Shown here in pieces: positions 1-52,787 of a stretch of 52,787 nt of DNA (position 1 is its first letter; the number at the start of each line of letters is the position of its first letter). The notes under the pieces were generated by a model. The model was not told the DNA's origin. It saw nothing but the letters and a program-made list of their open reading frames with translations, and searched no databases. The position numbers and the translations under genes are program-made. This stretch comes from a virus, in IMG/VR virus record IMGVR_UViG_3300033994_001553, positions 1-52,787 of that record; one strand, written 5' to 3'.

Positions 1-662
1 GAGTAAGGTAACATATAATTAGTATTCACATGCCAACCCATCCAGTTAAAATCAACAAAAGATTTGTTGTTTGTTATATCCTCAGTTAGACATCCCCATA
101 TTAGCTCATCAATATGGTGGTCAAACTTATCGTGAAGTATGTCAAGTATTTCATCTTCATCAAATCCATAGTAAACTTCACCATCTAATGTTATTTCCAT
201 AGATTTAACTAATAAATTAACGTCTATGACAATCATTTCGGCATCAACTTCAATATAAAAGTCTTTAGAAAAACGACCTTCAAGAGTTATTTTTTTACGT
301 TCATATTGGGAATCTAATTTAAATGGTTTTCCCACAAGACAACTATTAATTTCATTTAAACTTTTTTGTGGGATATATAAATTATCGCAATCTAAATAAT
401 ATAAAAATTGTGGAGCGATGTTAACCTCAGGAAAAAATTTTCTTAACGAATGTATTTCTTCATCAATGTAACCTGAGAGAGCTTCATGGGTGTATGGTAA
501 GTTTTTAGGGTTTTCTATTGTATAGACAGGTACTTTTTTGTAATGAAATGATTTTTTTTCTTCACCTGTTAAATGCAATGTTATACCATCTGCGTTAATT
601 ACAGAAAACATTTTAACAACAGTGTCCATTAATCTTTTTAGTTGTAATTCACTAGTGTTCAT
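1..662 (-). CDS. Unidentified protein, C-terminus cut by window edge
   Basis: An open frame runs from an ATG at 662-660 leftward off the window, giving at least 220 residues with no stop. It is acidic and soluble, with no signal peptide or membrane segment. I recognise no family. Upstream of the start, read on the minus strand, is TATTTAC followed by 5 nt and ATG. That is one base from the TATTTAT-N5-ATG arrangement seen before probable late genes elsewhere in the window, so late expression is inferred. It is transcribed away from the tRNA region, with a divergent host-type promoter at 718-748. Confidence 0.75.
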   Translation of the reverse strand, partial: MNTSELQLKRLMDTVVKMFSVINADGITLHLTGEEKKSFHYKKVPVYTIENPKNLPYTHEALSGYIDEEIHSLRKFFPEVNIAPQFLYYLDCDNLYIPQKSLNEINSCLVGKPFKLDSQYERKKITLEGRFSKDFYIEVDAEMIVIDVNLLVKSMEITLDGEVYYGFDEDEILDILHDKFDHHIDELIWGCLTEDITNNKSFVDFNWMGWHVNTNYMLPY

Positions 663-717
663 ATTATGTAAATAGTAATAATTTTATTTAAAATTTGAAA
701 CTAAAATGAAAAAAAAC

Positions 718-748
718 TTGACATAAGAAGAAATTTATAGTACTTTTG
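718..748 (+). promoter_or_regulatory. Host-type (Bacteroidota) promoter
   Basis: TTG at 718-720 and TACTTTTG at 741-748 are separated by 20 nt, matching the Bacteroidota vegetative promoter TTG-N19..21-TAnnTTTG. It precedes the small element at 777-950. Confidence 0.7.
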
Positions 749-776
749 TAAAACAATTGATATTTAATTAGAAACA

Positions 777-890
777 ATGAAACAGAACTCAACACATAAC
801 GTAAGTAATCTCCCGACAAACGTGGGCCAATCGTGGTTTACGATTAAGGGGCAGGATTGCCGTAAGTTCAGGGTTCTTAATAAGATGTAA
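777..890 (+). CDS. 37-residue peptide ORF, or the conserved core of a small RNA
   Basis: ATG at 777 opens a 37-codon frame ending TAA at 888-890, about 25 nt after a good promoter and just before a strong terminator. The peptide is basic and polar and I recognise no family. The DNA is richer in G and C than neighbouring genes and uses codons such as CGT, CCG, GGC and GGG that are rare nearby. Its 3' half can fold: GGCA-GGAT-TGCC makes a hairpin inside a helix closed by CGATTA and TAATCG. The stand-alone promoter-terminator unit is clear. Whether the product is a peptide or an RNA is not. Confidence 0.45.
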   Translation: MKQNSTHNVSNLPTNVGQSWFTIKGQDCRKFRVLNKM

Positions 891-912
891 TCGTATCATC
901 AAATATATAAGG

Positions 913-950
913 AAACCCTGGACTACAAAAAAGTTCAGGGTTTTTTTTTT
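913..950 (+). terminator. Intrinsic terminator
   Basis: AAACCCTGGAC pairs with GTTCAGGGTTT across a short A-rich loop and runs into ten T residues. It closes the small unit begun by the 718 promoter. Confidence 0.85.
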
Positions 951-1021
951 GGGATAAAAGCACATAAGGATGTGCGGCTGCTAGACGGCAGAGGGCTTGG
1001 GTTCGAATCCCAGATATTCCA
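951..1021 (+). tRNA. tRNA-like gene with a 6-nt anticodon loop; identity unassigned
   Basis: GGGATA pairs with TATTCC as acceptor stem, GCAC/GTGC as D stem, and TTGGG-TTCGAAT-CCCAG forms a perfect T arm. The anticodon arm is CTGC-TAGACG-GCAG: four pairs and a six-base loop instead of five and seven. If the leading T is position 33 the triplet would be AGA, but neither a long variable arm nor G73 supports serine. It is either a decayed gene or a tRNA mimic. Confidence 0.55.
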
Positions 1022-1026
1022 CAGTG

Positions 1027-1035
1027 GTTCTTTGA
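1027..1035 (+). promoter_or_regulatory. boxA-like element before the tRNA cluster
   Basis: GTTCTTTGA resembles the boxA core (E. coli TGCTCTTTA) bound by NusB/S10 in rRNA leaders. It lies 15 nt before tRNA-Asn. The same nonamer occurs at 5107-5115 after a promoter and before a tRNA-like gene, and at 28509-28517. A role in antitermination is inferred. Confidence 0.4.
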
Positions 1036-1049
1036 CGTATTGGGAAAAT

Positions 1050-1121
1050 GGTGATGTAGCTCAGAGGGAGAGCATCTGATTGTTAATCAGAGGGTCGGGA
1101 TTTCGAAATTCCCCATCACCG
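1050..1121 (+). tRNA. tRNA-Asn (GTT)
   Basis: Acceptor GGTGATG/CATCACC, D stem GCTC/GAGC, and anticodon arm TCTGA-TTGTTAA-TCAGA give anticodon GTT. Base 73 is G, as usual for Asn. The T arm is GGGAT-TTCGAAA-TTCCC, with a T:T mismatch where G53:C61 is normally invariant. The same oddity recurs in tRNA-Trp at 1746. Confidence 0.9.
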
Positions 1122-1130
1122 CAAAAATAA

Positions 1131-1207
1131 TGACTTCGTAGCTCAGCTGGTTTAGAGCACCTCACTTTTAATGAGGGAGTCGTGGGTTCGAGTCCCACCG
1201 GGGTCAC
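1131..1207 (+). tRNA. tRNA-Lys (TTT)
   Basis: Acceptor TGACTTC/GGGGTCA contains two T-G wobbles. The anticodon arm CCTCA-CTTTTAA-TGAGG gives anticodon TTT, and the T arm GTGGG-TTCGAGT-CCCAC is intact. The base after the acceptor is C rather than the usual A. Confidence 0.92.
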
Positions 1208-1262
1208 TTTTTTAATTAGGTGGTAAAACATACGTTCAGGTGAACTTTACTAATTTTTCTGA

Positions 1263-1269
1263 TATTTAT
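1263..1269 (+). promoter_or_regulatory. TATTTAT box upstream of the HNH gene
   Basis: TATTTAT lies 13 nt before the ATG at 1283. It belongs to the second promoter class proposed for this phage, in the long-leader form seen before homing endonucleases. Confidence 0.45.
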
Positions 1270-1282
1270 TAATAAATGAATT

Positions 1283-1741
1283 ATGAAATTATCAGGAGTA
1301 ACAAAAGAACAAATGTTTGAAGTATTATCTTCATCAAAATCAATGAGAGAAGTTATTCTTTCATTTGGATTACAACCTAATGGTTCCGGGGGATATCGGA
1401 ACATTAAACGAAAAATAATGGAACTTGGGTTAGAAATCCCAAAGTATAATTACTTTGGTGAGGGTTCTAAAAAAAGAAGACATAATGATGAAAATGTTTT
1501 TTGTGAGAATTCTCAGTTTCCAAGACAACATCTTAAAAAAAGAATTATTAATAATAAAATAATTGATTATATATGCGAAAAATGTAATAATAGTGGGCAA
1601 TGGGAGGGAAATGATTTATCATTACATTTAGACCATAAGAATGGTATAAATGACGATAATAGAATTGAAAATCTGAGATTTCTTTGTCCTAATTGTCATT
1701 CACAAACCCCGACATATGCGGGTAAATCAAGGAAAAAATAA
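1283..1741 (+). CDS. HNH homing endonuclease
   Basis: 152 residues. The C-terminal third carries a zinc-bound HNH fold: a CxxC pair around residues 112-115, the motif LHLDHKNGINDDNRIENLR, then LCPNCHSQ. This is the usual layout of phage HNH nucleases (beta-beta-alpha metal fold). The N-terminal part, about residues 5-55, looks like a helical DNA-recognition region. It sits alone between tRNA-Lys and tRNA-Trp and is preceded by TATTTAT, as are other homing endonucleases here, so it is read as a selfish gene inserted in the tRNA cluster. It could also be a domesticated nuclease. HNH identity is certain, its target is not. Confidence 0.9.
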   Translation: MKLSGVTKEQMFEVLSSSKSMREVILSFGLQPNGSGGYRNIKRKIMELGLEIPKYNYFGEGSKKRRHNDENVFCENSQFPRQHLKKRIINNKIIDYICEKCNNSGQWEGNDLSLHLDHKNGINDDNRIENLRFLCPNCHSQTPTYAGKSRKK

Positions 1742-1745
1742 ACAC

Positions 1746-1817
1746 ACGTCTGTAGCTCAGGGGCAGAGCACTTCTCTCCAAAAGAAGGTGTCGGGATTTC
1801 GAAATTCTCCAGACGTG
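1746..1817 (+). tRNA. tRNA-Trp (CCA)
   Basis: Acceptor ACGTCTG/CAGACGT, anticodon arm CTTCT-CTCCAAA-AGAAG with anticodon CCA, and G73 as expected for Trp. CA follows. The T arm GGGAT-TTCGAAA-TTCTC again lacks the standard G53:C61 pair. Confidence 0.9.
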
Positions 1818-1823
1818 CAACAA

Positions 1824-1897
1824 GCCTCCATAGCTCAGCAGGTCAGAGCGACTGATTTGTAATCAGTAGGTCGTTGGTTCGATTCCGACTGGAGGCT
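1824..1897 (+). tRNA. tRNA-Thr (TGT)
   Basis: Acceptor GCCTCCA/TGGAGGC and anticodon arm ACTGA-TTTGTAA-TCAGT give anticodon TGT. The T loop TTCGATT is canonical. Position 73 is T. Confidence 0.92.
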
Positions 1898-1904
1898 CTA
1901 ACAT

Positions 1905-1979
1905 TCTCACGTAGCTCAGTTGGTTTAGAGTTTTTGACTGATATTCAAAAGGTCGTTGGTTCGATTCCAACCGTGAGAA
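1905..1979 (+). tRNA. tRNA-Ile (GAT)
   Basis: Acceptor TCTCACG/CGTGAGA and anticodon arm TTTGA-CTGATAT-TCAAA give anticodon GAT, with A73. The T arm GTTGG-TTCGATT-CCAAC is intact. Confidence 0.92.
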
Positions 1980-1987
1980 CTTAAAAA

Positions 1988-2064
1988 CGAGTAGTTGGGG
2001 AGTCCGGTTACCCCGCTTGCTTTGGGAGCAAGAGAACTCGCAGGTTCGAATCCTGCCTACTCGA
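1988..2064 (+). tRNA. tRNA-Pro (TGG)
   Basis: Acceptor CGAGTAG/CTACTCG and anticodon arm CTTGC-TTTGGGA-GCAAG give anticodon TGG, with A73 and an intact T arm GCAGG-TTCGAAT-CCTGC. Confidence 0.93.
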
Positions 2065-2071
2065 CTATGAT

Positions 2072-2146
2072 GGGGGTGCATGTACCAAGGCTTGGCGAGA
2101 AACACTTGCAATGTTTCTGAGGTCGTTTCGATTACGACCATCTCCA
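2072..2146 (+). tRNA. tRNA-Ala (TGC) with an aberrant D arm
   Basis: Acceptor GGGGGTG/CATCTCC contains G3:T70, the wobble pair that defines alanine tRNAs for AlaRS, and A73. The anticodon arm AAACA-CTTGCAA-TGTTT gives anticodon TGC. The T arm is GTCGT-TTCGATT-ACGAC. The D region lacks the normal TA-GCTC start. It reads CCAAGGCTTGG, an almost loopless hairpin, so the D arm is abnormal. Confidence 0.8.
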
Positions 2147-2152
2147 CAACTT

Positions 2153-2226
2153 AGCCCCTTAGCTCAGTGGTTTAGAGCGATTGTCTTACAAACAATAGGT
2201 CGTGTGTTCGATTCACACAGGGGCTA
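2153..2226 (+). tRNA. tRNA-Val (TAC)
   Basis: Acceptor AGCCCCT/AGGGGCT and anticodon arm ATTGT-CTTACAA-ACAAT give anticodon TAC, with A73 and a normal T arm. Confidence 0.93.
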
Positions 2227-2299
2227 CATTAATCCGGTATAAATCAGTATTATTTTTACCGGAACAACAAAAAAGTTTGTATATTAGCAAACGAAATAT

Positions 2300-2372
2300 G
2301 GAGCGGTTACCAACGTGGTCAAGGTGAACGACTGAAAATCGTTTTATGAGAGTTCGATTCTCTCCCGCTCCA
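2300..2372 (+). tRNA. tRNA-Phe (GAA), first copy
   Basis: Acceptor GGAGCGG/CCGCTCC and an anticodon arm with loop CTGAAAA closed by ACGA/TCGT give anticodon GAA, with A73. The T arm GAGAG-TTCGATT-CTCTC is intact. Confidence 0.92.
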
Positions 2373-2376
2373 CGAG

Positions 2377-2450
2377 GTCCTGAATTGACAGGACAACCCC
2401 CACCTCCGATATGGCAGTCGGTCCGTTAATCCGACGAAGATGGGGTTTTT
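2377..2450 (+). terminator. Hairpin plus terminator-like structure between tRNA-Phe and tRNA-Gly
   Basis: GTCCTG-AATTGA-CAGGAC (2377-2394) is a perfect hairpin. Next, AACCCCCA (2395-2402) pairs with TGGGGTT (2441-2447), enclosing an inner hairpin GTCGG/CCGAC (2417-2435) and followed by TTTTT. This looks like an intrinsic terminator with an elaborated stem. A structured processing spacer is the alternative. Confidence 0.5.
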
Positions 2451-2455
2451 AAAAA

Positions 2456-2529
2456 GTGTCTCGGTACGCTCTGACGAAAGTCAACGACGAGGTCTCGGTG
2501 GACAGAAGGCCTCTGATTCCACCCAAACT
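2456..2529 (+). ncRNA. Structured spacer RNA
   Basis: No coding frame. Visible helices are TGAC-GAAA-GTCA (2472-2483, GNRA loop), GAGG/CCTC and GGTGG/CCACC around 2505-2525. The 12-nt GNRA hairpin recurs exactly at 6778-6789 as the variable arm of tRNA-Cys. Function unknown. Confidence 0.3.
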
Positions 2530-2605
2530 GCGGGTGTCGTATAACGGCTTATTATGACTGGCTTCCAACCAGTAGACGGGGTTTCGATTACCCCCACCCG
2601 CTCCA
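2530..2605 (+). tRNA. tRNA-Gly (TCC), CCA encoded
   Basis: Acceptor GCGGGTG/CACCCGC and anticodon arm ACTGG-CTTCCAA-CCAGT give anticodon TCC. Position 73 is T, as in bacterial Gly tRNAs, and CCA follows in the DNA at 2603-2605, which is unusual among its neighbours. Confidence 0.92.
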
Positions 2606-2610
2606 TATAC

Positions 2611-2697
2611 GGTCACGGCGCATAACGGCTGTTGCGCTACCCTGTCACGGTAGTAAGTAGGTAAACGAAAAAGTGGGTTCGACTCCCATCGTGACCG
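2611..2697 (+). tRNA. tRNA-Asp (GTC) with an enlarged variable region
   Basis: Acceptor GGTCACG/CGTGACC, G73, and anticodon arm CTACC-CTGTCAC-GGTAG give anticodon GTC. The T arm GTGGG-TTCGACT-CCCAT is near normal. Nineteen or so nucleotides separate the anticodon and T stems, where a class I tRNA has about five. The usual two linker bases before the D stem are missing. Confidence 0.8.
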
Positions 2698-2708
2698 CAG
2701 GAAAAAAG

Positions 2709-2746
2709 AATATCACGGGTTCGATTTTAATGAAACCCGTGATATT
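2709..2746 (+). repeat. 13-bp perfect inverted repeat
   Basis: AATATCACGGGTT (2709-2721) and AACCCGTGATATT (2734-2746) form a 13-bp stem with a 12-nt loop between tRNA-Asp and the endonuclease gene. Its 3' arm overlaps the TATTTAT box (2743-2749), so it may combine tRNA transcript end and promoter control. Function inferred. Confidence 0.6.
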
Positions 2747-2749
2747 TAT
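2743..2749 (+). promoter_or_regulatory. TATTTAT box of the 2765 endonuclease
   Basis: The 16-mer ATATTTATAATAAAAG (2742-2757) is shared, in the same orientation relative to the gene, with the minus-strand endonuclease at 10666-11565 (its copy at 11587-11572). This suggests the two selfish genes carry the same promoter-leader. Confidence 0.5.
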
Positions 2750-2764
2750 AATAAAAGGAATGAT

Positions 2765-3586
2765 ATGAACAAGTGTTTGAATTGTGGAAAACCAGTGAAA
2801 AATAAATACTGCAATGTTTCTTGTCAAAATACTCATACTTGGACTGGAAAAAAACGGAAAAAAGAAAGTATTGAGAGACAAAAAGAATCTAATAAAAATC
2901 TATGGAAAGAATTTGATGTTGAATGTTCGGTTTGTGGTAAGGAGTTTAAAATAAAAGAATTTAATGTTGAGTCCCCCAAAAAAGAAAAATACTATTGTGG
3001 TAGGTCTTGTGCAAATAAAAGAGTTTGGGATAGTCAACATAAAGAAAAATTAAGTAATATTTGTAAGAACTCTGATAAGGTAATTAGTGCTAATCGTGAA
3101 ATTGGTAAAAAGAAAAAAGAAAAATCAATTAAAATTAAAAAAGGTGATTGTCTTTATTGTGGTGAGGCGTTGTATAAATCAAAAAAATATCATTCGGAAT
3201 GTTGGTTGAAATGTTCAGGGGGTATTAAAGAAGGTACAAGTCGAGGTAAATCAGGATGGTATAAGGGATATTGGTGTGATAGTAGTTATGAGTTGGCTTG
3301 GATTATCTATCAGATAGATAACGGACAAAAATTTGAAAGGAATAAAGAAGGGTTTGACTACACACACTCAAACAAAACTCGTAAATTTTATCCTGATTTT
3401 ATATTACCTGATAAAACTTATGTTGAAATTAAAAATTATAAGTCAGAATTAACTGATGATAAAATAAAACACTTCCCACATAAAATTGAGGTGATTTATA
3501 AAGAAGAAATGAAAGAAAAATATTTACCATACGTTACTTCAAAGTACGGTAAAAATTTTATATCATTATATCATAAAGAGGAGTAA
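2765..3586 (+). CDS. Homing endonuclease, zinc-finger plus PD-(D/E)xK/Vsr-like
   Basis: 273 residues, very lysine-rich. The N-terminus has three CxxC-type zinc-binding segments (CLNCGK...CNVSC near residues 4-20, CSVCGK...CGRSC near 54-82, CLYCGE...H..C near 129-147). These resemble DNA-binding zinc ribbons of free-standing phage nucleases. The C-terminal half has SSYELAWIIYQ, then KFYPDFILPDKTYVEIKNYK. The D...ExK pattern is typical of Vsr/EDxHD-type homing nucleases. It lies between tRNA-Asp and tRNA-Gln and carries its own TATTTAT leader. Nuclease class is confident, and homing into the tRNA cluster is inferred. Confidence 0.85.
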   Translation: MNKCLNCGKPVKNKYCNVSCQNTHTWTGKKRKKESIERQKESNKNLWKEFDVECSVCGKEFKIKEFNVESPKKEKYYCGRSCANKRVWDSQHKEKLSNICKNSDKVISANREIGKKKKEKSIKIKKGDCLYCGEALYKSKKYHSECWLKCSGGIKEGTSRGKSGWYKGYWCDSSYELAWIIYQIDNGQKFERNKEGFDYTHSNKTRKFYPDFILPDKTYVEIKNYKSELTDDKIKHFPHKIEVIYKEEMKEKYLPYVTSKYGKNFISLYHKEE

Positions 3587-3589
3587 CTT

Positions 3590-3629
3590 GCGTAGGTGCC
3601 TCAGGGGACTGCAGCCCCACTACGCTCCA
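3590..3629 (+). ncRNA. Minihelix ending in TCCA
   Basis: GCGTAG (3590-3595) pairs with CTACGC (3620-3625), with an inner helix GGGG-ACTGCAG-CCCC, and the stem is followed directly by TCCA. It lies between the endonuclease stop and tRNA-Gln and looks like a tRNA reduced to an acceptor minihelix. It may be the remnant of a tRNA displaced by the endonuclease insertion. Confidence 0.35.
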
Positions 3630-3632
3630 TAT

Positions 3633-3703
3633 TGTCCTGTAGTGAAATGGCATCACACAACATTTTGGATGTTGTATTTCTGGTTCGAGTCCAGACGGGA
3701 TAA
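3633..3703 (+). tRNA. tRNA-Gln (TTG)
   Basis: Acceptor TGTCCTG/CGGGATA and anticodon arm CAACA-TTTTGGA-TGTTG give anticodon TTG. A73, and the T loop TTCGAGT is canonical. Confidence 0.9.
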
Positions 3704-3710
3704 CTATTTT

Positions 3711-3741
3711 TTGTTTTATTAATAAACTTACCTTATCTTTG
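3711..3741 (+). promoter_or_regulatory. Host-type promoter, leaderless
   Basis: TTG at 3711-3713 and TATCTTTG at 3734-3741, spacing 20. The next ATG (3746) begins 4 nt after the box, so the mRNA should start at or next to its start codon. Confidence 0.8.
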
Positions 3742-3745
3742 TATT

Positions 3746-4180
3746 ATGAAAAAAGAATTTGTTACATACGAAATTGCTTCGGAACTCAAGAAACTTGGAT
3801 TTGATGAACCTTGTTTTGGCAGATATGACGGAAGAGGTAAAAACAAAGGTAAAATTTGGTATGAAATGCCAAATTCAGGACAAGATACTATTCCTGTTGG
3901 TGATGTATTAGCACCACTATACCAACAGGTATTCAGATGGTTTGAAGAGAAGTATTCATACTTTGTGGATGTTAAAACTGACACCACACCAAATGAGATT
4001 TTGGGATTTGATTATTATATCAAGAGTTGGAAGTTTGGACCAAAATATTTTAATTTCTTCAAAGAAAAGGAAGAAGGTAACATTAAGGTTATCAAGATAA
4101 TGATTGAGATGGTGAAGAAAGAGAAACAAAAGGAAGCTCTTATTGAGTTGATGGATAATGATAAAGATTTAGATAAATAA
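3746..4180 (+). CDS. Phage protein of unknown function
   Basis: 144 residues. The N-terminal half has the pattern IASELKKLGFDEPCFGRYD, followed by a Gln/Tyr/Phe-rich central part (LAPLYQQVFRWFEEKY) and a lysine-rich helical tail. I have seen similar openings in uncharacterised Bacteroidota phage and prophage proteins, but no activity is known. Transcribed from a leaderless host-type promoter. The next gene starts 1 nt after its stop, so the two are co-transcribed. No signal peptide or membrane segment. Confidence 0.85.
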   Translation: MKKEFVTYEIASELKKLGFDEPCFGRYDGRGKNKGKIWYEMPNSGQDTIPVGDVLAPLYQQVFRWFEEKYSYFVDVKTDTTPNEILGFDYYIKSWKFGPKYFNFFKEKEEGNIKVIKIMIEMVKKEKQKEALIELMDNDKDLDK

Positions 4181-4181
4181 T

Positions 4182-4487
4182 ATGACACAGAAACAACAAG
4201 ACGCAATTGATAACATAATGGACTACTTCAAGTTTGAACAAGTCCGAAAAGTAATGGAAGTGTTGAATTGGGAGTGGGCGGCTTCTGACGAAGGTATTCC
4301 AACGGTTCCTGAATTGAGACAAGAAGCAAGACGATTATTAAAGATGGCGTTTAAAGAAAAAACAGATGTATCAACAGGTGGGTTCCACGTAAGATATGAA
4401 TCGGACGCTGATGGTGGAGAGTTTATTCAATTAATCTTCGCGGTTGAAGAATGGTACGAAGATGTGGAAAAAGATTTGGTTGAATAA
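4182..4487 (+). CDS. Small acidic phage protein, unknown
   Basis: 101 residues, strongly acidic, predicted mostly helical with a beta-rich centre (FHVRYESDADGGEFIQLIF). It follows the 3746 gene by one base and shares its promoter. I recognise no family. Confidence 0.82.
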   Translation: MTQKQQDAIDNIMDYFKFEQVRKVMEVLNWEWAASDEGIPTVPELRQEARRLLKMAFKEKTDVSTGGFHVRYESDADGGEFIQLIFAVEEWYEDVEKDLVE

Positions 4488-4494
4488 GAAAAAC

Positions 4495-4557
4495 ATGGCA
4501 TCAGGTATTGTAATTGGAATCTTCATAGGATGGTTAATATGGGGAAGAGAAGAATAA
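4495..4557 (+). CDS. 20-residue membrane micropeptide
   Basis: ATG at 4495 opens a frame of 20 residues ending TAA at 4555-4557. It is almost entirely one hydrophobic helix (GIVIGIFIGWLIW) with a charged GREE tail, and lies 7 nt after the previous stop. Size makes it uncertain, but the composition is that of a genuine single-pass peptide. Confidence 0.45.
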   Translation: MASGIVIGIFIGWLIWGREE

Positions 4558-4565
4558 AAAAAGAT

Positions 4566-4596
4566 TTGGTGGAATAAGAAAGTTGTTATATCTTTG
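4566..4596 (+). promoter_or_regulatory. Host-type promoter
   Basis: TTG at 4566-4568 and TATCTTTG at 4589-4596, spacing 20. The segment from about 4560 to 4617 is closely similar to 5065-5122 (second promoter with boxA-like element), so the two are duplicated promoter-leaders. Confidence 0.75.
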
Positions 4597-4633
4597 TTGA
4601 AGTTCATTAAGAGATAAATAAAATAATTAGTAT

Positions 4634-4840
4634 ATGCAACATTCGGTAAAAGAAATTGCCAAAAGATACTCAGAATTGTCTGACCTCAGAAAAGATAAAA
4701 AAAGATTTGTTGAATCTAATTTTATCCAATTTGCAAAGGACAATCAACGTAAGTATACCCTTACTGAAAATGGGGATGACTTGATGGTTAGCACTTGGCA
4801 TTCAAATGACTTGATTGAAGATTACCGAAAAACGTTGTAA
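4634..4840 (+). CDS. Small basic protein, unknown
   Basis: 68 residues beginning MQHSVKEIAKRYSELSDLRK, with a positively charged helical N-terminal half and a mixed C-terminal half. It is transcribed from the promoter at 4566 and lies directly ahead of the tRNA-like genes. No family recognised. Confidence 0.7.
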   Translation: MQHSVKEIAKRYSELSDLRKDKKRFVESNFIQFAKDNQRKYTLTENGDDLMVSTWHSNDLIEDYRKTL

Positions 4841-4846
4841 AAAAAT

Positions 4847-4937
4847 AGTCAGGTGGACGTAATGAGGGAGGGACCCAAATCCGTAAGGTTGTCTAATCCG
4901 TCAAGAACGGTATCCGGTTCGAGTCCGGCCCTGACTA
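4847..4937 (+). tRNA. tRNA-like gene A of the AGTCAGG family
   Basis: Acceptor AGTCAGG/CCTGACT is followed by A. The T arm has CCGG-TTCGAGT-CCGG. CCGT-CAAGA-ACGG could be a class II variable arm. I cannot find a 5-bp, 7-nt anticodon arm with T33 in between. The acceptor sequence is shared with four other elements at 5130, 5467, 5750 and 5902. Confidence 0.5.
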
Positions 4938-4944
4938 CTAATAT

Positions 4945-5051
4945 GGGTACACTTATGGAAGGTGGAAACAAAACTTGTTAAACAAGAAGTGGGGTTACCG
5001 TATGTCTGATGGCCCCGTCAGATGGTTTGGGTTCGAGTCCCAGTGTATCCA
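4945..5051 (+). tRNA. Oversized tRNA-like gene, possibly Leu (TAA)
   Basis: Acceptor GGGTACA/TGTATCC with A73, and T arm TTGGG-TTCGAGT-CCCAG. At 107 nt it is far longer than normal. The hairpin CTTG-TTAAA-CAAG could carry anticodon TAA with T33, leaving a variable region of about 40 nt. A second hairpin TCTGA/TCAGA with loop TGGCCCCG competes as anticodon arm. Identity unresolved. Confidence 0.45.
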
Positions 5052-5070
5052 CAAAAAAATAAAAAAAGAT

Positions 5071-5115
5071 TTGGTGGAATGAAAAACTTACCATATCTTT
5101 GTTGAAGTTCTTTGA
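5071..5115 (+). promoter_or_regulatory. Host-type promoter followed by boxA-like element
   Basis: TTG 5071-5073 and TATCTTTG 5094-5101, spacing 20, then GTTCTTTGA at 5107-5115. The order promoter, boxA-like site, stable RNA matches rRNA leaders. It opens the run of tRNA-like genes and structured RNAs. Confidence 0.65.
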
Positions 5116-5129
5116 GAGATTAAAAACAT

Positions 5130-5212
5130 AGTCAGGTGGTGTAAGGGTAGACAAACACACGGTAAGGTACTAGAGACTAATTGAGTAACAGGTTCGAGTC
5201 CTGTTCTGACTA
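5130..5212 (+). tRNA. tRNA-like gene B of the AGTCAGG family
   Basis: Acceptor AGTCAGG/TCTGACT, A73, T arm ACAGG-TTCGAGT-CCTGT, and a Leu-type D arm (TGT-AAGGGTAG-ACA). The 34 nt between D and T arms do not fold into a normal anticodon arm. The only visible helix is TACT/AGTA. Resemblance to tRNA-Leu at 17131 suggests derivation from a leucine tRNA. Confidence 0.5.
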
Positions 5213-5218
5213 CTAAAG

Positions 5219-5366
5219 TACACACTACGCTACCCATTGACCAGCGTCCCAGGGTGTGTCTTTTACGGTGTTGTTCCCTTGAGAAAGGAATAGTTTATGT
5301 TCAGGACAAAGGGTGTAAAAGTGCATTTTTACCGACTTTCACAACACAGAGGACTTCTCATCCTCA
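5219..5366 (+). ncRNA. Hairpin-rich spacer RNA
   Basis: ACACAC/GTGTGT and ACGCT/AGCGT form one compound hairpin (5220-5260). GTGTTGT (about 5268-5274) pairs with ACAACAC (about 5340-5346). A frame of 68 codons crosses 5254-5460, but it runs through all these helices and the conserved RNA below, so I do not call it a gene. Confidence 0.4.
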
Positions 5367-5461
5367 ACTATTAGTGAACTTCGGTACCCATACCGCTGAC
5401 GATGGGCTAAGTAAGATACAATTCCGTGTTGCGGGGAGTAGAATGCCGAAGAGCTGGTAGT
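5367..5461 (+). ncRNA. Structured RNA, copy 1 of a pair
   Basis: An outer helix ACTATTAG/CTGGTAGT, an internal loop TGAA/AG, and an inner helix CTTCGG/CCGAAG enclose a core strongly conserved with copy 2 (6379-6471). Core landmarks are CCCATAC...GAC, TGGGCTAAGTAA, ATACAATTCCGT and GGGAGTAGAATGC. The stems differ in sequence between copies but keep pairing, which is the signature of a functional RNA. It ends 5 nt before tRNA-like gene C. Confidence 0.7.
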
Positions 5462-5466
5462 AACAT

Positions 5467-5533
5467 AGTCAGGTAACTCAATTGGCAGAGCTCCTAACAA
5501 GGAAGATTGCAGGTTCGAATCCTGTTCTGACTA
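5467..5533 (+). tRNA. tRNA-like gene C of the AGTCAGG family, truncated anticodon arm
   Basis: Only 67 nt. Acceptor AGTCAGG/TCTGACT, D-loop AATTGGCA, T arm GCAGG-TTCGAAT-CCTGT and A73 are good. The anticodon arm collapses to TCCT-AACA-AGGA (or TCC-TAACAA-GGA), about 6 nt too short to present an anticodon. Confidence 0.55.
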
Positions 5534-5749
5534 CACGTTCTGACTAATCATCAGATAGTATGTCCCATACGATGAGAAATGGTGTGATAACCATAGGGGA
5601 GAGTTGAAGGTTTGTATATATATTACCTTCTAGTTGACTACTAAGGTCGGTAAAACCCATCACGAAGGGGAGCAAGACAGTTTATTCCTAACTCAGCAAT
5701 GAGGACAGCCATAACACCTGTAAGTTGGATAGATAAGGGTGTTTTAATA
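5534..5749 (+). ncRNA. Hairpin-rich spacer RNA
   Basis: No convincing gene. Visible helices are TCTGA-CTAATCA-TCAGA, GTATG/CATAC, ATGGT/ACCAT, GAAGGT/ACCTTC, and AACACC/GGGTGTT followed by TT near 5712-5745. Regularly spaced hairpins between tRNA-like genes suggest a processed structured transcript. Confidence 0.35.
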
Positions 5750-5776
5750 TAGTCAGGTGGCAATTGGTCCTGACTA
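5750..5776 (+). ncRNA. Minihelix with AGTCAGG acceptor only
   Basis: TAGTCAGG (5750-5757) pairs perfectly with CCTGACTA (5769-5776) across an 11-nt loop TGGCAATTGGT that looks like a residual D loop. It is the AGTCAGG acceptor with D, anticodon and T arms removed. Confidence 0.5.
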
Positions 5777-5791
5777 AAAAATTAAATAAGA

Positions 5792-5896
5792 ATGACACAG
5801 GAACAAATAAAGAATTGGATAGATAGGTGGTCGAAACTAAAACCATCACCACAAAGAGATATGGTAATTAAGATTTGGTCTAGGTTATTGAAATAA
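5792..5896 (+). CDS. 34-residue basic peptide
   Basis: ATG at 5792, TAA at 5894-5896. The peptide is tryptophan- and lysine-rich (W at three positions, pattern KNWIDRWSKLK) and amphipathic. It lies between the minihelix and tRNA-like gene D. Codon use fits the window. No family recognised. Confidence 0.45.
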   Translation: MTQEQIKNWIDRWSKLKPSPQRDMVIKIWSRLLK

Positions 5897-5901
5897 AATA
5901 T

Positions 5902-5982
5902 AGTCAGGTGGCGAATGGTAACGCAGCTCGCGGTGTACACTATAAAGGGGTGACAATGCAGGTTCAAATCCTGTTCTGACTA
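5902..5982 (+). tRNA. tRNA-like gene D of the AGTCAGG family
   Basis: Acceptor AGTCAGG/TCTGACT, D arm GCG-AATGGTAA-CGC, T arm GCAGG-TTCAAAT-CCTGT, A73. CACT-ATAAAGG-GGTG could be a 4-bp anticodon arm with loop ATAAAGG, but then about 12 extra bases lie between the D and anticodon arms. Decoding ability doubtful. Confidence 0.5.
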
Positions 5983-5984
5983 CA

Positions 5985-6175
5985 ATGAGTAAGAGATACT
6001 CAACAGTCTTTGGTCCAAGACTCATTTAACAATGGACTCGGTTTAGACTGGGAAATGCCGATAGTACCCAGCCGTGGAGTAACGGTCCTGACACACCGCC
6101 ACGTAGTCTGACTTTTTTTAACGGGGATGCCCAGCAGGTTTTTACAAATAGGAAAAAACCGATATGACTACTCAC
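5985..6175 (+). ncRNA. Hairpin-rich spacer RNA
   Basis: Successive hairpins GAGT/ACTC, GTCTT-TGGTCC-AAGAC, CTGGG/CCCAG, CCGT-GGAGTA-ACGG, and GGTTTTT/AAAAAACC (6138-6163). No coding frame of note. It lies between tRNA-like gene D and tRNA-Ser. Confidence 0.4.
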
Positions 6176-6199
6176 CATAATCTCAGGGTGGGGAACTTT

Positions 6200-6286
6200 G
6201 GAAGAGTAAAGCGTAATTGGTATCGCCCCGGTCTTGAAAACCGGTATCGGGAAACTGATGTGTAGGTTCGAGTCCTATCTCTTCCG
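6200..6286 (+). tRNA. tRNA-Ser (TGA)
   Basis: Acceptor GGAAGAG/CTCTTCC with G73, anticodon arm CCGGT-CTTGAAA-ACCGG with anticodon TGA, a class II variable arm ATC-GGGAAACT-GAT, and T arm GTAGG-TTCGAGT-CCTAT. Confidence 0.93.
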
Positions 6287-6293
6287 CTTATTT

Positions 6294-6376
6294 ACCCCTT
6301 TGCTGGAATTGGTAGTCAGGGTGGTCTTAGAAACCATTGTCTTAAAGACGTGTAGGTTCGACTCCTACAAGGGGTA
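6294..6376 (+). tRNA. tRNA-Leu (TAG)
   Basis: Acceptor ACCCCTT/AAGGGGT with A73, D stem CTG/CAG, anticodon arm GTGGT-CTTAGAA-ACCAT with anticodon TAG, variable arm GTCTTAAAGAC, and a normal T arm. Confidence 0.92.
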
Positions 6377-6378
6377 CA

Positions 6379-6471
6379 AAACACATAAACTCAAGTACCC
6401 ATACTGAGGACGGTGGGCTAAGTAATATACAATTCCGTCATGCAGGGAGTAGAATGCTTGAGAGTGTGTTT
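6379..6471 (+). ncRNA. Structured RNA, copy 2 of a pair
   Basis: It fills almost exactly the gap between tRNA-Leu and tRNA-His. The outer helix AAACACA/TGTGTTT, internal loop TAAA/AG and inner helix CTCAAG/CTTGAG replace the different stem sequences of copy 1 (5367-5461), while the core (CCCATAC, TGGGCTAAGTAA, ATACAATTCCGT, GGGAGTAGAATGC) is kept. It would be freed by RNase P and RNase Z cuts at the flanking tRNAs. Confidence 0.7.
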
Positions 6472-6479
6472 ATTACACG

Positions 6480-6551
6480 GTGTCTATGGTGTAGAGGCGA
6501 GCACGACAGATTGTGGTTCTGTTAGCACCAGTTCGAATCTGGTTAGACACA
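6480..6551 (+). tRNA. tRNA-His (GTG)
   Basis: Acceptor GTGTCTA/TAGACAC and anticodon arm ACAGA-TTGTGGT-TCTGT give anticodon GTG. T arm ACCAG-TTCGAAT-CTGGT. A G at 6479 could be G-1, but position 73 is A rather than the usual C of bacterial His tRNAs. Confidence 0.9.
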
Positions 6552-6558
6552 CTAACAT

Positions 6559-6646
6559 GGAGAGTAAAGGAGGGTAATGGTGACCCCGACTGTTTGCTAA
6601 ACAGTAACCCATTAAGTTGGGCACAGTTCGAGTCTGTTGCTCTCCT
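6559..6646 (+). tRNA. tRNA-Ser (GCT)
   Basis: Acceptor GGAGAGT/GCTCTCC and anticodon arm ACTGT-TTGCTAA-ACAGT give anticodon GCT. A class II variable arm CCCA/TGGG is present. Position 73 is T instead of the usual G for Ser. Confidence 0.9.
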
Positions 6647-6650
6647 CTTT

Positions 6651-6723
6651 GCCCCTGTAGTTTAATGGATTAGAATCTATCACTACGGATGATAAGGTGG
6701 GAGTTCGATTCTCTCTGGGGGTA
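6651..6723 (+). tRNA. tRNA-Arg (ACG)
   Basis: Anticodon arm TATCA-CTACGGA-TGATA gives anticodon ACG, which needs host A34-to-inosine editing to read all CGN-type codons. The acceptor GCCCCTG/TGGGGGT contains three wobble pairs. T loop TTCGATT. Confidence 0.88.
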
Positions 6724-6732
6724 CTTTAATAA

Positions 6733-6817
6733 GGTTAGGTGCTTGAGTGGTTGAAAAGAGCGGTCTGCAAAACCGTTTGACGAAAGTCACACGTCAGTTC
6801 GAATCTGACCCTAACCT
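6733..6817 (+). tRNA. tRNA-Cys (GCA) with a hairpin variable arm
   Basis: Acceptor GGTTAGG/CCTAACC, T73 (the Cys identity base), and anticodon loop CTGCAAA give anticodon GCA. The variable region carries TGAC-GAAA-GTCA, a GNRA-capped hairpin identical to the one at 2472-2483. A long variable arm is not usual for Cys and makes the body look Ser/Leu-like. Confidence 0.88.
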
Positions 6818-6825
6818 CAACTTTT

Positions 6826-6856
6826 TTGACTTTACAAAGTCTAATGTGTATAATTG
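6826..6856 (+). promoter_or_regulatory. Host-type promoter
   Basis: TTG 6826-6828 and TATAATTG 6849-6856, spacing 20. ATG follows 7 nt later at 6864. Confidence 0.7.
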
Positions 6857-6863
6857 ATTTCGT

Positions 6864-7463
6864 ATGAAAAAACTTTTATTTGTATTATTATTTATTCCTT
6901 CACACTTCTTTGGACAGTGTGATACTTTACCACTAACGATAACACACGATGGTAATGTGCTTGATATGTGTTCAGAGTTTAAGACACATAACTATTCTGT
7001 TGAGAATATAGACAATGTTGTTTATTACTGGACGGTTGATAGTGTAGGACAGGTTGAGTCCGATAATGATATTTCATTGACTTGGGATGATACCACTGAT
7101 AATCATTTGATTGAAGTGTATGGTGTGGATTTAAATGGGTGTAGTACTGACACGGCTTCTTTAACTATTACCACCACTATCTGTCATAAACTATACATGC
7201 CCAATTCGTTTTCACCTAACAACGATGGGTTGAATGATATATTTTCCTTCAAGGGAACCAATGTATTTAATCCACGATTGGAGATTTATACGCAGTGGGG
7301 TGAAATGGTTTGTGTTATTGAATCATCATCACAATATTGGACTGGTAATGTTAATAACAGTGGATACTACTGTGAGTCGGGTATATATACTTGGAAGATG
7401 TATTATCGTGATGAAAAAGGAACACCACATTACCAAAAAGGTTTTGTTAGTTTGGTAAGATAA
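6864..7463 (+). CDS. Secreted protein with type IX (CHU_C/gliding-type) C-terminal domain
   Basis: 199 residues. A lipid-free signal peptide (MKKLLFVLLFIPSHFFGQ, cleavage about residue 18) is followed by an Ig/PKD-like beta domain (residues 25-105). The C-terminal domain begins YMPNSFSPNNDGLNDIF and ends with a beta-rich tail (KGFVSLVR). SFSPNNDGxND plus the IYTQWGE and SGIYTWKM motifs are the hallmark of the gliding-motility-associated C-terminal domain, a type IX sorting signal that exports proteins across the Bacteroidota outer membrane. Seen: signal peptide and domain motifs. Inferred: the phage sends this protein to the host surface by the host machinery, perhaps to alter adsorption or superinfection. 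Confidence 0.88.
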   Translation: MKKLLFVLLFIPSHFFGQCDTLPLTITHDGNVLDMCSEFKTHNYSVENIDNVVYYWTVDSVGQVESDNDISLTWDDTTDNHLIEVYGVDLNGCSTDTASLTITTTICHKLYMPNSFSPNNDGLNDIFSFKGTNVFNPRLEIYTQWGEMVCVIESSSQYWTGNVNNSGYYCESGIYTWKMYYRDEKGTPHYQKGFVSLVR

Positions 7464-7466
7464 TAT

Positions 7467-7497
7467 TTGATATAACCAAAAATTAAAAGTATATTTG
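7467..7497 (+). promoter_or_regulatory. Host-type promoter with A-rich leader
   Basis: TTG 7467-7469 and TATATTTG 7490-7497, spacing 20. The following leader (TAAAAGAAATAAAAACAAAA) is repeated after the promoter at 38601, so this promoter-leader exists twice in the window. Confidence 0.75.
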
Positions 7498-7527
7498 TAA
7501 AAGAAATAAAAACAAAAAAATAATAAT

Positions 7528-7893
7528 ATGTCTAAGAAGAACAAAAAACAAAACGAAGAGTTAATTGAGAAATTAATTGAAATCCAATCACAATTAAATG
7601 AAGTTAAATCTGAAGCGGGTATCGTAGTTGAAGAAGCGGATATCGTTTTCACAAGAGAACAATTAAAAGATTTCTTGATTGAATACACCGGTAAAATTAA
7701 TGAATGTATCTTTGATGAAATGATTAATTCATTAGAAGCTAATGATGTGGTAACATTTGAAGTTGATGGTCGTTTAATCATCCCAAGTATTGACGAAGAT
7801 GTTTTGAGAGACACATTCGTAAGTGCTACAGGCGAAATTCACTCAGATATTATAATGGATTGTGCTGACGAGGCAATCTCTGAAGTAATCTAA
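7528..7893 (+). CDS. Acidic helical protein, unknown
   Basis: 121 residues. The first 40 are a charged coiled-coil-like segment (EELIEKLIEIQSQLNEVKSE). The rest is acidic and mixed, with no membrane segment. It is a single-gene unit with its own promoter, A-rich leader and terminator, which suggests high or constitutive expression. No family recognised. Confidence 0.8.
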   Translation: MSKKNKKQNEELIEKLIEIQSQLNEVKSEAGIVVEEADIVFTREQLKDFLIEYTGKINECIFDEMINSLEANDVVTFEVDGRLIIPSIDEDVLRDTFVSATGEIHSDIIMDCADEAISEVI

Positions 7894-7907
7894 TTTAATT
7901 TATATAT

Positions 7908-7943
7908 AAAGGTCGGATTGTGAAATACACCGGCCTTTATTTT
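7908..7943 (+). terminator. Intrinsic terminator
   Basis: AAAGGTCGG pairs with CCGGCCTTT (one wobble) and is followed by an ATTTT tract. Confidence 0.8.
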
Positions 7944-7947
7944 ACAT

Positions 7948-8021
7948 GAAGAAGTAGCTCAGTCGGTAGAGCAAAGGTTTGAAACATCTTGCGCCACGTG
8001 GTTCGATTCCCGTCTTCTTCA
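7948..8021 (+). tRNA. tRNA-Phe (GAA), second copy, irregular T arm
   Basis: Acceptor GAAGAAG/CTTCTTC and anticodon arm AAGGT-TTGAAAC-ATCTT give anticodon GAA. The T stem pairs only if one T in ACGTGG bulges. It could be a diverged duplicate of the tRNA at 2300. Confidence 0.75.
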
Positions 8022-8035
8022 CAAATTTTAAAATT

Positions 8036-8245
8036 ATGGCAGCAAAAGGAAAGAACTGGTTTGATGTATTGAAATGGGTTGAAAAAGTTATTGAGTCGTG
8101 TGAGACACCAGGACAAGAAAGAACAACAAGAAAACTGGTTAAATTATATTTTGAACGATACAAAAAAGAATTTGGTGAAGTAGATTTACATATCTACAAT
8201 ATGCTGATTGAAAAACTTGATGGTATTACATTTAAAAAAATATAA
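8036..8245 (+). CDS. Small basic helical protein, unknown
   Basis: 69 residues from ATG 8036, chosen because the longer upstream reading would run back through the tRNA. Lysine-rich, with pattern WVEKVIESCETPGQERTTRKLVKLYFERY. The next gene begins 1 nt after the stop. No family recognised. It is part of a small operon leading to clpP. Confidence 0.72.
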   Translation: MAAKGKNWFDVLKWVEKVIESCETPGQERTTRKLVKLYFERYKKEFGEVDLHIYNMLIEKLDGITFKKI

Positions 8246-8246
8246 T

Positions 8247-8408
8247 ATGTCTTGTTGTAAGGAATGTCCTTGGAAGGTTGAGAATAATCACAACAGTAAG
8301 TTAAAAAACTTTGTTCAACGAACAGGTAGAAAACATACCTGTCATATGGTTAATCCCAAACTATGGGACACATCGGACGATAAACAAATTTGTAAAGGAA
8401 TAAAATAA
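8247..8408 (+). CDS. Small cysteine-rich protein with CPW motif (DUF6283-like)
   Basis: 53 residues from ATG 8247. Opens MSCCKECPWK and continues with TCHM and ICKG. These are probably four zinc or metal ligands. The CCxxCPW opening is typical of small phage proteins I associate with DUF6283, whose role is unknown. It lies between the 8036 gene and clpP in the same transcript. Confidence 0.72.
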   Translation: MSCCKECPWKVENNHNSKLKNFVQRTGRKHTCHMVNPKLWDTSDDKQICKGIK

Positions 8409-8414
8409 TATAGT

Positions 8415-9137
8415 ATGGATTACGGAAAAGAATTTAGAAAATTCGCAAAGAGTGAAGGTGTGTCATCATTATCATTAGATAGATACGAAAATGCGTTAAC
8501 ACCTTACGTGTTGGAAGAGAGAGAGTTAAGAGCAACACAAATAGATATCTTCTCAAGGTTACTCAGAGAAAGAATCTTATGGGTATCAGGACCTGTTGAC
8601 CAGCATATGTCCGATATTGTTCAGGCTCAGATGTTATTCTTGGATTCGGTTGAACAGAAAGATATTACCTTATATATTAACTCACCAGGTGGTTCAGTAT
8701 TGTGTGGTCTTGGTATTGTGGATTTGATGAACTACATTAAGTCAGATGTTGTTACCACAAACATTGGTATGTGTGCATCTATGGGTTCGGTATTACTTTC
8801 ATCAGGTACCAAAGGTAAACGTTCATCACTGGTGTATTCAAAGGTAATGACACACCAAGTAAGTCATGGAACAAGTGGTAACATTCAAGATACTCGTATC
8901 AACCAGATGGAAGCTGAGAAGTATAACTATATCTTATTTAAGATGTTGGCTGAGAATTGTGGTAAAACTATTGATGAGGTATTGGAGTTTTCTGCACGTG
9001 ACAGATGGTATAATTCAGACGAAGCAAAAGAGTTTGGTTTGATTGACGAGGTTATCAAAAATGATGGAACCAAAACAATCACTGAAATGCTTGACGGGTT
9101 TGATGACTACTACAAGAAAAGTGTGTTATCAATTTGA
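8415..9137 (+). CDS. clpP: ClpP-family serine protease
   Basis: 240 residues, close to a full ClpP. Visible landmarks are LYINSPGGSV (residues 86-95), the nucleophile Ser122 in GMCASMGSVLLS, His147 in MTHQVSHG, and Asp196 in the ARDRWYNSDEAKEFGLIDE segment. A complete Ser-His-Asp triad is therefore present. The N-terminal 40 residues are longer than in bacterial ClpP and may be a propeptide or an adaptor surface. ClpP forms a barrel that degrades proteins fed by Clp ATPases. No Clp ATPase is seen here, so it either uses the host's or works as a phage maturation protease. Related ClpP-like proteins serve as prohead proteases in some phages. Both roles are possible. Confidence 0.93.
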   Translation: MDYGKEFRKFAKSEGVSSLSLDRYENALTPYVLEERELRATQIDIFSRLLRERILWVSGPVDQHMSDIVQAQMLFLDSVEQKDITLYINSPGGSVLCGLGIVDLMNYIKSDVVTTNIGMCASMGSVLLSSGTKGKRSSLVYSKVMTHQVSHGTSGNIQDTRINQMEAEKYNYILFKMLAENCGKTIDEVLEFSARDRWYNSDEAKEFGLIDEVIKNDGTKTITEMLDGFDDYYKKSVLSI

Positions 9138-9147
9138 TGAAAAAAGT

Positions 9148-9178
9148 TTGTGTAACTAAAAAGAATGTTGTAGATTTG
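9148..9178 (+). promoter_or_regulatory. Host-type promoter, leaderless
   Basis: TTG 9148-9150 and TAGATTTG 9171-9178, spacing 20. ATG at 9183, 4 nt later. Confidence 0.75.
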
Positions 9179-9182
9179 TTGT

Positions 9183-9413
9183 ATGAAAAACGCAATAACT
9201 GAACTCTACACAAACTTAACTGATGAACAGTTAAGAGAAGCCATCTTACAAATGAAAGAAGATGAGCCATTGGGAATTATCCGAACAGATGGATGGGTTA
9301 GAAAACTAGCTAGACAAGTATGTGAAATCTTAGGAGGTACAGATATGTCAACTCATTTGTTCTTATCTCAAACTAATTTATTCAAAGAAGCGGCATACCG
9401 ATTTGTAAAATAA
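9183..9413 (+). CDS. Small protein, unknown
   Basis: 76 residues, mostly helical, opening MKNAITELYTNLTDEQLREA. Leaderless host-type promoter. A tRNA-like gene follows 6 nt after the stop. No family recognised. Confidence 0.78.
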   Translation: MKNAITELYTNLTDEQLREAILQMKEDEPLGIIRTDGWVRKLARQVCEILGGTDMSTHLFLSQTNLFKEAAYRFVK

Positions 9414-9419
9414 AAATTA

Positions 9420-9524
9420 GCTCAGGTGGCGGAAGAGAGACTAATGCATTAGTCCGATGGATAGACGCTAGGGTAACCTACCCGAGTCAGAAATGACGTG
9501 AAGGTTCAAGTCCTTCTCTGAGTA
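9420..9524 (+). tRNA. Oversized Leu-like tRNA gene with a palindromic insertion
   Basis: Acceptor GCTCAGG/TCTGAGT, A73, T arm GAAGG-TTCAAGT-CCTTC and variable arm GTCA-GAAA-TGAC are all present. The D region reads GCGGAA...TGGATAGACGC as in Leu tRNAs, but is split by about 20 nt containing the perfect palindrome GACTAATGCATTAGTC. The expected anticodon arm is GGGT-AACCT-ACCC with a 5-nt loop. Total 105 nt. No standard anticodon can be assigned. Confidence 0.5.
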
Positions 9525-9539
9525 CAAAAAATAAAAGAT

Positions 9540-9761
9540 ATGAAAAGAATAATTGTAATATTAGGTATCGGTATGTTTTTAACTGGTTGTTCAGATAAAA
9601 CCACCATGTCCCAAGACACGGAGATGCTACAAACAAAGTACCCTAATTGTGTTGTGTATCAGATAAATAGCGAAAGATATATAGTTATTGATTCGTTACA
9701 CGCTTTAGATGTTCGTGTTAGTTTATCGGGAGAGATTACATCCACTGTTAAAATAAAATAG
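9540..9761 (+). CDS. Small lipoprotein
   Basis: 73 residues. The signal sequence MKRIIVILGIGMFLTGC has a clear lipobox (LTGC, Cys17), so the mature protein is lipid-anchored. The remaining 56 residues are beta-prone with no recognised domain. Phage lipoproteins of this size often act in superinfection exclusion. That is a guess here. Confidence 0.82.
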   Translation: MKRIIVILGIGMFLTGCSDKTTMSQDTEMLQTKYPNCVVYQINSERYIVIDSLHALDVRVSLSGEITSTVKIK

Positions 9762-9800
9762 TTAGGTATTGCGTAATGTGAAAGCATACTACAAAAAAAT

Positions 9801-9831
9801 TTGTGGGGTAAACTATTTCGTCGTATATTTG
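9801..9831 (+). promoter_or_regulatory. Host-type promoter, leaderless
   Basis: TTG 9801-9803 and TATATTTG 9824-9831, spacing 20. ATG at 9836, 4 nt later. Confidence 0.78.
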
Positions 9832-9835
9832 TGAT

Positions 9836-10318
9836 ATGAATAACGAAATAAAGTACATACCTACAAAAGATGCGATTATTGGATACAGTGATTCTAAAAT
9901 CGCTCAAAGTGAAAGTAATGATTGTGTTGTTAGAGGTATCGCATCTTCATTTGAAATGCATTACGACGAGGCTCATAAGTTTGTTGCAAAAACTTGGTTT
10001 CGTGGGAATCGTCAGGGAACAAGAAACTTTGTTGGAGGTATGCGTAGTATGGTTAGAAGAGGAGTTTTGATTAATGGTAAATCATTCTCCAATTTGGGTG
10101 ACCAAAACGGACATATGAAATATGATGTTAAAGTTAAAGGTCAGATTGTTAAACGTAATATGACCACAGGAACGTTCATTAAGAAATTCCCAAAAGGTAG
10201 ATATCTTGTTGTTGTTCGTGGACACGCTTTCTCAATCATTGATGGAGTAGTTGTTGGAAACACAGAAGATTCTAAGATGAAAAAACGAGTTATTTTGTAT
10301 TCTTGGGAAGTTAAATAA
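9836..10318 (+). CDS. Papain-like cysteine peptidase (C39-like), predicted
   Basis: 160 residues. The order Cys30 (SNDCVVRGIA), His130 (RGHAFSIIDG) and Asp136 or Asn142 fits a papain/C39-like catalytic arrangement. The segment TGTFIKKFPKGRYLVVVRGHAF is a pattern I associate with uncharacterised phage cysteine peptidases. No signal peptide, so it acts inside the cell or is packaged. Leaderless host-type promoter, single gene. It might process phage or host proteins. Substrate unknown. Confidence 0.75.
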   Translation: MNNEIKYIPTKDAIIGYSDSKIAQSESNDCVVRGIASSFEMHYDEAHKFVAKTWFRGNRQGTRNFVGGMRSMVRRGVLINGKSFSNLGDQNGHMKYDVKVKGQIVKRNMTTGTFIKKFPKGRYLVVVRGHAFSIIDGVVVGNTEDSKMKKRVILYSWEVK

Positions 10319-10326
10319 GATTTTTC

Positions 10327-10357
10327 TTGACACGAGAGTATTTATTACTTACATTTG
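10327..10357 (+). promoter_or_regulatory. Host-type promoter for tRNA-Met
   Basis: TTGAC at 10327 and TACATTTG 10350-10357, spacing 20. The next gene is tRNA-Met at 10403. Confidence 0.72.
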
Positions 10358-10402
10358 TCAAACAATTCAGGAACGACTGAATGTTAAATTGAAATATTAT
10401 AA

Positions 10403-10477
10403 AGCAGGATGGAGAAGATGGTCTATCTCGTGACTCTCATAAGGTCAAGGTCGCAAGTTCGAATCTTGCTCCTGCTT
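10403..10477 (+). tRNA. tRNA-Met or Ile2 (CAT), first copy
   Basis: Acceptor AGCAGGA/TCCTGCT and anticodon arm TGACT-CTCATAA-GGTCA give CAT. T arm GCAAG-TTCGAAT-CTTGC. Elongator, initiator or lysidine-modified Ile2 cannot be separated with confidence. No initiator-type mismatch at 1:72 is seen. Confidence 0.88.
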
Positions 10478-10483
10478 CTAAAG

Positions 10484-10592
10484 GATAGAAGTAAGTTACA
10501 CCTGTTGCAGGCAACGTAAAGTAAGAATCACAACTTAACTGGTCGTTACTTCTTATAATGGTATAATGTGGACACTATAAGCTATCTTTTTT
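10484..10592 (+). ncRNA. Structured spacer RNA with terminator-like end
   Basis: AGAAGTAA (10487-10494) pairs with TTACTTCT (10546-10553) around an inner hairpin GTTG-CAGG-CAAC. An outer pairing GATAG/CTATC (10484-10488 and 10582-10586) is followed by TTTTTT. It fills the gap between tRNA-Met and tRNA-Glu. Function unknown. Confidence 0.45.
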
Positions 10593-10596
10593 ATTT

Positions 10597-10668
10597 GGCC
10601 CGTTCGTATAGAAGTAAGTACACTGCCCTTTCACGGCAGAGACGGCGGAGCGTTACCGCCACGGGCTA
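10597..10668 (+). tRNA. tRNA-Glu (TTC) with a non-canonical T loop
   Basis: Acceptor GGCCCGT/ACGGGCT and anticodon arm CTGCC-CTTTCAC-GGCAG give anticodon TTC, with A73. The T stem GGCGG/CCGCC is perfect but the loop is AGCGTTA instead of TTCGANN, so the T54/T55 positions are lost. Its last 3 nt overlap the stop codon of the opposite-strand endonuclease. Confidence 0.85.
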
Positions 10669-11565
10669 CAAATCTTTTTCATAAGATTTAATCCACTTTC
10701 GGATTGAGTTGTCAGAAACACCAAACATTTTTCCGGTCTTACTATATCCATTTGTTTTAATTAAATTAATTAATTCTTGATATGGGGGACGAGTAACTCT
10801 TCTTTGTTTAATAGACCTTTCAATTTCACCTTTTGTTAAACCACAAGATTCTCTTTCTTTCATCTGTCTTTTCTTTGGAAACTTCACTACCCCAAGTTTC
10901 ATAGATTGTATTTTTGGTCTATCATTAATTATTGAGATTATTGTGTTAAATACTGAGTTAATATTTGTTTTAACTTCGTTTTCACTAACACGTAAGATAA
11001 ACCAACCATCTTTTTTTAATAACTCATCTTTTTTATCGTCTCTTTCTTTTCTTTCAGGCAATAAATGTTGGGACCCATCAATTTCAACTGCGACCTTTTC
11101 ATTAACAAATGCAAAATCTATAAAGAAAGGAAATACGGAATACTCCCTAACTATTGAATATTTTTTATCTAAACATAAATCATATACCTTTTCCAAAAAT
11201 AGTTTTTCAGGGTAAGATAGATTCTTAGTCCTCCAAGCAGTTTGTTCAGGGTTTTCTTTCATAAACTTAATTCTCTTTTCTCTGATTTTTTGTTTTGTTT
11301 CATCAGAGTGTATAAATGATTCTGGAAATAATTTACGTGCAATCTTATTTGACTCACTTGCGGTCCTCAAATTATCTCCTAATATGTCTGTAATCGTTTG
11401 TGACCCTAAATTATATTTGTCTTTAATTCTTTTAATTGACCACAATTCATCAACATATAATTTTTTAATCTCTTCTTTTACATTATAAACATACTCACAA
11501 GTAGTTTGATGAACCACTAGTGCCCCATTACCTTTAATTTCTTTACCACAAGTTTTACATTCCAT
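10666..11565 (-). CDS. Homing endonuclease, DUF559/Vsr-like with C-terminal HTH
   Basis: 299 residues. An N-terminal zinc knuckle-like segment (CKTCGKEIKGNGALVVHQTTC) is followed by a helical region. The nuclease core lies around residues 130-215: the motif VAVEIDGSQHLL, then ERDDKKDELLKKDGW and LRVSE, as in DUF559/Vsr-type PD-(D/E)xK enzymes. The C-terminus (SKTGKMFGVSDNSIRKWIKSYE) is a helix-turn-helix for DNA binding. The gene lies opposite the tRNA transcripts and its stop codon overlaps the end of tRNA-Glu. Its leader, TATTTATAATAAAAG, is shared with the endonuclease at 2765. A mobile gene using the tRNA cluster as its home is the simplest reading. Confidence 0.85.
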   Translation of the reverse strand: MECKTCGKEIKGNGALVVHQTTCEYVYNVKEEIKKLYVDELWSIKRIKDKYNLGSQTITDILGDNLRTASESNKIARKLFPESFIHSDETKQKIREKRIKFMKENPEQTAWRTKNLSYPEKLFLEKVYDLCLDKKYSIVREYSVFPFFIDFAFVNEKVAVEIDGSQHLLPERKERDDKKDELLKKDGWFILRVSENEVKTNINSVFNTIISIINDRPKIQSMKLGVVKFPKKRQMKERESCGLTKGEIERSIKQRRVTRPPYQELINLIKTNGYSKTGKMFGVSDNSIRKWIKSYEKDL

Positions 11566-11579
11566 AATGCTCTTTTATT

Positions 11580-11586
11580 ATAAATA
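11580..11586 (-). promoter_or_regulatory. TATTTAT box of the minus-strand endonuclease
   Basis: Read on the minus strand, TATTTAT lies 14 nt before the ATG. It is the same arrangement and sequence context as at 2743-2764. Confidence 0.5.
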
Positions 11587-11629
11587 TACGAACTCTTATC
11601 AAAAGTTAGTTGTCCTAATCATTTTTTTC

Positions 11630-11659
11630 TTGTTTTTTTAAATATTTATAGTATCTTTG
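11630..11659 (+). promoter_or_regulatory. Host-type promoter for tRNA-Tyr
   Basis: TTG 11630-11632 and TATCTTTG 11652-11659, spacing 19, 13 nt before tRNA-Tyr. Confidence 0.75.
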
Positions 11660-11672
11660 TAAAAGAATTAAG

Positions 11673-11755
11673 GGGAGTATCGCATAGAGGCAATTGCAAA
11701 ACACTGTAAATGTTTCACCATTTTGGTTTCGTAGGTTCGAGTCCTTCTACTCCCA
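11673..11755 (+). tRNA. tRNA-Tyr (GTA)
   Basis: Acceptor GGGAGTA/TACTCCC, A73, anticodon arm AACA-CTGTAAA-TGTT with anticodon GTA, class II variable arm ACC-ATTTT-GGT, and a normal T loop TTCGAGT. Confidence 0.92.
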
Positions 11756-11814
11756 CAAACCAACTTTAAAAAGGGCGCTTCCTGAAATATTGGCTCGCTG
11801 GGCCCGAGTTTGTT

Positions 11815-11844
11815 AAACCCCATCTCCAAAAGAGTGGGGTTTTT
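11815..11844 (+). terminator. Intrinsic terminator
   Basis: AAACCCCA pairs with TGGGGTTT, followed by T residues. It ends the tRNA-Tyr transcript. The 60 nt before it (11756-11814) hold only a weak CTCG/CGAG hairpin. Confidence 0.8.
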
Positions 11845-11856
11845 ATATTAATATAA

Positions 11857-11863
11857 TATTTAT
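11857..11863 (+). promoter_or_regulatory. TATTTAT box, leaderless type
   Basis: TATTTAT with ATG exactly 5 nt later (11869). The same spacing is found before the genes at 14033, 15287 and 22071. Confidence 0.5.
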
Positions 11864-11868
11864 AAAGT

Positions 11869-11943
11869 ATGAAGAAATATATTTGCAAATTAGTTCAAAA
11901 GATTACCTTTGGTAAGGTATGTCTTGGTTGGTGTGAATTATAA
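11869..11943 (+). CDS. 24-residue micropeptide unit
   Basis: ATG 11869, TAA 11941-11943. The peptide is basic, with two cysteines near the C-terminus (CLGWC) and a lysine-rich start. It is bracketed by a TATTTAT box 5 nt upstream and a strong terminator 13 nt downstream, so it is an independent unit despite its size. No family recognised. Confidence 0.5.
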   Translation: MKKYICKLVQKITFGKVCLGWCEL

Positions 11944-11955
11944 CCGACAATCTTA

Positions 11956-11980
11956 AACCCCACCTTGAGTGGGGTTTTTT
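11956..11980 (+). terminator. Intrinsic terminator
   Basis: AACCCCAC-CTTGA-GTGGGG followed by TTTTTT. Confidence 0.88.
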
Positions 11981-12018
11981 ATTTACAAAAAAACAAATTA
12001 CCTTATAGTTATTAATGA

Positions 12019-12090
12019 AACCTTGTTGATGAGGTCCACCTGTCCGATGAGACAGTTGAGTTGGAGAAATACCAACAAAGTGGGGTTCAA
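12019..12090 (+). promoter_or_regulatory. Structured 5' leader of the 12120 gene
   Basis: Hairpins CTGTC-CGATGA-GACAG (12040-12055) and GTTGG-AGAAATA-CCAAC (12060-12076). The second competes with a longer-range pairing TTGTTG (12023-12028)/CAACAA (12073-12078), and CCAC/GTGG can extend it. Mutually exclusive folds ahead of a gene suggest a regulated leader. No known riboswitch class is recognised. Confidence 0.35.
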
Positions 12091-12119
12091 TAAACATAAA
12101 AAATAAAATAAGGAAAAAA

Positions 12120-13145
12120 ATGTATTACACAAAACTCAAGAAGTTTCCGTCCGCTTATATTACGACAGGGAAACAAAGATTAAAACAAAACGGCTCAAAC
12201 GTTTATCTTAACAACGGGGAAGAATTTGAGGTAGAAATCTTCAACCCAAAATCAATTTCAGTTTTAGCAAAAATAAAAATCAATGGGAATTACCTATCAG
12301 GTGGTGGTATTATTATCAAACCTGGTCAAAGAGTATTCTTGGAAAGATATTTGAACGAAGCTAAGAAGTTCAAATTTGATGTATATGAGGTTAACTCATC
12401 ATCAACGGAAGTCCAAGAAGCCATCCAAAACAATGGTGAGGTTGTCGTTGAATTCTATGATGAGAGTGTTTATTTGACTAACCCAATTATGACGTTGGCG
12501 GGTAGCGCTAATAGTACTTGGACTAATGATAAATGGCATGGTGATATAAACACTATAACCACAGGTACGTATAGTATAAATTGGGGTCAAAACGCTAAGT
12601 ATTATAACACAAATGTTAGTTTAACATCTAACAGTAATACTTTCGCAGGTGACTCAAACGCTTTTTATACCAACGATTCGTATAATACGAACAGTTCACA
12701 AAACTTAAAAAAATCATTACAAACCGACAGGTTCAAAGAGACTGGTAGAATTGAGAAAAGTTCAGACTCAAAACAAGAGTTTGAATCAGTTGTTATGAAT
12801 TTTAATTCATTCCCATCACACTATTCAACATGGAGAATATTACCTTTGTCTGAAAAACCATTGACTGCAACAGAAGTGAATATTACACATTGTTCAAATT
12901 GTGGAACCAAGATAAAGAAATCATCTTGGAAATTCTGTCCTCAATGTGGTAAACAAATGGTTAGAACCAAAACTGAAATTCATTATACTATGGACACTAA
13001 AGTAAGTATTGATGGTAAACATTATGTTATGTTAACATATAATGACACTTTAGATAATTTCTTAAAGAGAAATGAAAATAAACTAATTTACATAAAATCA
13101 GATTCATTGACATCCTACTCGTTGAGAGCTATTATCATTGACTAA
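12120..13145 (+). CDS. Probable structural protein with zinc ribbon
   Basis: 341 residues. The N-terminal domain (about 1-115) is beta-rich. The centre (125-200) is low-complexity Asn/Thr/Ser. The segment ETGRIEKSSDSKQEFESVVMNF (208-228) is a pattern I associate with uncharacterised proteins of large viruses and phages. A zinc ribbon follows (Cys258, Cys261, Cys273, Cys276), then a beta domain. No signal peptide. Single-gene unit with a structured leader and a terminator at 13169. A virion role is a guess from composition and length. Confidence 0.78.
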   Translation: MYYTKLKKFPSAYITTGKQRLKQNGSNVYLNNGEEFEVEIFNPKSISVLAKIKINGNYLSGGGIIIKPGQRVFLERYLNEAKKFKFDVYEVNSSSTEVQEAIQNNGEVVVEFYDESVYLTNPIMTLAGSANSTWTNDKWHGDINTITTGTYSINWGQNAKYYNTNVSLTSNSNTFAGDSNAFYTNDSYNTNSSQNLKKSLQTDRFKETGRIEKSSDSKQEFESVVMNFNSFPSHYSTWRILPLSEKPLTATEVNITHCSNCGTKIKKSSWKFCPQCGKQMVRTKTEIHYTMDTKVSIDGKHYVMLTYNDTLDNFLKRNENKLIYIKSDSLTSYSLRAIIID

Positions 13146-13168
13146 AAAAATATCAACAAGGTTTCTTA

Positions 13169-13196
13169 AAGCCCCTCCGATGTGAGGGGTTTTTTA
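13169..13196 (+). terminator. Intrinsic terminator between convergent genes
   Basis: CCCCTC-CGATGT-GAGGGG followed by TTTTTT on the plus strand. It abuts the stop of the minus-strand gene at 13197. Confidence 0.85.
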
Positions 13197-13940
13197 TTAT
13201 TCTTGATTTGATAAAAGTTGTAAATGTTCAAATGCGTCAAAGACATCATCAGTTAATTTTGTGTAATCAATATCAAATGTTTTTGGCATCTTTGTGTAAA
13301 CTGACTCAATATTGTACGGTTCAAAACCAATCTTGTACCATTTTCTTTTTTGTCTCATCCATAGGTAGGACAGTACATAAGCGTTTGACTTTTGAGTGTA
13401 TACCTCAGAATTTGCAACAAATTCTAAATCATATTTTTTAATCTTTTCGACGGTTCTTTTCTCACAATCCACCTCAACGGCAATACCTGATTTAATTTCT
13501 TCATCAATCTTATTAATGTCAATATCATCTGAGCCCTCAATCCATTTAAAAGTTTCCTCTAAACCTAATAAAGAATTGAACAATGGGTCATTTTCAATGA
13601 ATTGGTCCATATGTGATGCTTCGTGAAGTAAAATAAGTAACCATTTATTAAGTTCTTTTCCTGTTGCGCAAGCAAGAACTCGTCTATCTGGGTCAAAATA
13701 TCCGTTTGTTTGAATATTTTCACCTGGATATTGAACTCCGAGTGTGTTTGGGGTGAATAATGTTATATTATGTTCCAAACATTTTTCTTCTAAGTCGGAT
13801 ATAAACTTATCAATCTTTGATTTTTGTTCATCGGTTAAATTGGGTTCGTTTACATATATTGATTCATTAATCATATTTTCAGTATTAACCCCCATAATCT
13901 CTTTGATTCTACGAGTTTCAGTAATAATTTCTTTTTTCAT
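13197..13940 (-). CDS. HExxH zinc metallopeptidase, possibly head-packaged
   Basis: 247 residues from the ATG at 13940. I prefer this start to one 12 codons upstream because TATTTAT lies 7 nt before it and the protein then opens with the short basic peptide MKKEIITETRRIKEIMGV. The zinc motif HEASH is at residues 106-110, within LLILLHEASHMDQF, and an acidic third ligand probably lies within EEIKSGIAVEVDCEKR (about 160-175). The N-terminal peptide resembles those of other genes here (50091, 17388), proposed as capsid-targeting sequences. Peptidase family is not identified further. Injected protease is one idea. Confidence 0.78.
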   Translation of the reverse strand: MKKEIITETRRIKEIMGVNTENMINESIYVNEPNLTDEQKSKIDKFISDLEEKCLEHNITLFTPNTLGVQYPGENIQTNGYFDPDRRVLACATGKELNKWLLILLHEASHMDQFIENDPLFNSLLGLEETFKWIEGSDDIDINKIDEEIKSGIAVEVDCEKRTVEKIKKYDLEFVANSEVYTQKSNAYVLSYLWMRQKRKWYKIGFEPYNIESVYTKMPKTFDIDYTKLTDDVFDAFEHLQLLSNQE

Positions 13941-14020
13941 TCTGTCAATAAATATTTTATTTGGGCTAATATACAAAAAATTACATGTTCTAATACTTTA
14001 AAAAAAGAAAAACAATGTGA

Positions 14021-14027
14021 TATTTAT
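14021..14027 (+). promoter_or_regulatory. TATTTAT box, leaderless type
   Basis: TATTTAT with ATG 5 nt later at 14033. Same geometry as at 15275 and 22059. Confidence 0.5.
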
Positions 14028-14032
14028 TTGGT

Positions 14033-14932
14033 ATGAGGGATTTAATCAAAAAAATCATAAGAGAAGAAACAGAAGTTAAAGAGATGGGTCTCAGTATGGG
14101 TAAGCTACGAGCTTCCCAGCCAAAGAACTATCTTGTCAAATCTCTTATAGATAAAGAAAAGAGTGAAGAATCAAGAAGTGAGTTAAAGAAGATGGTTAAA
14201 AAATGTAATAACCTTTACTCCGAAATTGATAGTGAACTCCGAAATCTTAAATGGGAAGACATCAATTTTTATGAACCAAATAAGTTTTTTTATGTTATGT
14301 TACCAAAAAACATAACTAATAAAATGAAAGAGATGACTGAGTTGTATGAAGAATTAAATAAGAATGGTTATACAAACGGATTAAATCCTCTTAGTAAGAT
14401 TGCTCAAATGGCTGCTGATTACAGGGAGTTTATAGAAACAATATGGATTTACATGTACACTGACCAGCCAAGAAATAGAACTCACTTCCCGGTAGGACTA
14501 CCTAAATCATTACTTGGGTATAATCTCGGTGTTAAAATTTACAGGTCACTTCTTCATAAACTTGGATTTATACAATCAGCTGAAAATGCAACTAATGCGG
14601 TTCAGGAAGTTTTTAGACGATTATTAGAAATGCCGGATGTTAACGCTGTGGTGTATAATGATACTGTTTTATTGATTGAAGATGGATTACCAAAAAGTAA
14701 AGTAATTGAAATTGTAACTGATAGTATCTATGAAAGATACTTAACCAAGAAAAACACAAGAAAACTTGTTTTAAACAGAAGTATTATTGTTAGTAGTAAG
14801 TTATTAAAACTTATTGGGGAGACAAGGTTACTCAATATGATGTATGAGTTATTTTATAGTGCTAAAAAAGAAAATAGAGAACCATTTGAAAAAATTGGTT
14901 ATAAGAGCCCCAAGAGTGACGAACCTGAGTAA
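14033..14932 (+). CDS. Probable packaged protein with capsid-targeting-like N-terminus
   Basis: 299 residues, highly charged and helical. Opens MRDLIKKIIREET, a short amphipathic helix ending in hydrophobic-x-Glu, like the T4 internal-protein signal MKTYQEFIAE that is cut by the prohead protease. The rest shows no recognised domain. A region around residues 210-235 (VNAVVYNDTVLLIEDGLPK) is beta-rich. It starts a run of three plus-strand genes (14033, 14942, 15287) that all begin with such peptides. Function beyond that is unknown. Confidence 0.8.
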   Translation: MRDLIKKIIREETEVKEMGLSMGKLRASQPKNYLVKSLIDKEKSEESRSELKKMVKKCNNLYSEIDSELRNLKWEDINFYEPNKFFYVMLPKNITNKMKEMTELYEELNKNGYTNGLNPLSKIAQMAADYREFIETIWIYMYTDQPRNRTHFPVGLPKSLLGYNLGVKIYRSLLHKLGFIQSAENATNAVQEVFRRLLEMPDVNAVVYNDTVLLIEDGLPKSKVIEIVTDSIYERYLTKKNTRKLVLNRSIIVSSKLLKLIGETRLLNMMYELFYSAKKENREPFEKIGYKSPKSDEPE

Positions 14933-14941
14933 GTATTATAA

Positions 14942-15271
14942 ATGAAATATATAATCACAGAATCACAATTAGACAGAGTCATCTTTAAATATTTGGATAA
15001 CCAGGACTTCATTCAAATTGAAAAAGACGGTTATATATATTTTTTAAATTCAGAAAATGATACGTATTCTGAAATTGTATTTGATATCACTAAACATTAT
15101 TGTTTTATTTCACCTGATTTGATTAGGGAGATATGTGATTTTTTCACTATTGATAAAACTGTATCAAAAGATAATATAGGTATTTGGGTTGAAAACACAC
15201 TTGGTGTCGATATATCTGAAATTAATCCTAATATTTTGATGAAAAAGTATCCTTTTAAATTTTCTGATTAA
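14942..15271 (+). CDS. Small acidic protein with ITESQLDR N-terminus, unknown
   Basis: 109 residues, opening MKYIITESQLDRVIFKYLDNQ. The ITE(S)xxDR-type opening is shared in style with 15287 and 47957. TATTATA lies just upstream of the ATG. No domain recognised. Co-directional with 14033 and 15287. Confidence 0.75.
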   Translation: MKYIITESQLDRVIFKYLDNQDFIQIEKDGYIYFLNSENDTYSEIVFDITKHYCFISPDLIREICDFFTIDKTVSKDNIGIWVENTLGVDISEINPNILMKKYPFKFSD

Positions 15272-15274
15272 ATC

Positions 15275-15281
15275 TATTTAT
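15275..15281 (+). promoter_or_regulatory. TATTTAT box, leaderless type
   Basis: TATTTAT with ATG 5 nt later at 15287. Confidence 0.5.
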
Positions 15282-15286
15282 AAGGT

Positions 15287-15658
15287 ATGAAAAAAATTAT
15301 TAACTTAACTGAGAGTGATTTGGTTAGAATTATAAAAAGAGTTATTACCGAACAAACAAAGGATGGTCCTGTAGCAATTCCTAAAAATGCTGAAATTAAT
15401 ATTGATAATAATATTATTCAGGACGCTAAAAAGATGGGTATTAATTTACTAAATAAAGAAACACCTAAAACTTTTTTAGAAAAGTTAAACAAAAGTAAGG
15501 TTGGTATAAATGCGTTCCATGTTAAACAAGATTATGAGTTCCCAATTTATCCAGTGTATGCTAACATAGGTGATTTTAGATTTAGTTTTGAACCATTTGA
15601 CAAAGTTAATGGTCAGTATAGGTTAAAATGGACTAAAACAATTCCTTATAAAAAATAA
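15287..15658 (+). CDS. Probable packaged protein with LTESDLVRIIKRVITE signal
   Basis: 123 residues. Opens MKKIINLTESDLVRIIKRVI then TEQ, ending in I-x-E. This is the clearest capsid-targeting-like peptide in the window. The remaining 100 residues are basic with a beta-rich C-terminus and no recognised domain. Preceded by TATTTAT-N5-ATG. Confidence 0.77.
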   Translation: MKKIINLTESDLVRIIKRVITEQTKDGPVAIPKNAEINIDNNIIQDAKKMGINLLNKETPKTFLEKLNKSKVGINAFHVKQDYEFPIYPVYANIGDFRFSFEPFDKVNGQYRLKWTKTIPYKK

Positions 15659-15689
15659 TTGACAATCCAAAGTTAATATTCTATAATTG
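15659..15689 (+). promoter_or_regulatory. Host-type promoter, leaderless
   Basis: TTGACA at 15659 and TATAATTG 15682-15689, spacing 20. ATG at 15694, 4 nt later. Confidence 0.75.
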
Positions 15690-15693
15690 GAAT

Positions 15694-16047
15694 ATGAAAA
15701 AATATCTTACACTTAAAAATTTGGGATGGTTGTTAACTGCAATCGTTACCTTTATGCTTGGAATGAGCGGACTAACAAAAATTGTTAGTGCTGAACAACA
15801 AGTCACTAATTTCACCGCAATGAACTTACTACCTTACATGGCACTTGTTGGTGTGATGGAAGTTGCCGGTGTTGTAGCTCTTTGTATTCCAAGAACATCA
15901 ATTTACGGAGCAGTTATCTTGTCTTCAGTAATGTCAGGAGCAGTTGCTCTTCACTTAGCCCTTATGGGTGGTTCAGGTTTCTTGGTTCCAGTGGTTCTTG
16001 GTTGTTTAGCTTGGACCGCACATTGTTTGAGAACTTATACCAAGTAA
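15694..16047 (+). CDS. DoxX-like four-helix membrane protein
   Basis: 117 residues with four hydrophobic helices (about 10-28, 47-66, 69-88, 93-111). Spacing and the segment MLGMSGLTKIVSAEQQVTNF followed by GVMEVAGVVALCIPRT match the DoxX-like family of small membrane proteins, some linked to redox or quinone biology. Single gene with leaderless promoter and terminator. Possibly modifies the host membrane during infection. The family call is moderately sure, the function unknown. Confidence 0.78.
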   Translation: MKKYLTLKNLGWLLTAIVTFMLGMSGLTKIVSAEQQVTNFTAMNLLPYMALVGVMEVAGVVALCIPRTSIYGAVILSSVMSGAVALHLALMGGSGFLVPVVLGCLAWTAHCLRTYTK

Positions 16048-16066
16048 TCTTAAAACAAAAATTATT

Positions 16067-16096
16067 AAACCCTGTCGTAAATGATGGGGTTTTTTG
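16067..16096 (+). terminator. Intrinsic terminator
   Basis: AAACCCT pairs with GGGGTTT and runs into TTTTTTG. Confidence 0.75.
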
Positions 16097-16120
16097 TTTA
16101 TATTTGTATTTATAAATTAT

Positions 16121-16675
16121 ATGACAAAGAAAGAACAAATATTGAGTAGTTTTTTAAAAACTAAAATGAACATCCCAAAGGATGTTAAATATGAGTTTGT
16201 TGATTTTGATAATAGACGAGCATTGAAGGTTTATACTGATGTTGCCAAGACTGATAAAAACAGTGGACAATATGATGAAGAATACACCAAGTTTTTTAGA
16301 CCCTCAACAAAAAAATTAACTGGAATCCCAAGGTTTACATATGATTGGTCAAGAAAGTTTGAAGGTGTATTTAATGAGTTTTTTAATTCAACAGGTTTAC
16401 CAAAAGAATATTATAAAGTTTATGATGAGTTCATTAATTATGATTACCTATCAGATATCAATGATAAAATTGAAGAGGCAATTAAGAGAACAAACTATCC
16501 TAATACAGAATTTAGTTGGGATAGAGACAGCAATCCTGAACTAAAAATCTTATTTACTAATTTAACAAAGGAACAATTTGCCGATTATACAAATTTTAAA
16601 AATGAGTTACAAGATGAACTTAGAGGTTCCGTTGATTTAGATGAGTATAATCTTTCCTTTAGACAACCAAGATAA
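16121..16675 (+). CDS. Unidentified charged protein
   Basis: 184 residues from ATG 16121, chosen because TATTTAT (16107-16113) lies 7 nt upstream. Rich in Asp, Lys and aromatic residues, with no membrane segment. The opening MTKKEQILSSFLKTKMN is helical. No family recognised. The promoter class suggests late expression. Confidence 0.75.
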   Translation: MTKKEQILSSFLKTKMNIPKDVKYEFVDFDNRRALKVYTDVAKTDKNSGQYDEEYTKFFRPSTKKLTGIPRFTYDWSRKFEGVFNEFFNSTGLPKEYYKVYDEFINYDYLSDINDKIEEAIKRTNYPNTEFSWDRDSNPELKILFTNLTKEQFADYTNFKNELQDELRGSVDLDEYNLSFRQPR

Positions 16676-16676
16676 T

Positions 16677-16707
16677 TTGATTATCTAAAAATTTCATCCT
16701 ATATTTG
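16677..16707 (+). promoter_or_regulatory. Host-type promoter, leaderless
   Basis: TTG 16677-16679 and TATATTTG 16700-16707, spacing 20. ATG at 16711, 3 nt later. Confidence 0.75.
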
Positions 16708-16710
16708 TTA

Positions 16711-17049
16711 ATGAAATTGATTTTAGGAATGTTAGTGGGGTTACTTGCTCAAGTACTAACCTTCTTACAACTACAAGGAAGATGGAAGTATGATTGGATG
16801 AAAAACAACCAATGGTTGGTCGTACTAATGGGTATTCCGATTTCAATTTTATTTATGACATCAGTTGGTTTGATGGTTGAGCACTTCAACGGACAGTTGT
16901 GGCCATCAAGGTTGATAGGATTTGTGTTGGGAACAATTATGTTTACAATCTTATCTATTACATTGTTTGGTGAACCTATAACGGTTAAAACGGGAGTGTG
17001 TTTAGGTTTGAGTTTTTTGATACTGATGGTTCAGTTGTTTTGGAAGTAA
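16711..17049 (+). CDS. Small multipass membrane protein
   Basis: 112 residues from ATG 16711, with four hydrophobic segments (about 2-19, 32-52, 65-83, 90-109). No family recognised. It resembles small exporters or DMT-like halves only in topology. Leaderless promoter. The tRNA-Met begins 1 nt after the stop, so gene and tRNAs may share a transcript. Confidence 0.75.
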   Translation: MKLILGMLVGLLAQVLTFLQLQGRWKYDWMKNNQWLVVLMGIPISILFMTSVGLMVEHFNGQLWPSRLIGFVLGTIMFTILSITLFGEPITVKTGVCLGLSFLILMVQLFWK

Positions 17050-17050
17050 A

Positions 17051-17124
17051 GCGCCCTTAGCTCATTCGGTTAGAGCAACTGACTCATAATCAGTGGGTGA
17101 CAGGTTCGATTCCTGTAGGGCGCA
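17051..17124 (+). tRNA. tRNA-Met or Ile2 (CAT), second copy
   Basis: Acceptor GCGCCCT/AGGGCGC, A73, D arm GCTC-ATTCGGTTA-GAGC, anticodon arm ACTGA-CTCATAA-TCAGT with CAT, T arm ACAGG-TTCGATT-CCTGT. Fully canonical. Confidence 0.93.
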
Positions 17125-17130
17125 CTTGTT

Positions 17131-17215
17131 GGTTGGATGGTGGAACAGGTAGACACGCAAGACTTAAAATCTTGTGGACATTACGTCCGTGCGGGTTCGA
17201 TTCCCGCTCCGACTA
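17131..17215 (+). tRNA. tRNA-Leu (TAA)
   Basis: Acceptor GGTTGGA/TCCGACT, A73, D arm GTG-GAACAGGTAGA-CAC, anticodon arm CAAGA-CTTAAAA-TCTTG with TAA, class II variable arm GGAC/GTCC, T arm GCGGG-TTCGATT-CCCGC. Its D arm is the closest normal relative of the AGTCAGG tRNA-like genes. Confidence 0.93.
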
Positions 17216-17223
17216 CTAAAAAG

Positions 17224-17250
17224 ACCCTCTAATTTATTTAGGGGGTTTTT
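17224..17250 (+). terminator. Intrinsic terminator
   Basis: ACCCTCTAA pairs with TTAGGGGGT (one wobble) and continues into TTTTTT. Confidence 0.82.
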
Positions 17251-17280
17251 TGGTTTTATTAATATTTATCATTATATTCG
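17250..17280 (+). promoter_or_regulatory. Host-type promoter, leaderless
   Basis: TTG 17250-17252 and TATATTCG 17273-17280, spacing 20. ATG at 17285, 4 nt later. A TATTTAT box (17263-17269) overlaps it. Confidence 0.55.
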
Positions 17281-17284
17281 TATT

Positions 17285-17431
17285 ATGAAAAATCCATTTG
17301 AAGGTTTTACAGAGGAACAGATTAAGAAACTGATGTTTTCTACTGATTTATCTTTATACGAAAGGAATAAAGAATTATTTGAGAAAAATGTCCGTATCAA
17401 ACAAACTGAAAATAAGAAACCTACTTCGTGA
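17285..17431 (+). CDS. 48-residue helical peptide
   Basis: ATG 17285, TGA 17429-17431. Charged and helical (FTEEQIKKLMFSTDLSLYERN). It overlaps the start of the following metallopeptidase gene by 44 nt, which suggests translational coupling. No family recognised. Confidence 0.6.
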   Translation: MKNPFEGFTEEQIKKLMFSTDLSLYERNKELFEKNVRIKQTENKKPTS

Positions 17432-18482
17432 AGCTGTAGGTGTTCCTTCTGATATTGAAATGATGACTTCGGTATTTGCTGAGGTCGTTAAAAAACTGCT
17501 CTATTCTTTCAAGTCATCCAATGAACCATTAGAGGAGGTTGAGATTGATGTTAAAACCATTGGTGAAAGTGTTATGCGTAGGGGTGAGATTGAAATTGAC
17601 GGTGATAAATCTTGGAACATGGTTAAGGAAACTCAAAGCTTTGATGAACAGGAGTGGGGTAAGTTTCCGATGTATAAAAACCCTATTGATATTAAGTTTG
17701 AAATCTTTGAAGAGGGTGTTTTACAGGCGGTTTATAAAAGTAATCTTAATGTTGATGCGTCACATAGTTTTGATGCTGCTGACTTCAAGAGTGGTGATGT
17801 GTTTGATATTAGTATGTTTGATTTCCATATTAGAATGGATGAGGAAACGTGGGATAATCTGGAATTGTTATCTCCAACGTTGGAGTCAGTTATTTCACAT
17901 GAGTTATTACATGCTTATCAGTTGTATAAGAGATATACTAATAAGGGTCAGATAGGATTTGGTAAGGGACAGGCAACAAATGTATTGGTTAACGCTATTA
18001 AAAGTGAGTTCTTACCTGAATGGAATAATTTTTTACATTTGATTTATTTGACTTTGAACTTTGAGCAAGACGCTCGTATTCCACAGGTGTCACATATTTT
18101 AAGAAGGACTAAAATTGATAGTTATGAAGATTTCATTGAAGCTTTAAGGGGTACATCGGTTTTTAAAGAGATTAAAGAATTAAGAGATTTCTCAGCGGAT
18201 GATTTATTTGAATCATTAAAAAAGATTAATAGTCTCCAAGATATGATATTTAAAGAGGTGGCGGTTGAGAAGGCTTATGAATGGATTTTTGAATGGAATG
18301 ATATTTTGGAAAAGATTGTTGAACATACGGTTGCGAATGGTGTTAGTCCATCGAAGATTGACGCAATACCATTGGCCGTTAGAAAAGACCCAAAGAAGTT
18401 TTTTGAATACTTTGAAAGAAAGTTTAAATTCACGGCTAATAATATGTTAAAGAGAGTTTCAAAACTTTATTCTTTAAGATGA
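17388..18482 (+). CDS. HExxH zinc metallopeptidase with packaged-protein N-terminus
   Basis: 364 residues from ATG 17388. Opens MSVSNKLKIRNLLREAVGV, a basic helix ending in L-x-E like the other proposed capsid-targeting peptides. Zinc motif HELLH at 171-175 (LESVISHELLHAYQLYKR), in a domain of about 100 residues. The C-terminal 180 residues are helical with no family recognised. It is not similar in sequence to the other HExxH gene at 13197. The downstream gene starts inside its stop codon. Injection with the DNA, or a role in head maturation, is inferred. Confidence 0.8.
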   Translation: MSVSNKLKIRNLLREAVGVPSDIEMMTSVFAEVVKKLLYSFKSSNEPLEEVEIDVKTIGESVMRRGEIEIDGDKSWNMVKETQSFDEQEWGKFPMYKNPIDIKFEIFEEGVLQAVYKSNLNVDASHSFDAADFKSGDVFDISMFDFHIRMDEETWDNLELLSPTLESVISHELLHAYQLYKRYTNKGQIGFGKGQATNVLVNAIKSEFLPEWNNFLHLIYLTLNFEQDARIPQVSHILRRTKIDSYEDFIEALRGTSVFKEIKELRDFSADDLFESLKKINSLQDMIFKEVAVEKAYEWIFEWNDILEKIVEHTVANGVSPSKIDAIPLAVRKDPKKFFEYFERKFKFTANNMLKRVSKLYSLR

Positions 18483-18859
18483 AATATAAATTAACACCAC
18501 ATCAATATCAGAAACTTCAGAACATGATTTATAATGTTATTGAGGATATGATGCCTGAACATATTAATGTTGAGTATGTTGATGGTTATTATCATAGTGA
18601 TTTGAATGATGTGGATGATATAAATGAAATTGATTCGGTTTTATTTTATGACGCGGAAAGTTACGAAAATCTTTTTAAGATACGTATAAGACATCATTAT
18701 GATAATACTGTTCCTAAAATATTTATTGAGGATTTTATTAAAGAAAAACTTGATGGTTTATTTGGTGAGGGTAGATGGCATGAACAGTTAATCAAATGGA
18801 TTGAATACAATCATCCTGAGGTTTCCACTTTATATGACAAAATTAAATCTGTTGTGTAA
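18479..18859 (+). CDS. Acidic protein, unknown, coupled to the metallopeptidase
   Basis: 126 residues. The ATG overlaps the upstream TGA (ATGA), implying translational coupling. Opens MKYKLTPHQYQKLQNMIYNVIED, again a helical N-terminus. The rest is acidic and aromatic. No family recognised. It could be a partner or inhibitor of the metallopeptidase. Confidence 0.75.
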   Translation: MKYKLTPHQYQKLQNMIYNVIEDMMPEHINVEYVDGYYHSDLNDVDDINEIDSVLFYDAESYENLFKIRIRHHYDNTVPKIFIEDFIKEKLDGLFGEGRWHEQLIKWIEYNHPEVSTLYDKIKSVV

Positions 18860-18870
18860 TACTTATTAGT

Positions 18871-20025
18871 ATGGCTATCATATATAATAGTATTACTCCA
18901 AACAAAATTAAAATAGATTATACCACACAAGGGTTTCCAAATACCTTTAATTACGACTCAAATTATTTAAACATTAATACATGGTATTTTGGTATTGATG
19001 TTAATAGACCTTACGGACCTTCTTCAGGTACTGGATGGTATCAGGGGGTTGATGCTCGTACAATAGATGAAGCGACCTACACCATTTATTATACAGGAAC
19101 AACAATTGGTAATACAGGTAATGCCAATGACAAATATAGATGTGTTCAATATGACAACCAATCAGATGTTATAAACTTTGTTAATAATGTAACCGCAGGT
19201 TTTCCTACTTTTGGTTCATTACCGGATGCATTGAATTGGTTTAAAGATGATGGTTATACTAGAGGTGGTCTAGGTGAAATGGTCTGTGTTAATATGAATT
19301 ATCCTAATATACCAACATCAGGATTAACTTTTGGTGTCGATTCTGGGTTTGTTGCATCCTATCCATGGACAAACCCAACGTGGTATGATTTCGGAATGTC
19401 TACTATGAGTGGATTTTCAGGTAATTCAAGAATAATCCAACATTTTGACAACAGTTTATTTTTTGATTTTATAGATGATGGTTCCCCAACTGAATACTTT
19501 ACGTCATCAAAACAGGAAAACTTAGGACAAGATTTTACTGTAATATTTTGGGGTTCACCGGCAGCAGTTGCTGATACTAGAACTCATTCAGTATTTTCAG
19601 TTAGGTCAAATAATCGTTCAAACTATGTTGGTATTTACGATGATAAGTTTTCAATAACTTTTTATTTCACGGTTCGTGATACTACCGATGGTTTAAAAAC
19701 TAGACAAGGTGCTACCAATTACACTTCAGGTGTTTGGGCTCAATTCTCATATGTTTTTGAAACCAATAGTGGTGGAACAACGACAACTAGTTTTTATTAT
19801 AATGATAGTCTTGAAGAAACAAATGAAGAAAGTTATTTAGTTGAATCATGGAACTCGGATATTGGTGAAGGATGGGTTATTGGACAGCTTGCTGGTGCAA
19901 AATCAGTTACTGAAAACTATTTTGGTGGTATGGCAGTTGTATTGGTTTATGATAGAGCTCTCAGCGCAACTGAAATTGCTGACATATACCAAAACTATCT
20001 TGAAACAAGAACGTTATTTCAGTGA
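18871..20025 (+). CDS. LamG/concanavalin A-like lectin protein, probable virion protein
   Basis: 384 residues. The N-terminal 150 residues are beta-rich and Asn/Thr/Gly-heavy, as in fibre or capsid decoration proteins. Residues 170-380 form a LamG-type jelly roll: FDFIDDGSPTEYF, SVFSVRSNNRSNYVG, and the signature end FGGMAVVLVYDRALSATEI. No signal peptide. TACTTAT lies 4 nt before the ATG, a variant of the TATTTAT leaderless box. Glycan binding on the virion surface is inferred. Confidence 0.82.
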   Translation: MAIIYNSITPNKIKIDYTTQGFPNTFNYDSNYLNINTWYFGIDVNRPYGPSSGTGWYQGVDARTIDEATYTIYYTGTTIGNTGNANDKYRCVQYDNQSDVINFVNNVTAGFPTFGSLPDALNWFKDDGYTRGGLGEMVCVNMNYPNIPTSGLTFGVDSGFVASYPWTNPTWYDFGMSTMSGFSGNSRIIQHFDNSLFFDFIDDGSPTEYFTSSKQENLGQDFTVIFWGSPAAVADTRTHSVFSVRSNNRSNYVGIYDDKFSITFYFTVRDTTDGLKTRQGATNYTSGVWAQFSYVFETNSGGTTTTSFYYNDSLEETNEESYLVESWNSDIGEGWVIGQLAGAKSVTENYFGGMAVVLVYDRALSATEIADIYQNYLETRTLFQ

Positions 20026-20029
20026 CAAT

Positions 20030-20127
20030 TTGTCATACTTTTTTCTTTGGTACATTGTTTAATAATGGGGGTCGGACTTGACTCCATAAAAAATAATCAA
20101 TATTATTAAACAAAATTAAATTAAACT
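20030..20127 (+). promoter_or_regulatory. dnaK promoter and inverted-repeat leader
   Basis: A weak promoter, TTG 20030-20032 with TACATTG at 20051-20057. The leader has a perfect 12-bp inverted repeat TTGTTTAATAAT (20055-20066) and ATTATTAAACAA (20102-20113), enclosing GGGGTC/GACTCC. This could be a repressor operator or a stem-loop that opens with heat. It differs from the CIRCE repeat (TTAGCACTC). Confidence 0.5.
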
Positions 20128-21999
20128 ATGGGAAAAATTATAGGTATTGACCTTGGAACAACTAATTCATGTGTTGCCGTAATGGAAGGTAACGAACCAG
20201 TTGTAATTACAAACAGTGAAGGAAAAAGAACCACCCCTTCAATTGTGGGTTTCTTAAATGGTGGTGAGAGAAAGGTTGGCGACCCGGCTAAACGTCAGGC
20301 GGTTACTAATCCTGATAAGACTATCTCATCTATCAAACGTTTCATGGGAACAAGTTTTGATGAAAGTAAGGGTGAGGTTAAACGTGTACCTTATAAAGTG
20401 GTTAAGGGTGATGGTGGAACTCCTCGTGTTGAGATTGAGGATAGAAAGTATTCACCACAAGAAATTTCCGCAATGGTTCTTCAAAAGATGAAACAAACTG
20501 CTGAGGACTATTTGGGAAGTGAAGTTACTGAAGCGGTTATCACCGTACCGGCATACTTCAACGATGCTCAACGTCAAGCTACAAAAGAAGCTGGTGAGAT
20601 TGCGGGATTGAAGGTGATGAGAATTGTTAACGAACCAACTGCGGCAGCACTTGCTTACGGATTGGACAAACAATCTAAAGATATGAAGATTGTTGTGTTT
20701 GACTGTGGTGGTGGAACACATGACGTATCTGTGTTGGAACTTGGTGATGGTGTGTTTGAAGTATTGTCTACTGATGGTGATACACACCTTGGTGGTGATG
20801 ACTTTGACCAAGCAATCATTGACTGGTTGGTTACAGAGTTCAAAGATGAAAACGGAATTGACTTGACCAAAGATGCTATGGCTCTTCAACGTCTTCGTGA
20901 AGGAGCTGAGAAGGCGAAGATTGAATTATCTTCTTCACCATCTACGGAGATTAACTTACCATATATTATGCCTGTTGATGGTATACCGAAACACTTGGTA
21001 AGAACTTTAACTAAGGCTAAGTTTGAACAACTTGTTGATAGTTTGGTTGAAAGAACTATTGCTCCTTGTAAGTCGGCATTGAAGAACGCAGGAATTAAGA
21101 CAAGTGATATTGACGAAATCATTTTGGTTGGAGGAACAACACGTATTCCGGCAATTCAGGAAGCAGTTAAGAAGTTCTTCGGTAAGGAACCATCAAAGGG
21201 TGTTAACCCTGATGAGGTTGTTGCTCTTGGAGCAGCAATTCAGGCAGGTGTATTAGCAGGTGATGTTAAAGATGTATTGTTATTAGATGTAACACCACTA
21301 TCACTTGGTATTGAAACTATGGGTGGAGTATTCACAAAGTTAATTGAGGCTAACACGACTATCCCGACTAAGAAGTCACAGGTATTCTCAACTGCGGTTG
21401 ATAACCAACCTACCGTTGAAATCCATGTATTACAAGGTGAGAGAGCGATGGCTAAAGACAACCGAAGTATTGGACGTTTCCACTTGGATGGTATCCCACC
21501 GGCACAAAGAGGTATTCCACAGGTTGAGGTAACATTTGATATTGATGCTAATGGTATCATCAATGTATCGGCATTAGACAAAGGAACTAACAAACAACAA
21601 AATATCCGCATTGAATCATCATCAGGACTTTCGAAAGAAGAGATTGAAAAGATGAGACAAGAGGCGGAGATGAACGCTGAATCAGATAAGAAAGCAAAAG
21701 AAGATGCTGAGGTTATCAACCAAGCTGACACAACAATCTTCCAAGTGGAAAAGTCTTTAAAAGATATTGAAGATAAAATCACGGAAGAACAAAAGTCAGA
21801 GGTAACAACTGCTCTTGAAGAATTGAAATCTGCTCATTCATCAAAGGACATTGAGAAGATTAAGGAAGGAATTGAGAACATTAATAACGTGTTTCAAGGG
21901 ATTACCGCAAATCTTTATAGTCAATCGTCTGATATGAATGAAACCATGACTGATGATTCTGAAGTATCTGATGTAGATTTTGAAGAAGTTGGTAAGTAG
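20128..21999 (+). CDS. dnaK: Hsp70 chaperone DnaK
   Basis: 623 residues, essentially full length (bacterial DnaK about 635). Nucleotide-binding motifs are present: [11 protein letters not shown] at the N-terminus, [21 protein letters not shown], the phosphate-2 motif [13 protein letters not shown] (Cys and His where Leu and Phe are usual), and [11 protein letters not shown]. The substrate-binding domain ([12 protein letters not shown] onward) and the acidic tail ending [10 protein letters not shown] are present. It folds proteins in the cytoplasm with DnaJ and GrpE, which are not in this window, so host co-chaperones or phage copies elsewhere are implied. Single gene with its own inverted-repeat leader and terminator. 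A full DnaK is very rare in phages. Confidence 0.96.
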
Positions 22000-22018
22000 T
22001 TCATAACCAACTAATGTT

Positions 22019-22047
22019 AAAACCCCTCACTTTGAGGGGTTTTTTTA
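22019..22047 (+). terminator. Intrinsic terminator after dnaK
   Basis: AACCCCTCA-CTT-TGAGGGG followed by seven T residues. Confidence 0.88.
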
Positions 22048-22058
22048 TTTAATAAAGG

Positions 22059-22065
22059 TATTTAT
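22059..22065 (+). promoter_or_regulatory. TATTTAT box, leaderless type
   Basis: TATTTAT with ATG 5 nt later at 22071. It would drive the two-component operon. Confidence 0.5.
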
Positions 22066-22070
22066 GAAAT

Positions 22071-23342
22071 ATGACGAAAAATACAAAAATCTATTTACTT
22101 TTTTCTATTTTAATAATGTCTGTATTCTTTTTGGTTAAAACATCTGTTTTACTTGAAATACAGGAATCAACAAGAGTTACACGTGGTATTGAATACATTT
22201 GTTTTATTTTGTTAATTCCTATATCAATATTAATGATTAAAGACTTTATCAAATCTAATAAAAATTCAATATCTAAAGAATCTGTAGATAAGTTAATTAA
22301 ATTAGAAAATGAACTTACTAATAGAATGACCGCTATCAATAAATCTAATGCGGTTATTGAATTTGATTTAGAAGGTAATATTATTTTTGCCAATGATTTG
22401 TTTATAAAAACTATGGGATATCCATCACAGGATGAAATAGTTGGAAAACATCACAGAATTTTTGTGGAAGATGATTATGAGAAAAGTGAGGATTATTGTC
22501 TTTTTTGGGAAAAATTAAGAAGTGGTGTATTATTTTCAGGGGAAATTGTTAGAGTTAAAAAAGATGGGTCTTTAGTTTATTTACAAGCGACCTACAATCC
22601 TATTTTTGATACTGATGGTAAGATTTATCGTGTTATGAAAATCGCTATTGATATCACGAATTCTTACGAACAGAAGAAAGAGATTGAAAGAAAGAATACA
22701 TACTTGGAACATGCTGCTAAGATATTGAGACACGATATGCATTCAGGTATTAATACCTATATACCAAGAGGTGTTAACTCGTTGGAGAGAAGATTAACTC
22801 AAGAAGATATTGTTAAACTTAAAATTGAGGCACCACTTAAAATGATTAAGGAAGGACTTAAGCATTCACAGAAAGTTTATAAAGGTGTTTATGAATTTAC
22901 CAATCTGGTAAAGAAAGATGTTGTTCTTAATAAAACTGAATTTAACATCAAGGACATTCTCAAGGACTATTTGTCCTCGACGGCATACATTAGTCAGGTT
23001 ATGTTGGATGATAACCTACCAACGATTGAAGTTAATGAACCATTGTTTTGTACAGCATTGGATAACCTAATTAGGAATGGTTTAAAATATAATGATTCAG
23101 ATACCAAGTTTGTTAAGATATACTCTGAAGGTGATATGATATTCATACAGGATAATGGTAGAGGTATTACCCAAGAAGATTTTAATTATTTATCAAAACC
23201 ATACACCAGAAAAGAAGGTCAAAAAGAATCGGGTACTGGTTTAGGATTGAATATCTGTGTTGCCATTTTAGAAGAACACGGATTTAAAATAACCTGTGAA
23301 AAAAATGAAACAGGAACTAAAATGAAAATCAAATTTAAATGA
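22071..23342 (+). CDS. Membrane sensor histidine kinase with PAS domain
   Basis: 423 residues. Two transmembrane helices (about 8-27 and 40-57) with a very short periplasmic loop, then a PAS domain (about 92-198, NAVIEFDLEGNIIFAND...YNPIFDTDGKIYRVM). The kinase core has H-box EHAAKILRHDMHSGIN (phospho-acceptor His221), N-box LDNLIRNGLKYND, G1 IQDNGRGI (Asp361) and G2 SGTGLGLNIC. All residues for autophosphorylation are present. The next gene overlaps by 4 nt. Its kinase core is nearly identical to that of the kinase at 23956, so both probably phosphorylate the receiver at 26010. Confidence 0.93.
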   Translation: MTKNTKIYLLFSILIMSVFFLVKTSVLLEIQESTRVTRGIEYICFILLIPISILMIKDFIKSNKNSISKESVDKLIKLENELTNRMTAINKSNAVIEFDLEGNIIFANDLFIKTMGYPSQDEIVGKHHRIFVEDDYEKSEDYCLFWEKLRSGVLFSGEIVRVKKDGSLVYLQATYNPIFDTDGKIYRVMKIAIDITNSYEQKKEIERKNTYLEHAAKILRHDMHSGINTYIPRGVNSLERRLTQEDIVKLKIEAPLKMIKEGLKHSQKVYKGVYEFTNLVKKDVVLNKTEFNIKDILKDYLSSTAYISQVMLDDNLPTIEVNEPLFCTALDNLIRNGLKYNDSDTKFVKIYSEGDMIFIQDNGRGITQEDFNYLSKPYTRKEGQKESGTGLGLNICVAILEEHGFKITCEKNETGTKMKIKFK

Positions 23343-23956
23343 AAACATTACTAACTTTTATTTTCTTAACAATTTCTTTGTTTGGGTTTAGTCAAATTAA
23401 ATACCCAATTCAAACAATCTATAGAGGTGACTCTGTTGTTATCCTATCTGTTAAACAATCTGTTGATATTAATAAAGCAATTGAAACACAAAGAAGGATT
23501 ATTAGAGAACAAGGTAAAAAAATCACATCCTTAAATAATAAGATAGATAGTTTAAATAACATTGTTGAAAATATACCTAACATGTTAGATAGTATCAAAT
23601 ATGTAGCAGATACGACATATAAATGGGCTGATGAATTGAATATGACTCTTTGGGAATACGCTACAAATGGAGCGTTCATATACACTATACCCCCATACAA
23701 CAAGTTATATTTTGTGAATTTAGATGATTACAATCTTTACACTCATGAATACGGAAAAATTCTTGTTTTTGAAAAAATGACTAAAAGTGAGTATGAAGAA
23801 TATAAAAAATTCAGAGAAGAGTTTGATATGCAGTTCGCACCAGCAACAAATTATTTTCACAATTTAAAGTTTCTTGATTTTAATGGTATAACTCGAAGAT
23901 ATGAATCATGGATTTGGAAAAATAAAAGTTTATTAAAAGAAGAATTAAAAAAGTAA
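23339..23956 (+). CDS. Periplasmic coiled-coil protein of the signalling operon
   Basis: 205 residues. Signal peptide MKTLLTFIFLTISLFGFSQ, cleavage near residue 19. Residues 40-85 form a coiled coil (IETQRRIIREQGKKITSLNN). The C-terminal part is aromatic and charged with no recognised domain. It overlaps both neighbours by a few bases, between two sensor kinases. A periplasmic input or partner protein for the second kinase is inferred. Confidence 0.82.
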   Translation: MKTLLTFIFLTISLFGFSQIKYPIQTIYRGDSVVILSVKQSVDINKAIETQRRIIREQGKKITSLNNKIDSLNNIVENIPNMLDSIKYVADTTYKWADELNMTLWEYATNGAFIYTIPPYNKLYFVNLDDYNLYTHEYGKILVFEKMTKSEYEEYKKFREEFDMQFAPATNYFHNLKFLDFNGITRRYESWIWKNKSLLKEELKK

Positions 23957-25284
23957 TGAAAAAGATAATATTATTGATTTTAGTAACACTCGTATCGACA
24001 GGTTTACACTCACAAAATTTGAATTACAACGATACATTAGTTGACGGAATTGACGTTTCATGGTCTAACGATAATTTACAGATTGATGGTGATACTAGTC
24101 AAGTTGCGGCTATGGATATACAAGAAATCGTTACAACTTGGATTCCACCTGAACCTGAACCAGTTGATGAAACTAAATTGTCTGAAAGTGATTTAGCAAG
24201 TATTGCTGAAGACTTACAGTTTTTAACTGACTTACCAAAATCGTATACTGATTTACCTAAAGAAGATTTAAAAAATGTATTAGTTCAAATTGATAACAAG
24301 ATTAATAAACTTACCGCAGAACGAGATTTATTATTAGCTCAAGCTATAAGAAATGAAGAACTTATAAAATCAAAAGAAAATACCATTACTTCGTTAAGTA
24401 AAGAAAAGAATATCATCGGTTTGACTTTGGAGACTGATGACTTAATGGATGAGAATGGAAATTTGATGACTGAAAAAACTGATTTGGAAAAACAAAGAGA
24501 GACCTTGAAGAAATACCTTTATGGTGCTTTAGGTGTTGTTATACTGTTTGTTTTAATATTGGCGGTTGTCTTACAAAGAAAGAGAATACAAGTACAGGAT
24601 GTTGAGATTGAACAACAGATTAGTGATATTGCTAAGAAGAATAGTTACTTGGAACACGCTGCAAGAATCATTAGACATGACATGCACTCAGGTATTAACA
24701 CATACATGCCAAGAGGTATTACATCATTAGAAAAAAGATTAACCGTTGAGGACATCCAAAGATTAAAGATTGAAGGGGCACTTAAGATGGTTAAAGAAGG
24801 ATTAAACCATACGCAAAAAGTTTATAAGAGTGTTTATGAGTTTACCAATCTTGTTAAACAAAATGTTGTGTTAAATAAATCTGTGGTTAATCTTAAAGAT
24901 TTGATTTGGAAATACATTTCACCAAATTCATATAGTTCACAGGTTGAGATATCTGACTTGGGTGATATGGAAGTGAATGAGACTTTATTCTGTAATGCGG
25001 TTGAGAACTTAATTAAGAATGGTTTATCATATAACGATAGTGAAGTTAAAAAAGTTAAGATATACAACGAAGAAGAATATTTAATAGTTGAGGATAACGG
25101 TAAAGGATTCTCACAAAAACAACTTGAAAAACATTTAACAAAATACTCAAAGAAGGCTGATGTCACTGGTGAAGAGAAGGGTCTTGGGTTGAATATATGT
25201 GTTGCGATATTAGAAGAACATGGTTTTAAATTGAGTTGTGAAAAAATTGAAGGTGGAACCAAAATGAAAATAAAAATAAAATAA
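23956..25284 (+). CDS. Membrane sensor histidine kinase with periplasmic coiled-coil sensor
   Basis: 442 residues. A signal peptide (cleavage about residue 20), a periplasmic region of about 165 residues with a proline-glutamate linker (PPEPEPV) and a long coiled coil, one transmembrane helix (about 188-207), then the kinase core. H-box EHAARIIRHDMHSGIN (His241), N-box VENLIKNGLSYND, G1 VEDNGKGF, G2 EKGLGLNIC. The layout resembles Bacteroidota kinases with periplasmic sensors. Core close to that of 22071 but the sensor is unrelated, so one output may serve two inputs. Confidence 0.92.
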   Translation: MKKIILLILVTLVSTGLHSQNLNYNDTLVDGIDVSWSNDNLQIDGDTSQVAAMDIQEIVTTWIPPEPEPVDETKLSESDLASIAEDLQFLTDLPKSYTDLPKEDLKNVLVQIDNKINKLTAERDLLLAQAIRNEELIKSKENTITSLSKEKNIIGLTLETDDLMDENGNLMTEKTDLEKQRETLKKYLYGALGVVILFVLILAVVLQRKRIQVQDVEIEQQISDIAKKNSYLEHAARIIRHDMHSGINTYMPRGITSLEKRLTVEDIQRLKIEGALKMVKEGLNHTQKVYKSVYEFTNLVKQNVVLNKSVVNLKDLIWKYISPNSYSSQVEISDLGDMEVNETLFCNAVENLIKNGLSYNDSEVKKVKIYNEEEYLIVEDNGKGFSQKQLEKHLTKYSKKADVTGEEKGLGLNICVAILEEHGFKLSCEKIEGGTKMKIKIK

Positions 25285-26007
25285 GTGGCATACGTTTACC
25301 AACATATTAGAAAAGACACTAATGAACCTTTTTATATTGGGATTGGTAGTGATTTAAATTTTTATCGGGCTAATAAGTTCTCTGAAAGAAATGAAATATG
25401 GGAAAGAATTAAAAATAAAACTGAAATTTTAGTTGAAATATTACATAATAATATTGAATGGGATGAAGCTTGTGAAATTGAGATAGAACTAATAAAAAAA
25501 TATGGTAGAATAAATAATAAAACTGGTATTTTATCTAATATGACTGATGGAGGTGAAGGGACTTTGAATCGGGTGATTAATGAAGATACTAGGTATTTGT
25601 TAGGTAATGGAAATAGAGGGAAACAAAGAACTGACGAATCTAGGTTAAAACAAAGTATTACTAATAAAGGTGTTAAAAAAACAAAAGAACATTGTGAAAA
25701 AATACGACAATATAGATTAGGAAAAAAAATGAGTGAGGAGAGCAAGAAAAAAATGTCGGAAAATTCAAAAGGAAGACAAACTTGGAATAAAGGGGTTAAA
25801 TTTACAGAAGAATCTAAAATTAAAATGAGTAATTCAAAAAAAGGTAAAAAAACTTCAGGTAATAACCCAAATTCTAAAATAGTTTTAAATACTGAAAATG
25901 GTATTTATTATGATACTCTTAAAGATGCTGCGTTATCTGTTAATATAGGGTATTCAAATTTTAAACAAAAAATAAAAAAAAATAAAATAAATTTTAAATA
26001 TGTGTAA
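25285..26007 (+). CDS. GIY-YIG homing endonuclease interrupting the signalling operon
   Basis: 240 residues, GTG start at 25285 directly after the kinase stop. N-terminal GIY-YIG nuclease: YVYQHIRKDTNEPFYIGIGS, then a conserved Arg and the Glu in WDEACEIEIELIKKYG. The middle has repeated NUMOD3-like DNA-binding segments (KKTKEHCEKIRQYRLGKKMS, EESKIKMSNSKKGKK), and the C-terminus (YYDTLKDAALSVNIGYSNF) is a NUMOD1-like helix-turn-helix. It separates the kinase from its probable receiver gene, only 2 nt from the latter. Lysine-rich and more AT-rich than its neighbours, consistent with recent arrival. Confidence 0.9.
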   Translation: MAYVYQHIRKDTNEPFYIGIGSDLNFYRANKFSERNEIWERIKNKTEILVEILHNNIEWDEACEIEIELIKKYGRINNKTGILSNMTDGGEGTLNRVINEDTRYLLGNGNRGKQRTDESRLKQSITNKGVKKTKEHCEKIRQYRLGKKMSEESKKKMSENSKGRQTWNKGVKFTEESKIKMSNSKKGKKTSGNNPNSKIVLNTENGIYYDTLKDAALSVNIGYSNFKQKIKKNKINFKYV

Positions 26008-26009
26008 AA

Positions 26010-26441
26010 ATGATTGATTCAATTTTATTGGTTGATGATGAAGACCTTTTTCATCTAGTTTTTGAGGACTCTTGTTCATTACTTGACATTACATTGTCAT
26101 TAAGAAGTTTGAACAGTTCGGATGAAGCTGCTAAACTATTTGCTGGATGGCAAAAAGATACATCACAAAAACCTGAATGTGTGTTTGTGGATTTAAACAT
26201 TATAGGTTCATCCTTTGATGGTATTGAACTTATCCGTAAGATTAACTTTGAATATGGTAACCATGTAGTTATCGGTATCATATCTTCAAGTAACGAACCT
26301 GAAGAACAGGCTAAGGCAGTTCAGGCTGGTGCTCAGTTTTGGATTATCAAGTCGGATGACATTGAACCAAGACTTGAAGAGTTTAAGAAAGACTACGACG
26401 GATATAAGAACAGAACAAACCCTTTCAAAGTTTATAAATGA
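26010..26441 (+). CDS. Stand-alone response-regulator receiver protein
   Basis: 143 residues, a single receiver domain with no output domain. Acidic cluster at Asp9/Asp10/Glu11 (LLVDDED), phospho-acceptor Asp61 (VFVDLNI), Ser92/Ser93 (IISSSNEP) and Lys114 (WIIKSDD) complete the active site. It probably accepts phosphate from the kinases at 22071 and 23956. Lacking a DNA-binding domain, it is likely to act through protein contact, perhaps with the coiled-coil membrane protein whose gene overlaps it by 4 nt. Confidence 0.92.
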   Translation: MIDSILLVDDEDLFHLVFEDSCSLLDITLSLRSLNSSDEAAKLFAGWQKDTSQKPECVFVDLNIIGSSFDGIELIRKINFEYGNHVVIGIISSSNEPEEQAKAVQAGAQFWIIKSDDIEPRLEEFKKDYDGYKNRTNPFKVYK

Positions 26442-27121
26442 TTGTTTTAGATAAAAATACAAAGAAGATATTAATGGAGACCTTTAAGACCAAGAACATT
26501 GGTCTTGAGGGTAACATTACTAAATTAATAGATGCTGAAGATGACCAAGAGTTTAAAGAGTATCTTAAAACTTGTATTGAAAAGGATACGACAACTAGAC
26601 GTAAACGTTTAGAGATGACCAAACAGGTTCAGGTTCAGAACAAAGACTTGACTGAACTTAACGAAGAAAACCAAAGAATACTTGAGGAACTCCAAAATAC
26701 TTTAACAGGTATGGAGAACCAAAACAATCAGATTGAGAGTCAAAACTCTGAACTTCTTGAATGGAAATTAGAAAACGAAAAGATTAGTGCCGAACTTGTT
26801 GAGGCGATGAAACAATCTGAACAAGCAAGAATAACTGCTGAAAACGCTAAAAACGAAGCGGAAAACAATTTGGATTTAATACAGAAGAAAACTCAATTTG
26901 AGTTGATTAATAATATTGTTAGAGTTGCTCTCTATGTAATCATAGGTGTTGGATTTATTACGACTGGTATATATGTTTATTCTATGTCAATAGGAATGGA
27001 TACAGACATCATCGGCTCTACTTGGAGTAATATGTTTGGTATTCTATTAACAAATAGTTTCAGTATCGTGGGAACAATACTTGGGGTGAAGTATGGGGCA
27101 AGTCCTAACAAGGATAAATAA
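26438..27121 (+). CDS. Coiled-coil membrane protein of the signalling operon
   Basis: 227 residues. Residues 50-150 are a long coiled coil, followed by two transmembrane helices (about 159-182 and 200-218). The start codon overlaps the receiver's stop (ATGA), so translation is coupled. No enzymatic motif is visible. Likely effector or scaffold for the receiver at the inner membrane. Inference from position only. Confidence 0.78.
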   Translation: MIVLDKNTKKILMETFKTKNIGLEGNITKLIDAEDDQEFKEYLKTCIEKDTTTRRKRLEMTKQVQVQNKDLTELNEENQRILEELQNTLTGMENQNNQIESQNSELLEWKLENEKISAELVEAMKQSEQARITAENAKNEAENNLDLIQKKTQFELINNIVRVALYVIIGVGFITTGIYVYSMSIGMDTDIIGSTWSNMFGILLTNSFSIVGTILGVKYGASPNKDK

Positions 27122-27137
27122 ATAAAAAAATAAAAAA

Positions 27138-27662
27138 ATGAGTAGATTTAAAAGAATGTTATTCGGTGAAACTCCGTATGTAAAGGTTGAAGATAAAAAT
27201 AGATTTTATTACATGCTTCAACAGATGCAGGCAAACAGATGGAAGATAACAATGATTGTATTGTTTTTATTCTTCTTTATCATTGCCGGTATAAACTCCG
27301 CAATATTTTTTGGTGTGTCCATTGAAGAAAGTTGGAAAGAAATGTTATTGATATTATTTGGAGCGTTTGTTGGTAATCTTAATAAGGTTGTTGATTACTG
27401 GTTCAACTCTGAAGACAGAGACAAGATGTTAATTCAAAAGGTTGACGAGGAAGATGGAACATCACTATCAAGTGCTGTGGAATACCCAATAACACCAAGA
27501 CCACCACAACCACCAGTTGTTGTAGTTACACAAGTTAAAGAAGAAACTCCTGTGGTTGTTGAAGAACCAGTTGTTTATACTGAACCTGAAGTATATGAGG
27601 AACCAATCGTTGAGGAATACCCAACAGAGGAACCGACACAAGAAGGTGAAGAAAACGTATAA
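27138..27662 (+). CDS. Two-helix membrane protein with Pro/Glu/Val tail
   Basis: 174 residues. Two transmembrane helices (about 36-57 and 68-88) with the segment GAFVGNLNKVVDYWFNSEDRD, resembling phage holin-like membrane proteins, then an acidic Pro/Val/Glu-rich tail of about 70 residues (PPQPPVVVV, EEPVVYTEPE). The tail looks like a periplasm-spanning or protein-binding extension. Last gene of the signalling operon before a terminator. Holin is possible but unproven. Confidence 0.75.
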   Translation: MSRFKRMLFGETPYVKVEDKNRFYYMLQQMQANRWKITMIVLFLFFFIIAGINSAIFFGVSIEESWKEMLLILFGAFVGNLNKVVDYWFNSEDRDKMLIQKVDEEDGTSLSSAVEYPITPRPPQPPVVVVTQVKEETPVVVEEPVVYTEPEVYEEPIVEEYPTEEPTQEGEENV

Positions 27663-27677
27663 TAAGTTAACTTAATA

Positions 27678-27713
27678 TTGAAAACCCCACTTGAAAAGGT
27701 GGGGTTTTTGTTT
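27678..27713 (+). terminator. Intrinsic terminator, repeated element copy 1
   Basis: ACCCCAC/GTGGGGT hairpin followed by TTTTT. The 36 nt 27678-27713 recur exactly at 28451-28486, so the lipoprotein gene between them is bracketed by identical terminators, a possible recombination cassette. Confidence 0.88.
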
Positions 27714-27747
27714 AACGGTGTATTTATAAATAAAAAACTAAAAAATT

Positions 27748-28434
27748 ATGAAAAAAATTATTTTAAGTATTATTATGTCAACTATGTTATTTAGTTGTGA
27801 TACAAGTACAAAAACTGAAAATGCTGAAGACATTAAATCTGATAAAATTGTTAAGATACATGATGGGTCTTTTGCTTTTTGTGGTGCATCGGGAGCGATT
27901 CCAACCGGACGAAAGATTGTTGTTCAAGGTGTAGAATATGATGAGGGTTGTGCAATATGTCCTGTATTATCAGGGCCATCAATCTCCAATTTGGCGATGG
28001 AAGGTTTTAGTGAAACCTACGGAAAGTTTAATGTTAATGAATACTTCCAAAGTCCTGACGGAACCAATAATACTGTTTGGTCGTTATTTTGGTATTATGA
28101 TTCAACTACGACTATTCCTCAATTTAACCCTTCAACTAAAGAATGGGAAATGATGACACCTGTGAATAGAGCTTTTGTTGTGAATACAGATGAACCAAGT
28201 ACAAGTGAAAGTAATATGTTCGCAATGCCAGGTATTATTTTTGATACAACATCTACAGGTATTGTGTTGGCAAAAGTATATGGCCCACTTAACGAGGCTG
28301 CGGTTCCACTACGTAAAGCAATTCCTGTTAAAACAGGTATGACATCAATCACGGCAGCTAAGATTGGATTTCCTTATCCTGTGGGGACACCTGTACCTAT
28401 TGCTGAGTATAGTAAAGAACTTCAAAAAAAGTAA
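27748..28434 (+). CDS. Lipoprotein, unknown
   Basis: 228 residues. Signal MKKIILSIIMSTMLFSC with lipobox (Cys17). The mature part has several cysteines (FCGASGA, CAICPVLSG) and a beta-rich, secreted-type composition. TATTTAT lies 20 nt upstream of the ATG. Flanked by identical terminators. No family recognised. Probably surface- or periplasm-exposed, perhaps excluding other phages. Confidence 0.82.
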   Translation: MKKIILSIIMSTMLFSCDTSTKTENAEDIKSDKIVKIHDGSFAFCGASGAIPTGRKIVVQGVEYDEGCAICPVLSGPSISNLAMEGFSETYGKFNVNEYFQSPDGTNNTVWSLFWYYDSTTTIPQFNPSTKEWEMMTPVNRAFVVNTDEPSTSESNMFAMPGIIFDTTSTGIVLAKVYGPLNEAAVPLRKAIPVKTGMTSITAAKIGFPYPVGTPVPIAEYSKELQKK

Positions 28435-28450
28435 AAACAAATAAATATTG

Positions 28451-28494
28451 TTGAAAACCCCACTTGAAAAGGTGGGGTTTTTGTTTTACATTTG
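28451..28494 (+). terminator. Intrinsic terminator overlapping a promoter, repeat copy 2
   Basis: Same terminator as at 27678. Its loop TTG (28464-28466) also sits 20 nt before TACATTTG (28487-28494), so the hairpin contains the -33 element of the next promoter. Confidence 0.75.
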
Positions 28495-28498
28495 TATC

Positions 28499-28515
28499 AG
28501 TTACAAGAGTTCTTT
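28499..28515 (+). repeat. Left arm of a 17-bp inverted repeat flanking one gene
   Basis: AGTTACAAGAGTTCTTT is repeated in inverted form at 28920-28936. It overlaps the boxA-like GTTCTTTGA (28509-28517). Confidence 0.85.
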
Positions 28516-28538
28516 GAAATAAATAAAGAGATAATATT

Positions 28539-28910
28539 ATGGAAACAACTTATTTTGTTTTAGGTATGCTCTCGGTTGTTGCTCTAATTTTCATTGGGGT
28601 AATTGCTTGGGGTATGGTTAAGATTAGTAAACAACAAACAGAAATTGGAAATTTGAAAGAAGATATCCAAGGATTAGTGAGAACAATATCACAAGAAATA
28701 GAAGATACGACTCGTCGTATTGATTATGAAAGACAAAACATTCAATCTGAGGTTAGAGGATATAGCGACAGATTGGAAAGACAAATTACAGATATTTGGA
28801 GAGGTATGACGGATTCTATTTCTGAATCCAACTCATATACTGACAAACGAATTGATAAATTAATTGATACCTATGATATCAAGAAAGAAAAAGACCTGTT
28901 AAAAGGATAA
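28539..28910 (+). CDS. Small membrane-anchored coiled-coil protein
   Basis: 123 residues. An N-terminal transmembrane helix (about 5-28, outside-in) is followed by a coiled coil of about 85 residues rich in Arg, Glu and Gln (IDYERQNIQSEVRGYSDRLE). No family recognised. The gene is enclosed by a perfect 17-bp inverted repeat with a T run after the right arm. Confidence 0.8.
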   Translation: METTYFVLGMLSVVALIFIGVIAWGMVKISKQQTEIGNLKEDIQGLVRTISQEIEDTTRRIDYERQNIQSEVRGYSDRLERQITDIWRGMTDSISESNSYTDKRIDKLIDTYDIKKEKDLLKG

Positions 28911-28919
28911 AATAAACAT

Positions 28920-28940
28920 AAAGAACTCTTGTAACTTTTT
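28920..28940 (+). repeat. Right arm of the 17-bp inverted repeat, with T run
   Basis: AAAGAACTCTTGTAACT followed by TTTT. Pairing with the left arm would close the whole mRNA into a loop with a terminator-like end. The arms could equally be the ends of a small mobile cassette. Confidence 0.8.
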
Positions 28941-28953
28941 AAAAAAATATATT

Positions 28954-29145
28954 ATGAAAACTTTCAAAAAAATAATAGGAATACTTCCCTTAATCGTTGC
29001 TCTTTACCTTTTTGTGGTATTGTTGATTTCAGCTTTTACAGGAACTAAAATTGAAGAATATGTTGATGTTAAGTGGTGGGGATTGTTCCTTTTAGTTGAC
29101 CTTTGGGCTGAACAAAAAAATAAGAAGTTATATGAGGGTGAATAA
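28954..29145 (+). CDS. Small two-helix membrane protein
   Basis: 63 residues with hydrophobic segments at about 6-28 and 41-53. It overlaps the start of the methylglyoxal synthase gene by 14 nt. No family recognised. Confidence 0.7.
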   Translation: MKTFKKIIGILPLIVALYLFVVLLISAFTGTKIEEYVDVKWWGLFLLVDLWAEQKNKKLYEGE

Positions 29146-29518
29146 GTTAAGGTTTGCGGTTATCGCTCACGACAATAAGAAGGCCGACATGGTTGCCTTT
29201 ATCATGAAGAGGTTGGACTTCTTCAAAGATAATGTTGAAATATTTGCAACAGGAACAACTGGTAAACATATTGAGTTTGCTGGTTTGGATGTTACAAGAC
29301 TGAAGTCAGGACCGATGGGTGGTGATGCTCAGATTGCGGCAATGATTGTTGAAGATAAGATTGATTGTGTCATCTTCTTCATTGACCCTTTGTCTGCTCA
29401 CCCTCACGAAGTTGACGTTCAAATGTTAGTTCGTATATGTAATGTTACCGACACACCTATTTCTTGTAATTATGCTACGGCAAGTATGTTGATTAATTAT
29501 TTTGAAAATCAAGAATAA
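29132..29518 (+). CDS. mgsA: Methylglyoxal synthase
   Basis: 128 residues from ATG 29132, close to bacterial MgsA (about 150). Motifs: FAVIAHDNKK (His13, Asp14), IFATGTTGKHIE, RLKSGPMGGDAQIAAMI with the catalytic Asp65, and FFIDPLSAHPHEVDVQMLVR (His92). These match the phosphate-binding and catalytic residues of the family. It converts dihydroxyacetone phosphate to methylglyoxal and phosphate, a bypass that relieves sugar-phosphate build-up and frees phosphate. It overlaps the upstream membrane gene. In a phage this is an unusual metabolic gene that could release phosphate for nucleotide synthesis or damage the host. Confidence 0.93.
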   Translation: MRVNKLRFAVIAHDNKKADMVAFIMKRLDFFKDNVEIFATGTTGKHIEFAGLDVTRLKSGPMGGDAQIAAMIVEDKIDCVIFFIDPLSAHPHEVDVQMLVRICNVTDTPISCNYATASMLINYFENQE

Positions 29519-29531
29519 TATCATATCTTTG
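29502..29531 (+). promoter_or_regulatory. Host-type promoter, leaderless
   Basis: TTG 29502-29504 and TATCTTTG 29524-29531, spacing 19. ATG at 29536, 4 nt later. Confidence 0.78.
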
Positions 29532-29535
29532 TCCC

Positions 29536-30234
29536 ATGATTTTAAAGATTGAACAAGACATAAAAGGAATATTCCCAAACGTATGGATATGTTCTGACCC
29601 GCACTACAATCACAAGAACATTTGTAGAGGAACGACTAATTGGAGAACAACAGATAACGAAATCCCTGTTGACCAAACTCGTGACTTTGACACACTTGAA
29701 CGAATGAACCAATCTATCGTTGATGGTATCAATTGGAACGTTGGACAGGATGATGTATTGGTTTGTCTTGGTGACTGGTCCTTTGGTGGGTTTGAGTTCA
29801 TTAAACAATTCAGAGATAGAATTGTGTGTAAGAATGTTCACCTTGTATTAGGTAACCATGACCAACACGTTGAAAGAAACAAAGGGGACATACAATCAAT
29901 CTTCAGTTCAGTATCCGAATACCTACGACTTGTAGTTATGGAACCTGTTAAGAAGAACGAAGTAAAGAGACATGAGTTTGTATGTATGCACTACCCAATC
30001 CAAAGTTGGGACGGAATGAATAAAGGTATTCCTCACCTTCACGGACACGTTCACTTACCAAACAATAAAAAGTTTGGTAATGGAAAGAAAATGGACGTTG
30101 GGTTTGACGGACACCCTGAGTTCCGACCATACAACTTGTTGAGAGAAGTATTACCTTTGATGAAAAATCGTGAGCAGTTGTCGGATATGCCGAATGACCA
30201 CCACCTTGAAAGATTATTAAACGCTGATAAATAA
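29536..30234 (+). CDS. Calcineurin-like metallophosphoesterase
   Basis: 232 residues. Metal ligands in order: SDPHYNH (Asp21, His23), GDWSFGG, LGNHDQH, CMHYP and HLHGHVH. All five metallophosphoesterase blocks are present. The family hydrolyses phosphomono- and diesters, including 2',3'-cyclic phosphates. It opens a run with a cyclic-phosphate-type receiver, a kinase and an RNA ligase, so a role in trimming RNA ends for repair is likely by context. Leaderless promoter. Confidence 0.9.
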   Translation: MILKIEQDIKGIFPNVWICSDPHYNHKNICRGTTNWRTTDNEIPVDQTRDFDTLERMNQSIVDGINWNVGQDDVLVCLGDWSFGGFEFIKQFRDRIVCKNVHLVLGNHDQHVERNKGDIQSIFSSVSEYLRLVVMEPVKKNEVKRHEFVCMHYPIQSWDGMNKGIPHLHGHVHLPNNKKFGNGKKMDVGFDGHPEFRPYNLLREVLPLMKNREQLSDMPNDHHLERLLNADK

Positions 30235-30240
30235 AAATAC

Positions 30241-30690
30241 ATGAAAATCTATCTAGATGATATCCGAACACCTGTTGAAAAAGACTGGCAGGTTGTTAGA
30301 ACTTTTTACGAACTATCTGATTTAATCCAAAAGGTTGGATTGAATGTTGTTGATGTTATATCATTAGACCACGACTTGGGTGATAGTGCTATGACTGAGT
30401 ATCACACAAACGTTTCACCTAACTATAAATTGAGTTATGAGAACATTGATGAGAAGACTGGATACGACGGTGCGAAGTTCTTGGTTGATGAGTTCTATAA
30501 ACTAAACCCTGAAAGATTGGAGATGAGCCGTTCCGACAAAAAGAAAGAACCAATTAAGTTCCCTGATGTTTATACCCACTCAGCTAATCCTATTGGTAGT
30601 GCTAACATCATGGGTTATATCAATAACTTCTTGATGAATGAGGGTAAACCACAAAATTGTATCAGAGTTCAAATACCACACACAGTATGA
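30241..30690 (+). CDS. Cyclic-phosphate processing receiver-domain (cREC-like) protein
   Basis: 149 residues. Opens MKIYLDDIRTP, has DVISLDHDLGD, TGYDGAKFLVDEF and a terminal HSANPIGSANIMGYINNF. This set matches the cREC domain, a receiver-like fold found beside RNA ligases and phosphoesterases and proposed to process cyclic phosphates at RNA ends. Conserved acidic residues (Asp6, Asp7, Asp44, Asp46) and His119 could form the active site. Next gene overlaps by 4 nt. Confidence 0.85.
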   Translation: MKIYLDDIRTPVEKDWQVVRTFYELSDLIQKVGLNVVDVISLDHDLGDSAMTEYHTNVSPNYKLSYENIDEKTGYDGAKFLVDEFYKLNPERLEMSRSDKKKEPIKFPDVYTHSANPIGSANIMGYINNFLMNEGKPQNCIRVQIPHTV

Positions 30691-30896
30691 CAAGTAGAAT
30701 AGTTTTTGATGTTGAATTAACGTTAGACCAAAGAATTGAGATTATTGAAAAGGTTGACCAACACTTTGATATTCTTGATTTTGGAATCAATAGTAATTTC
30801 AATAGAGATACTGAGGACAAGGATTTACATACACAAATTGATGTGATGTATCCTGGTGTCCCAAGAAAAGTAACCGCTTATTACATAATTAATTAA
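30687..30896 (+). CDS. Small acidic protein, unknown
   Basis: 69 residues from ATG 30687, overlapping the upstream stop (ATGA). Acidic, beta/alpha mixed (FDVELTLDQRIEIIEKVDQHF). No family recognised. Part of the RNA-repair transcript. Confidence 0.72.
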   Translation: MTSRIVFDVELTLDQRIEIIEKVDQHFDILDFGINSNFNRDTEDKDLHTQIDVMYPGVPRKVTAYYIIN

Positions 30897-30897
30897 T

Positions 30898-31068
30898 ATG
30901 GGACACGCAATTGTTATTATATTTTGTTGGGCATTTTTTATTAGTATTAGTGTCCTTTTAGTAGTAATTTTAGGAACTTATTTGGCAGATACGTTTAAAG
31001 ATAGTAAATTTGACAAATGGTGGAGACGCCATATTATTGATGATATACCTGAAGAATTAGAAGATTAA
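30898..31068 (+). CDS. 56-residue single-pass membrane protein
   Basis: ATG 30898, TAA 31066-31068. One long hydrophobic helix (about residues 4-29), then a charged tail with KWWRRH and an acidic end. It lies 1 nt after the previous stop and 4 nt before the kinase gene. No family recognised. Confidence 0.7.
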   Translation: MGHAIVIIFCWAFFISISVLLVVILGTYLADTFKDSKFDKWWRRHIIDDIPEELED

Positions 31069-31072
31069 AATT

Positions 31073-31462
31073 ATGAAAACATTATATATCGTAAGAGGAA
31101 TACCAGGAAGTGGCAAAAGCACATTTGCACAATCATTGGATTGTCCTGTATTTGAGGCTGACCAATATTTTATTGATTCTGAAACAGGTGAATACAAATT
31201 TGACGGGTCAAAAATAAAACTGGCTCATAACTGGTGTAAATTACGTGTTGAGCAAAGTATGGAAGATGATTTTCAAAAGATTGCCGTTTCAAACACCTTT
31301 ACACAAGAGTGGGAAATGGATGCTTACTATGAGTTAGCCAAACAATACGGATACAGAGTTTTTTCACTTATAGTGGAGAACAGACATGGTGGTGTAAATG
31401 AACATGGTGTGCCTGAAGACAAGTTAGAATTAATGAAAAACCGTTTTGAAGTAAAACTTTAA
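31073..31462 (+). CDS. P-loop kinase, N4BP2/polynucleotide-kinase-like
   Basis: 129 residues. Walker A GIPGSGKST (residues 9-17), FEADQYF as the next acidic segment, and the ending EHGVPEDKLELMKNRFE typical of N4BP2-type and T4 Pnk-like P-loop kinases. It lacks a phosphatase domain, unlike T4 Pnkp. Position among a phosphoesterase, a cREC protein and RNA ligase suggests it phosphorylates the 5' end of broken RNA. Other small-molecule kinases of the same fold remain possible. Confidence 0.85.
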   Translation: MKTLYIVRGIPGSGKSTFAQSLDCPVFEADQYFIDSETGEYKFDGSKIKLAHNWCKLRVEQSMEDDFQKIAVSNTFTQEWEMDAYYELAKQYGYRVFSLIVENRHGGVNEHGVPEDKLELMKNRFEVKL

Positions 31463-31468
31463 CAAACA

Positions 31469-32068
31469 ATGATTGATAATATTGAATTAATAAAACCATT
31501 ATTGAACTTTGAAAACGAGGGTGACTTCTATATGCTCTACGTATTCAAACGAAAGAAGGACCAACCTGAAGGTGAGAGAGACAATCACCAATCAGTTCGG
31601 ACTATTAAAACTTATTGTGTTGAAAGTATTGAATACTTGGAGAAACGATACGATGAGATTAAACAACTCTGTGAGATGTTTAAAGCTCGGGCATATATCC
31701 ACGTTCAAAAACAAAACCATAAGGATGTGTCTTTGGAAATGATGATTGGACTGGCTGAAAAGATTAAGAACGGACAACATAACCAAAAACATTTGTTTGA
31801 CTCAGTTGTCGGACAGATTAAAACTCATGAGAAGAGGTGGATTGTAGATTTGGATACTCAAGATGAAGACGAAGTGGTTAGAATGACAAAAGTTATCAAT
31901 ATCACTAGACCTGAAGGAGATAAGATTAAATGTATCATTCCAACCAAAAATGGTTATCATTTCATTACCGATAGATTTGATGTATCGCAATTTAGTAATG
32001 TATATCCTGACGTTGATATTCAGAAAAAAAATCCAACTTTGTTATTTTTACCTAATTCATTATGTTAA
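31469..32068 (+). CDS. Phage protein with primase-like motifs, unknown
   Basis: 199 residues. RWIVDLDTQDEDE (hydrophobic-DxD) followed about 40 residues later by CIIPTKNGYHFIT recalls the metal-binding and G-x-H motifs of archaeo-eukaryotic primase folds. The resemblance is weak. The family occurs in phages, with no activity known to me. It overlaps the next gene by 7 nt and sits between the kinase and the RNA ligase. Confidence 0.75.
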   Translation: MIDNIELIKPLLNFENEGDFYMLYVFKRKKDQPEGERDNHQSVRTIKTYCVESIEYLEKRYDEIKQLCEMFKARAYIHVQKQNHKDVSLEMMIGLAEKIKNGQHNQKHLFDSVVGQIKTHEKRWIVDLDTQDEDEVVRMTKVINITRPEGDKIKCIIPTKNGYHFITDRFDVSQFSNVYPDVDIQKKNPTLLFLPNSLC

Positions 32069-32448
32069 TTTCATTTATTATTATCTTCATCCATTGGATT
32101 GCCGACTTTGTATTACAAACTGACTGGCAAGCCCAAAACAAAAGTAAGAACAACTTTGCTTTATTAAGCCACACATCAAATTATTCAATGGTGTGGTTGT
32201 TACCTATGTGTTTTGTCTTTGGTATAATGAAACAAGGTGCGACAACTGAATGGATTGTTTGGTCTACTTTATATTTTAGTATGATTACTTTTGTTGTTCA
32301 CACTATTACCGATTACTTTACTAGTCGTCTGAATAGTAAGTTATGGACGGGAGGTAAAGTTCATTACTTCTTTGTCAGTGTTGGTTTTGACCAAGTGTTA
32401 CATTATGGTCAGTTATTTTTAACATATCATTATTTGTTTAATCGTTAA
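32062..32448 (+). CDS. DUF3307-type membrane protein
   Basis: 128 residues with three or four membrane segments. The opening HWIADFVLQTDWQAQNKSKN with a later HTITDYFTSR and FDQVLHY follows the His/Asp pattern of DUF3307 membrane proteins of phages and bacteria. Function unknown. Confidence 0.78.
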   Translation: MLISFIIIFIHWIADFVLQTDWQAQNKSKNNFALLSHTSNYSMVWLLPMCFVFGIMKQGATTEWIVWSTLYFSMITFVVHTITDYFTSRLNSKLWTGGKVHYFFVSVGFDQVLHYGQLFLTYHYLFNR

Positions 32449-32464
32449 TTGTTTTGTATCTTTG
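32434..32464 (+). promoter_or_regulatory. Host-type promoter, leaderless
   Basis: TTG 32434-32436 and TATCTTTG 32457-32464, spacing 20. ATG at 32469, 4 nt later. Confidence 0.78.
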
Positions 32465-32468
32465 TTAA

Positions 32469-33530
32469 ATGAACGAAGTGCTAAACAAATATTTTGAGGA
32501 AGGGTTGGTGTATAAACAATTACATCCAACTCTTCCTTTGACTATATGGAACTACACTGAAAAGGTTCAGTATGAAGGTCTTTTTGATGATGTTACTTTA
32601 CAAACTCGTGGGTTAGTTACTGACAACAAAGGTAATGTTGTTGCTCGTCCATTTAGAAAGTTCTTCAACATAGAAGAAGAAAGACACACTCCGACTTCTG
32701 AGTTTGATGTTTATGAAAAGATGGATGGTTCACTTGGTATATTGTTCAACTATGAGGGACAATGGGTGATAGCAACTCGTGGTTCATTTGCGTCTGACCA
32801 ATCATTAAAAGGTTTCTTCATGTTACAAAAGTATGACTTTAAGAAACTTCACAAAGATTACACTTACCTGTTTGAAATAATATATGATGATAACCGTATA
32901 GTTGTTAAGTATGACTATGAGGACTTGGTATTACTTGGTATGATAAATACTGAAACTGGGTATGAGGTTGATTTACATGGTGAAGGTAACGATGTTAGAT
33001 TTAAGAACATGGTTAACAATCTTGGTTTCAAAGTTGTCAAAAAATACGATGGAATTCGGGATTATACCGAATTGAAGGATAAAGTTGAGCAAAACGCTGA
33101 AGGATTTGTTGTTCGTTTTTCTAATGGAGATAGAATGAAAGTTAAGGGTGTTAAGTATCTTCGTCTTCATAAACTTATGACTAATGTATCTACTACTTCT
33201 GTTTGGGAAATGTTGAGCGAGGACAAAGATGTATTGGAAATACTGAAAGATGTTCCTGACGAATTCTATAAGAAGATAAAGATGTATGTTCAAGAGTTAA
33301 GATATAACCACTATCAGTTTGGAGAACGTGCTGGTAAGATATATCAGTATTTCAGATATGGTAAGTATGGGGACAGAGAAACTGAACCATCAAAGAAAGA
33401 CTTTGCTTTACACTTACAAGAATGTGAAACTCACCCAAAGATAAAGGCGTTATGTTTTATGATGTGGGATGGAAAGAGTACTGATAAAGTAATATGGAAT
33501 TATTTAAAACCCGAATATAAAAAGTTATGA
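32469..33530 (+). CDS. rnl1: T4 Rnl1-type RNA ligase
   Basis: 353 residues (T4 Rnl1 is 374). Nucleotidyl-transferase motif I EKMDGSLG with Lys84 as the adenylated residue, RPFRKFFN upstream, a motif III-like YTYLFEIIYDDNRIVV, motif IV AEGFVVRF and motif V MKVKGVKYL. The C-terminal domain (about 245-353) is helical, as in the tRNA-specific half of Rnl1. It seals 5'-phosphate to 3'-hydroxyl RNA ends with ATP, classically to mend tRNAs cut by host anticodon nucleases. The phage's own large tRNA set would be protected. Overlaps the next gene by 4 nt. Confidence 0.94.
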   Translation: MNEVLNKYFEEGLVYKQLHPTLPLTIWNYTEKVQYEGLFDDVTLQTRGLVTDNKGNVVARPFRKFFNIEEERHTPTSEFDVYEKMDGSLGILFNYEGQWVIATRGSFASDQSLKGFFMLQKYDFKKLHKDYTYLFEIIYDDNRIVVKYDYEDLVLLGMINTETGYEVDLHGEGNDVRFKNMVNNLGFKVVKKYDGIRDYTELKDKVEQNAEGFVVRFSNGDRMKVKGVKYLRLHKLMTNVSTTSVWEMLSEDKDVLEILKDVPDEFYKKIKMYVQELRYNHYQFGERAGKIYQYFRYGKYGDRETEPSKKDFALHLQECETHPKIKALCFMMWDGKSTDKVIWNYLKPEYKKL

Positions 33531-33727
33531 AAAAAGAAACATTTGGACAAATAGACCAAACCAATCCTGTTACAAGAGGTAGTACCGCTTTGGTATATAA
33601 AGAAGAAACACTTGAAGATGCAGCACAATCTTACGCTGTAAATCAAAGAAATAGAACTTCTCATTATATGGGGTTTATTCAAGGTGCTAAATGGATGGAA
33701 AGACAACTGAAAAATAAAACTAAATAA
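33527..33727 (+). CDS. Small protein, unknown
   Basis: 66 residues, starting inside the ligase stop codon (ATGA). The pattern EETLEDAAQSYAVNQRN...FIQGAKWMERQL is one I associate with short uncharacterised phage proteins. No function known. Confidence 0.72.
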   Translation: MKKETFGQIDQTNPVTRGSTALVYKEETLEDAAQSYAVNQRNRTSHYMGFIQGAKWMERQLKNKTK

Positions 33728-33731
33728 AACT

Positions 33732-34010
33732 ATGAAAAAAATTTTAACATCCCCTTGGACATTGTTCTTCGTGTTCGTCGCAACAGTAATGTCGTTAATT
33801 GTAATTGCGTCTTATGATAAACAAAATGGTTATTATTATAGTGAGGCTCATTATGTTATAAAGGTTGAGAGACACCGACCACAGAATGTTCATGAAGAGA
33901 TGAACTTGTATTATGATATCACACTTGAAAATGGTGTGGAGATGAAGTCGTTGAGACAGGTATCTGTTGGTGATACTATCTACTTTGATATGTATAAAGT
34001 TGGAAAGTAA
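33732..34010 (+). CDS. Single-pass membrane protein with exported domain
   Basis: 92 residues. One membrane helix (about 8-28), then a beta-rich exported part (YYDITLENGVEMKSLRQVSVGD). No family recognised. The 36850 gene has a similar plan (helix, then a domain with a GDT turn). Confidence 0.75.
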   Translation: MKKILTSPWTLFFVFVATVMSLIVIASYDKQNGYYYSEAHYVIKVERHRPQNVHEEMNLYYDITLENGVEMKSLRQVSVGDTIYFDMYKVGK

Positions 34011-34030
34011 GTAATTTATTCGTATATTTG
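34000..34030 (+). promoter_or_regulatory. Host-type promoter, leaderless
   Basis: TTG 34000-34002 and TATATTTG 34023-34030, spacing 20. ATG at 34035, 4 nt later. The -33 element lies inside the preceding gene. Confidence 0.75.
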
Positions 34031-34034
34031 TTAA

Positions 34035-34715
34035 ATGTTGAAAGTAACCCTAATATCAGACACGCACACTAAAGAACGAAATGTTCTTGTGAATGGTGGT
34101 GATTTGATTTTACATAGCGGTGACGTTATGAACTCAGGTTATAATTGGGAAGATTTGTATGACTTCTTAAAATGGTTCAGTGAGTTACCATATAAGATGA
34201 AGGTATTCATTCCTGGTAATCACGACAGATACATTGAGGACAAACCATTTGACGCTTGGAAGATGATTCGTGAGTTTAACGACAAAGGTGTTGTTTGTTT
34301 GATTGATGACTTCGTTGAGTTTGAGGGATTGAAAATCTATGGTAGTCCTTGGCAACCTGAGTTCTACAATTGGGCATTCAATCTACCACGTAATGGTAAG
34401 GAGTTGGAAGAGAAGTGGGCAAACATTCCTGACGATACCGACATCTTATTGACACACGGACCGGCTTGGGGTATCTTGGATACTGTAGTCAATCGTCGTG
34501 ATATGAACTTGGGTTGTGAGATGTTAACCAAACGATTGGAGACATTACACCCACTAATCCATAGTTGTGGGCATATCCACACAGGTTATGGGTATGTTGA
34601 GAAGAACGGAACACACTTCTTCAACGCATCTATCTTGGATGAGCGTTACCGTCACAACCAAAAACCTTTTGATATCACAATTAATTTAGAAAATAAACAA
34701 ATAGATATATTATGA
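34035..34715 (+). CDS. Calcineurin-like metallophosphoesterase, second
   Basis: 226 residues. Motifs LISDTHT, LHSGDVMN, IPGNHDRY, LLTHGPAWG and HSCGHIHTGYG give the full metallophosphoesterase metal site. The compact form with HGPAWGILD resembles predicted MPPED/YmdB-like phosphoesterases acting on nucleotides or cyclic phosphates. It closes the RNA-repair region. The lipoprotein gene overlaps its stop by 4 nt. Confidence 0.9.
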   Translation: MLKVTLISDTHTKERNVLVNGGDLILHSGDVMNSGYNWEDLYDFLKWFSELPYKMKVFIPGNHDRYIEDKPFDAWKMIREFNDKGVVCLIDDFVEFEGLKIYGSPWQPEFYNWAFNLPRNGKELEEKWANIPDDTDILLTHGPAWGILDTVVNRRDMNLGCEMLTKRLETLHPLIHSCGHIHTGYGYVEKNGTHFFNASILDERYRHNQKPFDITINLENKQIDIL

Positions 34716-34981
34716 AAAAATCAAATTTTTATGTGGTGATGTTATTCACATCACTAACAATTATGGCAACAATGGTATCTTGTACCGATGCTGAAAAGAG
34801 TAAACTAGGTGGATATGGTGATACGTTCACAGTTAAAGTATTAGGACCTGACACCATAATTACTTACCATTCAACAGGTAAGGTTATTAGTGAACAAAAT
34901 TCTGATGGATATTATTTCACAAACCGAGATAATGGTAAATTAGTTGAGGTAAGTGGAAATGTTATAATAGAACAAGAATAA
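34712..34981 (+). CDS. Small lipoprotein
   Basis: 89 residues. Signal sequence with lipobox ATMVSC (Cys24), then a short beta-rich domain. Starts within the upstream stop (ATGA). No family recognised. Confidence 0.78.
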   Translation: MKKSNFYVVMLFTSLTIMATMVSCTDAEKSKLGGYGDTFTVKVLGPDTIITYHSTGKVISEQNSDGYYFTNRDNGKLVEVSGNVIIEQE

Positions 34982-34982
34982 T

Positions 34983-35711
34983 ATGATTGAAAAATTAGTT
35001 AAAAACAGAACCCCGTACCTTGGGAAAATGGTATTGAAGTTTGAGAAATATCCATACTACACAAGTAGTCATAATGGTCAATTAAATAAAGTTCACCTTA
35101 ATTTAGGGTTCACCAAATTGGTGACTAGGTTCATACCAAATCAGGTTATGACAGGTCACTCAAATATTGACCCCAAGAAAGTTGAGTTGATTGAGAAATA
35201 TACTGGTGGTGTTATTGGAACTCACAAGTGGGATAATGATGAATTTGTTTTGGAGGATTCTTTCTTAACTAAAGACGGGAAATACATTGGTAACATTGAG
35301 ACTGCTTGGTGGTATTTTCAAAACGGAATGACTGTTTGTGAAGAATATCCAAACGGAGTTGCTATTGTTTGGAATACTGTAAACTCTGATAAAACATTGA
35401 TGAGTGGGTGGGGTGGTATTAAAGGTTACTATGGTTACACACATCGTGGTGGAGGTCTATTCAAAATTGGTGACCGATTGTTTGATGAAAAATATAATCC
35501 AGTTGTTGAGGATTATGATGAGAAGGAATTTACAAAGTGGTGGAAAACATATATCAAGTCATATAAAAAGGGTGACGATTTTGATAGAAAACACATTTAT
35601 AATGATGGAATTAAATCGGTAATACCATTCAACAAGAGAGGTAAACATACGATTAAAAATTGGGAAGACGCAAGAACTGCGGCGATTAATATGTCAAAAT
35701 ATCTATCATAA
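34983..35711 (+). CDS. Unidentified phage protein
   Basis: 242 residues, rich in Trp, Tyr, Gly and Lys. Conserved-looking segments: FLTKDGKYIGNIETAWWYF, VCEEYPNGVAIVWN and GWGGIKGYYGYTHRGGG. The last could be a small-molecule or nucleic-acid binding loop. No signal peptide. The next gene overlaps by 1 nt. I recognise no family. Confidence 0.8.
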   Translation: MIEKLVKNRTPYLGKMVLKFEKYPYYTSSHNGQLNKVHLNLGFTKLVTRFIPNQVMTGHSNIDPKKVELIEKYTGGVIGTHKWDNDEFVLEDSFLTKDGKYIGNIETAWWYFQNGMTVCEEYPNGVAIVWNTVNSDKTLMSGWGGIKGYYGYTHRGGGLFKIGDRLFDEKYNPVVEDYDEKEFTKWWKTYIKSYKKGDDFDRKHIYNDGIKSVIPFNKRGKHTIKNWEDARTAAINMSKYLS

Positions 35712-35911
35712 TGACGGGTAAAGTATATAAAACAACAAAAGGTTGGTTCGTTGAAACTAAAAACAATGAAATCATACCTGTACATCCAAATAGTGAATTG
35801 GATGAAATGAATAGTGGTAATAAAGTTGACTTTGATATTGTTGAAGAAGACAATAATGGAATGGGTTACACCGAGACATATGAACTAATCAAATATGCAA
35901 AAATTGTATGA
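35711..35911 (+). CDS. Small beta-rich protein, unknown
   Basis: 66 residues. VYKTTKGWFVETKNNEIIPVHP looks like a small SH3- or OB-like beta barrel. Overlaps both neighbours by a few bases. No family recognised. Confidence 0.72.
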   Translation: MTGKVYKTTKGWFVETKNNEIIPVHPNSELDEMNSGNKVDFDIVEEDNNGMGYTETYELIKYAKIV

Positions 35912-36069
35912 AAATAATACCATTTTTTGATATGACTTGGAGCAGTGACTTCAAACAGGTTGGACTAATCCCAACAATCTTCGTAACTAAAAGCTACGGA
36001 AATAGATATAACTTGTGTATAAACTTTTTATGTTTTGATTTTGGACTATGGGTGATAAAAAGAAAATGA
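35908..36069 (+). CDS. 53-residue aromatic protein, unknown
   Basis: ATG 35908 (ATGA overlap with the upstream stop), TGA 36067-36069. Contains IPTIFVTKSYGNRYNLCINF and an FDFGLWVIKR end. A recurring short phage protein style, beta-rich. The next gene overlaps its stop. Confidence 0.7.
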   Translation: MKIIPFFDMTWSSDFKQVGLIPTIFVTKSYGNRYNLCINFLCFDFGLWVIKRK

Positions 36070-36215
36070 CACAACAAGAAATCATTTCAAGGATTATTGT
36101 ATTAGAATCAATTATAACAGAGGCAGTGTCTAAAGGACACAAAGCACATACACAAGATGAGTTTCAACCATATAGGGAAGAACTTAAAGTATTAAGAAAA
36201 AAATTAATGTTATGA
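36066..36215 (+). CDS. 49-residue helical protein, unknown
   Basis: ATG 36066 (ATGA overlap), TGA 36213-36215. Two helices, the first amphipathic (QQEIISRIIVLESII), the second lysine-rich. Coupled to its neighbours by 4-nt overlaps. No family recognised. Confidence 0.65.
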   Translation: MTQQEIISRIIVLESIITEAVSKGHKAHTQDEFQPYREELKVLRKKLML

Positions 36216-36487
36216 GTAAAGTAAGAGTTATTGAAGATTTAAGTAAGTATGAAGATTACCTTACCGTTGGTAAACTTAAAAAGTTTTTAGAGGAACACTC
36301 CGAACTACCTGATGATGCTTTGGTTCTAACACAACGAGTGGAAGACAGGTACTATGAGGAAAATGGTTGGGGTGTTGTATTAAAAGGTAGTGTTTGGTAT
36401 GAGACGGAACAAGAACAATACCATCCGGCTTGGTGTTGTGTAAAATATAAGGATGACGATAATCTTTATTTGGATTTACATTATTGA
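36212..36487 (+). CDS. Acidic protein, unknown
   Basis: 91 residues. TVGKLKKFLEEHSELPDDALVLTQRVEDRYYEEN resembles small phage proteins of the type that begin with a helix and a PDDA...V segment. No activity known. ATGA overlap with the previous gene. Confidence 0.75.
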   Translation: MSKVRVIEDLSKYEDYLTVGKLKKFLEEHSELPDDALVLTQRVEDRYYEENGWGVVLKGSVWYETEQEQYHPAWCCVKYKDDDNLYLDLHY

Positions 36488-36488
36488 T

Positions 36489-36830
36489 ATGAAAAAGATT
36501 AACGGAGAAGTATTATCAGAGCATCCATTTCCAGGTTCTGAGTTTGTTCAGGATATAATTTATTATGATGGGCCAATCCTATCATTGTATAAGTTTGAAG
36601 ATAGATTGTTCTTGTGGTATTGGATGGACACCAACGAAATAATGAACCGATGGGGTGTTATTGAAACCACAATGGATAGATTACAAACATGGAAAGAAAA
36701 AGATTATGTTTGGGAATTTGTTGAAGATTGTGTTTTGAATGACCAAGTTTATTTCATAAATTTGGACACTGAAAAGAAGTTTGTTGTTGGGTGGAAGTGT
36801 GATGTTAAAGAGTTAGTTAACTACGATTAA
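36489..36830 (+). CDS. Unidentified acidic Trp-rich protein
   Basis: 113 residues from ATG 36489, 1 nt after the previous stop. The DIIYYDGPILSLYK and FLWYWMD segments resemble uncharacterised phage proteins. No membrane segment. Function unknown. Confidence 0.75.
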   Translation: MKKINGEVLSEHPFPGSEFVQDIIYYDGPILSLYKFEDRLFLWYWMDTNEIMNRWGVIETTMDRLQTWKEKDYVWEFVEDCVLNDQVYFINLDTEKKFVVGWKCDVKELVNYD

Positions 36831-36849
36831 TAATTAAATAAATAAATAT

Positions 36850-37248
36850 ATGTTAAAAAAATCAGTTATTTTACCAGTCCTTGCGTCTGTTGTTCTTGTA
36901 TTATTCTTATCATCATTTGGACTTATGATATCCAAGATGTTGTATCAAGAAACCCCTGTTAGTAAAGAAACACCTAAGTTTGAAGCACCATCTTGTGAAG
37001 ATGAATGTGATGAAGATGAGGACAAAATTGAATTTCAAACATTGGATACCTGTTTGAGTAGTGAAGAGATGTATCCAGCGGTAGTCGTTGATATTCAAAT
37101 TGACGAGTATTACGGTAAAGGAAAATACTATGCGGTTACTACACAAAATGGTATTCTTTATTATACTAAAAAGAAACCAAAAATTGGTGATACTGCTATG
37201 TTCGTGGATGATAACCACAACATCATCAATTGTGATATGAATAAATAA
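36850..37248 (+). CDS. Membrane-anchored exported protein
   Basis: 132 residues. An N-terminal membrane helix (about 7-30), an acidic stretch with two Cys (CEDECDEDEDK), then a small beta domain (GKYYAVTTQNGILYYTKKKP). Same plan as the 33732 protein. No family recognised. Confidence 0.75.
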   Translation: MLKKSVILPVLASVVLVLFLSSFGLMISKMLYQETPVSKETPKFEAPSCEDECDEDEDKIEFQTLDTCLSSEEMYPAVVVDIQIDEYYGKGKYYAVTTQNGILYYTKKKPKIGDTAMFVDDNHNIINCDMNK

Positions 37249-37256
37249 TAAGGATT

Positions 37257-37463
37257 ATGGATAATTGTTTTGAGGTTAAGAAAATTGCTTACGAAATTAC
37301 AACAGCTCTAAAATATTTTGAGAAAGAAAGAACTGGATTTGAAAGTTGTAGTTTAACGGTTCTACCTGAGGTGGAACAATCAAATGATGAAATCATAATC
37401 CCTGTTATTACAAAAAATAATAAACAAATAAAAATATCTATATCAGTAAATGAAACTGTTTGA
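37257..37463 (+). CDS. Small protein, unknown
   Basis: 68 residues, mixed alpha/beta, overlapping the following gene by 14 nt. No family recognised. Confidence 0.68.
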   Translation: MDNCFEVKKIAYEITTALKYFEKERTGFESCSLTVLPEVEQSNDEIIIPVITKNNKQIKISISVNETV

Positions 37464-37770
37464 TGTAAAATTAGGAAAATGTATTGTGGGGTTTTATTAT
37501 AAAACTCTATGGACGGATAATACTTTGAAGCAAAGTAATTATCGTCATGTTGGTGTCTTTACCTCAAGACACTTGGCTTATGTGTGGTATAAAGATGAAA
37601 AGACTGGTGAGAAGAAACGAGAGTCAACCTATAACTTTGGTTTGGACTTGGTTGTGGCTCGTCTTTGGATATCGTTTAACTTCAACAAGAAGAAAGGAGC
37701 TAAACCAAAAGAAGACAAACGAAAATTCGTTGAACCACTTTCAACTGAAGAAGTTGTTTGGGAACAATGA
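37450..37770 (+). CDS. Basic protein, unknown
   Basis: 106 residues, lysine/arginine-rich, aromatic. TYNFGLDLVVARLWISFNF suggests a beta sheet. Overlaps both neighbours. No family recognised. Confidence 0.72.
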   Translation: MKLFDVKLGKCIVGFYYKTLWTDNTLKQSNYRHVGVFTSRHLAYVWYKDEKTGEKKRESTYNFGLDLVVARLWISFNFNKKKGAKPKEDKRKFVEPLSTEEVVWEQ

Positions 37771-37994
37771 AAAAGTATATCCACGTCAATCAACACAAGA
37801 TAAGGTCCAACAAGAAGAATAACGAGTTAGAACCTGTTATAACCATTAAAGAAGGTAAAAAGAACACCTATTGTTCCGAGGTTGAAATCTTGGGACCTAG
37901 TCGTGTTGTGTATGGTGGTAATGAAAAGACATTGTTGTCCTGTGGGGCACGTGTGATAATTGAAACTGAATCGGAAATTAATATCATAAGATAA
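37767..37994 (+). CDS. Small basic protein, unknown
   Basis: 75 residues from ATG 37767, inside the upstream stop (ATGA). The first 25 residues are strongly basic, the rest beta-rich. No family recognised. Confidence 0.7.
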   Translation: MKKYIHVNQHKIRSNKKNNELEPVITIKEGKKNTYCSEVEILGPSRVVYGGNEKTLLSCGARVIIETESEINIIR

Positions 37995-38347
37995 TGGCAA
38001 CACTTGAATCACAATATTGGAAGTTTTTGGAAGATAACCCTGGCTCAACTCTAACATTTGAAGAGTGGAATGTTGAGTTAGGTAAACGAATTAAAATGGG
38101 TTTTGAAAACAGGAAAAATAATTTAGATGAACAACTTGAAGAGTTTGAAATGGTTCGTTATAGAATGGAGGCTGAAGGTTTCCATTACTGTTTCAAACAT
38201 TACTCATCATTCAAAGAAGTTAAGGATGAAAAGTTTCACGAATTAAGAAATAAATATTTGGAGATATCTCACGAACTTGAGGAATATGTCCATTCAAAGA
38301 TTAGCACATTGAGAGATGAAATTGATGGATTGGAAGAAATCATTTAA
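37994..38347 (+). CDS. Helical coiled-coil protein, unknown
   Basis: 117 residues, nearly all helical and charged (RNKYLEISHELEEYVHSKIS). Start overlaps the previous stop by one base. No family recognised. Confidence 0.75.
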   Translation: MATLESQYWKFLEDNPGSTLTFEEWNVELGKRIKMGFENRKNNLDEQLEEFEMVRYRMEAEGFHYCFKHYSSFKEVKDEKFHELRNKYLEISHELEEYVHSKISTLRDEIDGLEEII

Positions 38348-38360
38348 ATAAGTAACTGAT

Positions 38361-38531
38361 ATGAGAAGTAAAACGTTAGACAGAATCCTTAAAGAAATGG
38401 AGAACGACACTTGGCATGTTAAGTTAAGAAGGTGGTGGAGAGTGAGATTGTGGGTATGGACTTGTAGAACAAGATGGATTTGGGATTTAGAATATGAACG
38501 TAATATCTTTAGAAATAAGAAAAACAAATAA
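38361..38531 (+). CDS. 56-residue Arg/Trp-rich protein
   Basis: ATG 38361, TAA 38529-38531. Very rich in Trp and Arg (RRWWRVRLWVWTCRTRWIW), suggesting nucleic-acid or membrane contact. No family recognised. Confidence 0.62.
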   Translation: MRSKTLDRILKEMENDTWHVKLRRWWRVRLWVWTCRTRWIWDLEYERNIFRNKKNK

Positions 38532-38560
38532 AGTTACAGTTTTGGGTGTTGTTGAATTAA

Positions 38561-38608
38561 ATACGTAAAAATACGTATTGGGGGATTATGGAATTAGTTA
38601 TATATTTG
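38561..38608 (+). promoter_or_regulatory. Host-type promoter with twin TACGTA operator
   Basis: TTG 38578-38580 and TATATTTG 38601-38608, spacing 20. Two copies of ATACGTA (38561-38567 and 38571-38577), each centred on the palindrome TACGTA, lie directly upstream of and touching the -33 element, so repression or activation by a dimeric protein is likely. The leader repeats that of the 7490 promoter. It drives the cassette of small genes. Confidence 0.65.
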
Positions 38609-38638
38609 TAAAAGAAATAAAAACAAAACTAAACAACT

Positions 38639-38785
38639 ATGTTAGACACAATGATTTATATTTTATTATTCATGCTGGTAGTAATCTTTCCAGTGTCCTT
38701 TGTATTATACGTTGCTGTATGGACTCCTAAACAGAAGATGAAAGGTCATGCAGGTAGAGGTAAATGTAAATGTTGTAATAACTAA
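38639..38785 (+). CDS. 48-residue membrane peptide with Cys-rich tail
   Basis: ATG 38639, TAA 38783-38785. One hydrophobic helix (about 5-29), then a basic, cysteine-containing tail (GKCKCCNN). First gene of the cassette run. No family recognised. Confidence 0.65.
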   Translation: MLDTMIYILLFMLVVIFPVSFVLYVAVWTPKQKMKGHAGRGKCKCCNN

Positions 38786-38798
38786 AAAATAAATAACT

Positions 38799-38909
38799 AT
38801 GGACAGAAGAGAAGGAATGCCTGTAGAAGCATTAGGACAAATACTATTTGTTATACTCACAATTTGGGGAATAGCTTATGGAGTGTCTTGGCTAATTGAA
38901 TTAATCTAA
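38799..38909 (+). CDS. 36-residue membrane micropeptide
   Basis: ATG 38799, TAA 38907-38909. One hydrophobic helix (ILFVILTIWGIAYGVSWLI). Preceded by AAATAACT-ATG, the shared spacer of this cluster. Confidence 0.6.
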   Translation: MDRREGMPVEALGQILFVILTIWGIAYGVSWLIELI

Positions 38910-38921
38910 AACTAAATAACT

Positions 38922-39023
38922 ATGGAAAACACCGATTTAAATTCTCAAAGAATTATTCAAGCATTGCGTCAACCAACAAACGAAATTGTTGAAAGCATTT
39001 TAATTTCACTAATTACTAAATAA
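38922..39023 (+). CDS. 33-residue peptide
   Basis: ATG 38922, TAA 39021-39023. Amphipathic (IIQALRQPTNEIVESILISL). Preceded by ACTAAATAACT-ATG like its neighbours. Confidence 0.55.
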   Translation: MENTDLNSQRIIQALRQPTNEIVESILISLITK

Positions 39024-39025
39024 CT

Positions 39026-39631
39026 ATGAAAAAACTATTTGTACTAGCTATGGTAAGCCTTTTATGTTTACCTGTATTTTCTCAAACTTCTAACTATTAC
39101 ATTGAAATAGTTAACAATGACTTTAACAACGATAGTTGTGGAATTATAAATATGAGTATTGACCCTGCTGCTAATTATACAGCTTGTGGTGTAGTAGTAA
39201 ATGGGGTTGGTATTAAAAAAAGTGTAACATACCCTTTTACTATGACTGCTAATCACATATTCAATTTTACTCTACATTTTGAAACTACTTGTGGATGTGT
39301 CTATGATTTTATAATCTCAGATACAGTAACGTTTGTACCAAATACCACATATGCAAGAGTAATTTTTGCTGATGGGGATGATTGCAATGACTCAAGTACT
39401 TTTGTTCTAGGGACAGATGAATTAGAAATTACTACGGTTTTAACAATTTATCCTAGCCCAGCAACTGAACAGATAACTTTAAGTAGAATAGGTGATGTGT
39501 TAATATATTCATCTAATGGAAAGTTAGTTAAAAATGTTAGGAATGAGAAAATAATTGATGTTAGTGATTTACCAAGTGGGTTATATCTTGGATTCATTAA
39601 TGGGAAGAAGTTTAATTTTATTAAAAAGTAA
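39026..39631 (+). CDS. Secreted type IX cargo with Por-type sorting domain, paralogue 1
   Basis: 201 residues. Signal peptide MKKLFVLAMVSLLCLPVFSQ. A beta domain of about 110 residues with conserved cysteines (SCGIIN, ACGVV, TTCGCVYDF, DDCND). The C-terminal domain (about 140-201) has LTIYPSPATEQITLSRIG, then VLIYSSNGKLVK and DVSDLPSGLYLGF, the pattern of type A type IX sorting domains (Por secretion tail). About 60-65% identical by eye to 40528. The sorting domain directs export across the host outer membrane and usually anchoring. Probably coats or modifies the infected cell surface. Confidence 0.9.
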   Translation: MKKLFVLAMVSLLCLPVFSQTSNYYIEIVNNDFNNDSCGIINMSIDPAANYTACGVVVNGVGIKKSVTYPFTMTANHIFNFTLHFETTCGCVYDFIISDTVTFVPNTTYARVIFADGDDCNDSSTFVLGTDELEITTVLTIYPSPATEQITLSRIGDVLIYSSNGKLVKNVRNEKIIDVSDLPSGLYLGFINGKKFNFIKK

Positions 39632-39637
39632 ATAATT

Positions 39638-39790
39638 ATGGAAAAGAAAAAAACACTTGAAGATGCTCTTAAAAATTATGTGCAAGGTAAAGACACCGTT
39701 GCTAAAAATATACCTGTTTATTCTGAAAATGGGGAGAAACTATACTTTAATGAGCAAGGCTATTTAATCAAATTGTATCATGAAAACTAA
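39638..39790 (+). CDS. 50-residue protein, MEKK family
   Basis: ATG 39638, TAA 39788-39790. Opens MEKKKTLEDA like the 39797 and 40064 genes but the rest resembles 40316 (PVYSENGEKLYF against TVYSTNGNLIEH). No family recognised. Confidence 0.65.
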   Translation: MEKKKTLEDALKNYVQGKDTVAKNIPVYSENGEKLYFNEQGYLIKLYHEN

Positions 39791-39796
39791 ATAACT

Positions 39797-40057
39797 ATGG
39801 AAAAGAAACAAACTGCGGTTGAATGGTTGGTGGAACAACTCGATAAACTTGAATATGAGTATGATGTTGAAGGAATAAGCATATTAGATTTCGATAAAAG
39901 AAAAATAGAAATTGAAAACCAAGCCAAGCAAATGATGAAGGAGCAGATGAAAGATGTGTATCTAACTCACTGTGTTAAATCAGAGCGTTTGAGAAAAATC
40001 TTTGAGCAACAATTTGATGATTTTTACAACGAAACTTACGGACAAACTAAAAACTAA
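39797..40057 (+). CDS. MEKK-TAVEW family protein, paralogue 1
   Basis: 86 residues. MEKKQTAVEWLVEQLDKL...IENQAKQMMKEQ...FDDFYNETYG. Paralogue of the next gene. Helical. The same pattern occurs in many uncharacterised Bacteroidota phage proteins. Function unknown. Spacer AACTAAATAACT before ATG. Confidence 0.78.
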   Translation: MEKKQTAVEWLVEQLDKLEYEYDVEGISILDFDKRKIEIENQAKQMMKEQMKDVYLTHCVKSERLRKIFEQQFDDFYNETYGQTKN

Positions 40058-40063
40058 ATAACT

Positions 40064-40309
40064 ATGGAAAAGAAAGAAACTGCGGTTGAATATCTTGTAG
40101 AGCAATTATTTAAAATACACAACAATACTACTGATGTTAAAGAAATGAATAGCAAAAGTATTATTGAACAAGCCAAGCAAATGGAGAAGGAGCAACACGA
40201 AGAAACTTGGTTTAGTAGTAGAGATGAAGATATGGGTGATGAATTTAAGGTGGAGCAAAAGTCATTTGAGGACTACTACAACGAAACTTATGGAGAAACT
40301 AAAAACTAA
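40064..40309 (+). CDS. MEKK-TAVEW family protein, paralogue 2
   Basis: 81 residues. MEKKETAVEYLVEQLFKI...IIEQAKQMEKEQ...FEDYYNETYG, clearly a tandem duplicate of the preceding gene with a diverged centre. Spacer AACTAAATAACT before ATG. Function unknown. Confidence 0.78.
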   Translation: MEKKETAVEYLVEQLFKIHNNTTDVKEMNSKSIIEQAKQMEKEQHEETWFSSRDEDMGDEFKVEQKSFEDYYNETYGETKN

Positions 40310-40315
40310 ATAACT

Positions 40316-40516
40316 ATGGAAAACCTCACAGTTTATTCTACAAATGGTAATCTTATTGAACATTCAAAACCTATCGTTACTATTGAGACGGAAGTAGAAA
40401 TTGCAGGGCAAGGAGAACTACCAATTAAAATAATTGCAGATTTTACAGATATTCCTGAGCATAAGCATGAGCTGTTTTTTCAAGCATTCAAAATGATGTA
40501 TAATATTAAATTTTAA
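40316..40516 (+). CDS. Small protein, unknown
   Basis: 66 residues, beta-rich then helical (IPEHKHELFFQAFKMMYNI). Same AACTAAATAACT spacer. No family recognised. Confidence 0.7.
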   Translation: MENLTVYSTNGNLIEHSKPIVTIETEVEIAGQGELPIKIIADFTDIPEHKHELFFQAFKMMYNIKF

Positions 40517-40527
40517 ACTAAAAAACT

Positions 40528-41130
40528 ATGAAAAAACTATTTGTATTAGCTGTAGCAAGTCTTTTATGGCTTCCCGTATTTTCTCAAACAACATATTACA
40601 TTAATATTGTTAATAGTGACTTCAACAATGATAGTTGTGGAATCATTAACACCACAATTGACCCTCCTGGGGATTGGATAGCATGTGGTGTATTAGTAAA
40701 TGGGGTTGTGTTTCAAAAAAGTGTAACCTATTCGTATAACGTAACATCTGACCATATATTTAATTCTACTTTACACATTGAAACCACTTGTGGATGTGTC
40801 TATGATTTTACAATCACCGATACTGTGTTATTCGCATTGTTAAATAGCCATTATACTAGAATAATTTTCATTGATGGAAATGATTGCACTGATTATGGTA
40901 CAATTGTTTTAGGTGTGGATGAATTAACTAGTGATGCTTTAACAGTTTATCCAAATCCAGCAAATAGTCAAATAACTTTAAGTAAGATAGGTGATGTGTT
41001 AATATATTCATCTAATGGACGGTTGATTAAGACTATTAAAAATAAGAAGGTAATTGATGTTAGTGATTTACCAAGTGGGTTATATCTTGGGTTCATTAAT
41101 GGAGAGAAGTTTAACTTTATTAAAAACTAA
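40528..41130 (+). CDS. Secreted type IX cargo with Por-type sorting domain, paralogue 2
   Basis: 200 residues. Signal peptide MKKLFVLAVASLLWLPVFSQ, the same cysteine-containing domain as 39026, and a C-terminal LTVYPNPANSQITLSKIG sorting domain with VLIYSSNGRLIK and DVSDLPSGLYLGF. The sorting domain is the best conserved part between the two copies, while the exposed domain differs more, as expected if it faces selection outside the cell. Spacer ACTAAAAAACT before ATG. Confidence 0.9.
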   Translation: MKKLFVLAVASLLWLPVFSQTTYYINIVNSDFNNDSCGIINTTIDPPGDWIACGVLVNGVVFQKSVTYSYNVTSDHIFNSTLHIETTCGCVYDFTITDTVLFALLNSHYTRIIFIDGNDCTDYGTIVLGVDELTSDALTVYPNPANSQITLSKIGDVLIYSSNGRLIKTIKNKKVIDVSDLPSGLYLGFINGEKFNFIKN

Positions 41131-41136
41131 ATAACT

Positions 41137-41235
41137 ATGAATATTAAAAGAAAGATTTTAACATCAATTTTTAATTGGTTGGGAAAAAGATGGGATGACT
41201 ATAATGAATCATTCAAAAACGGATTTAATTATTAA
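41137..41235 (+). CDS. 32-residue basic peptide
   Basis: ATG 41137, TAA 41233-41235. Basic amphipathic start (NIKRKILTSIFNWLGKRW). Last gene with the AACTAAATAACT spacer. Confidence 0.55.
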   Translation: MNIKRKILTSIFNWLGKRWDDYNESFKNGFNY

Positions 41236-41240
41236 AAATT

Positions 41241-41531
41241 ATGAATAACGAAATTGAAATAAAACCAGTATCCGAAATGGAAGCTGACACAAGACGACTT
41301 TGTGAAATACGATTTGATTGTATGGTAACAATGCATGATGCTGCGTTTAAAAAGTATAAGGGAATGTGGGGTCAAGAAAACCAATCAAAGAAACCACAAT
41401 GGTTTAAGTCCAACACTACTCTCACATTAGAGTTTATTAAAGATGCTGAACCTCAACTTATAGGTGAGCACATCAAACAAATGTTTCATCAATTAGAACA
41501 AACAATAGAACAATATGAATCTGTCAGATAA
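41241..41531 (+). CDS. Helical protein, unknown, ahead of thyA
   Basis: 96 residues, no family recognised (EIRFDCMVTMHDAAFKKYKG). Its end overlaps the thyA start by 17 nt, implying coupled expression. Confidence 0.75.
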   Translation: MNNEIEIKPVSEMEADTRRLCEIRFDCMVTMHDAAFKKYKGMWGQENQSKKPQWFKSNTTLTLEFIKDAEPQLIGEHIKQMFHQLEQTIEQYESVR

Positions 41532-42345
41532 ATACTATTTACAGAACATTCAAAAAATTATGTCAGAAGGTTCTTGGGATGAAAATCCTAGACCAAAATA
41601 TTATGATGGAGTGACGGCTCATTCAAAATTCATCACAGGAGTTTTTGAAGAGTATGATATCTCAAAAGGAGAGTTCCCAATACCAACATTAAGAAATACT
41701 GCAATAAAAACAGGTATTAAAGAAATATTATGGATTTATCAAAAACAAACTTCATCATTACGAGTTGCTCGTGAAATGGGAATTAATTGGTGGGAAGATT
41801 GGAACGTAGGTGATGATACTATTGGTCAGAGATATGGAGCAACTATTGGTAGATATAATTTAATTGATAGATTATTAAAGGGTTTGATTGACGACCCATT
41901 TGGAAGAAGACATATAATCAATATGTTCCAATATCACGATTTGTTTGAAACAAATGGATTATACCCTTGTGCTTATGAAACATTGTGGTCAGTTAGAAAA
42001 GGTGACGATGGATTGATACTTGATATGACATTGATTCAGAGAAGTAATGATTTTATTACCGCTGGTTATATTAACAAAATACAATACACCGCACTTTTAA
42101 TGATGGTTGCAGGTCATTGTAACTATAAAGTTGGTAAGTTTTGTCATTTAGTTCAGAACCTACACATATATGATAGACATTTTGATGCGGTTGCCGAATT
42201 ATTAAACAAGGAGCCGTTAGACATCCAACCAAAAATAATTTTGAAAGAAAACAAAAACTTTTATGATTATACAATTGATGATTTTGAAATTGTTGGAATT
42301 GAAGGTATTACCAAAATAAATTCAAAATTAGAGTTAGCAATTTAA
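41515..42345 (+). CDS. thyA: Thymidylate synthase
   Basis: 276 residues, a full-length ThyA. Catalytic Cys152 in YPCAYETLWSVR, Arg-rich FGRRHIINMF, LIQRSNDFITAGYINKIQY (dUMP-binding RSxD) and LHIYDRH are all present. It methylates dUMP to dTMP with methylene-tetrahydrofolate. The active-site segment is PCAYETLW rather than the common PCHxxxQF, so the usual His after Cys is replaced. This variant occurs in a ThyA subgroup as far as I recall. An HNH endonuclease follows 44 nt downstream. Confidence 0.95.
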   Translation: MNLSDKYYLQNIQKIMSEGSWDENPRPKYYDGVTAHSKFITGVFEEYDISKGEFPIPTLRNTAIKTGIKEILWIYQKQTSSLRVAREMGINWWEDWNVGDDTIGQRYGATIGRYNLIDRLLKGLIDDPFGRRHIINMFQYHDLFETNGLYPCAYETLWSVRKGDDGLILDMTLIQRSNDFITAGYINKIQYTALLMMVAGHCNYKVGKFCHLVQNLHIYDRHFDAVAELLNKEPLDIQPKIILKENKNFYDYTIDDFEIVGIEGITKINSKLELAI

Positions 42346-42365
42346 GATTTCCGTTGGTTTCCATA

Positions 42366-42372
42366 TATTTAT
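42366..42372 (+). promoter_or_regulatory. TATTTAT box of the 42390 endonuclease
   Basis: TATTTAT lies 17 nt before the ATG at 42390, the long-leader arrangement seen for other homing endonucleases. Confidence 0.45.
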
Positions 42373-42389
42373 ATAATATACGGAAACCT

Positions 42390-43214
42390 ATGGATTATTT
42401 AAAAATTTACAATAGTTTAGTTGAGAAAGGAAAAAACAGAAAACTAACAGGTTACACTGAAACTCATCATATTATTCCTAAATGTGTCGGTGGGACTAAC
42501 GATAAATGGAATTTAGTTAAACTAACGGCGAGAGAACATTTTATATGTCACTTATTATTATGTGAAATTTACCCCGAAAATATGAAATTAAGATTCGCAT
42601 TATGGAATATGTGTAATGTTAAAAGAAACTATCAAAATAGATTTAAAGTTAACTCAAGATTATATGATTTAATTAGGAAAGAGTATTCAATAAATGTTTC
42701 AGGTGTTAACAATCCTAGATTTGGTAAAAAATTAACAGATGAACAAAAAAATCAAATCAGTTTGTCAAGGATTGGTAAATATGGAGGTGAAAAAAATTCA
42801 TTTTACGGTAAAAAACATAGTGAAAGAACTAAAGAAATATTAAGAAAAAAAAGTTCAGAAAAAAAACATACCGAAGAAGCTAAAGAAAAAATGTCAATCT
42901 CACATAAACATAAATTATGGTATTTTAATGACAATGGAAAACATTTACGAACATTCCCTGATGACCCAAGAATAATTAATGAAGGGTGGAAAAAAGGTAG
43001 AATTGGTGGTAAAGAACTATCAAGATTGGCGAATGAAAAAAGAAAAGAAAAATACTCAATTATTGAACCCCCAAAACCAAATTCAAAAAAGTGTGTCGTT
43101 GATGATTTGACTTTTGACTCAGCGGTTGAAGCTGCGAAACACTTTAATATCCCAGATAGTACTGTTAGAGACAGAATTAGAAATAAAAACTTCCCAAATT
43201 GGAGATGGGTTTGA
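42390..43214 (+). CDS. HNH homing endonuclease with NUMOD domains
   Basis: 274 residues from ATG 42390. HNH core TETHHIIPKCVGGTNDKWN then LTAREHFICHLLL (residues 27-59). The middle carries NUMOD3-type repeats (GVNNPRFGKKLTDEQKNQIS, GGEKNSFYGKKHSERTKEIL) and the C-terminus SAVEAAKHFNIPDSTVRDRI is a helix-turn-helix. It lies just after thyA, a gene frequently targeted by homing elements in phages. Lysine-rich, very AT-rich. Confidence 0.9.
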   Translation: MDYLKIYNSLVEKGKNRKLTGYTETHHIIPKCVGGTNDKWNLVKLTAREHFICHLLLCEIYPENMKLRFALWNMCNVKRNYQNRFKVNSRLYDLIRKEYSINVSGVNNPRFGKKLTDEQKNQISLSRIGKYGGEKNSFYGKKHSERTKEILRKKSSEKKHTEEAKEKMSISHKHKLWYFNDNGKHLRTFPDDPRIINEGWKKGRIGGKELSRLANEKRKEKYSIIEPPKPNSKKCVVDDLTFDSAVEAAKHFNIPDSTVRDRIRNKNFPNWRWV

Positions 43215-43245
43215 CAATTACAAATATAAAGATTAAGATTAACCT

Positions 43246-43401
43246 ATGACCGCAACGTTAGAACCTGTAACTCATATTAACACATCAGATGTTTTATATG
43301 ATACAAAAATGAAACATCTATGTGTTTATCCACAAGGTGTAGAGACCTTTGACGAGGAGTATATTAAAAATAATTGTTTAAAGATTGTAATCACAGAATA
43401 A
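43246..43401 (+). CDS. 51-residue protein, unknown
   Basis: ATG 43246, TAA 43399-43401. Mixed composition (TSDVLYDTKMKHLCVYPQGV). The next gene starts 1 nt after the stop. No family recognised. Confidence 0.65.
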   Translation: MTATLEPVTHINTSDVLYDTKMKHLCVYPQGVETFDEEYIKNNCLKIVITE

Positions 43402-43402
43402 T

Positions 43403-43597
43403 ATGGACAATTTCACACATATATTAAATCGTATTAAAACCCAATTGGATGAAGTTAATTACGATAACGGAGATATGTCTGATATCGGAAATGAGATTGG
43501 TATTGTGTTGGGTGATGTTATCACAACTGAAAGTGAATTACAAGATTTTATTACAGGAATAAGACACGGAATGTCATTAACAAATGGAACACACTGA
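43403..43597 (+). CDS. Small acidic helical protein, unknown
   Basis: 64 residues, helical, acidic (IGNEIGIVLGDVITTESELQDFITGI). Overlaps the next gene by 14 nt. No family recognised. Confidence 0.7.
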   Translation: MDNFTHILNRIKTQLDEVNYDNGDMSDIGNEIGIVLGDVITTESELQDFITGIRHGMSLTNGTH

Positions 43598-44051
43598 TGA
43601 TTTATGGTGTCAGTACTCTGATTTACCAAGCGTAATGTCTTACGATATGCCAAAAGAAAAGAAATACCCCGATAATGTTGTATGGAGTGAAGAACGTGGA
43701 TACTACGCTCACCTGTTACCATACGCAACAAATGTCGGAGCACCTGTCATCATACCTGATAATGTATCAACATGGAAGAACGAAAAGATATTAAAGACAA
43801 ACCATTACTTCCAAAAGAAATATCAAGAAATCAAAGAACAATACGACGAATTACTCAAAGAGTTTGAATGGAATAGTGTTGTCTATGGTTCACATTATAA
43901 CTTTCAACCAATAATTGGTGAAACATATTACCTATATCGTAGACAAGATGGTGAATTATTCTTATCAATTATTAAACCAACAGAATGGAAACAAGAATAT
44001 GTTGGTGAGTTTGAGTTGGACTCAGAAAATAAATGGATTAAAAAAGATTAG
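43584..44051 (+). CDS. DUF2452-like protein
   Basis: 155 residues. LLPYATNVGAPVIIPDNVSTWK, a helical hinge, then GETYYLYRRQDGELFLSIIKPTEW. This order of segments fits DUF2452, a family of unknown function found in animals, bacteria and phages. Its stop is directly followed by the rmlA start codon. Confidence 0.7.
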   Translation: MEHTDDLWCQYSDLPSVMSYDMPKEKKYPDNVVWSEERGYYAHLLPYATNVGAPVIIPDNVSTWKNEKILKTNHYFQKKYQEIKEQYDELLKEFEWNSVVYGSHYNFQPIIGETYYLYRRQDGELFLSIIKPTEWKQEYVGEFELDSENKWIKKD

Positions 44052-44918
44052 ATGAAAGGAATTATTTTAGCGGGTGGTTCAGGAACAAGACTACACCCTT
44101 TAACTATTTCAGTAACAAAACAATTGTTACCAATTTACGATAAGCCGATGATATACTATCCCTTATCAACCCTGATGTCTTTGGGTATTAAAGATATATT
44201 AATCATCTGTACACCAAATGATAAACATCTATTTGAACAACTATTAGGTGACGGCATTCAGTTTGGTATTAACTTAACATATAGAATACAACCATCACCT
44301 GATGGACTAGCACAAGCGTTTATTATAGGTGAAGACTTCATCGGTGATGATAGTGTTGCGTTGGTTCTTGGTGATAATATATTCTCAGGATTAGATATTA
44401 AGAAGATAAAGAAATCAATTAAGAACATCTATGGTTCAATGATATTTGCATATCATGTTCATGACCCTGAAAGATATGGCGTAGTTGAGTTTGATGAGGA
44501 ATGTAATGTAGTAAGTTTGGATGAGAAACCAACACTTCCAAAATCAAATTATGCGGTACCAGGCTTATACTTCTACGACAATAATGTGATACAGATTGCC
44601 AAGAAGATTAAACCATCTTGGAGAGGTGAACTTGAGATTACTGATGTGAACCGAGATTATCTTGATAGAAATATGTTAAAGGTTCATATCCTTGAAAGAG
44701 GAACTGCATGGTTGGATACAGGGACATTTGAATCACTTATGCAAGCGTCAAACTATGTTCAGAGTATTGAGGAGAGACAAGGGTTAAAGATTGGATGTAT
44801 TGAAGAGATTGCTTATCTAAACAAGTGGATTAATAAAGGTGAACTTATTTATTTTGCTGAAAAATACCACAAGAACAATTACGGAAAATATCTTAAAGGT
44901 TTAATTGATAGAATTTAA
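44052..44918 (+). CDS. rmlA: Glucose-1-phosphate thymidylyltransferase
   Basis: 288 residues (RmlA about 290). [16 protein letters not shown] nucleotide-binding signature, [38 protein letters not shown] and [19 protein letters not shown] are all present. It makes dTDP-glucose from dTTP and glucose-1-phosphate, the entry to dTDP-deoxysugars. No other deoxysugar genes are in the window, so it may feed host pathways or modify phage DNA or host glycans. The nearby thyA would supply dTTP. Confidence 0.95.
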
Positions 44919-44927
44919 CATTAACCT

Positions 44928-44958
44928 TTGACAAAAATAATACTTTATTTTATATTTT
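44928..44958 (+). promoter_or_regulatory. Host-type promoter
   Basis: TTGACA at 44928 and TATATTTT 44951-44958, spacing 20. ATG at 44963, 4 nt later, again leaderless. Confidence 0.65.
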
Positions 44959-44962
44959 AACT

Positions 44963-45142
44963 ATGAGTTTAAACAGTTCTGATTTTATTGAAGAAATAAT
45001 ACATGAAGCATATTCTAAAGATATGTACAAGGAGTTATTTGAACTTGCAAAAAAGTATAGAAATAGTGATGGAATACCATTTTACGATTCTTTTGAAAAA
45101 GCGTATTATGAACTCGGAATACCTGAAATTGATAAAATATGA
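44963..45142 (+). CDS. 59-residue acidic protein ahead of glutamine synthetase
   Basis: ATG 44963, TGA 45140-45142. Helical, acidic (FIEEIIHEAYSKDMYKELFE). The glutamine synthetase ATG overlaps its stop (ATGA), so it may be a translational coupler or regulator of that enzyme. No family recognised. Confidence 0.68.
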   Translation: MSLNSSDFIEEIIHEAYSKDMYKELFELAKKYRNSDGIPFYDSFEKAYYELGIPEIDKI

Positions 45143-46158
45143 TATATAAGTTAGAATACATTTGGTTAGACGGATATACCCCTGAACCAAAATTAAGAAG
45201 TAAAACAAAAGTTTTAACATTGGAAAATGAACCATTATTAGAATCAATTCCGATTTGGAATTTTGATGGCTCATCAACACAACAAGCTGAAGGTAATTTT
45301 TCAGATTGTTTATTAAAACCTGTTAAGATGATTCGAGACCCACAGAGAAAGAATGGTTATTTGGTATTGTGTGAGGTTCTTAACCCTGACATGACACCGC
45401 ATAGTTCTAATACTCGCTCACAAATTAAAGACAATATGAATATGTGGGTTGGTTTTGAACAAGAGTATTTCATATATGATGGTGAACTACCATTGGGGCA
45501 CACCAAAGGTAACATGAAACCACAAGGTGAGTATTACTGTGGTATTGGAACTGATAATGTATCAGGACGTAATATCGTTGAACACCATTTAGATGTTTGT
45601 CTATCTGCAGGACTTAATCTTACAGGTATTAACGCTGAAGTGGCTCTTGGACAATGGGAGTTCCAAGTGATGGGAAAAGGGACATTAGATTCTTGTGACC
45701 AATTGATTCTGTGTCGTTATCTATTACAAAGAGTTGCTGAAACTTATAATGTTAAAATTGAATACCACCCAAAACCTTTACAGGGTGATTGGAATGGTTC
45801 AGGATTACACACGAACTTTTCAAACAAAAAGATGAGAGAAGTTGGAGGTAAAGAATACTTTGATTCAATCCTCAATGTGTTTGAATTAAATCATTCTAAA
45901 CATATTGAAAATTACGGTTCAGACAATGAATACAGATTAACTGGTAAACATGAAACACAATCTATTGATAAGTTTAGTTATGGTGTGTCAGATAGAGGTT
46001 CATCAATAAGAATACCGCAAGTAACAGTTAATAACGGATGGAAAGGATATGTTGAAGATAGACGACCAGCATCTAATGGTGACCCATATAGAATTATGAA
46101 AGTAATATCTGAGTCAGTAAATCAGGCGGAAGCCAACTTATCCTTCAATACTATTTAA
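45139..46158 (+). CDS. glnA: Type II (eukaryotic-like) glutamine synthetase
   Basis: 339 residues, the size of GSII (about 350) rather than bacterial GSI (470) or GSIII (720). Motifs: EYIWLDG, WNFDGSSTQQAEGNFSDC, the metal ligands of FEQEYF, GINAEVALGQWEFQV, WNGSGLHTNFS, HETQ, DRGSSIRIP and EDRRPASNGDPY. It makes glutamine from glutamate, ammonia and ATP, supplying nitrogen for nucleotide synthesis. Very unusual in a phage. Coupled to the small upstream gene. The GIY-YIG gene follows 44 nt after its stop. Confidence 0.95.
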   Translation: MIYKLEYIWLDGYTPEPKLRSKTKVLTLENEPLLESIPIWNFDGSSTQQAEGNFSDCLLKPVKMIRDPQRKNGYLVLCEVLNPDMTPHSSNTRSQIKDNMNMWVGFEQEYFIYDGELPLGHTKGNMKPQGEYYCGIGTDNVSGRNIVEHHLDVCLSAGLNLTGINAEVALGQWEFQVMGKGTLDSCDQLILCRYLLQRVAETYNVKIEYHPKPLQGDWNGSGLHTNFSNKKMREVGGKEYFDSILNVFELNHSKHIENYGSDNEYRLTGKHETQSIDKFSYGVSDRGSSIRIPQVTVNNGWKGYVEDRRPASNGDPYRIMKVISESVNQAEANLSFNTI

Positions 46159-46201
46159 TTTACTATATTTTGTTTGGTGGTATATTTATTAAATAAACAC
46201 T

Positions 46202-46945
46202 ATGATAATTTATTTAACAACTAATTTAATTAACGGTAAAAAATATGTTGGACTTGATATGAATAATGATAAGAATTATTTAGGGTCAGGTGTTCATATT
46301 AAACGTGCAATAAAAAAATATGGTAAAGAAAATTTCATAAAAGAAATTTTAGAGGTTTGTGATAATAGACAAGAGTTATTATTATGTGAAAAAAAATGGA
46401 TAGAAAACTTTAAAGCTGTTGAATCTAAAGAATTTTATAATGTTCATATCGGTGGTATTGGTGGTGACATTACACAATATATGGATGAATCTAAAATTAT
46501 TGAATGGAAACAAAATATTAGTAATGGTAAAAAGGGTAAAACTAAAGGAAAACCATTAACTGAACAAAATAAAAAAGGTATAAGTGAGTCATTGAGAAAA
46601 TATTATGATAATGGTGGTGTTGCCCCATTACAAGGTAAAAAAAGAGATGATGAAACTAAAAGAAAAATAAGTGAGTCTAATAAAGGTAAAGAATTTACTA
46701 AAGAACATTTAGAAAATTTAAAAGAATCATTTAAGGGAAGAGATTATAATGGTGAAAAAAATCCATTCTACGGTAAGGGACATATGATTTCAGGTGAAAA
46801 AAACCCAATGTACGGTAAAAGTTTTTATGATGTATGGGTTGAAAAATATGGTAAAGAAGTTGCCGATATAAAGAAAAAAGAATGGTTAGATAAAAAAAGA
46901 AAAAAAAATGGAACTGATTACAACAACAATAATGAAAAAATCTGA
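46202..46945 (+). CDS. GIY-YIG homing endonuclease with NUMOD3 repeats
   Basis: 247 residues. GIY-YIG domain: IIYLTTNLINGKKYVGLDMN, IKRAIKKYGKENFIKEIL, EKKWIENF. NUMOD3 repeats follow (KGKPLTEQNKKGISESLRKY, GEKNPFYGKGHMISGEKNPMYGKS). TATTTAT (46183-46189) lies 12 nt before the ATG. Its last 38 nt overlap the start of the thioesterase gene in another frame, so insertion was close to or at that gene's start. Confidence 0.9.
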   Translation: MIIYLTTNLINGKKYVGLDMNNDKNYLGSGVHIKRAIKKYGKENFIKEILEVCDNRQELLLCEKKWIENFKAVESKEFYNVHIGGIGGDITQYMDESKIIEWKQNISNGKKGKTKGKPLTEQNKKGISESLRKYYDNGGVAPLQGKKRDDETKRKISESNKGKEFTKEHLENLKESFKGRDYNGEKNPFYGKGHMISGEKNPMYGKSFYDVWVEKYGKEVADIKKKEWLDKKRKKNGTDYNNNNEKI

Positions 46946-47351
46946 TGAGGGTGTTCACGGGAACATTTTCGGAGGAACTTTGATGTCTCTAATTGACGAC
47001 TCAGCAGCATCTTACGCTGCTCAGATATGTGACACTTCAAGAATAGTTACAATTAAGATTGATGAGTTATTATTTAAAAGTCCTGTTAAGGTTGGAAGTT
47101 TACTAAAAATTTATGGTAAGGTAGAAAAGTTCGGAACAACATCAATCAAATTATATATTGAGGTAAGAAAACATAACGTCCACACTGGTAAACAAGAAGC
47201 GGTTACACAAACATATATAACATTTGTAAGGATAGATGGTGATGGTAAAGCAATCCCTATTCATCAATATGTTAAGGACAGATACTACGAAAGATACGAA
47301 AAATTTGGTAAGGGATTACTTTCTTTAGACGAAAAACATAACAATGATTGA
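46908..47351 (+). CDS. Hotdog-fold acyl-CoA thioesterase
   Basis: 147 residues. GNIFGGTLMSLIDDSAASYAAQ carries the catalytic Asp of YciA/acyl-CoA hydrolases, with LLFKSPVKVGSLLKIYGKV and VTQTYITFVRID. The N-terminal MELITTTIMKKSDEGVHGN aligns with family starts, which is why the start within the endonuclease gene is chosen. It hydrolyses acyl-CoA esters in the cytoplasm. Might alter host lipids during infection. Overlaps the next gene by 8 nt. Confidence 0.88.
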   Translation: MELITTTIMKKSDEGVHGNIFGGTLMSLIDDSAASYAAQICDTSRIVTIKIDELLFKSPVKVGSLLKIYGKVEKFGTTSIKLYIEVRKHNVHTGKQEAVTQTYITFVRIDGDGKAIPIHQYVKDRYYERYEKFGKGLLSLDEKHNND

Positions 47352-47652
47352 TTTGTTGAAGAAGAATGATTTATTCTTTCTCAAACAAGTTAAAGAAAAT
47401 ATTCTTACTAAATACAATCTTCCATTTGAATGTTTATCTATTGAATACATGGATGAGATTTATTTCAAGATTCATTTCATTATGAAGAAGATACCGTTTG
47501 AAGTTTATTTTCATAGATATGAAGTTTTAGAAGAGGTTGAAAATGATTTGAAAACCTTTTTAAAGATAATCAATCCTGAAAGACAGATTCATCATTTAAG
47601 GGTTTATGTTGACTATAGACCACAAAATAAAAACTTATTAAATTTTGTTTGA
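47344..47652 (+). CDS. Small protein, unknown
   Basis: 102 residues, charged and aromatic (IYFKIHFIMKKIPFEVYFHRYE). Overlaps the thioesterase gene by 8 nt. No family recognised. Confidence 0.72.
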   Translation: MIDLLKKNDLFFLKQVKENILTKYNLPFECLSIEYMDEIYFKIHFIMKKIPFEVYFHRYEVLEEVENDLKTFLKIINPERQIHHLRVYVDYRPQNKNLLNFV

Positions 47653-47653
47653 C

Positions 47654-47980
47654 ATGAAGTATGATTACTATGGTTTAAAGTCTAAAATAGACGATTTTTT
47701 GGATTTACATGATGAGGAAATTGTTAAACAAGGTTGGACAATAACATCTAAACCATGTGATGATTGTAAAGATTATGATATTAATTTAAGGTTTAGTGAT
47801 GTTAAATATTGTTACGAAACAACAACAGGTAGTAAAAGTTACAATTTAGATTATCTATTTGTTGAAAAGATAGATAAAAATAAACAGAACAAAACGGTTT
47901 ATAGTTCAGCTAAAAAGATGGGTTTAGAGATAAATGATAAAGGTTTAATTTATAATTTAAGCAATGTCAAACTTTCTTGA
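47654..47980 (+). CDS. Small protein, unknown
   Basis: 108 residues from ATG 47654. Contains CDDCKDYD, possibly metal-binding. The 3' end overlaps the converging lysozyme-like gene by 24 nt. No family recognised. Confidence 0.7.
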   Translation: MKYDYYGLKSKIDDFLDLHDEEIVKQGWTITSKPCDDCKDYDINLRFSDVKYCYETTTGSKSYNLDYLFVEKIDKNKQNKTVYSSAKKMGLEINDKGLIYNLSNVKLS

Positions 47981-48868
47981 ATATTTCACTGCATTGTCTC
48001 TATGACTTGATACTCCACCACCAGCGTTGATATCTGCAAAATATTCAGCGGCTTGTTTCTTTGTTTCAAATTTTGGAAATCCTGACTTTTTACCTTTTGT
48101 GAAGAACATAATAGCCACTTGAGCTGCGGTAAATGGGTTATTAACTTCTTCAGGATTACCAACTAAATCTTTACCGATTAGACCACCATATTTTCTATAG
48201 TTCCCCATACCTGTTAACTGATTAAATCCTCTACCTCTATATTTGTATCCATCATCGTCGGCAGTTCCATTCTTACCATTACCAACAGTATTGGCGTATA
48301 TTAAATTATAAAACTTTTTATCATCTTGTTTAAGTTGATTTATTTCAGAATCTGAAAGATGAGAAACTCTTTTCCCAAAAAGACTTCTTATTCTACCAAC
48401 ACCTGTATTAGAATAAGATGTTTCTGATTTTGGTATGTAATTACTTTCTTTACCAATTACGGATAATATACCAATTTGAGCCATTGGGTCTGTAATACCA
48501 AAATCATTCATGGCGTCAACCAATAAATCAATGTTTCTTGCTTTTTTTCCTGAAAATTTGTGAATTAATTTACCTGAAAAATTATCTTCATTTCCGTATG
48601 TTAAATCTTCAAGTTTGGCATCTTGAAGTTTATCTTTAAGATATTTTTCTTCCTCACCTGTTAAATCTTCTTTATTATTTGTGATGTTATCAATAATTTT
48701 ACTTACATCTGTTGTACCGAAAGTGTCTTCCGCGAACTTTTTAACTGCTTGACCAATCTCAGTTTGTTTTAAATAATCAACTGCGTCGTCTAAAAAACCT
48801 TCATTTAAATTATATAATTTTCTGATGTCATTTTTTTCTTGTTCTGAAATAATAAATCTTTTACTCAT
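47957..48868 (-). CDS. GH19-type lysozyme/chitinase domain with packaged-protein N-terminus
   Basis: 303 residues. Opens MSKRFIISEQEKNDIRKLYNLNE, one of the capsid-targeting-like peptides. The catalytic domain (about 112-300) has IGKESNY with the proton-donor Glu141 and YRGRGFNQLTGMGNYRKYG, the GH19 endolysin signature. It cleaves cell-wall glycan. The N-terminal 100 residues are helical and acidic. No signal peptide, so it acts as an endolysin after holin action or, given the N-terminus, as an injected or virion-borne lysozyme. TATTTAT lies 15 nt upstream. Confidence 0.88.
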   Translation of the reverse strand: MSKRFIISEQEKNDIRKLYNLNEGFLDDAVDYLKQTEIGQAVKKFAEDTFGTTDVSKIIDNITNNKEDLTGEEEKYLKDKLQDAKLEDLTYGNEDNFSGKLIHKFSGKKARNIDLLVDAMNDFGITDPMAQIGILSVIGKESNYIPKSETSYSNTGVGRIRSLFGKRVSHLSDSEINQLKQDDKKFYNLIYANTVGNGKNGTADDDGYKYRGRGFNQLTGMGNYRKYGGLIGKDLVGNPEEVNNPFTAAQVAIMFFTKGKKSGFPKFETKKQAAEYFADINAGGGVSSHRDNAVKYSRKFDIA

Positions 48869-48872
48869 CGTA

Positions 48873-48904
48873 TTGTTTTTATAATAAATATTATCTTATA
48901 TTTG
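48873..48904 (+). promoter_or_regulatory. Host-type promoter, divergent
   Basis: TTG 48873-48875 and TATATTTG 48897-48904, spacing 21. It overlaps the minus-strand TATTTAT box (48884-48890) of the lysozyme gene, so the two promoters compete for the same DNA. Confidence 0.6.
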
Positions 48905-48920
48905 TTTGTAAACAAAACAC

Positions 48921-49073
48921 ATGATTTTAGTATTATTTTGGGTAGTAATAGCAAGGTTTGTTAGGTTATTAACAACCAAAGAAAAACCAACATTCAAGGA
49001 AGAGTTGGGTGATTTTGTTTTTCATTACCTTTTCGCTTTGGTAATCTACGTTATTCTTATCTCAATTTTCTGA
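48921..49073 (+). CDS. 50-residue two-helix membrane protein
   Basis: ATG 48921, TGA 49071-49073. Hydrophobic segments at 1-17 and 33-50 with a charged loop (TTKEKPTFKEELGD). Size and topology are those of a small holin, next to the lysozyme gene. That role is a guess. Overlaps the converging gene by 17 nt. Confidence 0.62.
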   Translation: MILVLFWVVIARFVRLLTTKEKPTFKEELGDFVFHYLFALVIYVILISIF

Positions 49074-49413
49074 GTTCCCTTTTGATTGACTCTTCTATCA
49101 AATCGTCTGATTGTTCTATATTAAGATATATAGTGTCGTATTTGTAATTAAGTGAGTCCATTGCGTTGGAAATAAGATTGGTCAAAAAAGATTTAAGTTT
49201 ACCCATTCTACCATCTTTAATATCAACACTTATATCGGCAAAGACACTTCCAAAAACAATATTACCTCTCATCCATTCCTGTTTAGACGGATAAGCCTCA
49301 ATACGATTAATCCTAATATTAGGTAGATTAAAACCTTTATCCTGTTCAAACTTTGATAGGGCTTTAGGTAATATCCTTTCAATATGATTTTTTAAGTGTT
49401 CTCCGTATGTCAT
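49057..49413 (-). CDS. Unidentified protein, probable late gene
   Basis: 118 residues. Opens MTYGEHLKNHIERILPKAL, a helical basic peptide recalling the proposed capsid-targeting group. TATTTAT lies 10 nt upstream. No domain recognised. Confidence 0.75.
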   Translation of the reverse strand: MTYGEHLKNHIERILPKALSKFEQDKGFNLPNIRINRIEAYPSKQEWMRGNIVFGSVFADISVDIKDGRMGKLKSFLTNLISNAMDSLNYKYDTIYLNIEQSDDLIEESIKRELRKLR

Positions 49414-49452
49414 TTCTAATTATATAAATACTTATAGTAAAACAAATATACT

Positions 49453-50049
49453 ATGAGTTACACGAAAGAACAAATTGAAACTGCGGTAAAATCAAAAGGT
49501 TATGTATGGTTTGAAGATACTGCTAATAAAGGTTACGATGTTAACATCGTTGGAATCAGAAACACTGCAACTGGACAAAAGGTTACAAATGCTTTTGATG
49601 ATTATTTAACTATTTCTTACAAAGAGAATGGACAATGGAAGTGTCACGTTTGGCCGGCAACAACTGACCCAGGTAAGAAAGGTGTAATGGAATACCACAA
49701 CAAAGATGGTGTTGCTCGTTTGGTTGAGGGACAGTATCGTGGTTCACATATCATCAGATTACATCAGGGTAAGTATGAAGCGTTAGGACAAGATAGAGCG
49801 GTTAAAGTTTATCGTGATGCCAATAAAGATATGACTTATGATGAGAACAAAATCACTGAAGGTGTTTATGGTATTAACATTCACAAAGCAGGTGCTAATT
49901 CAACATATGTTGAGAATTGGTCTGAAGGATGTCAAGTATTCAAGATGTCGGCTGACTTTGAAGAGTTTATGAAGATTTGTCGTAAGTCAAAAGACATTCA
50001 CGGAAATCGTTTTACATACACATTAATTGAAACAAAAGATATTGTATAA
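49453..50049 (+). CDS. L,D-transpeptidase-like (YkuD-fold-like) protein
   Basis: 198 residues. Motifs VWPATTDPG, IIRLHQGKYEALGQ, VYRDANKDMTYD, GINIHKAG (His144) and WSEGCQVFK (Cys160). HxxG followed by SxGC resembles the active site of L,D-transpeptidases, and the whole pattern is common in phage and bacterial proteins thought to act on peptidoglycan. No signal peptide. Preceded by TACTTAT, a variant of the late box. Wall-active role inferred. Confidence 0.75.
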   Translation: MSYTKEQIETAVKSKGYVWFEDTANKGYDVNIVGIRNTATGQKVTNAFDDYLTISYKENGQWKCHVWPATTDPGKKGVMEYHNKDGVARLVEGQYRGSHIIRLHQGKYEALGQDRAVKVYRDANKDMTYDENKITEGVYGINIHKAGANSTYVENWSEGCQVFKMSADFEEFMKICRKSKDIHGNRFTYTLIETKDIV

Positions 50050-50079
50050 TAGATTTATCACAATTTAGGTTCATCCAAA

Positions 50080-50086
50080 TATTTAT
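50080..50086 (+). promoter_or_regulatory. TATTTAT box, leaderless type
   Basis: TATTTAT with ATG 4 nt later at 50091. Confidence 0.5.
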
Positions 50087-50090
50087 TGGT

Positions 50091-50390
50091 ATGACAAAAC
50101 TAACAGAACAACTTGGAAAAATTAGACAGATGATGGGAGTTATCAGAGAGTCTAAAGATGTGTCAGAACCTTACGATGAGAAGGCTGATACTGATTACAA
50201 CGACGATGTTCATGGGGATGATATGAAAGACCACCCATCCTTCAAACAGAAGTTTGACTATATTGATGAGTTGGAACAAATCATGGAGAAGTGGACAGAT
50301 GAATACAAGAGAAGTATTAACTGTAACGCTCCAAGAGGATTCAGTCAGAGAGCCCATTGTGATGGAAGAGCTAAGAAGAAAAGAAAATAA
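50091..50390 (+). CDS. Small protein with KIRQMMGVIRE N-terminus
   Basis: 99 residues. Opens MTKLTEQLGKIRQMMGVIRE, ending I-R-E, like the other proposed capsid-targeting peptides. The rest is acidic and then basic, and ends GFSQRAHCDGRAKKKRK, a nucleic-acid-binding-like tail. A DNA-associated head protein is plausible. Confidence 0.75.
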   Translation: MTKLTEQLGKIRQMMGVIRESKDVSEPYDEKADTDYNDDVHGDDMKDHPSFKQKFDYIDELEQIMEKWTDEYKRSINCNAPRGFSQRAHCDGRAKKKRK

Positions 50391-50395
50391 ACATT

Positions 50396-50423
50396 AAAAA
50401 ACCCCTAATTCAAGGGGTTTTTT
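50396..50423 (+). terminator. Intrinsic terminator
   Basis: AAAAACCCCT-AATTCA-AGGGG followed by TTTTTT. Symmetric enough to act in both directions between converging genes. Confidence 0.85.
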
Positions 50424-50456
50424 ATTTATTGTTATCGTTTCAGGACGAATACGTTT

Positions 50457-50669
50457 TTATAGACCGTAGACTGATTTGTATTTTGTCCCAAGTAACGACA
50501 AACATTTTTCAACTGCTTCTTCTTTCTGTTTTAAACCTTTAGCCACCAATTTCTTTGAATGGTAAATAACGAATTCTACTGAACCACCTTTTGGACTTGG
50601 TAAAGTTTTGTAAATGTCATAGAAACCTACTTTAGAGGTGTAGATACCTTTTGATGAACCTTTTGCCAT
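50457..50669 (-). CDS. Small basic protein, unknown
   Basis: 70 residues, lysine-rich, beta then helical (VGFYDIYKTLPSPKGGSVEF). No family recognised. Confidence 0.72.
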   Translation of the reverse strand: MAKGSSKGIYTSKVGFYDIYKTLPSPKGGSVEFVIYHSKKLVAKGLKQKEEAVEKCLSLLGTKYKSVYGL

Positions 50670-50722
50670 TTTGTTTTATTTTTTATTTGTTTGTATAAGT
50701 TTAGTAGTAAAAATTGATATAA

Positions 50723-51040
50723 TCAATTGGGGAATGGTATTTCTAAATTGGCGATGAACTTATAAATTGGTGAACCTAAAAATATAACACCCTTCAATTC
50801 GTTATTAAATTGTGATTGTACCCATTCATTAAACACTTCAATTACCAATGCTTTTGGGACAGAGTGTAAGGTTGAAATTGTTTTAATGAATTCTTTATTA
50901 CCGTAAGCGTATTTAGTTGAGTTTACTACACAAATAGGTAATTCCAAAGATGGAACTTTTAAAAAATGGTAACTACCATCATTTAATATTTCAACATTTT
51001 GGACTTCAATAAATTTCTTTATTTGTTCTTTTATTAACAT
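50723..51040 (-). CDS. Unidentified protein
   Basis: 105 residues, alpha/beta, no domain recognised. Its start codon overlaps the end of the small membrane peptide gene at 51034-51120, so the two are coupled. Confidence 0.75.
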   Translation of the reverse strand: MLIKEQIKKFIEVQNVEILNDGSYHFLKVPSLELPICVVNSTKYAYGNKEFIKTISTLHSVPKALVIEVFNEWVQSQFNNELKGVIFLGSPIYKFIANLEIPFPN

Positions 51041-51120
51041 CCTATAAAAATCATTGATACAACTGCAACCAAGGCAACAAGTGTAAAGATTACGGATTCT
51101 ATTTTGTCGCTCTTTTTCAT
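51034..51120 (-). CDS. 28-residue membrane micropeptide
   Basis: ATG at 51120-51118, stop at 51036-51034. Charged start (MKKSDKIES) then one hydrophobic helix ending in Cys. Its promoter, with ATG 5 nt after the box, and the overlap with the next gene support it. Confidence 0.6.
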   Translation of the reverse strand: MKKSDKIESVIFTLVALVAVVSMIFIGC

Positions 51121-51125
51121 TACTA

Positions 51126-51156
51126 CAAATGTAATGATAAAAACTTATACTGACAA
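51126..51156 (-). promoter_or_regulatory. Host-type promoter, leaderless, minus strand
   Basis: On the minus strand TTG (51156-51154) and TACATTTG (51133-51126), spacing 20. ATG 5 nt later at 51120. Confidence 0.72.
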
Positions 51157-51157
51157 A

Positions 51158-51676
51158 TTATTTTCTCTTATTTGGTGAAAATTCTTTTATAGTTCCCCAA
51201 AGTACATTAACTTCTTGAATTTCAGAATCGGTAATAATATCACTAACTTCTTTTCCATAGTAATAATCAAAATTACCATCATTTTGTGAAAGTTCTATAA
51301 TTGGTGTCACAGAATGTTTTGAATAACTGGTTATCGTATTTCTATATACCGTTTCAACATATTGAACACGATTTTCAGAAACATCATAAGTATATTCTTT
51401 AGGTTCAGGTATTGTTAAATCAGCAAAAGCTTTATTTGTGGTGATTTTATCAACATTTAATACATAAAGATTAAAAATGAAATCTATATCAATATAATCT
51501 AAATTTTTTCTTCCTGTTCCAATTACAGAATTAATTGCTGATTCAAAATTTTCCACAACATATGAATGTTCTATATCGTTTAATACAACTTTTTCACCAT
51601 CAAATGATTTTTTCGCCATATACAGAATTGTATATAATAACTTTTGACTTAATGATTCTAAAAATGAGTTATCCAT
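51158..51676 (-). CDS. Unidentified acidic protein
   Basis: 172 residues, acidic, with repeated Tyr/Val/Ile beta-prone stretches. No domain recognised. TATTTAA lies 4 nt before the ATG on the minus strand, a variant of the late box. Confidence 0.75.
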   Translation of the reverse strand: MDNSFLESLSQKLLYTILYMAKKSFDGEKVVLNDIEHSYVVENFESAINSVIGTGRKNLDYIDIDFIFNLYVLNVDKITTNKAFADLTIPEPKEYTYDVSENRVQYVETVYRNTITSYSKHSVTPIIELSQNDGNFDYYYGKEVSDIITDSEIQEVNVLWGTIKEFSPNKRK

Positions 51677-51760
51677 GTGATTAAATATATAACATAAATA
51701 TATAAAATAAAAGTATTTATATTATAATGAATTTGAAGGACAAATTCTATAAATTTGAAT

Positions 51761-52090
51761 ATGATTTTAACTGATAAAGTATTAAATAAACTTTTCAATT
51801 CGGAATATATTAAAAATATATATCCGATGATTGATAATATTGATGTTAATGTTGATTGGGATGGTGATGATGCTTTTCCTTTTTATAAACTTCATGTTAC
51901 TGTTAAGTTAAATGACCCAACGATTAATGAATATAACATTTATGAAAAAGGATTTGACCCACATTATCTTTATGATTATCATCTGAAATACCTTCTTAAC
52001 TTTTTAAATATTAATTTAAACACGGCACTTATTGAACAAGTTTTTATTAAAGTGTTAAATCCTGATGGGGAAGAGATAGTCAAATATTAA
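51761..52090 (+). CDS. Small protein, unknown
   Basis: 109 residues from ATG 51761. Opens MILTDKVLNKLFNSEYIKNI, helical. The remainder (VDWDGDDAFPFYKLHVTVKL) is beta-rich. Leads a run of related-style genes to the window end. No family recognised. Confidence 0.72.
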   Translation: MILTDKVLNKLFNSEYIKNIYPMIDNIDVNVDWDGDDAFPFYKLHVTVKLNDPTINEYNIYEKGFDPHYLYDYHLKYLLNFLNINLNTALIEQVFIKVLNPDGEEIVKY

Positions 52091-52094
52091 TTAT

Positions 52095-52442
52095 ATGAAC
52101 CTACAAGAACACATAAAAAAAGTATTAAAAGAGGAGACGGGTGAAAGAACCAAACTTGAAAAGGTTATCACTAATGTTATCAACAGGTCATTAGATGGAA
52201 AAGAATTACCTGAAAACTTCCATAGTGTTGTTGTTGATGTCTACGGAACAAAATACGGAGATGGTTGTATGATAACTTTATTGATGAAAAGGCCTTATAG
52301 TGAAGAAGAATCTGAAATGTTGTTTGATGTTAGTAGAGATGCTAAAAATTTAATTAAATCGTTCTTCAAAGAACATTTTCTTTATGGTATTAGTATTTCA
52401 ACATCAACTATAGAAAATTACATGAAGATGACAAGTGATTGA
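52095..52442 (+). CDS. MNLQEHI-family protein 1, capsid-targeting-like N-terminus
   Basis: 115 residues. Opens MNLQEHIKKVLKEETG, ending L-K-E. The same opening recurs in the next two genes. The body is alpha/beta (SVVVDVYGTKYGDGCMITLLM) with no recognised domain. The N-terminus is conserved while the bodies differ, as expected of a targeting peptide. Confidence 0.78.
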   Translation: MNLQEHIKKVLKEETGERTKLEKVITNVINRSLDGKELPENFHSVVVDVYGTKYGDGCMITLLMKRPYSEEESEMLFDVSRDAKNLIKSFFKEHFLYGISISTSTIENYMKMTSD

Positions 52443-52453
52443 ATATTAATTAT

Positions 52454-52762
52454 ATGAACTTACAAGAACACATAAGAAGAGTATTAAAAGAGGAAACTGA
52501 AAAGTTTGATAAGATAGAACATTTTATGAAAACTGCTAATACATTATTCAGCAAACTAAAATTTAAGGCTGTTAAACGTGTTGAGTTTGATTATGACGAA
52601 AGGATTGAAGGGTTTATTGTTAATGTATTTTATGATAGACAATATGCGATAGATAATCCAAAAAATTTCAATCAAGTAAAACAAAACTTTATTAAAGAAA
52701 TTGGTTCAATCATTACAAGGTTTTTCCCATTCAAATTTTATATTTATTTATATGACGACTAA
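52454..52762 (+). CDS. MNLQEHI-family protein 2, capsid-targeting-like N-terminus
   Basis: 102 residues from ATG 52454. Opens MNLQEHIRRVLKEETE, 13 of 16 residues identical to the upstream gene and preceded by the same ATATTAATTATATG, although the rest of the protein is different. No domain recognised. Confidence 0.78.
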   Translation: MNLQEHIRRVLKEETEKFDKIEHFMKTANTLFSKLKFKAVKRVEFDYDERIEGFIVNVFYDRQYAIDNPKNFNQVKQNFIKEIGSIITRFFPFKFYIYLYDD

Positions 52763-52771
52763 TTATATATT

Positions 52772-52787
52772 ATGAACTTACACGAAC
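52772..52787 (+). CDS. MNLHE-family protein, cut by window edge
   Basis: ATG at 52772 with MNLHE visible, matching the MNLQE start of the two preceding genes. It is the start of a third gene of the series. The remainder lies outside the window. Confidence 0.5.

Follow-up and report, generated by a model that had tools for sequence, protein, structure and literature searches.

Three small proteins encoded in a viral DNA fragment of 52,787 nt (IMG/VR record IMGVR_UViG_3300033994_001553, positions 1 to 52,787; this whole stretch is called the window here) are probably exported through the type IX secretion system (T9SS) of the host, and one of them, P0001, would be the pared-down anchor of a phage-made surface assembly. 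We regard this as the best explanation and give it a probability of about 0.6. Judged from sequence, T9SS-dependent placement of these phage proteins on the infected cell is most likely. Once there, they may mask the surface or alter adhesion, compete for type B shuttles and hence with host adhesins, or have a late or lysis-linked role.

Three phage proteins with type IX sorting domains

The window carries the following features, in which B and C denote subunits encoded by a related phage operon and L102 a related locus in which these parts are fused.

6826..6856, plus strand: weak promoter of the Bacteroidota type, close to consensus, TTG-N20-TATAATTG, with 7 nt between it and the P0001 start codon (motif match)
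6864..7463, plus strand: P0001, 199 aa, with signal peptide, one Ig/PKD-like domain and type B CHU_C sorting domain; putative solo anchor (C) with a tail-like segment built in (profile and sequence comparison)
6864..6914, plus strand: P0001 signal peptide, aa 1-17, Q at +1 (FFG/Q) (by eye and script; Q-rule, PMC5837995)
6930..6950, plus strand: PLTITHD segment of P0001, aa 23-29, at the position of the B-to-C junction of L102 (alignment)
7197..7460, plus strand: CHU_C type B sorting domain of P0001, aa 112-199 (profile match)
38356..41514, plus strand: variable island of small genes that includes P0002 and P0003, with a thymidylate synthase gene at its end (comparison with relatives)
39026..39631, plus strand: P0002, 201 aa, with signal peptide aa 1-19 (VFS/Q), cargo and type A sorting domain (profile and sequence)
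39446..39628, plus strand: type A sorting domain of P0002, aa 141-201 (profile match)
40528..41130, plus strand: P0003, 200 aa, paralogue of P0002, with signal peptide aa 1-19 (VFS/Q) and type A sorting domain (profile and sequence)
40945..41127, plus strand: type A sorting domain of P0003, aa 140-200 (profile match)

The first-pass annotation had placed signal peptides and type IX sorting domains in three open reading frames (ORFs) starting at 6864, 39026 and 40528, one with a domain of the CHU_C type and two of the Por type. Profile comparison agreed with this in coordinates and in type, and all matches were above the curated cut-offs. P0001 matched PF13585 (CHU_C) with 50 bits (cut-off 27), over positions 3-86 of the 86 in the profile, and TIGR04131 with 39.1 (cut-off 35). 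P0002 and P0003 matched PF18962 with 37.5 and 40.1 (cut-off 27) and TIGR04183 with 27.9 and 33.4 (cut-off 23), respectively. Each of the three sorting domains lies at the very C-terminus. The ORFs were called mechanically and the signal peptides by eye and with a simple script; all three proteins conform to the Bacteroidetes Q-rule, i.e., a Q follows the signal peptide (PMC5837995). None of them had a match in PHROGs. The annotation had further treated 6864-41130 as one feature, which cannot be kept: the type B gene lies ~32 kb from the type A pair and their neighbourhoods are unrelated.

P0002 and P0003 are 70% identical in amino acids overall. Broken down by part, the signal peptides are 84% identical, the sorting domains (CTD) 74% (82% over the final 51 residues) and the cargo parts 66%. 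The sorting domains had been called the best conserved parts of the two paralogues, and this is correct relative to the cargo but not relative to the signal peptide. Since dS is also lower in the CTD (0.34, vs 0.89 in the cargo), recent homogenisation accounts for part of the CTD conservation, and a stricter protein-level constraint on the CTD than on the cargo is weakened as an explanation. An AlphaFold model of P0002 (pLDDT 44, from three sequences) was set aside.

AlphaFold gave P0001 an all-beta model in two parts (pLDDT 84.6, pTM 0.57), for which a fold search against the PDB returned generic Ig-like matches with low TM-scores that point to no function. Among viral predicted structures, A0A6J5L8Z9 is a 199-aa protein, 86% identical to P0001, that is annotated as ‘Gliding motility-associated, C-terminal domain’. 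Another 13 viral contigs encode P0001, with dN much lower than dS, and it is under purifying selection in its lineage. A chance match or contamination was rejected in view of the curated matches, these 13 contigs and the purifying selection.

The phage lineage and its exchangeable cargo

The window is probably a fragment of the genome of a huge Mahaphage-like phage of Bacteroidota. The record is viral, has a G+C content of 33% and encodes 22 tRNA genes as well as DnaK and ClpP. The Bacteroidota promoter consensus is TTTG-N18-21-TAnnTTTG, and the window contains 19 matches to it vs 2.8 expected. The promoter 5' of P0001 is just one among many TTTG/TAnnTTTG sites in the window. The DnaK of the window is nearest to those of the uncultured phages LR745206 (634 kb) and LR756502 (642 kb), with 69.7% identity. 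These two records, together with LR756501 (735 kb) and LR756504 (636 kb), were matched on size alone to the Mahaphage genomes of >634 kb, for which Bacteroidetes hosts were predicted (Al-Shayeb et al., 2020; PMC7162821). Relatives of the window sit on contigs of up to 110 and 242 kb, and contig G010, which is 100% identical to the window over 28 kb and reaches further upstream, belongs to the same phage lineage.

Among 50,697 phage records, T9SS tags of both types occurred only in huge uncultured phages and in a few short faecal fragments. CHU_C and Por_Secre_tail matches number four and two in LR745206 (one of the latter just below the cut-off), three and one in LR756502, zero and two in LR756501, and zero and one in LR756504. 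The tagged proteins of these 634-735 kb records consist of a signal peptide, nearly always with Q at +1, a cargo and a C-terminal CTD; the exception is one LR756501 protein with an internal type A domain. One protein of LR756502 is 1,670 aa long and combines 13 SprB repeats with a CHU_C domain.

There are three separate loci for tagged proteins in the lineage of the window. One of them is seen on contig G010, where a further (fourth) protein, of type A, is encoded ~6 kb upstream of the left end of the window. At this locus relatives share the signal peptide and the CTD but swap what lies between them, which is either a Kazal-type inhibitor-like domain, or a MopE-like metal-binding motif plus additional sequence, or a third cargo. 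Homology at the DNA level stops inside the gene and returns at the CTD, and the flanks are ~90% identical among close relatives. The island at 38,356-41,514, with P0002 and P0003, is replaced by other genes in the relatives G006 and G009.

The earlier proposal that the phage encodes cargo for the host T9SS thus remains the best reading; it draws on both tags, the Q-rule signal peptides, the promoters, the purifying selection on the type B gene and the presence of tags throughout the clade. Surface display of the three window proteins is well supported at the level of sequence.

The A-B-C operon and a probable solo anchor

In many phages, a gene for a PKD-like protein (B, mostly 184-193 aa) is immediately followed by a mini-anchor gene (C), and another gene for a secreted protein (A) is found close to this pair, usually upstream. 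Both A and B start with a Q-rule signal peptide and finish with the residues I-x-[HTY]-[ND]-COOH; they have no sorting domain of their own. C proteins combine a signal peptide, an Ig-like domain with three conserved Cys and a CHU_C domain, and P0001 has all three elements. Viral contigs were scanned for B, and the best 80 of 141 relatives, which were the ones kept, contained 55 distinct closed B ORFs. Every one of the 55 carries the tail at its C-terminus (I, L, V or W being accepted at the first position), and C lies within 2.5 kb of 52 of them. In 50 of these 52 cases C starts at most 9 nt from B (31 B ORFs share one base with the C start), and a further tail-bearing ORF is likewise found nearby in 50 of the 52. 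The codons of the tail vary and the tail is present also where no gene directly follows. It is therefore conserved as protein, and the same two observations rule out that it is a DNA artefact of the next start signal. Of 82 Q-rule ORFs that neighbour bacterial CHU_C genes, not one had the tail.

The A proteins are variable, some with PKD domains and one with a glycine-rich ALK/LTK-like domain, whereas B and C are uniform in size, which suggests a tip (A), a stalk (B) and an anchor (C). No description of the operon or its tail was found in the full-text literature searched, a coverage outside which most subscription journals fall. From these sequences, A-B-C would be a conserved, apparently undescribed family of phage-made surface assemblies.

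P0001 is connected to this family by synteny and by a fusion. At the locus that it shares with L102 and L104 (the adjoining ClpP is 94.6% identical), these two, which are close relatives of the window phage, encode proteins of 521 and 527 aa with parts that match A, B and C in one chain. Residues 1-19 of P0001 correspond to the signal peptide and residues 23-199 to L102 345-521; the A and B parts are absent. The PLTITHD segment of P0001 stands at the place of the L102 B-to-C junction, PFPITYD, and resembles the tails of free B proteins (GAITHD, PISHN). The tail of a separate B would thus fall where, in the fused protein, the segment leads into C, and from this we infer that the tail docks by strand donation. 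Neither the window nor the available contigs of its lineage yielded separate A and B genes. With no tail-bearing A and B beside it, P0001 is a relative of C and not a full operon, and the purifying selection on it implies that the solo form has a use of its own. Its sequence is best read as that of a solo, shortened form of the A-B-C anchor.

In the proposed mechanism, the three phage proteins would pass through the host Sec pathway and signal peptidase I and then through the T9SS, to be placed on the surface of the infected cell or released. P0002 and P0003 would take the PorV/type A branch and P0001 the type B branch with a PorP/SprF-like protein supplied by the host. Type B cargo is known to bind PorP/SprF-like partners (PMC9143113, PMC12618676). 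No PorP/SprF was found in 29 phage records, in a search whose control was equally without a match, and P0001 would accordingly rely on a compatible shuttle of the host; type B signals are reported to be shuttle-specific (PMC12618676), a point against the model. Related phages would secrete a variable tip A, a stalk B and a type B anchor C as separate subunits, the tail of A and B would dock as a strand onto the next subunit, and C would carry A and B through the outer membrane or hold them at it; piggy-back export of A and B through the T9SS is an assumption of this model. As the window phage retains only the anchor and the tail-like segment, solo P0001 would probably mask the surface, or else take up a host type B shuttle or sit where a gliding adhesin would be. 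In Flavobacterium columnare, phages select for cells that no longer glide (PMC3534065); the gliding surface is hence a plausible target, though this is no proof for the window.

The fuller proposal is that the assembly has three conserved parts docked by the tail, that a separate cargo-less type B subunit serves as a detachable T9SS address for the whole complex, and that the solo tail-fused anchor of the window acts on the gliding/T9SS surface of the host. We advance it tentatively and at somewhat less than even odds. If true, the T9SS address can come from a separate subunit, and the phage mini-anchors (~180 aa) could be used as tools in studies of type B export and for surface display. Some of the largest phages would then rebuild the surface of the infected cell via the host T9SS, a concrete route to superinfection exclusion or altered attachment in Bacteroidota, a group with abundant phages of which most have not been cultured.

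Alternative roles and known systems

P0001 might instead be a competitive inhibitor. It and shorter ‘bare’ CHU_C proteins would saturate the shuttles or the translocon of the host, lower the display of SprB-like adhesins and so block gliding and other phages. Type B signals are reported to be 150-235 aa long, and secretion of the SprB CTD reportedly needs five conserved motifs (PMC12618676). Mature P0001, with 182 aa, is no longer than such a signal and may consist of the sorting signal and hardly any cargo, or none. Viral contigs were also scanned with one CHU_C motif, and among 58 phage proteins inspected almost every complete one has a Q-rule signal peptide and a stop directly after the CTD. 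Six of them (L060, L061, L116, L118, L130 and L132) have little beyond signal peptide and CHU_C. Fifteen of the 58 are of ≤200 aa. The 80 best bacterial matches include no protein as short, and only ~5 of ~150 CHU_C proteins listed in 14 bacterial genomes are of ≤200 aa; these size and frequency comparisons are biased, since on the viral side the best 80 of 293 relatives were kept and the lists were ranked by similarity to the query. Short CHU_C proteins are not phage-only, as some bacterial ones exist. Against inhibition, the sub-family of ~185-199 aa to which P0001 belongs has one Ig/PKD-like domain between signal peptide and CHU_C, and this domain and its three invariant cysteines are conserved across phages. 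Moreover, C of the operon is made together with A and B, which favours an anchor over a jammer, and the type A proteins P0002 and P0003 do bear cargo. We therefore consider inhibition unlikely.

Still less probable is a late role, in which the secreted proteins would aid disruption of the envelope at lysis or end up on the virion. In some operon phages the genes do adjoin endolysins, a crAss-type ring protein or a head-tail adaptor, but a recognisable lysozyme was near only 3 of 80 operon loci and the window genes adjoin no structural or lysis genes. Q-rule signal peptides would also be of no use for virion assembly in the cytoplasm. That the phage picked up these genes from a host not long ago and draws no particular benefit from them, or that host DNA contaminates the assembly, is very improbable: the families are common in Bacteroidota genomes and P0002 and P0003 lie in an exchangeable island, but P0001 recurs in viral contigs under purifying selection, and tags are found at separate loci of the lineage and in the 634-735 kb clade.

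Export through the host T9SS, with P0001 as a reduced anchor, can be compared with several known systems. Bacteroidetes type V pili are surface fibres in which Ig-like subunits are joined by a donated C-terminal strand; these subunits are lipoproteins that a protease trims, and they do not belong to the T9SS CTD cargo. They offer an analogy for docking of the A-B-C tail, by description only. Host type B cargo of the SprB type (PMC9143113, PMC12618676) resembles P0001 in having a signal peptide, an Ig-like part and a C-terminal CHU_C/TIGR04131 domain, but most such cargo is far longer, and in many cases its gene is accompanied by that of a dedicated PorP/SprF-like shuttle, for which the phage search and its control were both silent. 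Q-rule proteins of Porphyromonas gingivalis phages (PMC10367356) are likewise adapted to the Bacteroidetes signal peptidase pathway; unlike for the window proteins, no T9SS sorting domain is mentioned for them. For huge phages, surface-localised proteins were proposed to alter susceptibility to other phages (PMC7162821). Those phages probably include the clade of the window (Mahaphage, Bacteroidetes hosts), and the main text of that study does not mention secretion systems, whereas T9SS tags were found in the present analysis.

Lastly, phage-encoded T9SS cargo with possible superinfection exclusion is an already published idea: Cryophage has T9SS cargo genes that vary between phage variants, and superinfection exclusion was proposed for them (Bellas et al., 2020; PMC7468147). 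The tags of Cryophage are of type A only and sit on an endoglucanase, a GH39 protein and a PA14 protein, whereas the window has type A tags on small proteins and a type B tag on a solo anchor from the A-B-C family. If the docking model holds, the A-B-C operon would be more than a variant of the published phage T9SS cargo.

Variable genes and cargoes beside constant sequences

P0002 and P0003, two paralogues with a signal peptide and a type A sorting domain for the host type IX secretion system (T9SS), lie in a variable island whose genes have in common a junction, TAAATAACTATG, which recurs in almost identical copies (38630-41139 of the window). It is found at 10 sites in the window against 1.35 expected, and all 10 lie within the variable island. 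The same junction is present in the related viral contigs G003, G004 and G009, there with different gene orders. The variable island looks like a cassette array in which small genes are shuffled via a common start signal.

A third T9SS locus (L250-L269) was found in the same phage lineage, upstream of the window. It consists of a single gene in which both the signal peptide and the type A sorting domain are constant and the cargo differs, with at least three kinds, one of them Kazal-inhibitor-like.

Putative anti-defence and signalling genes and predicted exported proteins of the window

The following features were recorded in the window:
34983-35711, match to PF25188, the Tad6 family of type I Thoeris inhibitors (E 1e-16)
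22071-26441, putative phage-borne signalling cluster
9540-9761, 27748-28434 and 34712-34981, small proteins predicted to be exported, with lipoprotein-like signal peptides

On the basis of this match, the gene at 34983-35711 is a possible anti-defence gene. Translations of the signalling cluster, judged by eye, suggest two histidine-kinase-like genes, of which the second encodes a signal peptide. A small gene for a predicted secreted protein lies between the two (23339-23956), and the cluster also appears to contain a response-regulator-like gene.

Sorting domains in minimal and large phage proteins

Six phage proteins of about 107-149 aa (L060, L061, L116, L118, L130 and L132) consist almost wholly of a signal peptide followed by a CHU_C (type B) sorting domain, and no cargo is evident in them. 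They are possibly competitors for the T9SS.

Large proteins with Ig_7 domains are encoded upstream of the A-B-C operon, the phage secreted genes with proposed tip, stalk and anchor roles:
L296, 237-2432
L338, 48-2369

Both have a weak C-terminal Por_Secre_tail match, below the cut-off. In L064, from the 735 kb phage LR756501, the type A sorting domain lies mid-protein instead of at the end, and the roughly 280 aa after it resemble, by eye, a FISUMP-type domain. L058, from the 642 kb phage LR756502, is 1,670 aa long and combines CHU_C with 13 SprB repeats and a PKD domain. Judged by this domain content, one of the largest phage genomes encodes a gliding-adhesin-like protein.

Follow-up and report, generated by a model that had tools for sequence, protein, structure and literature searches.

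A linker-joined array of small phage genes and the probable recombination of its cassettes among phages of different lineages

The locus lies at positions 38562 to 41531 of the window, by which we mean the whole 52,787-nucleotide stretch analysed here (IMG/VR virus record IMGVR_UViG_3300033994_001553), and all of its features are on the plus strand. Behind an operator-like dyad and a putative promoter come a first linker (AACTAAACAACT, 38627-38638, located by the linker mismatch search) and a cassette for a 48-residue membrane peptide (..KMKGHAGRGKCKCCNN; 38639-38785) with homologues in the arrays of three other phages (G004, G005 and G008). These are followed by peptides of 36 residues with a hydrophobic segment (38799-38909) and of 33 residues (38922-39023), a 201-residue protein with a T9SS type A sorting domain (39026-39631), a 50-residue protein (39638-39790) whose start region resembles a cassette of L059, and two members of a family marked by TAV...MEKEQ...YYNETYG (39797-40057 and 40064-40309), each with a mid anchor (GCCAAGCAAATGATGAAGGAGCAG at 39923-39946 and GCCAAGCAAATGGAGAAGGAGCAA at 40172-40195). 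A tail anchor plus linker (TACAACGAAACTTAT...AACTAAATAACTATG, 40277-40318), one of the near-identical linker-plus-gene-end blocks of 37-50 bp that recur across phages, leads to a 66-residue protein (40316-40516), a second T9SS protein of 200 residues (40528-41130) and a final linker-preceded cassette of 32 residues (41137-41235). The right-flank gene (41241-41531), followed by thyA (41515-42345), is fixed, being kept in two relatives (G007 and L131) beyond the variable region. An earlier note on this DNA had described tandem paralogues, which is accurate for 39797/40064 (adjacent, 47% identical) and needs qualifying for 39026/40528, which are 70% identical and stand four genes apart. A PHROGs search gave no function for the cassettes, an Rfam search no match over threshold, and the DNA of the array region no match among INPHARED phages. 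The window array was found again in IMG/VR records 3300047094_001556 and 3300042463_000825 with proteins identical or nearly so, and given this recurrence we judged its misassembly unlikely.

The stretch 38562-38608 reads TACGTA-N4-TACGTA-TTG-N20-TATATTTG, that is, the dyad TACGTAAAAATACGTA (TACGT-N6-ACGTA, 38562-38577) and then a predicted Bacteroidota-type promoter (38578-38608) of TTG at 38578-38580, 20 bp and TATATTTG at 38601-38608, laid out alike in all IMG/VR copies. Bacteroidota housekeeping promoters have the consensus TTTG...TAnnTTTG, and as far as sequence alone can tell the stretch fits such a promoter, with the dyad adjoining its upstream element. The dyad is intact in G007, G006 and L012, and in G001/G002 it reads TACGC-N6-GCGTA, both arms being changed and the dyad kept, which suggests that its symmetry may be functional. 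Twin TACGTA with up to two mismatches has 2 matches in the window against 1.6 expected, which is unremarkable; only 10 IMG/VR stretches contain the extended pattern TACGTAN4TACGTATTG-N17..24-TAnnTTTG, and every one of them (10/10) has a small gene directly downstream of it, most of these genes being from known pool families. The twin TACGTA noted earlier is confirmed at 38562-38577, and the operator-promoter is conserved; expression of the array from it is inferred.

What joins the genes is a short A/T spacer, the linker (consensus AAAACTAAATAACT, without any G), which directly precedes ten consecutive ATGs from 38639 to 41137 as a 15-mer ending in ATG with 0-2 mismatches. Five exact copies of AACTAAATAACTATG occur in the window, all on the plus strand between 38910 and 41139, and with up to two mismatches there are ten copies, which are the gene starts at 38639, 38799, 38922, 39026, 39638, 39797, 40064, 40316, 40528 and 41137; outside the array, window matches with two mismatches were found only at 19828 and 27736. 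At up to three mismatches the 15-mer has 19 matches in the whole window against 6.3 expected, a number reached in 0 of 100 shuffles. Pairwise identity over positions -16 to -1 averages 0.84 for the ten array genes versus 0.37 for other runs of ten window genes (the maximum among 20,000 random tens of genes being 0.54), and information content over the same positions is 25.8 bits versus 7.0 bits for other window genes. These counts bear out the earlier description of such a spacer joining ten consecutive genes, with the correction that the first array gene is 38639 and not 38799. Some of the preceding genes end within the spacer (stop codon as in ..AAAAAC TAA ATAACT ATG) and others ahead of it, so what is conserved is the DNA of the spacer rather than a segment of a single reading frame. 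It carries A at -3 and -6 in 10/10 copies and at -12 and -13 in 9/10, meeting the Bacteroidota Kozak-like start context, and A at these four positions raises translation in Flavobacterium johnsoniae (PMC6847099). The earlier idea of an A-rich translation signal is supported by this agreement, and because the linker fits the start context known from Flavobacterium, it would allow translation of whatever cassette comes to lie behind it.

Both T9SS proteins have one of the features of a T9SS type A substrate, a C-terminal type A sorting domain, with matches over the curated Pfam and NCBIfam cut-offs (PF18962 at 3.1e-9 and TIGR04183 at 1.7e-6 for the 39026 protein, 4.6e-10 and 3.2e-8 respectively for the 40528 protein). 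Their N-terminal stretch MKKLFVLAMVSLLCLPVFSQ resembles a signal peptide by eye, without use of a predictor, and their N-domain shows no recognisable family. They seem to be tagged for export to the surface of the host cell, secretion by the host being an inference, as is the identity of the hosts, taken to be Flavobacteriia because of the phage relatives and the T9SS signals. The T9SS protein had no match in INPHARED and only one, to the sorting domain, in 84,980 bacterial and archaeal genomes, and its AlphaFold model is poor (pLDDT 49). A third window protein (6864-7463) carries a CHU_C type IX secretion signal domain. Where the earlier note had imagined a platform for anti-defence or surface genes, the surface part finds support in these two cassettes and the anti-defence part finds none, no recognisable anti-defence domain being present in any cassette. 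From linker to linker (39011-39643, 633 bp) the 39026 cassette is 98.1% identical in nucleotide sequence to the unrelated phage G001, whose remaining window matches are all short, cassette-type segments.

The same locus in relatives is variable between fixed ends. The phage G007 (IMG/VR 3300027712_000195) is syntenic with window positions 25139-45691 and retains gene 38361 together with the promoter (38355-38641, 96.5% identity) as well as the right flank (41233-41519, 83%); identity to the window on its flanks, the left one included, runs from 75 to 97%. Between them it has other cassettes, the one at 40316 being the only linker-preceded cassette common in place (91.6% nucleotide identity over 40297-40534). 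In L131 the flanking proteins are 92% and 78% identical and the gap holds one unrelated gene joined by a different linker (TAGAAAGTTATG), and the sister phages of the thyA group (L133, L134, L150 and L164) have arrays immediately before thyA that use linker AAAACAATAGAAAGTT and contain tandem paralogues of another family. Comparison of gene content thus reveals variable cassettes between fixed spacers, as the earlier note had predicted, and no fixed order or content in these relatives.

Beyond lineage I (the window and G007), three other lineages and one additional record have arrays with the same linker. The terminases of lineage II (G001, G002, G006 and L012) are nearest to those of Maribacter, elemo and Cellulophaga phages and an environmental Caudoviricetes record; those of lineage III (G004 of 119.6 kb, G010, G011 and G013) are nearest to cr1_1 and cr55_1 (uncultured, from human feces), which we take to be crAss-like, and to Flavobacterium phage FPSV-S29; in lineage IV (G005, G008, G009 and others) the terminase is 49% identical to that of Flavobacterium phage 11b, and the additional record is lineage V (L108/G016). 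Lineages II and III have the same terminase and portal PHROGs and are therefore distant relatives. Among the large thyA relatives (five records of 251-344 kb and G018) four have a match to PF03237, a terminase domain, which in one case falls below cut-off, and from these matches we read them as T4-type; the window fragment itself has no PF03237 match. Outside array-type segments, window DNA hardly matches lineages II, III and IV; an additional 0.6 kb match was seen in G013 at window positions 4621-5213. Of 40 cassette families, 12 are present in at least two lineages, in different orders, and T4-type, crAss-like and siphovirus-like phages have cassettes in common whose DNA is 90-100% identical.

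Exchange is also visible within genes. The TAV family was confirmed in at least 198 IMG/VR stretches, found without use of the mid anchor, part of the family having been gathered via start and end anchors, and no member was confirmed in 84,980 bacterial and archaeal genomes. In INPHARED one member matches a relative in Flavobacterium elemo phages at 40% identity and another has no match; the protein model is helical (pLDDT 82.6), and a fold search with it gave no significant match. When pairs alike in one half were judged in the other, 8 were concordant versus 32 discordant, and a G004 protein consists of the N-half of window 39797 and the C-half of window 40064. So far as sequences can tell, the genes of this family are made of two halves that can be exchanged at a DNA anchor of 24 bp between them. 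The half-gene junction encodes QAKQMEKEQ, and its DNA (GCCAAGCAAATGGAGAAGGAGCAG) keeps codons that are rare in TAV genes: in 39 members with both variable halves less than 45% identical to all others, mid-anchor counts were 35/39 for CAG, 30/36 for GCC and 70/78 for GAG, versus 2/75, 8/102 and 42/184 elsewhere in the same genes. Either the mid-anchor DNA is selected, or one version has spread by repeated crossing-over there. Half-gene shuffling, like the T9SS signals and the exchange across lineages, was absent from the earlier note.

Of 176 ends of blocks exchanged between lineages (blocks counted at 88% identity or more, and not independent), 114 (65%) fall no more than 12 bp from a linker or a TAV-family anchor, versus 18% for random nearby positions. 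Each TAV gene has three separate anchors, all of which coincide with exchange boundaries. Some exchanges move several cassettes as a block, so not every linker was a crossover. Since linker-joined genes are reordered in unrelated viruses at up to 100% DNA identity, the linkers look like gene-swap seams, and variable content in relatives together with block ends at linkers and anchors supports the earlier proposal that the spacer serves as homology for gene gain, loss and duplication. Both the block and the family-member statistics are influenced by common descent and by the way in which members were collected, and the evidence base is metagenome contigs, mostly fragments, without measurement in a living system.

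Exact pairing over 23-27 bp is required by Redbeta and over 31-34 bp by RecA (PMC3945230). These lengths suit the mid anchor of 24 bp and the linker-plus-ends of 37-50 bp, and homologous recombination at linkers and anchors is therefore most likely the process behind the shuffling, the recombinase responsible being inferred. RecT is found in the lineage II phages G001 and G006 (E 5e-39 to 9e-39) and RecA-like matches, one of the three over cut-off, in the large lineage I relatives G018, G021 and G022; the window fragment has no RecA, RecT or ERF match, and an ERF search gave no match. The 15-bp linker alone is shorter than the Redbeta and RecA lengths, and a seam there would need adjoining homology or relaxed pairing.

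The spacer might instead be only a convergent or copied translation-initiation signal, with shuffling taking place elsewhere or by illegitimate recombination in which it has no role. This would suit the A residues at -3, -6, -12 and -13, which are Bacteroidota initiation determinants, the single copies of the 15-mer present in many phage contigs and the use of different linkers in other phages. We nevertheless hold it to be quite improbable, since C at -10, T at -9 and T at -1 are nearly invariant though unneeded for initiation, and since exchanged blocks end both at linkers and at internal anchors, which are not start sites. Those anchors could in turn be kept for some other function at the DNA or RNA level (e.g. 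an internal GGAGAAGGAG translation or regulatory element), recombination being a by-product; the mid-anchor rare codons are kept even in phages with other linkers, and the anchor contains GGAG and AAGGAG motifs. Even so, all three anchors per gene coincide with exchange boundaries and the relative in the isolated Flavobacterium phage elemo, which reads AIEKNQ, lacks these codons, and we consider this explanation unlikely without dismissing it.

A single promoter followed by small promoterless cassettes with a repeated joint, drawn from a multi-lineage pool, also invites the thought of integron-like site-specific recombination that inserts and excises cassettes at linkers. Yet a search of 10 records of carriers or relatives (one of 257 kb, most of them fragments) gave neither a tyrosine recombinase (no match to PF00589) nor a serine recombinase, the linker of about 14 bp is asymmetric and on inspection has no attC-like dyad, and exchange happens inside genes at the mid anchor as well. 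We have rejected this reading as hardly credible.

From the observed linker, shuffling, cross-lineage sharing, block ends, conserved operator-promoter and T9SS domains we read the locus, with a probability of roughly 0.78, as an accessory array under operator control, in which the linker serves both as translation start and as homologous-recombination seam. One operator-controlled promoter would transcribe the accessory-gene array of a large Bacteroidota phage, each cassette unit being a small gene plus linker. The linker would be a strong non-Shine-Dalgarno translation start and, with the neighbouring conserved gene ends, would offer 15-50 bp of homology; RecA-like or RecT-like homologous recombination would act between linkers and between the internal TAV/NETYG DNA anchors. 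Cassettes and half-genes would be gained, lost, duplicated and exchanged among phages of different lineages, which probably co-infect the same hosts. That the cargo serves to take over the host, to modify the cell surface, to exclude other phages or to counter defences is inference. A tentative reading, by our own estimate open to considerable doubt, is an integrase-free exchange network in which unrelated Bacteroidota phages (large T4-type phages, crAss-like relatives and siphovirus-like phages) share one accessory pool, linker and anchor DNA is kept for recombination, and small proteins are combined from exchangeable N- and C-modules, giving a repertoire that can be renewed against the defences of the host or against phages infecting the same cell.

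Recent exchange between phage lineages is thought rare: in the work of De Paepe et al., mosaics with other phages at more than 90% identity were absent from virulent E. coli phages (PMC3945230). Here DNA identity is 90-100% and the seams are visible. How phages keep accessory gene repertoires becomes directly testable, linker and anchors provide a search handle for accessory genes in Bacteroidota phages, and apparent host-secretion substrates are seen moving as cassettes.

As far as we have searched, the literature has no description of such a compact array, of a pool that spans lineages, of half-genes shuffled at anchors conserved in their DNA or of a common operator-promoter. The interlinked genes of lambda ninR are likewise small and are connected through a short conserved sequence at their starts, which could provide homology; that sequence is Shine-Dalgarno based, and no comparable cross-lineage pool is known there. 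Arbiol in 2010 and Comeau in 2014 are said to have described promoter early stem-loops (PeSLs) in T4-type phages. PeSLs (PMC4503421) are a functional analogue, since they too recur between genes and are held to promote the modular shuffling of small phage genes, and they differ in having a promoter and stem-loop in each gap, where the linkers have neither; a PeSL-like reading was rejected, sigma-70 matches being at shuffle level only and the one terminator-like match lying inside a gene. Among published features the SAS/ESAS of cluster K mycobacteriophages comes closest, a 13 bp asymmetric repeat with 11-19 copies directly upstream of starts, whose authors suggested an aid to translation initiation and possibly recombination (PMC3203893). 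The linker is likewise a short asymmetric repeat upstream of the starts of a gene subset of different families, and meets the test of SAS-like placement, all array sites (10/10) ending at an ATG; it does not meet the SAS consensus GGGATAGGAGCCC with its Shine-Dalgarno core, its genome-wide spread or its host, the array being compact, without Shine-Dalgarno, and marked by internal anchors and cassette exchange between unrelated lineages. T9SS type A sorting domains have been described in phage genes at variable genome positions in Cryophage (PMC7468147) and BACON phages (PMC6949934). The likeness lies in phage-encoded T9SS signals; here the signals belong to small proteins without a known fold, carried as linker-bounded cassettes common to two unrelated phages.

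Besides the array genes, the window encodes at 6864-7463 (+ strand) a protein that matches PF13585 (CHU_C type IX secretion signal domain) at 3.4e-13 and has a PKD-like stretch, which apparently brings the type IX secretion substrates encoded by the fragment to three. From a reading of the sequence only, 22071-25284 holds two putative histidine-kinase-like genes, of which one includes a PAS-like region; a response-regulator-like gene comes next, at 26010. Such a set would be unusual for a phage.

In four sister phages (L133, L134, L150 and L164) a second linker type, AAAACAATAGAAAGTT-ATG, was found before thyA, where it connects the MSKEQEKLVDEAY-type paralogues of their arrays. In the Bacteroidota phages L102, L219 and L268, TAV family members are preceded by GGAGGT Shine-Dalgarno-like linkers, which are unusual given that Bacteroidota hosts rarely use Shine-Dalgarno sequences. 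Free-standing HNH- and GIY-YIG-like homing endonuclease genes (42354-43214 and 46202-46945 in the window, and positions following thyA in L131, L134, L147 and L152) recur right after thyA, adjoining the variable array, and DNA breaks made by their products might increase recombination there.

Many proteins share a short N-terminal peptide (e.g. MKKIIxLTESDLxRIVKRVIxE) ending in [LI]xE. Such starts were found in the window at 14033, 14942, 15287, 47957-48868 (- strand), 50091, 52095 and 52439, and in many proteins of G018, one of the large thyA relatives, where a rough motif gave 12 matches at N-termini versus 2 in residues 41-70. The peptide resembles the N-termini of T4 internal proteins, which serve in capsid targeting and are cleaved by a protease.
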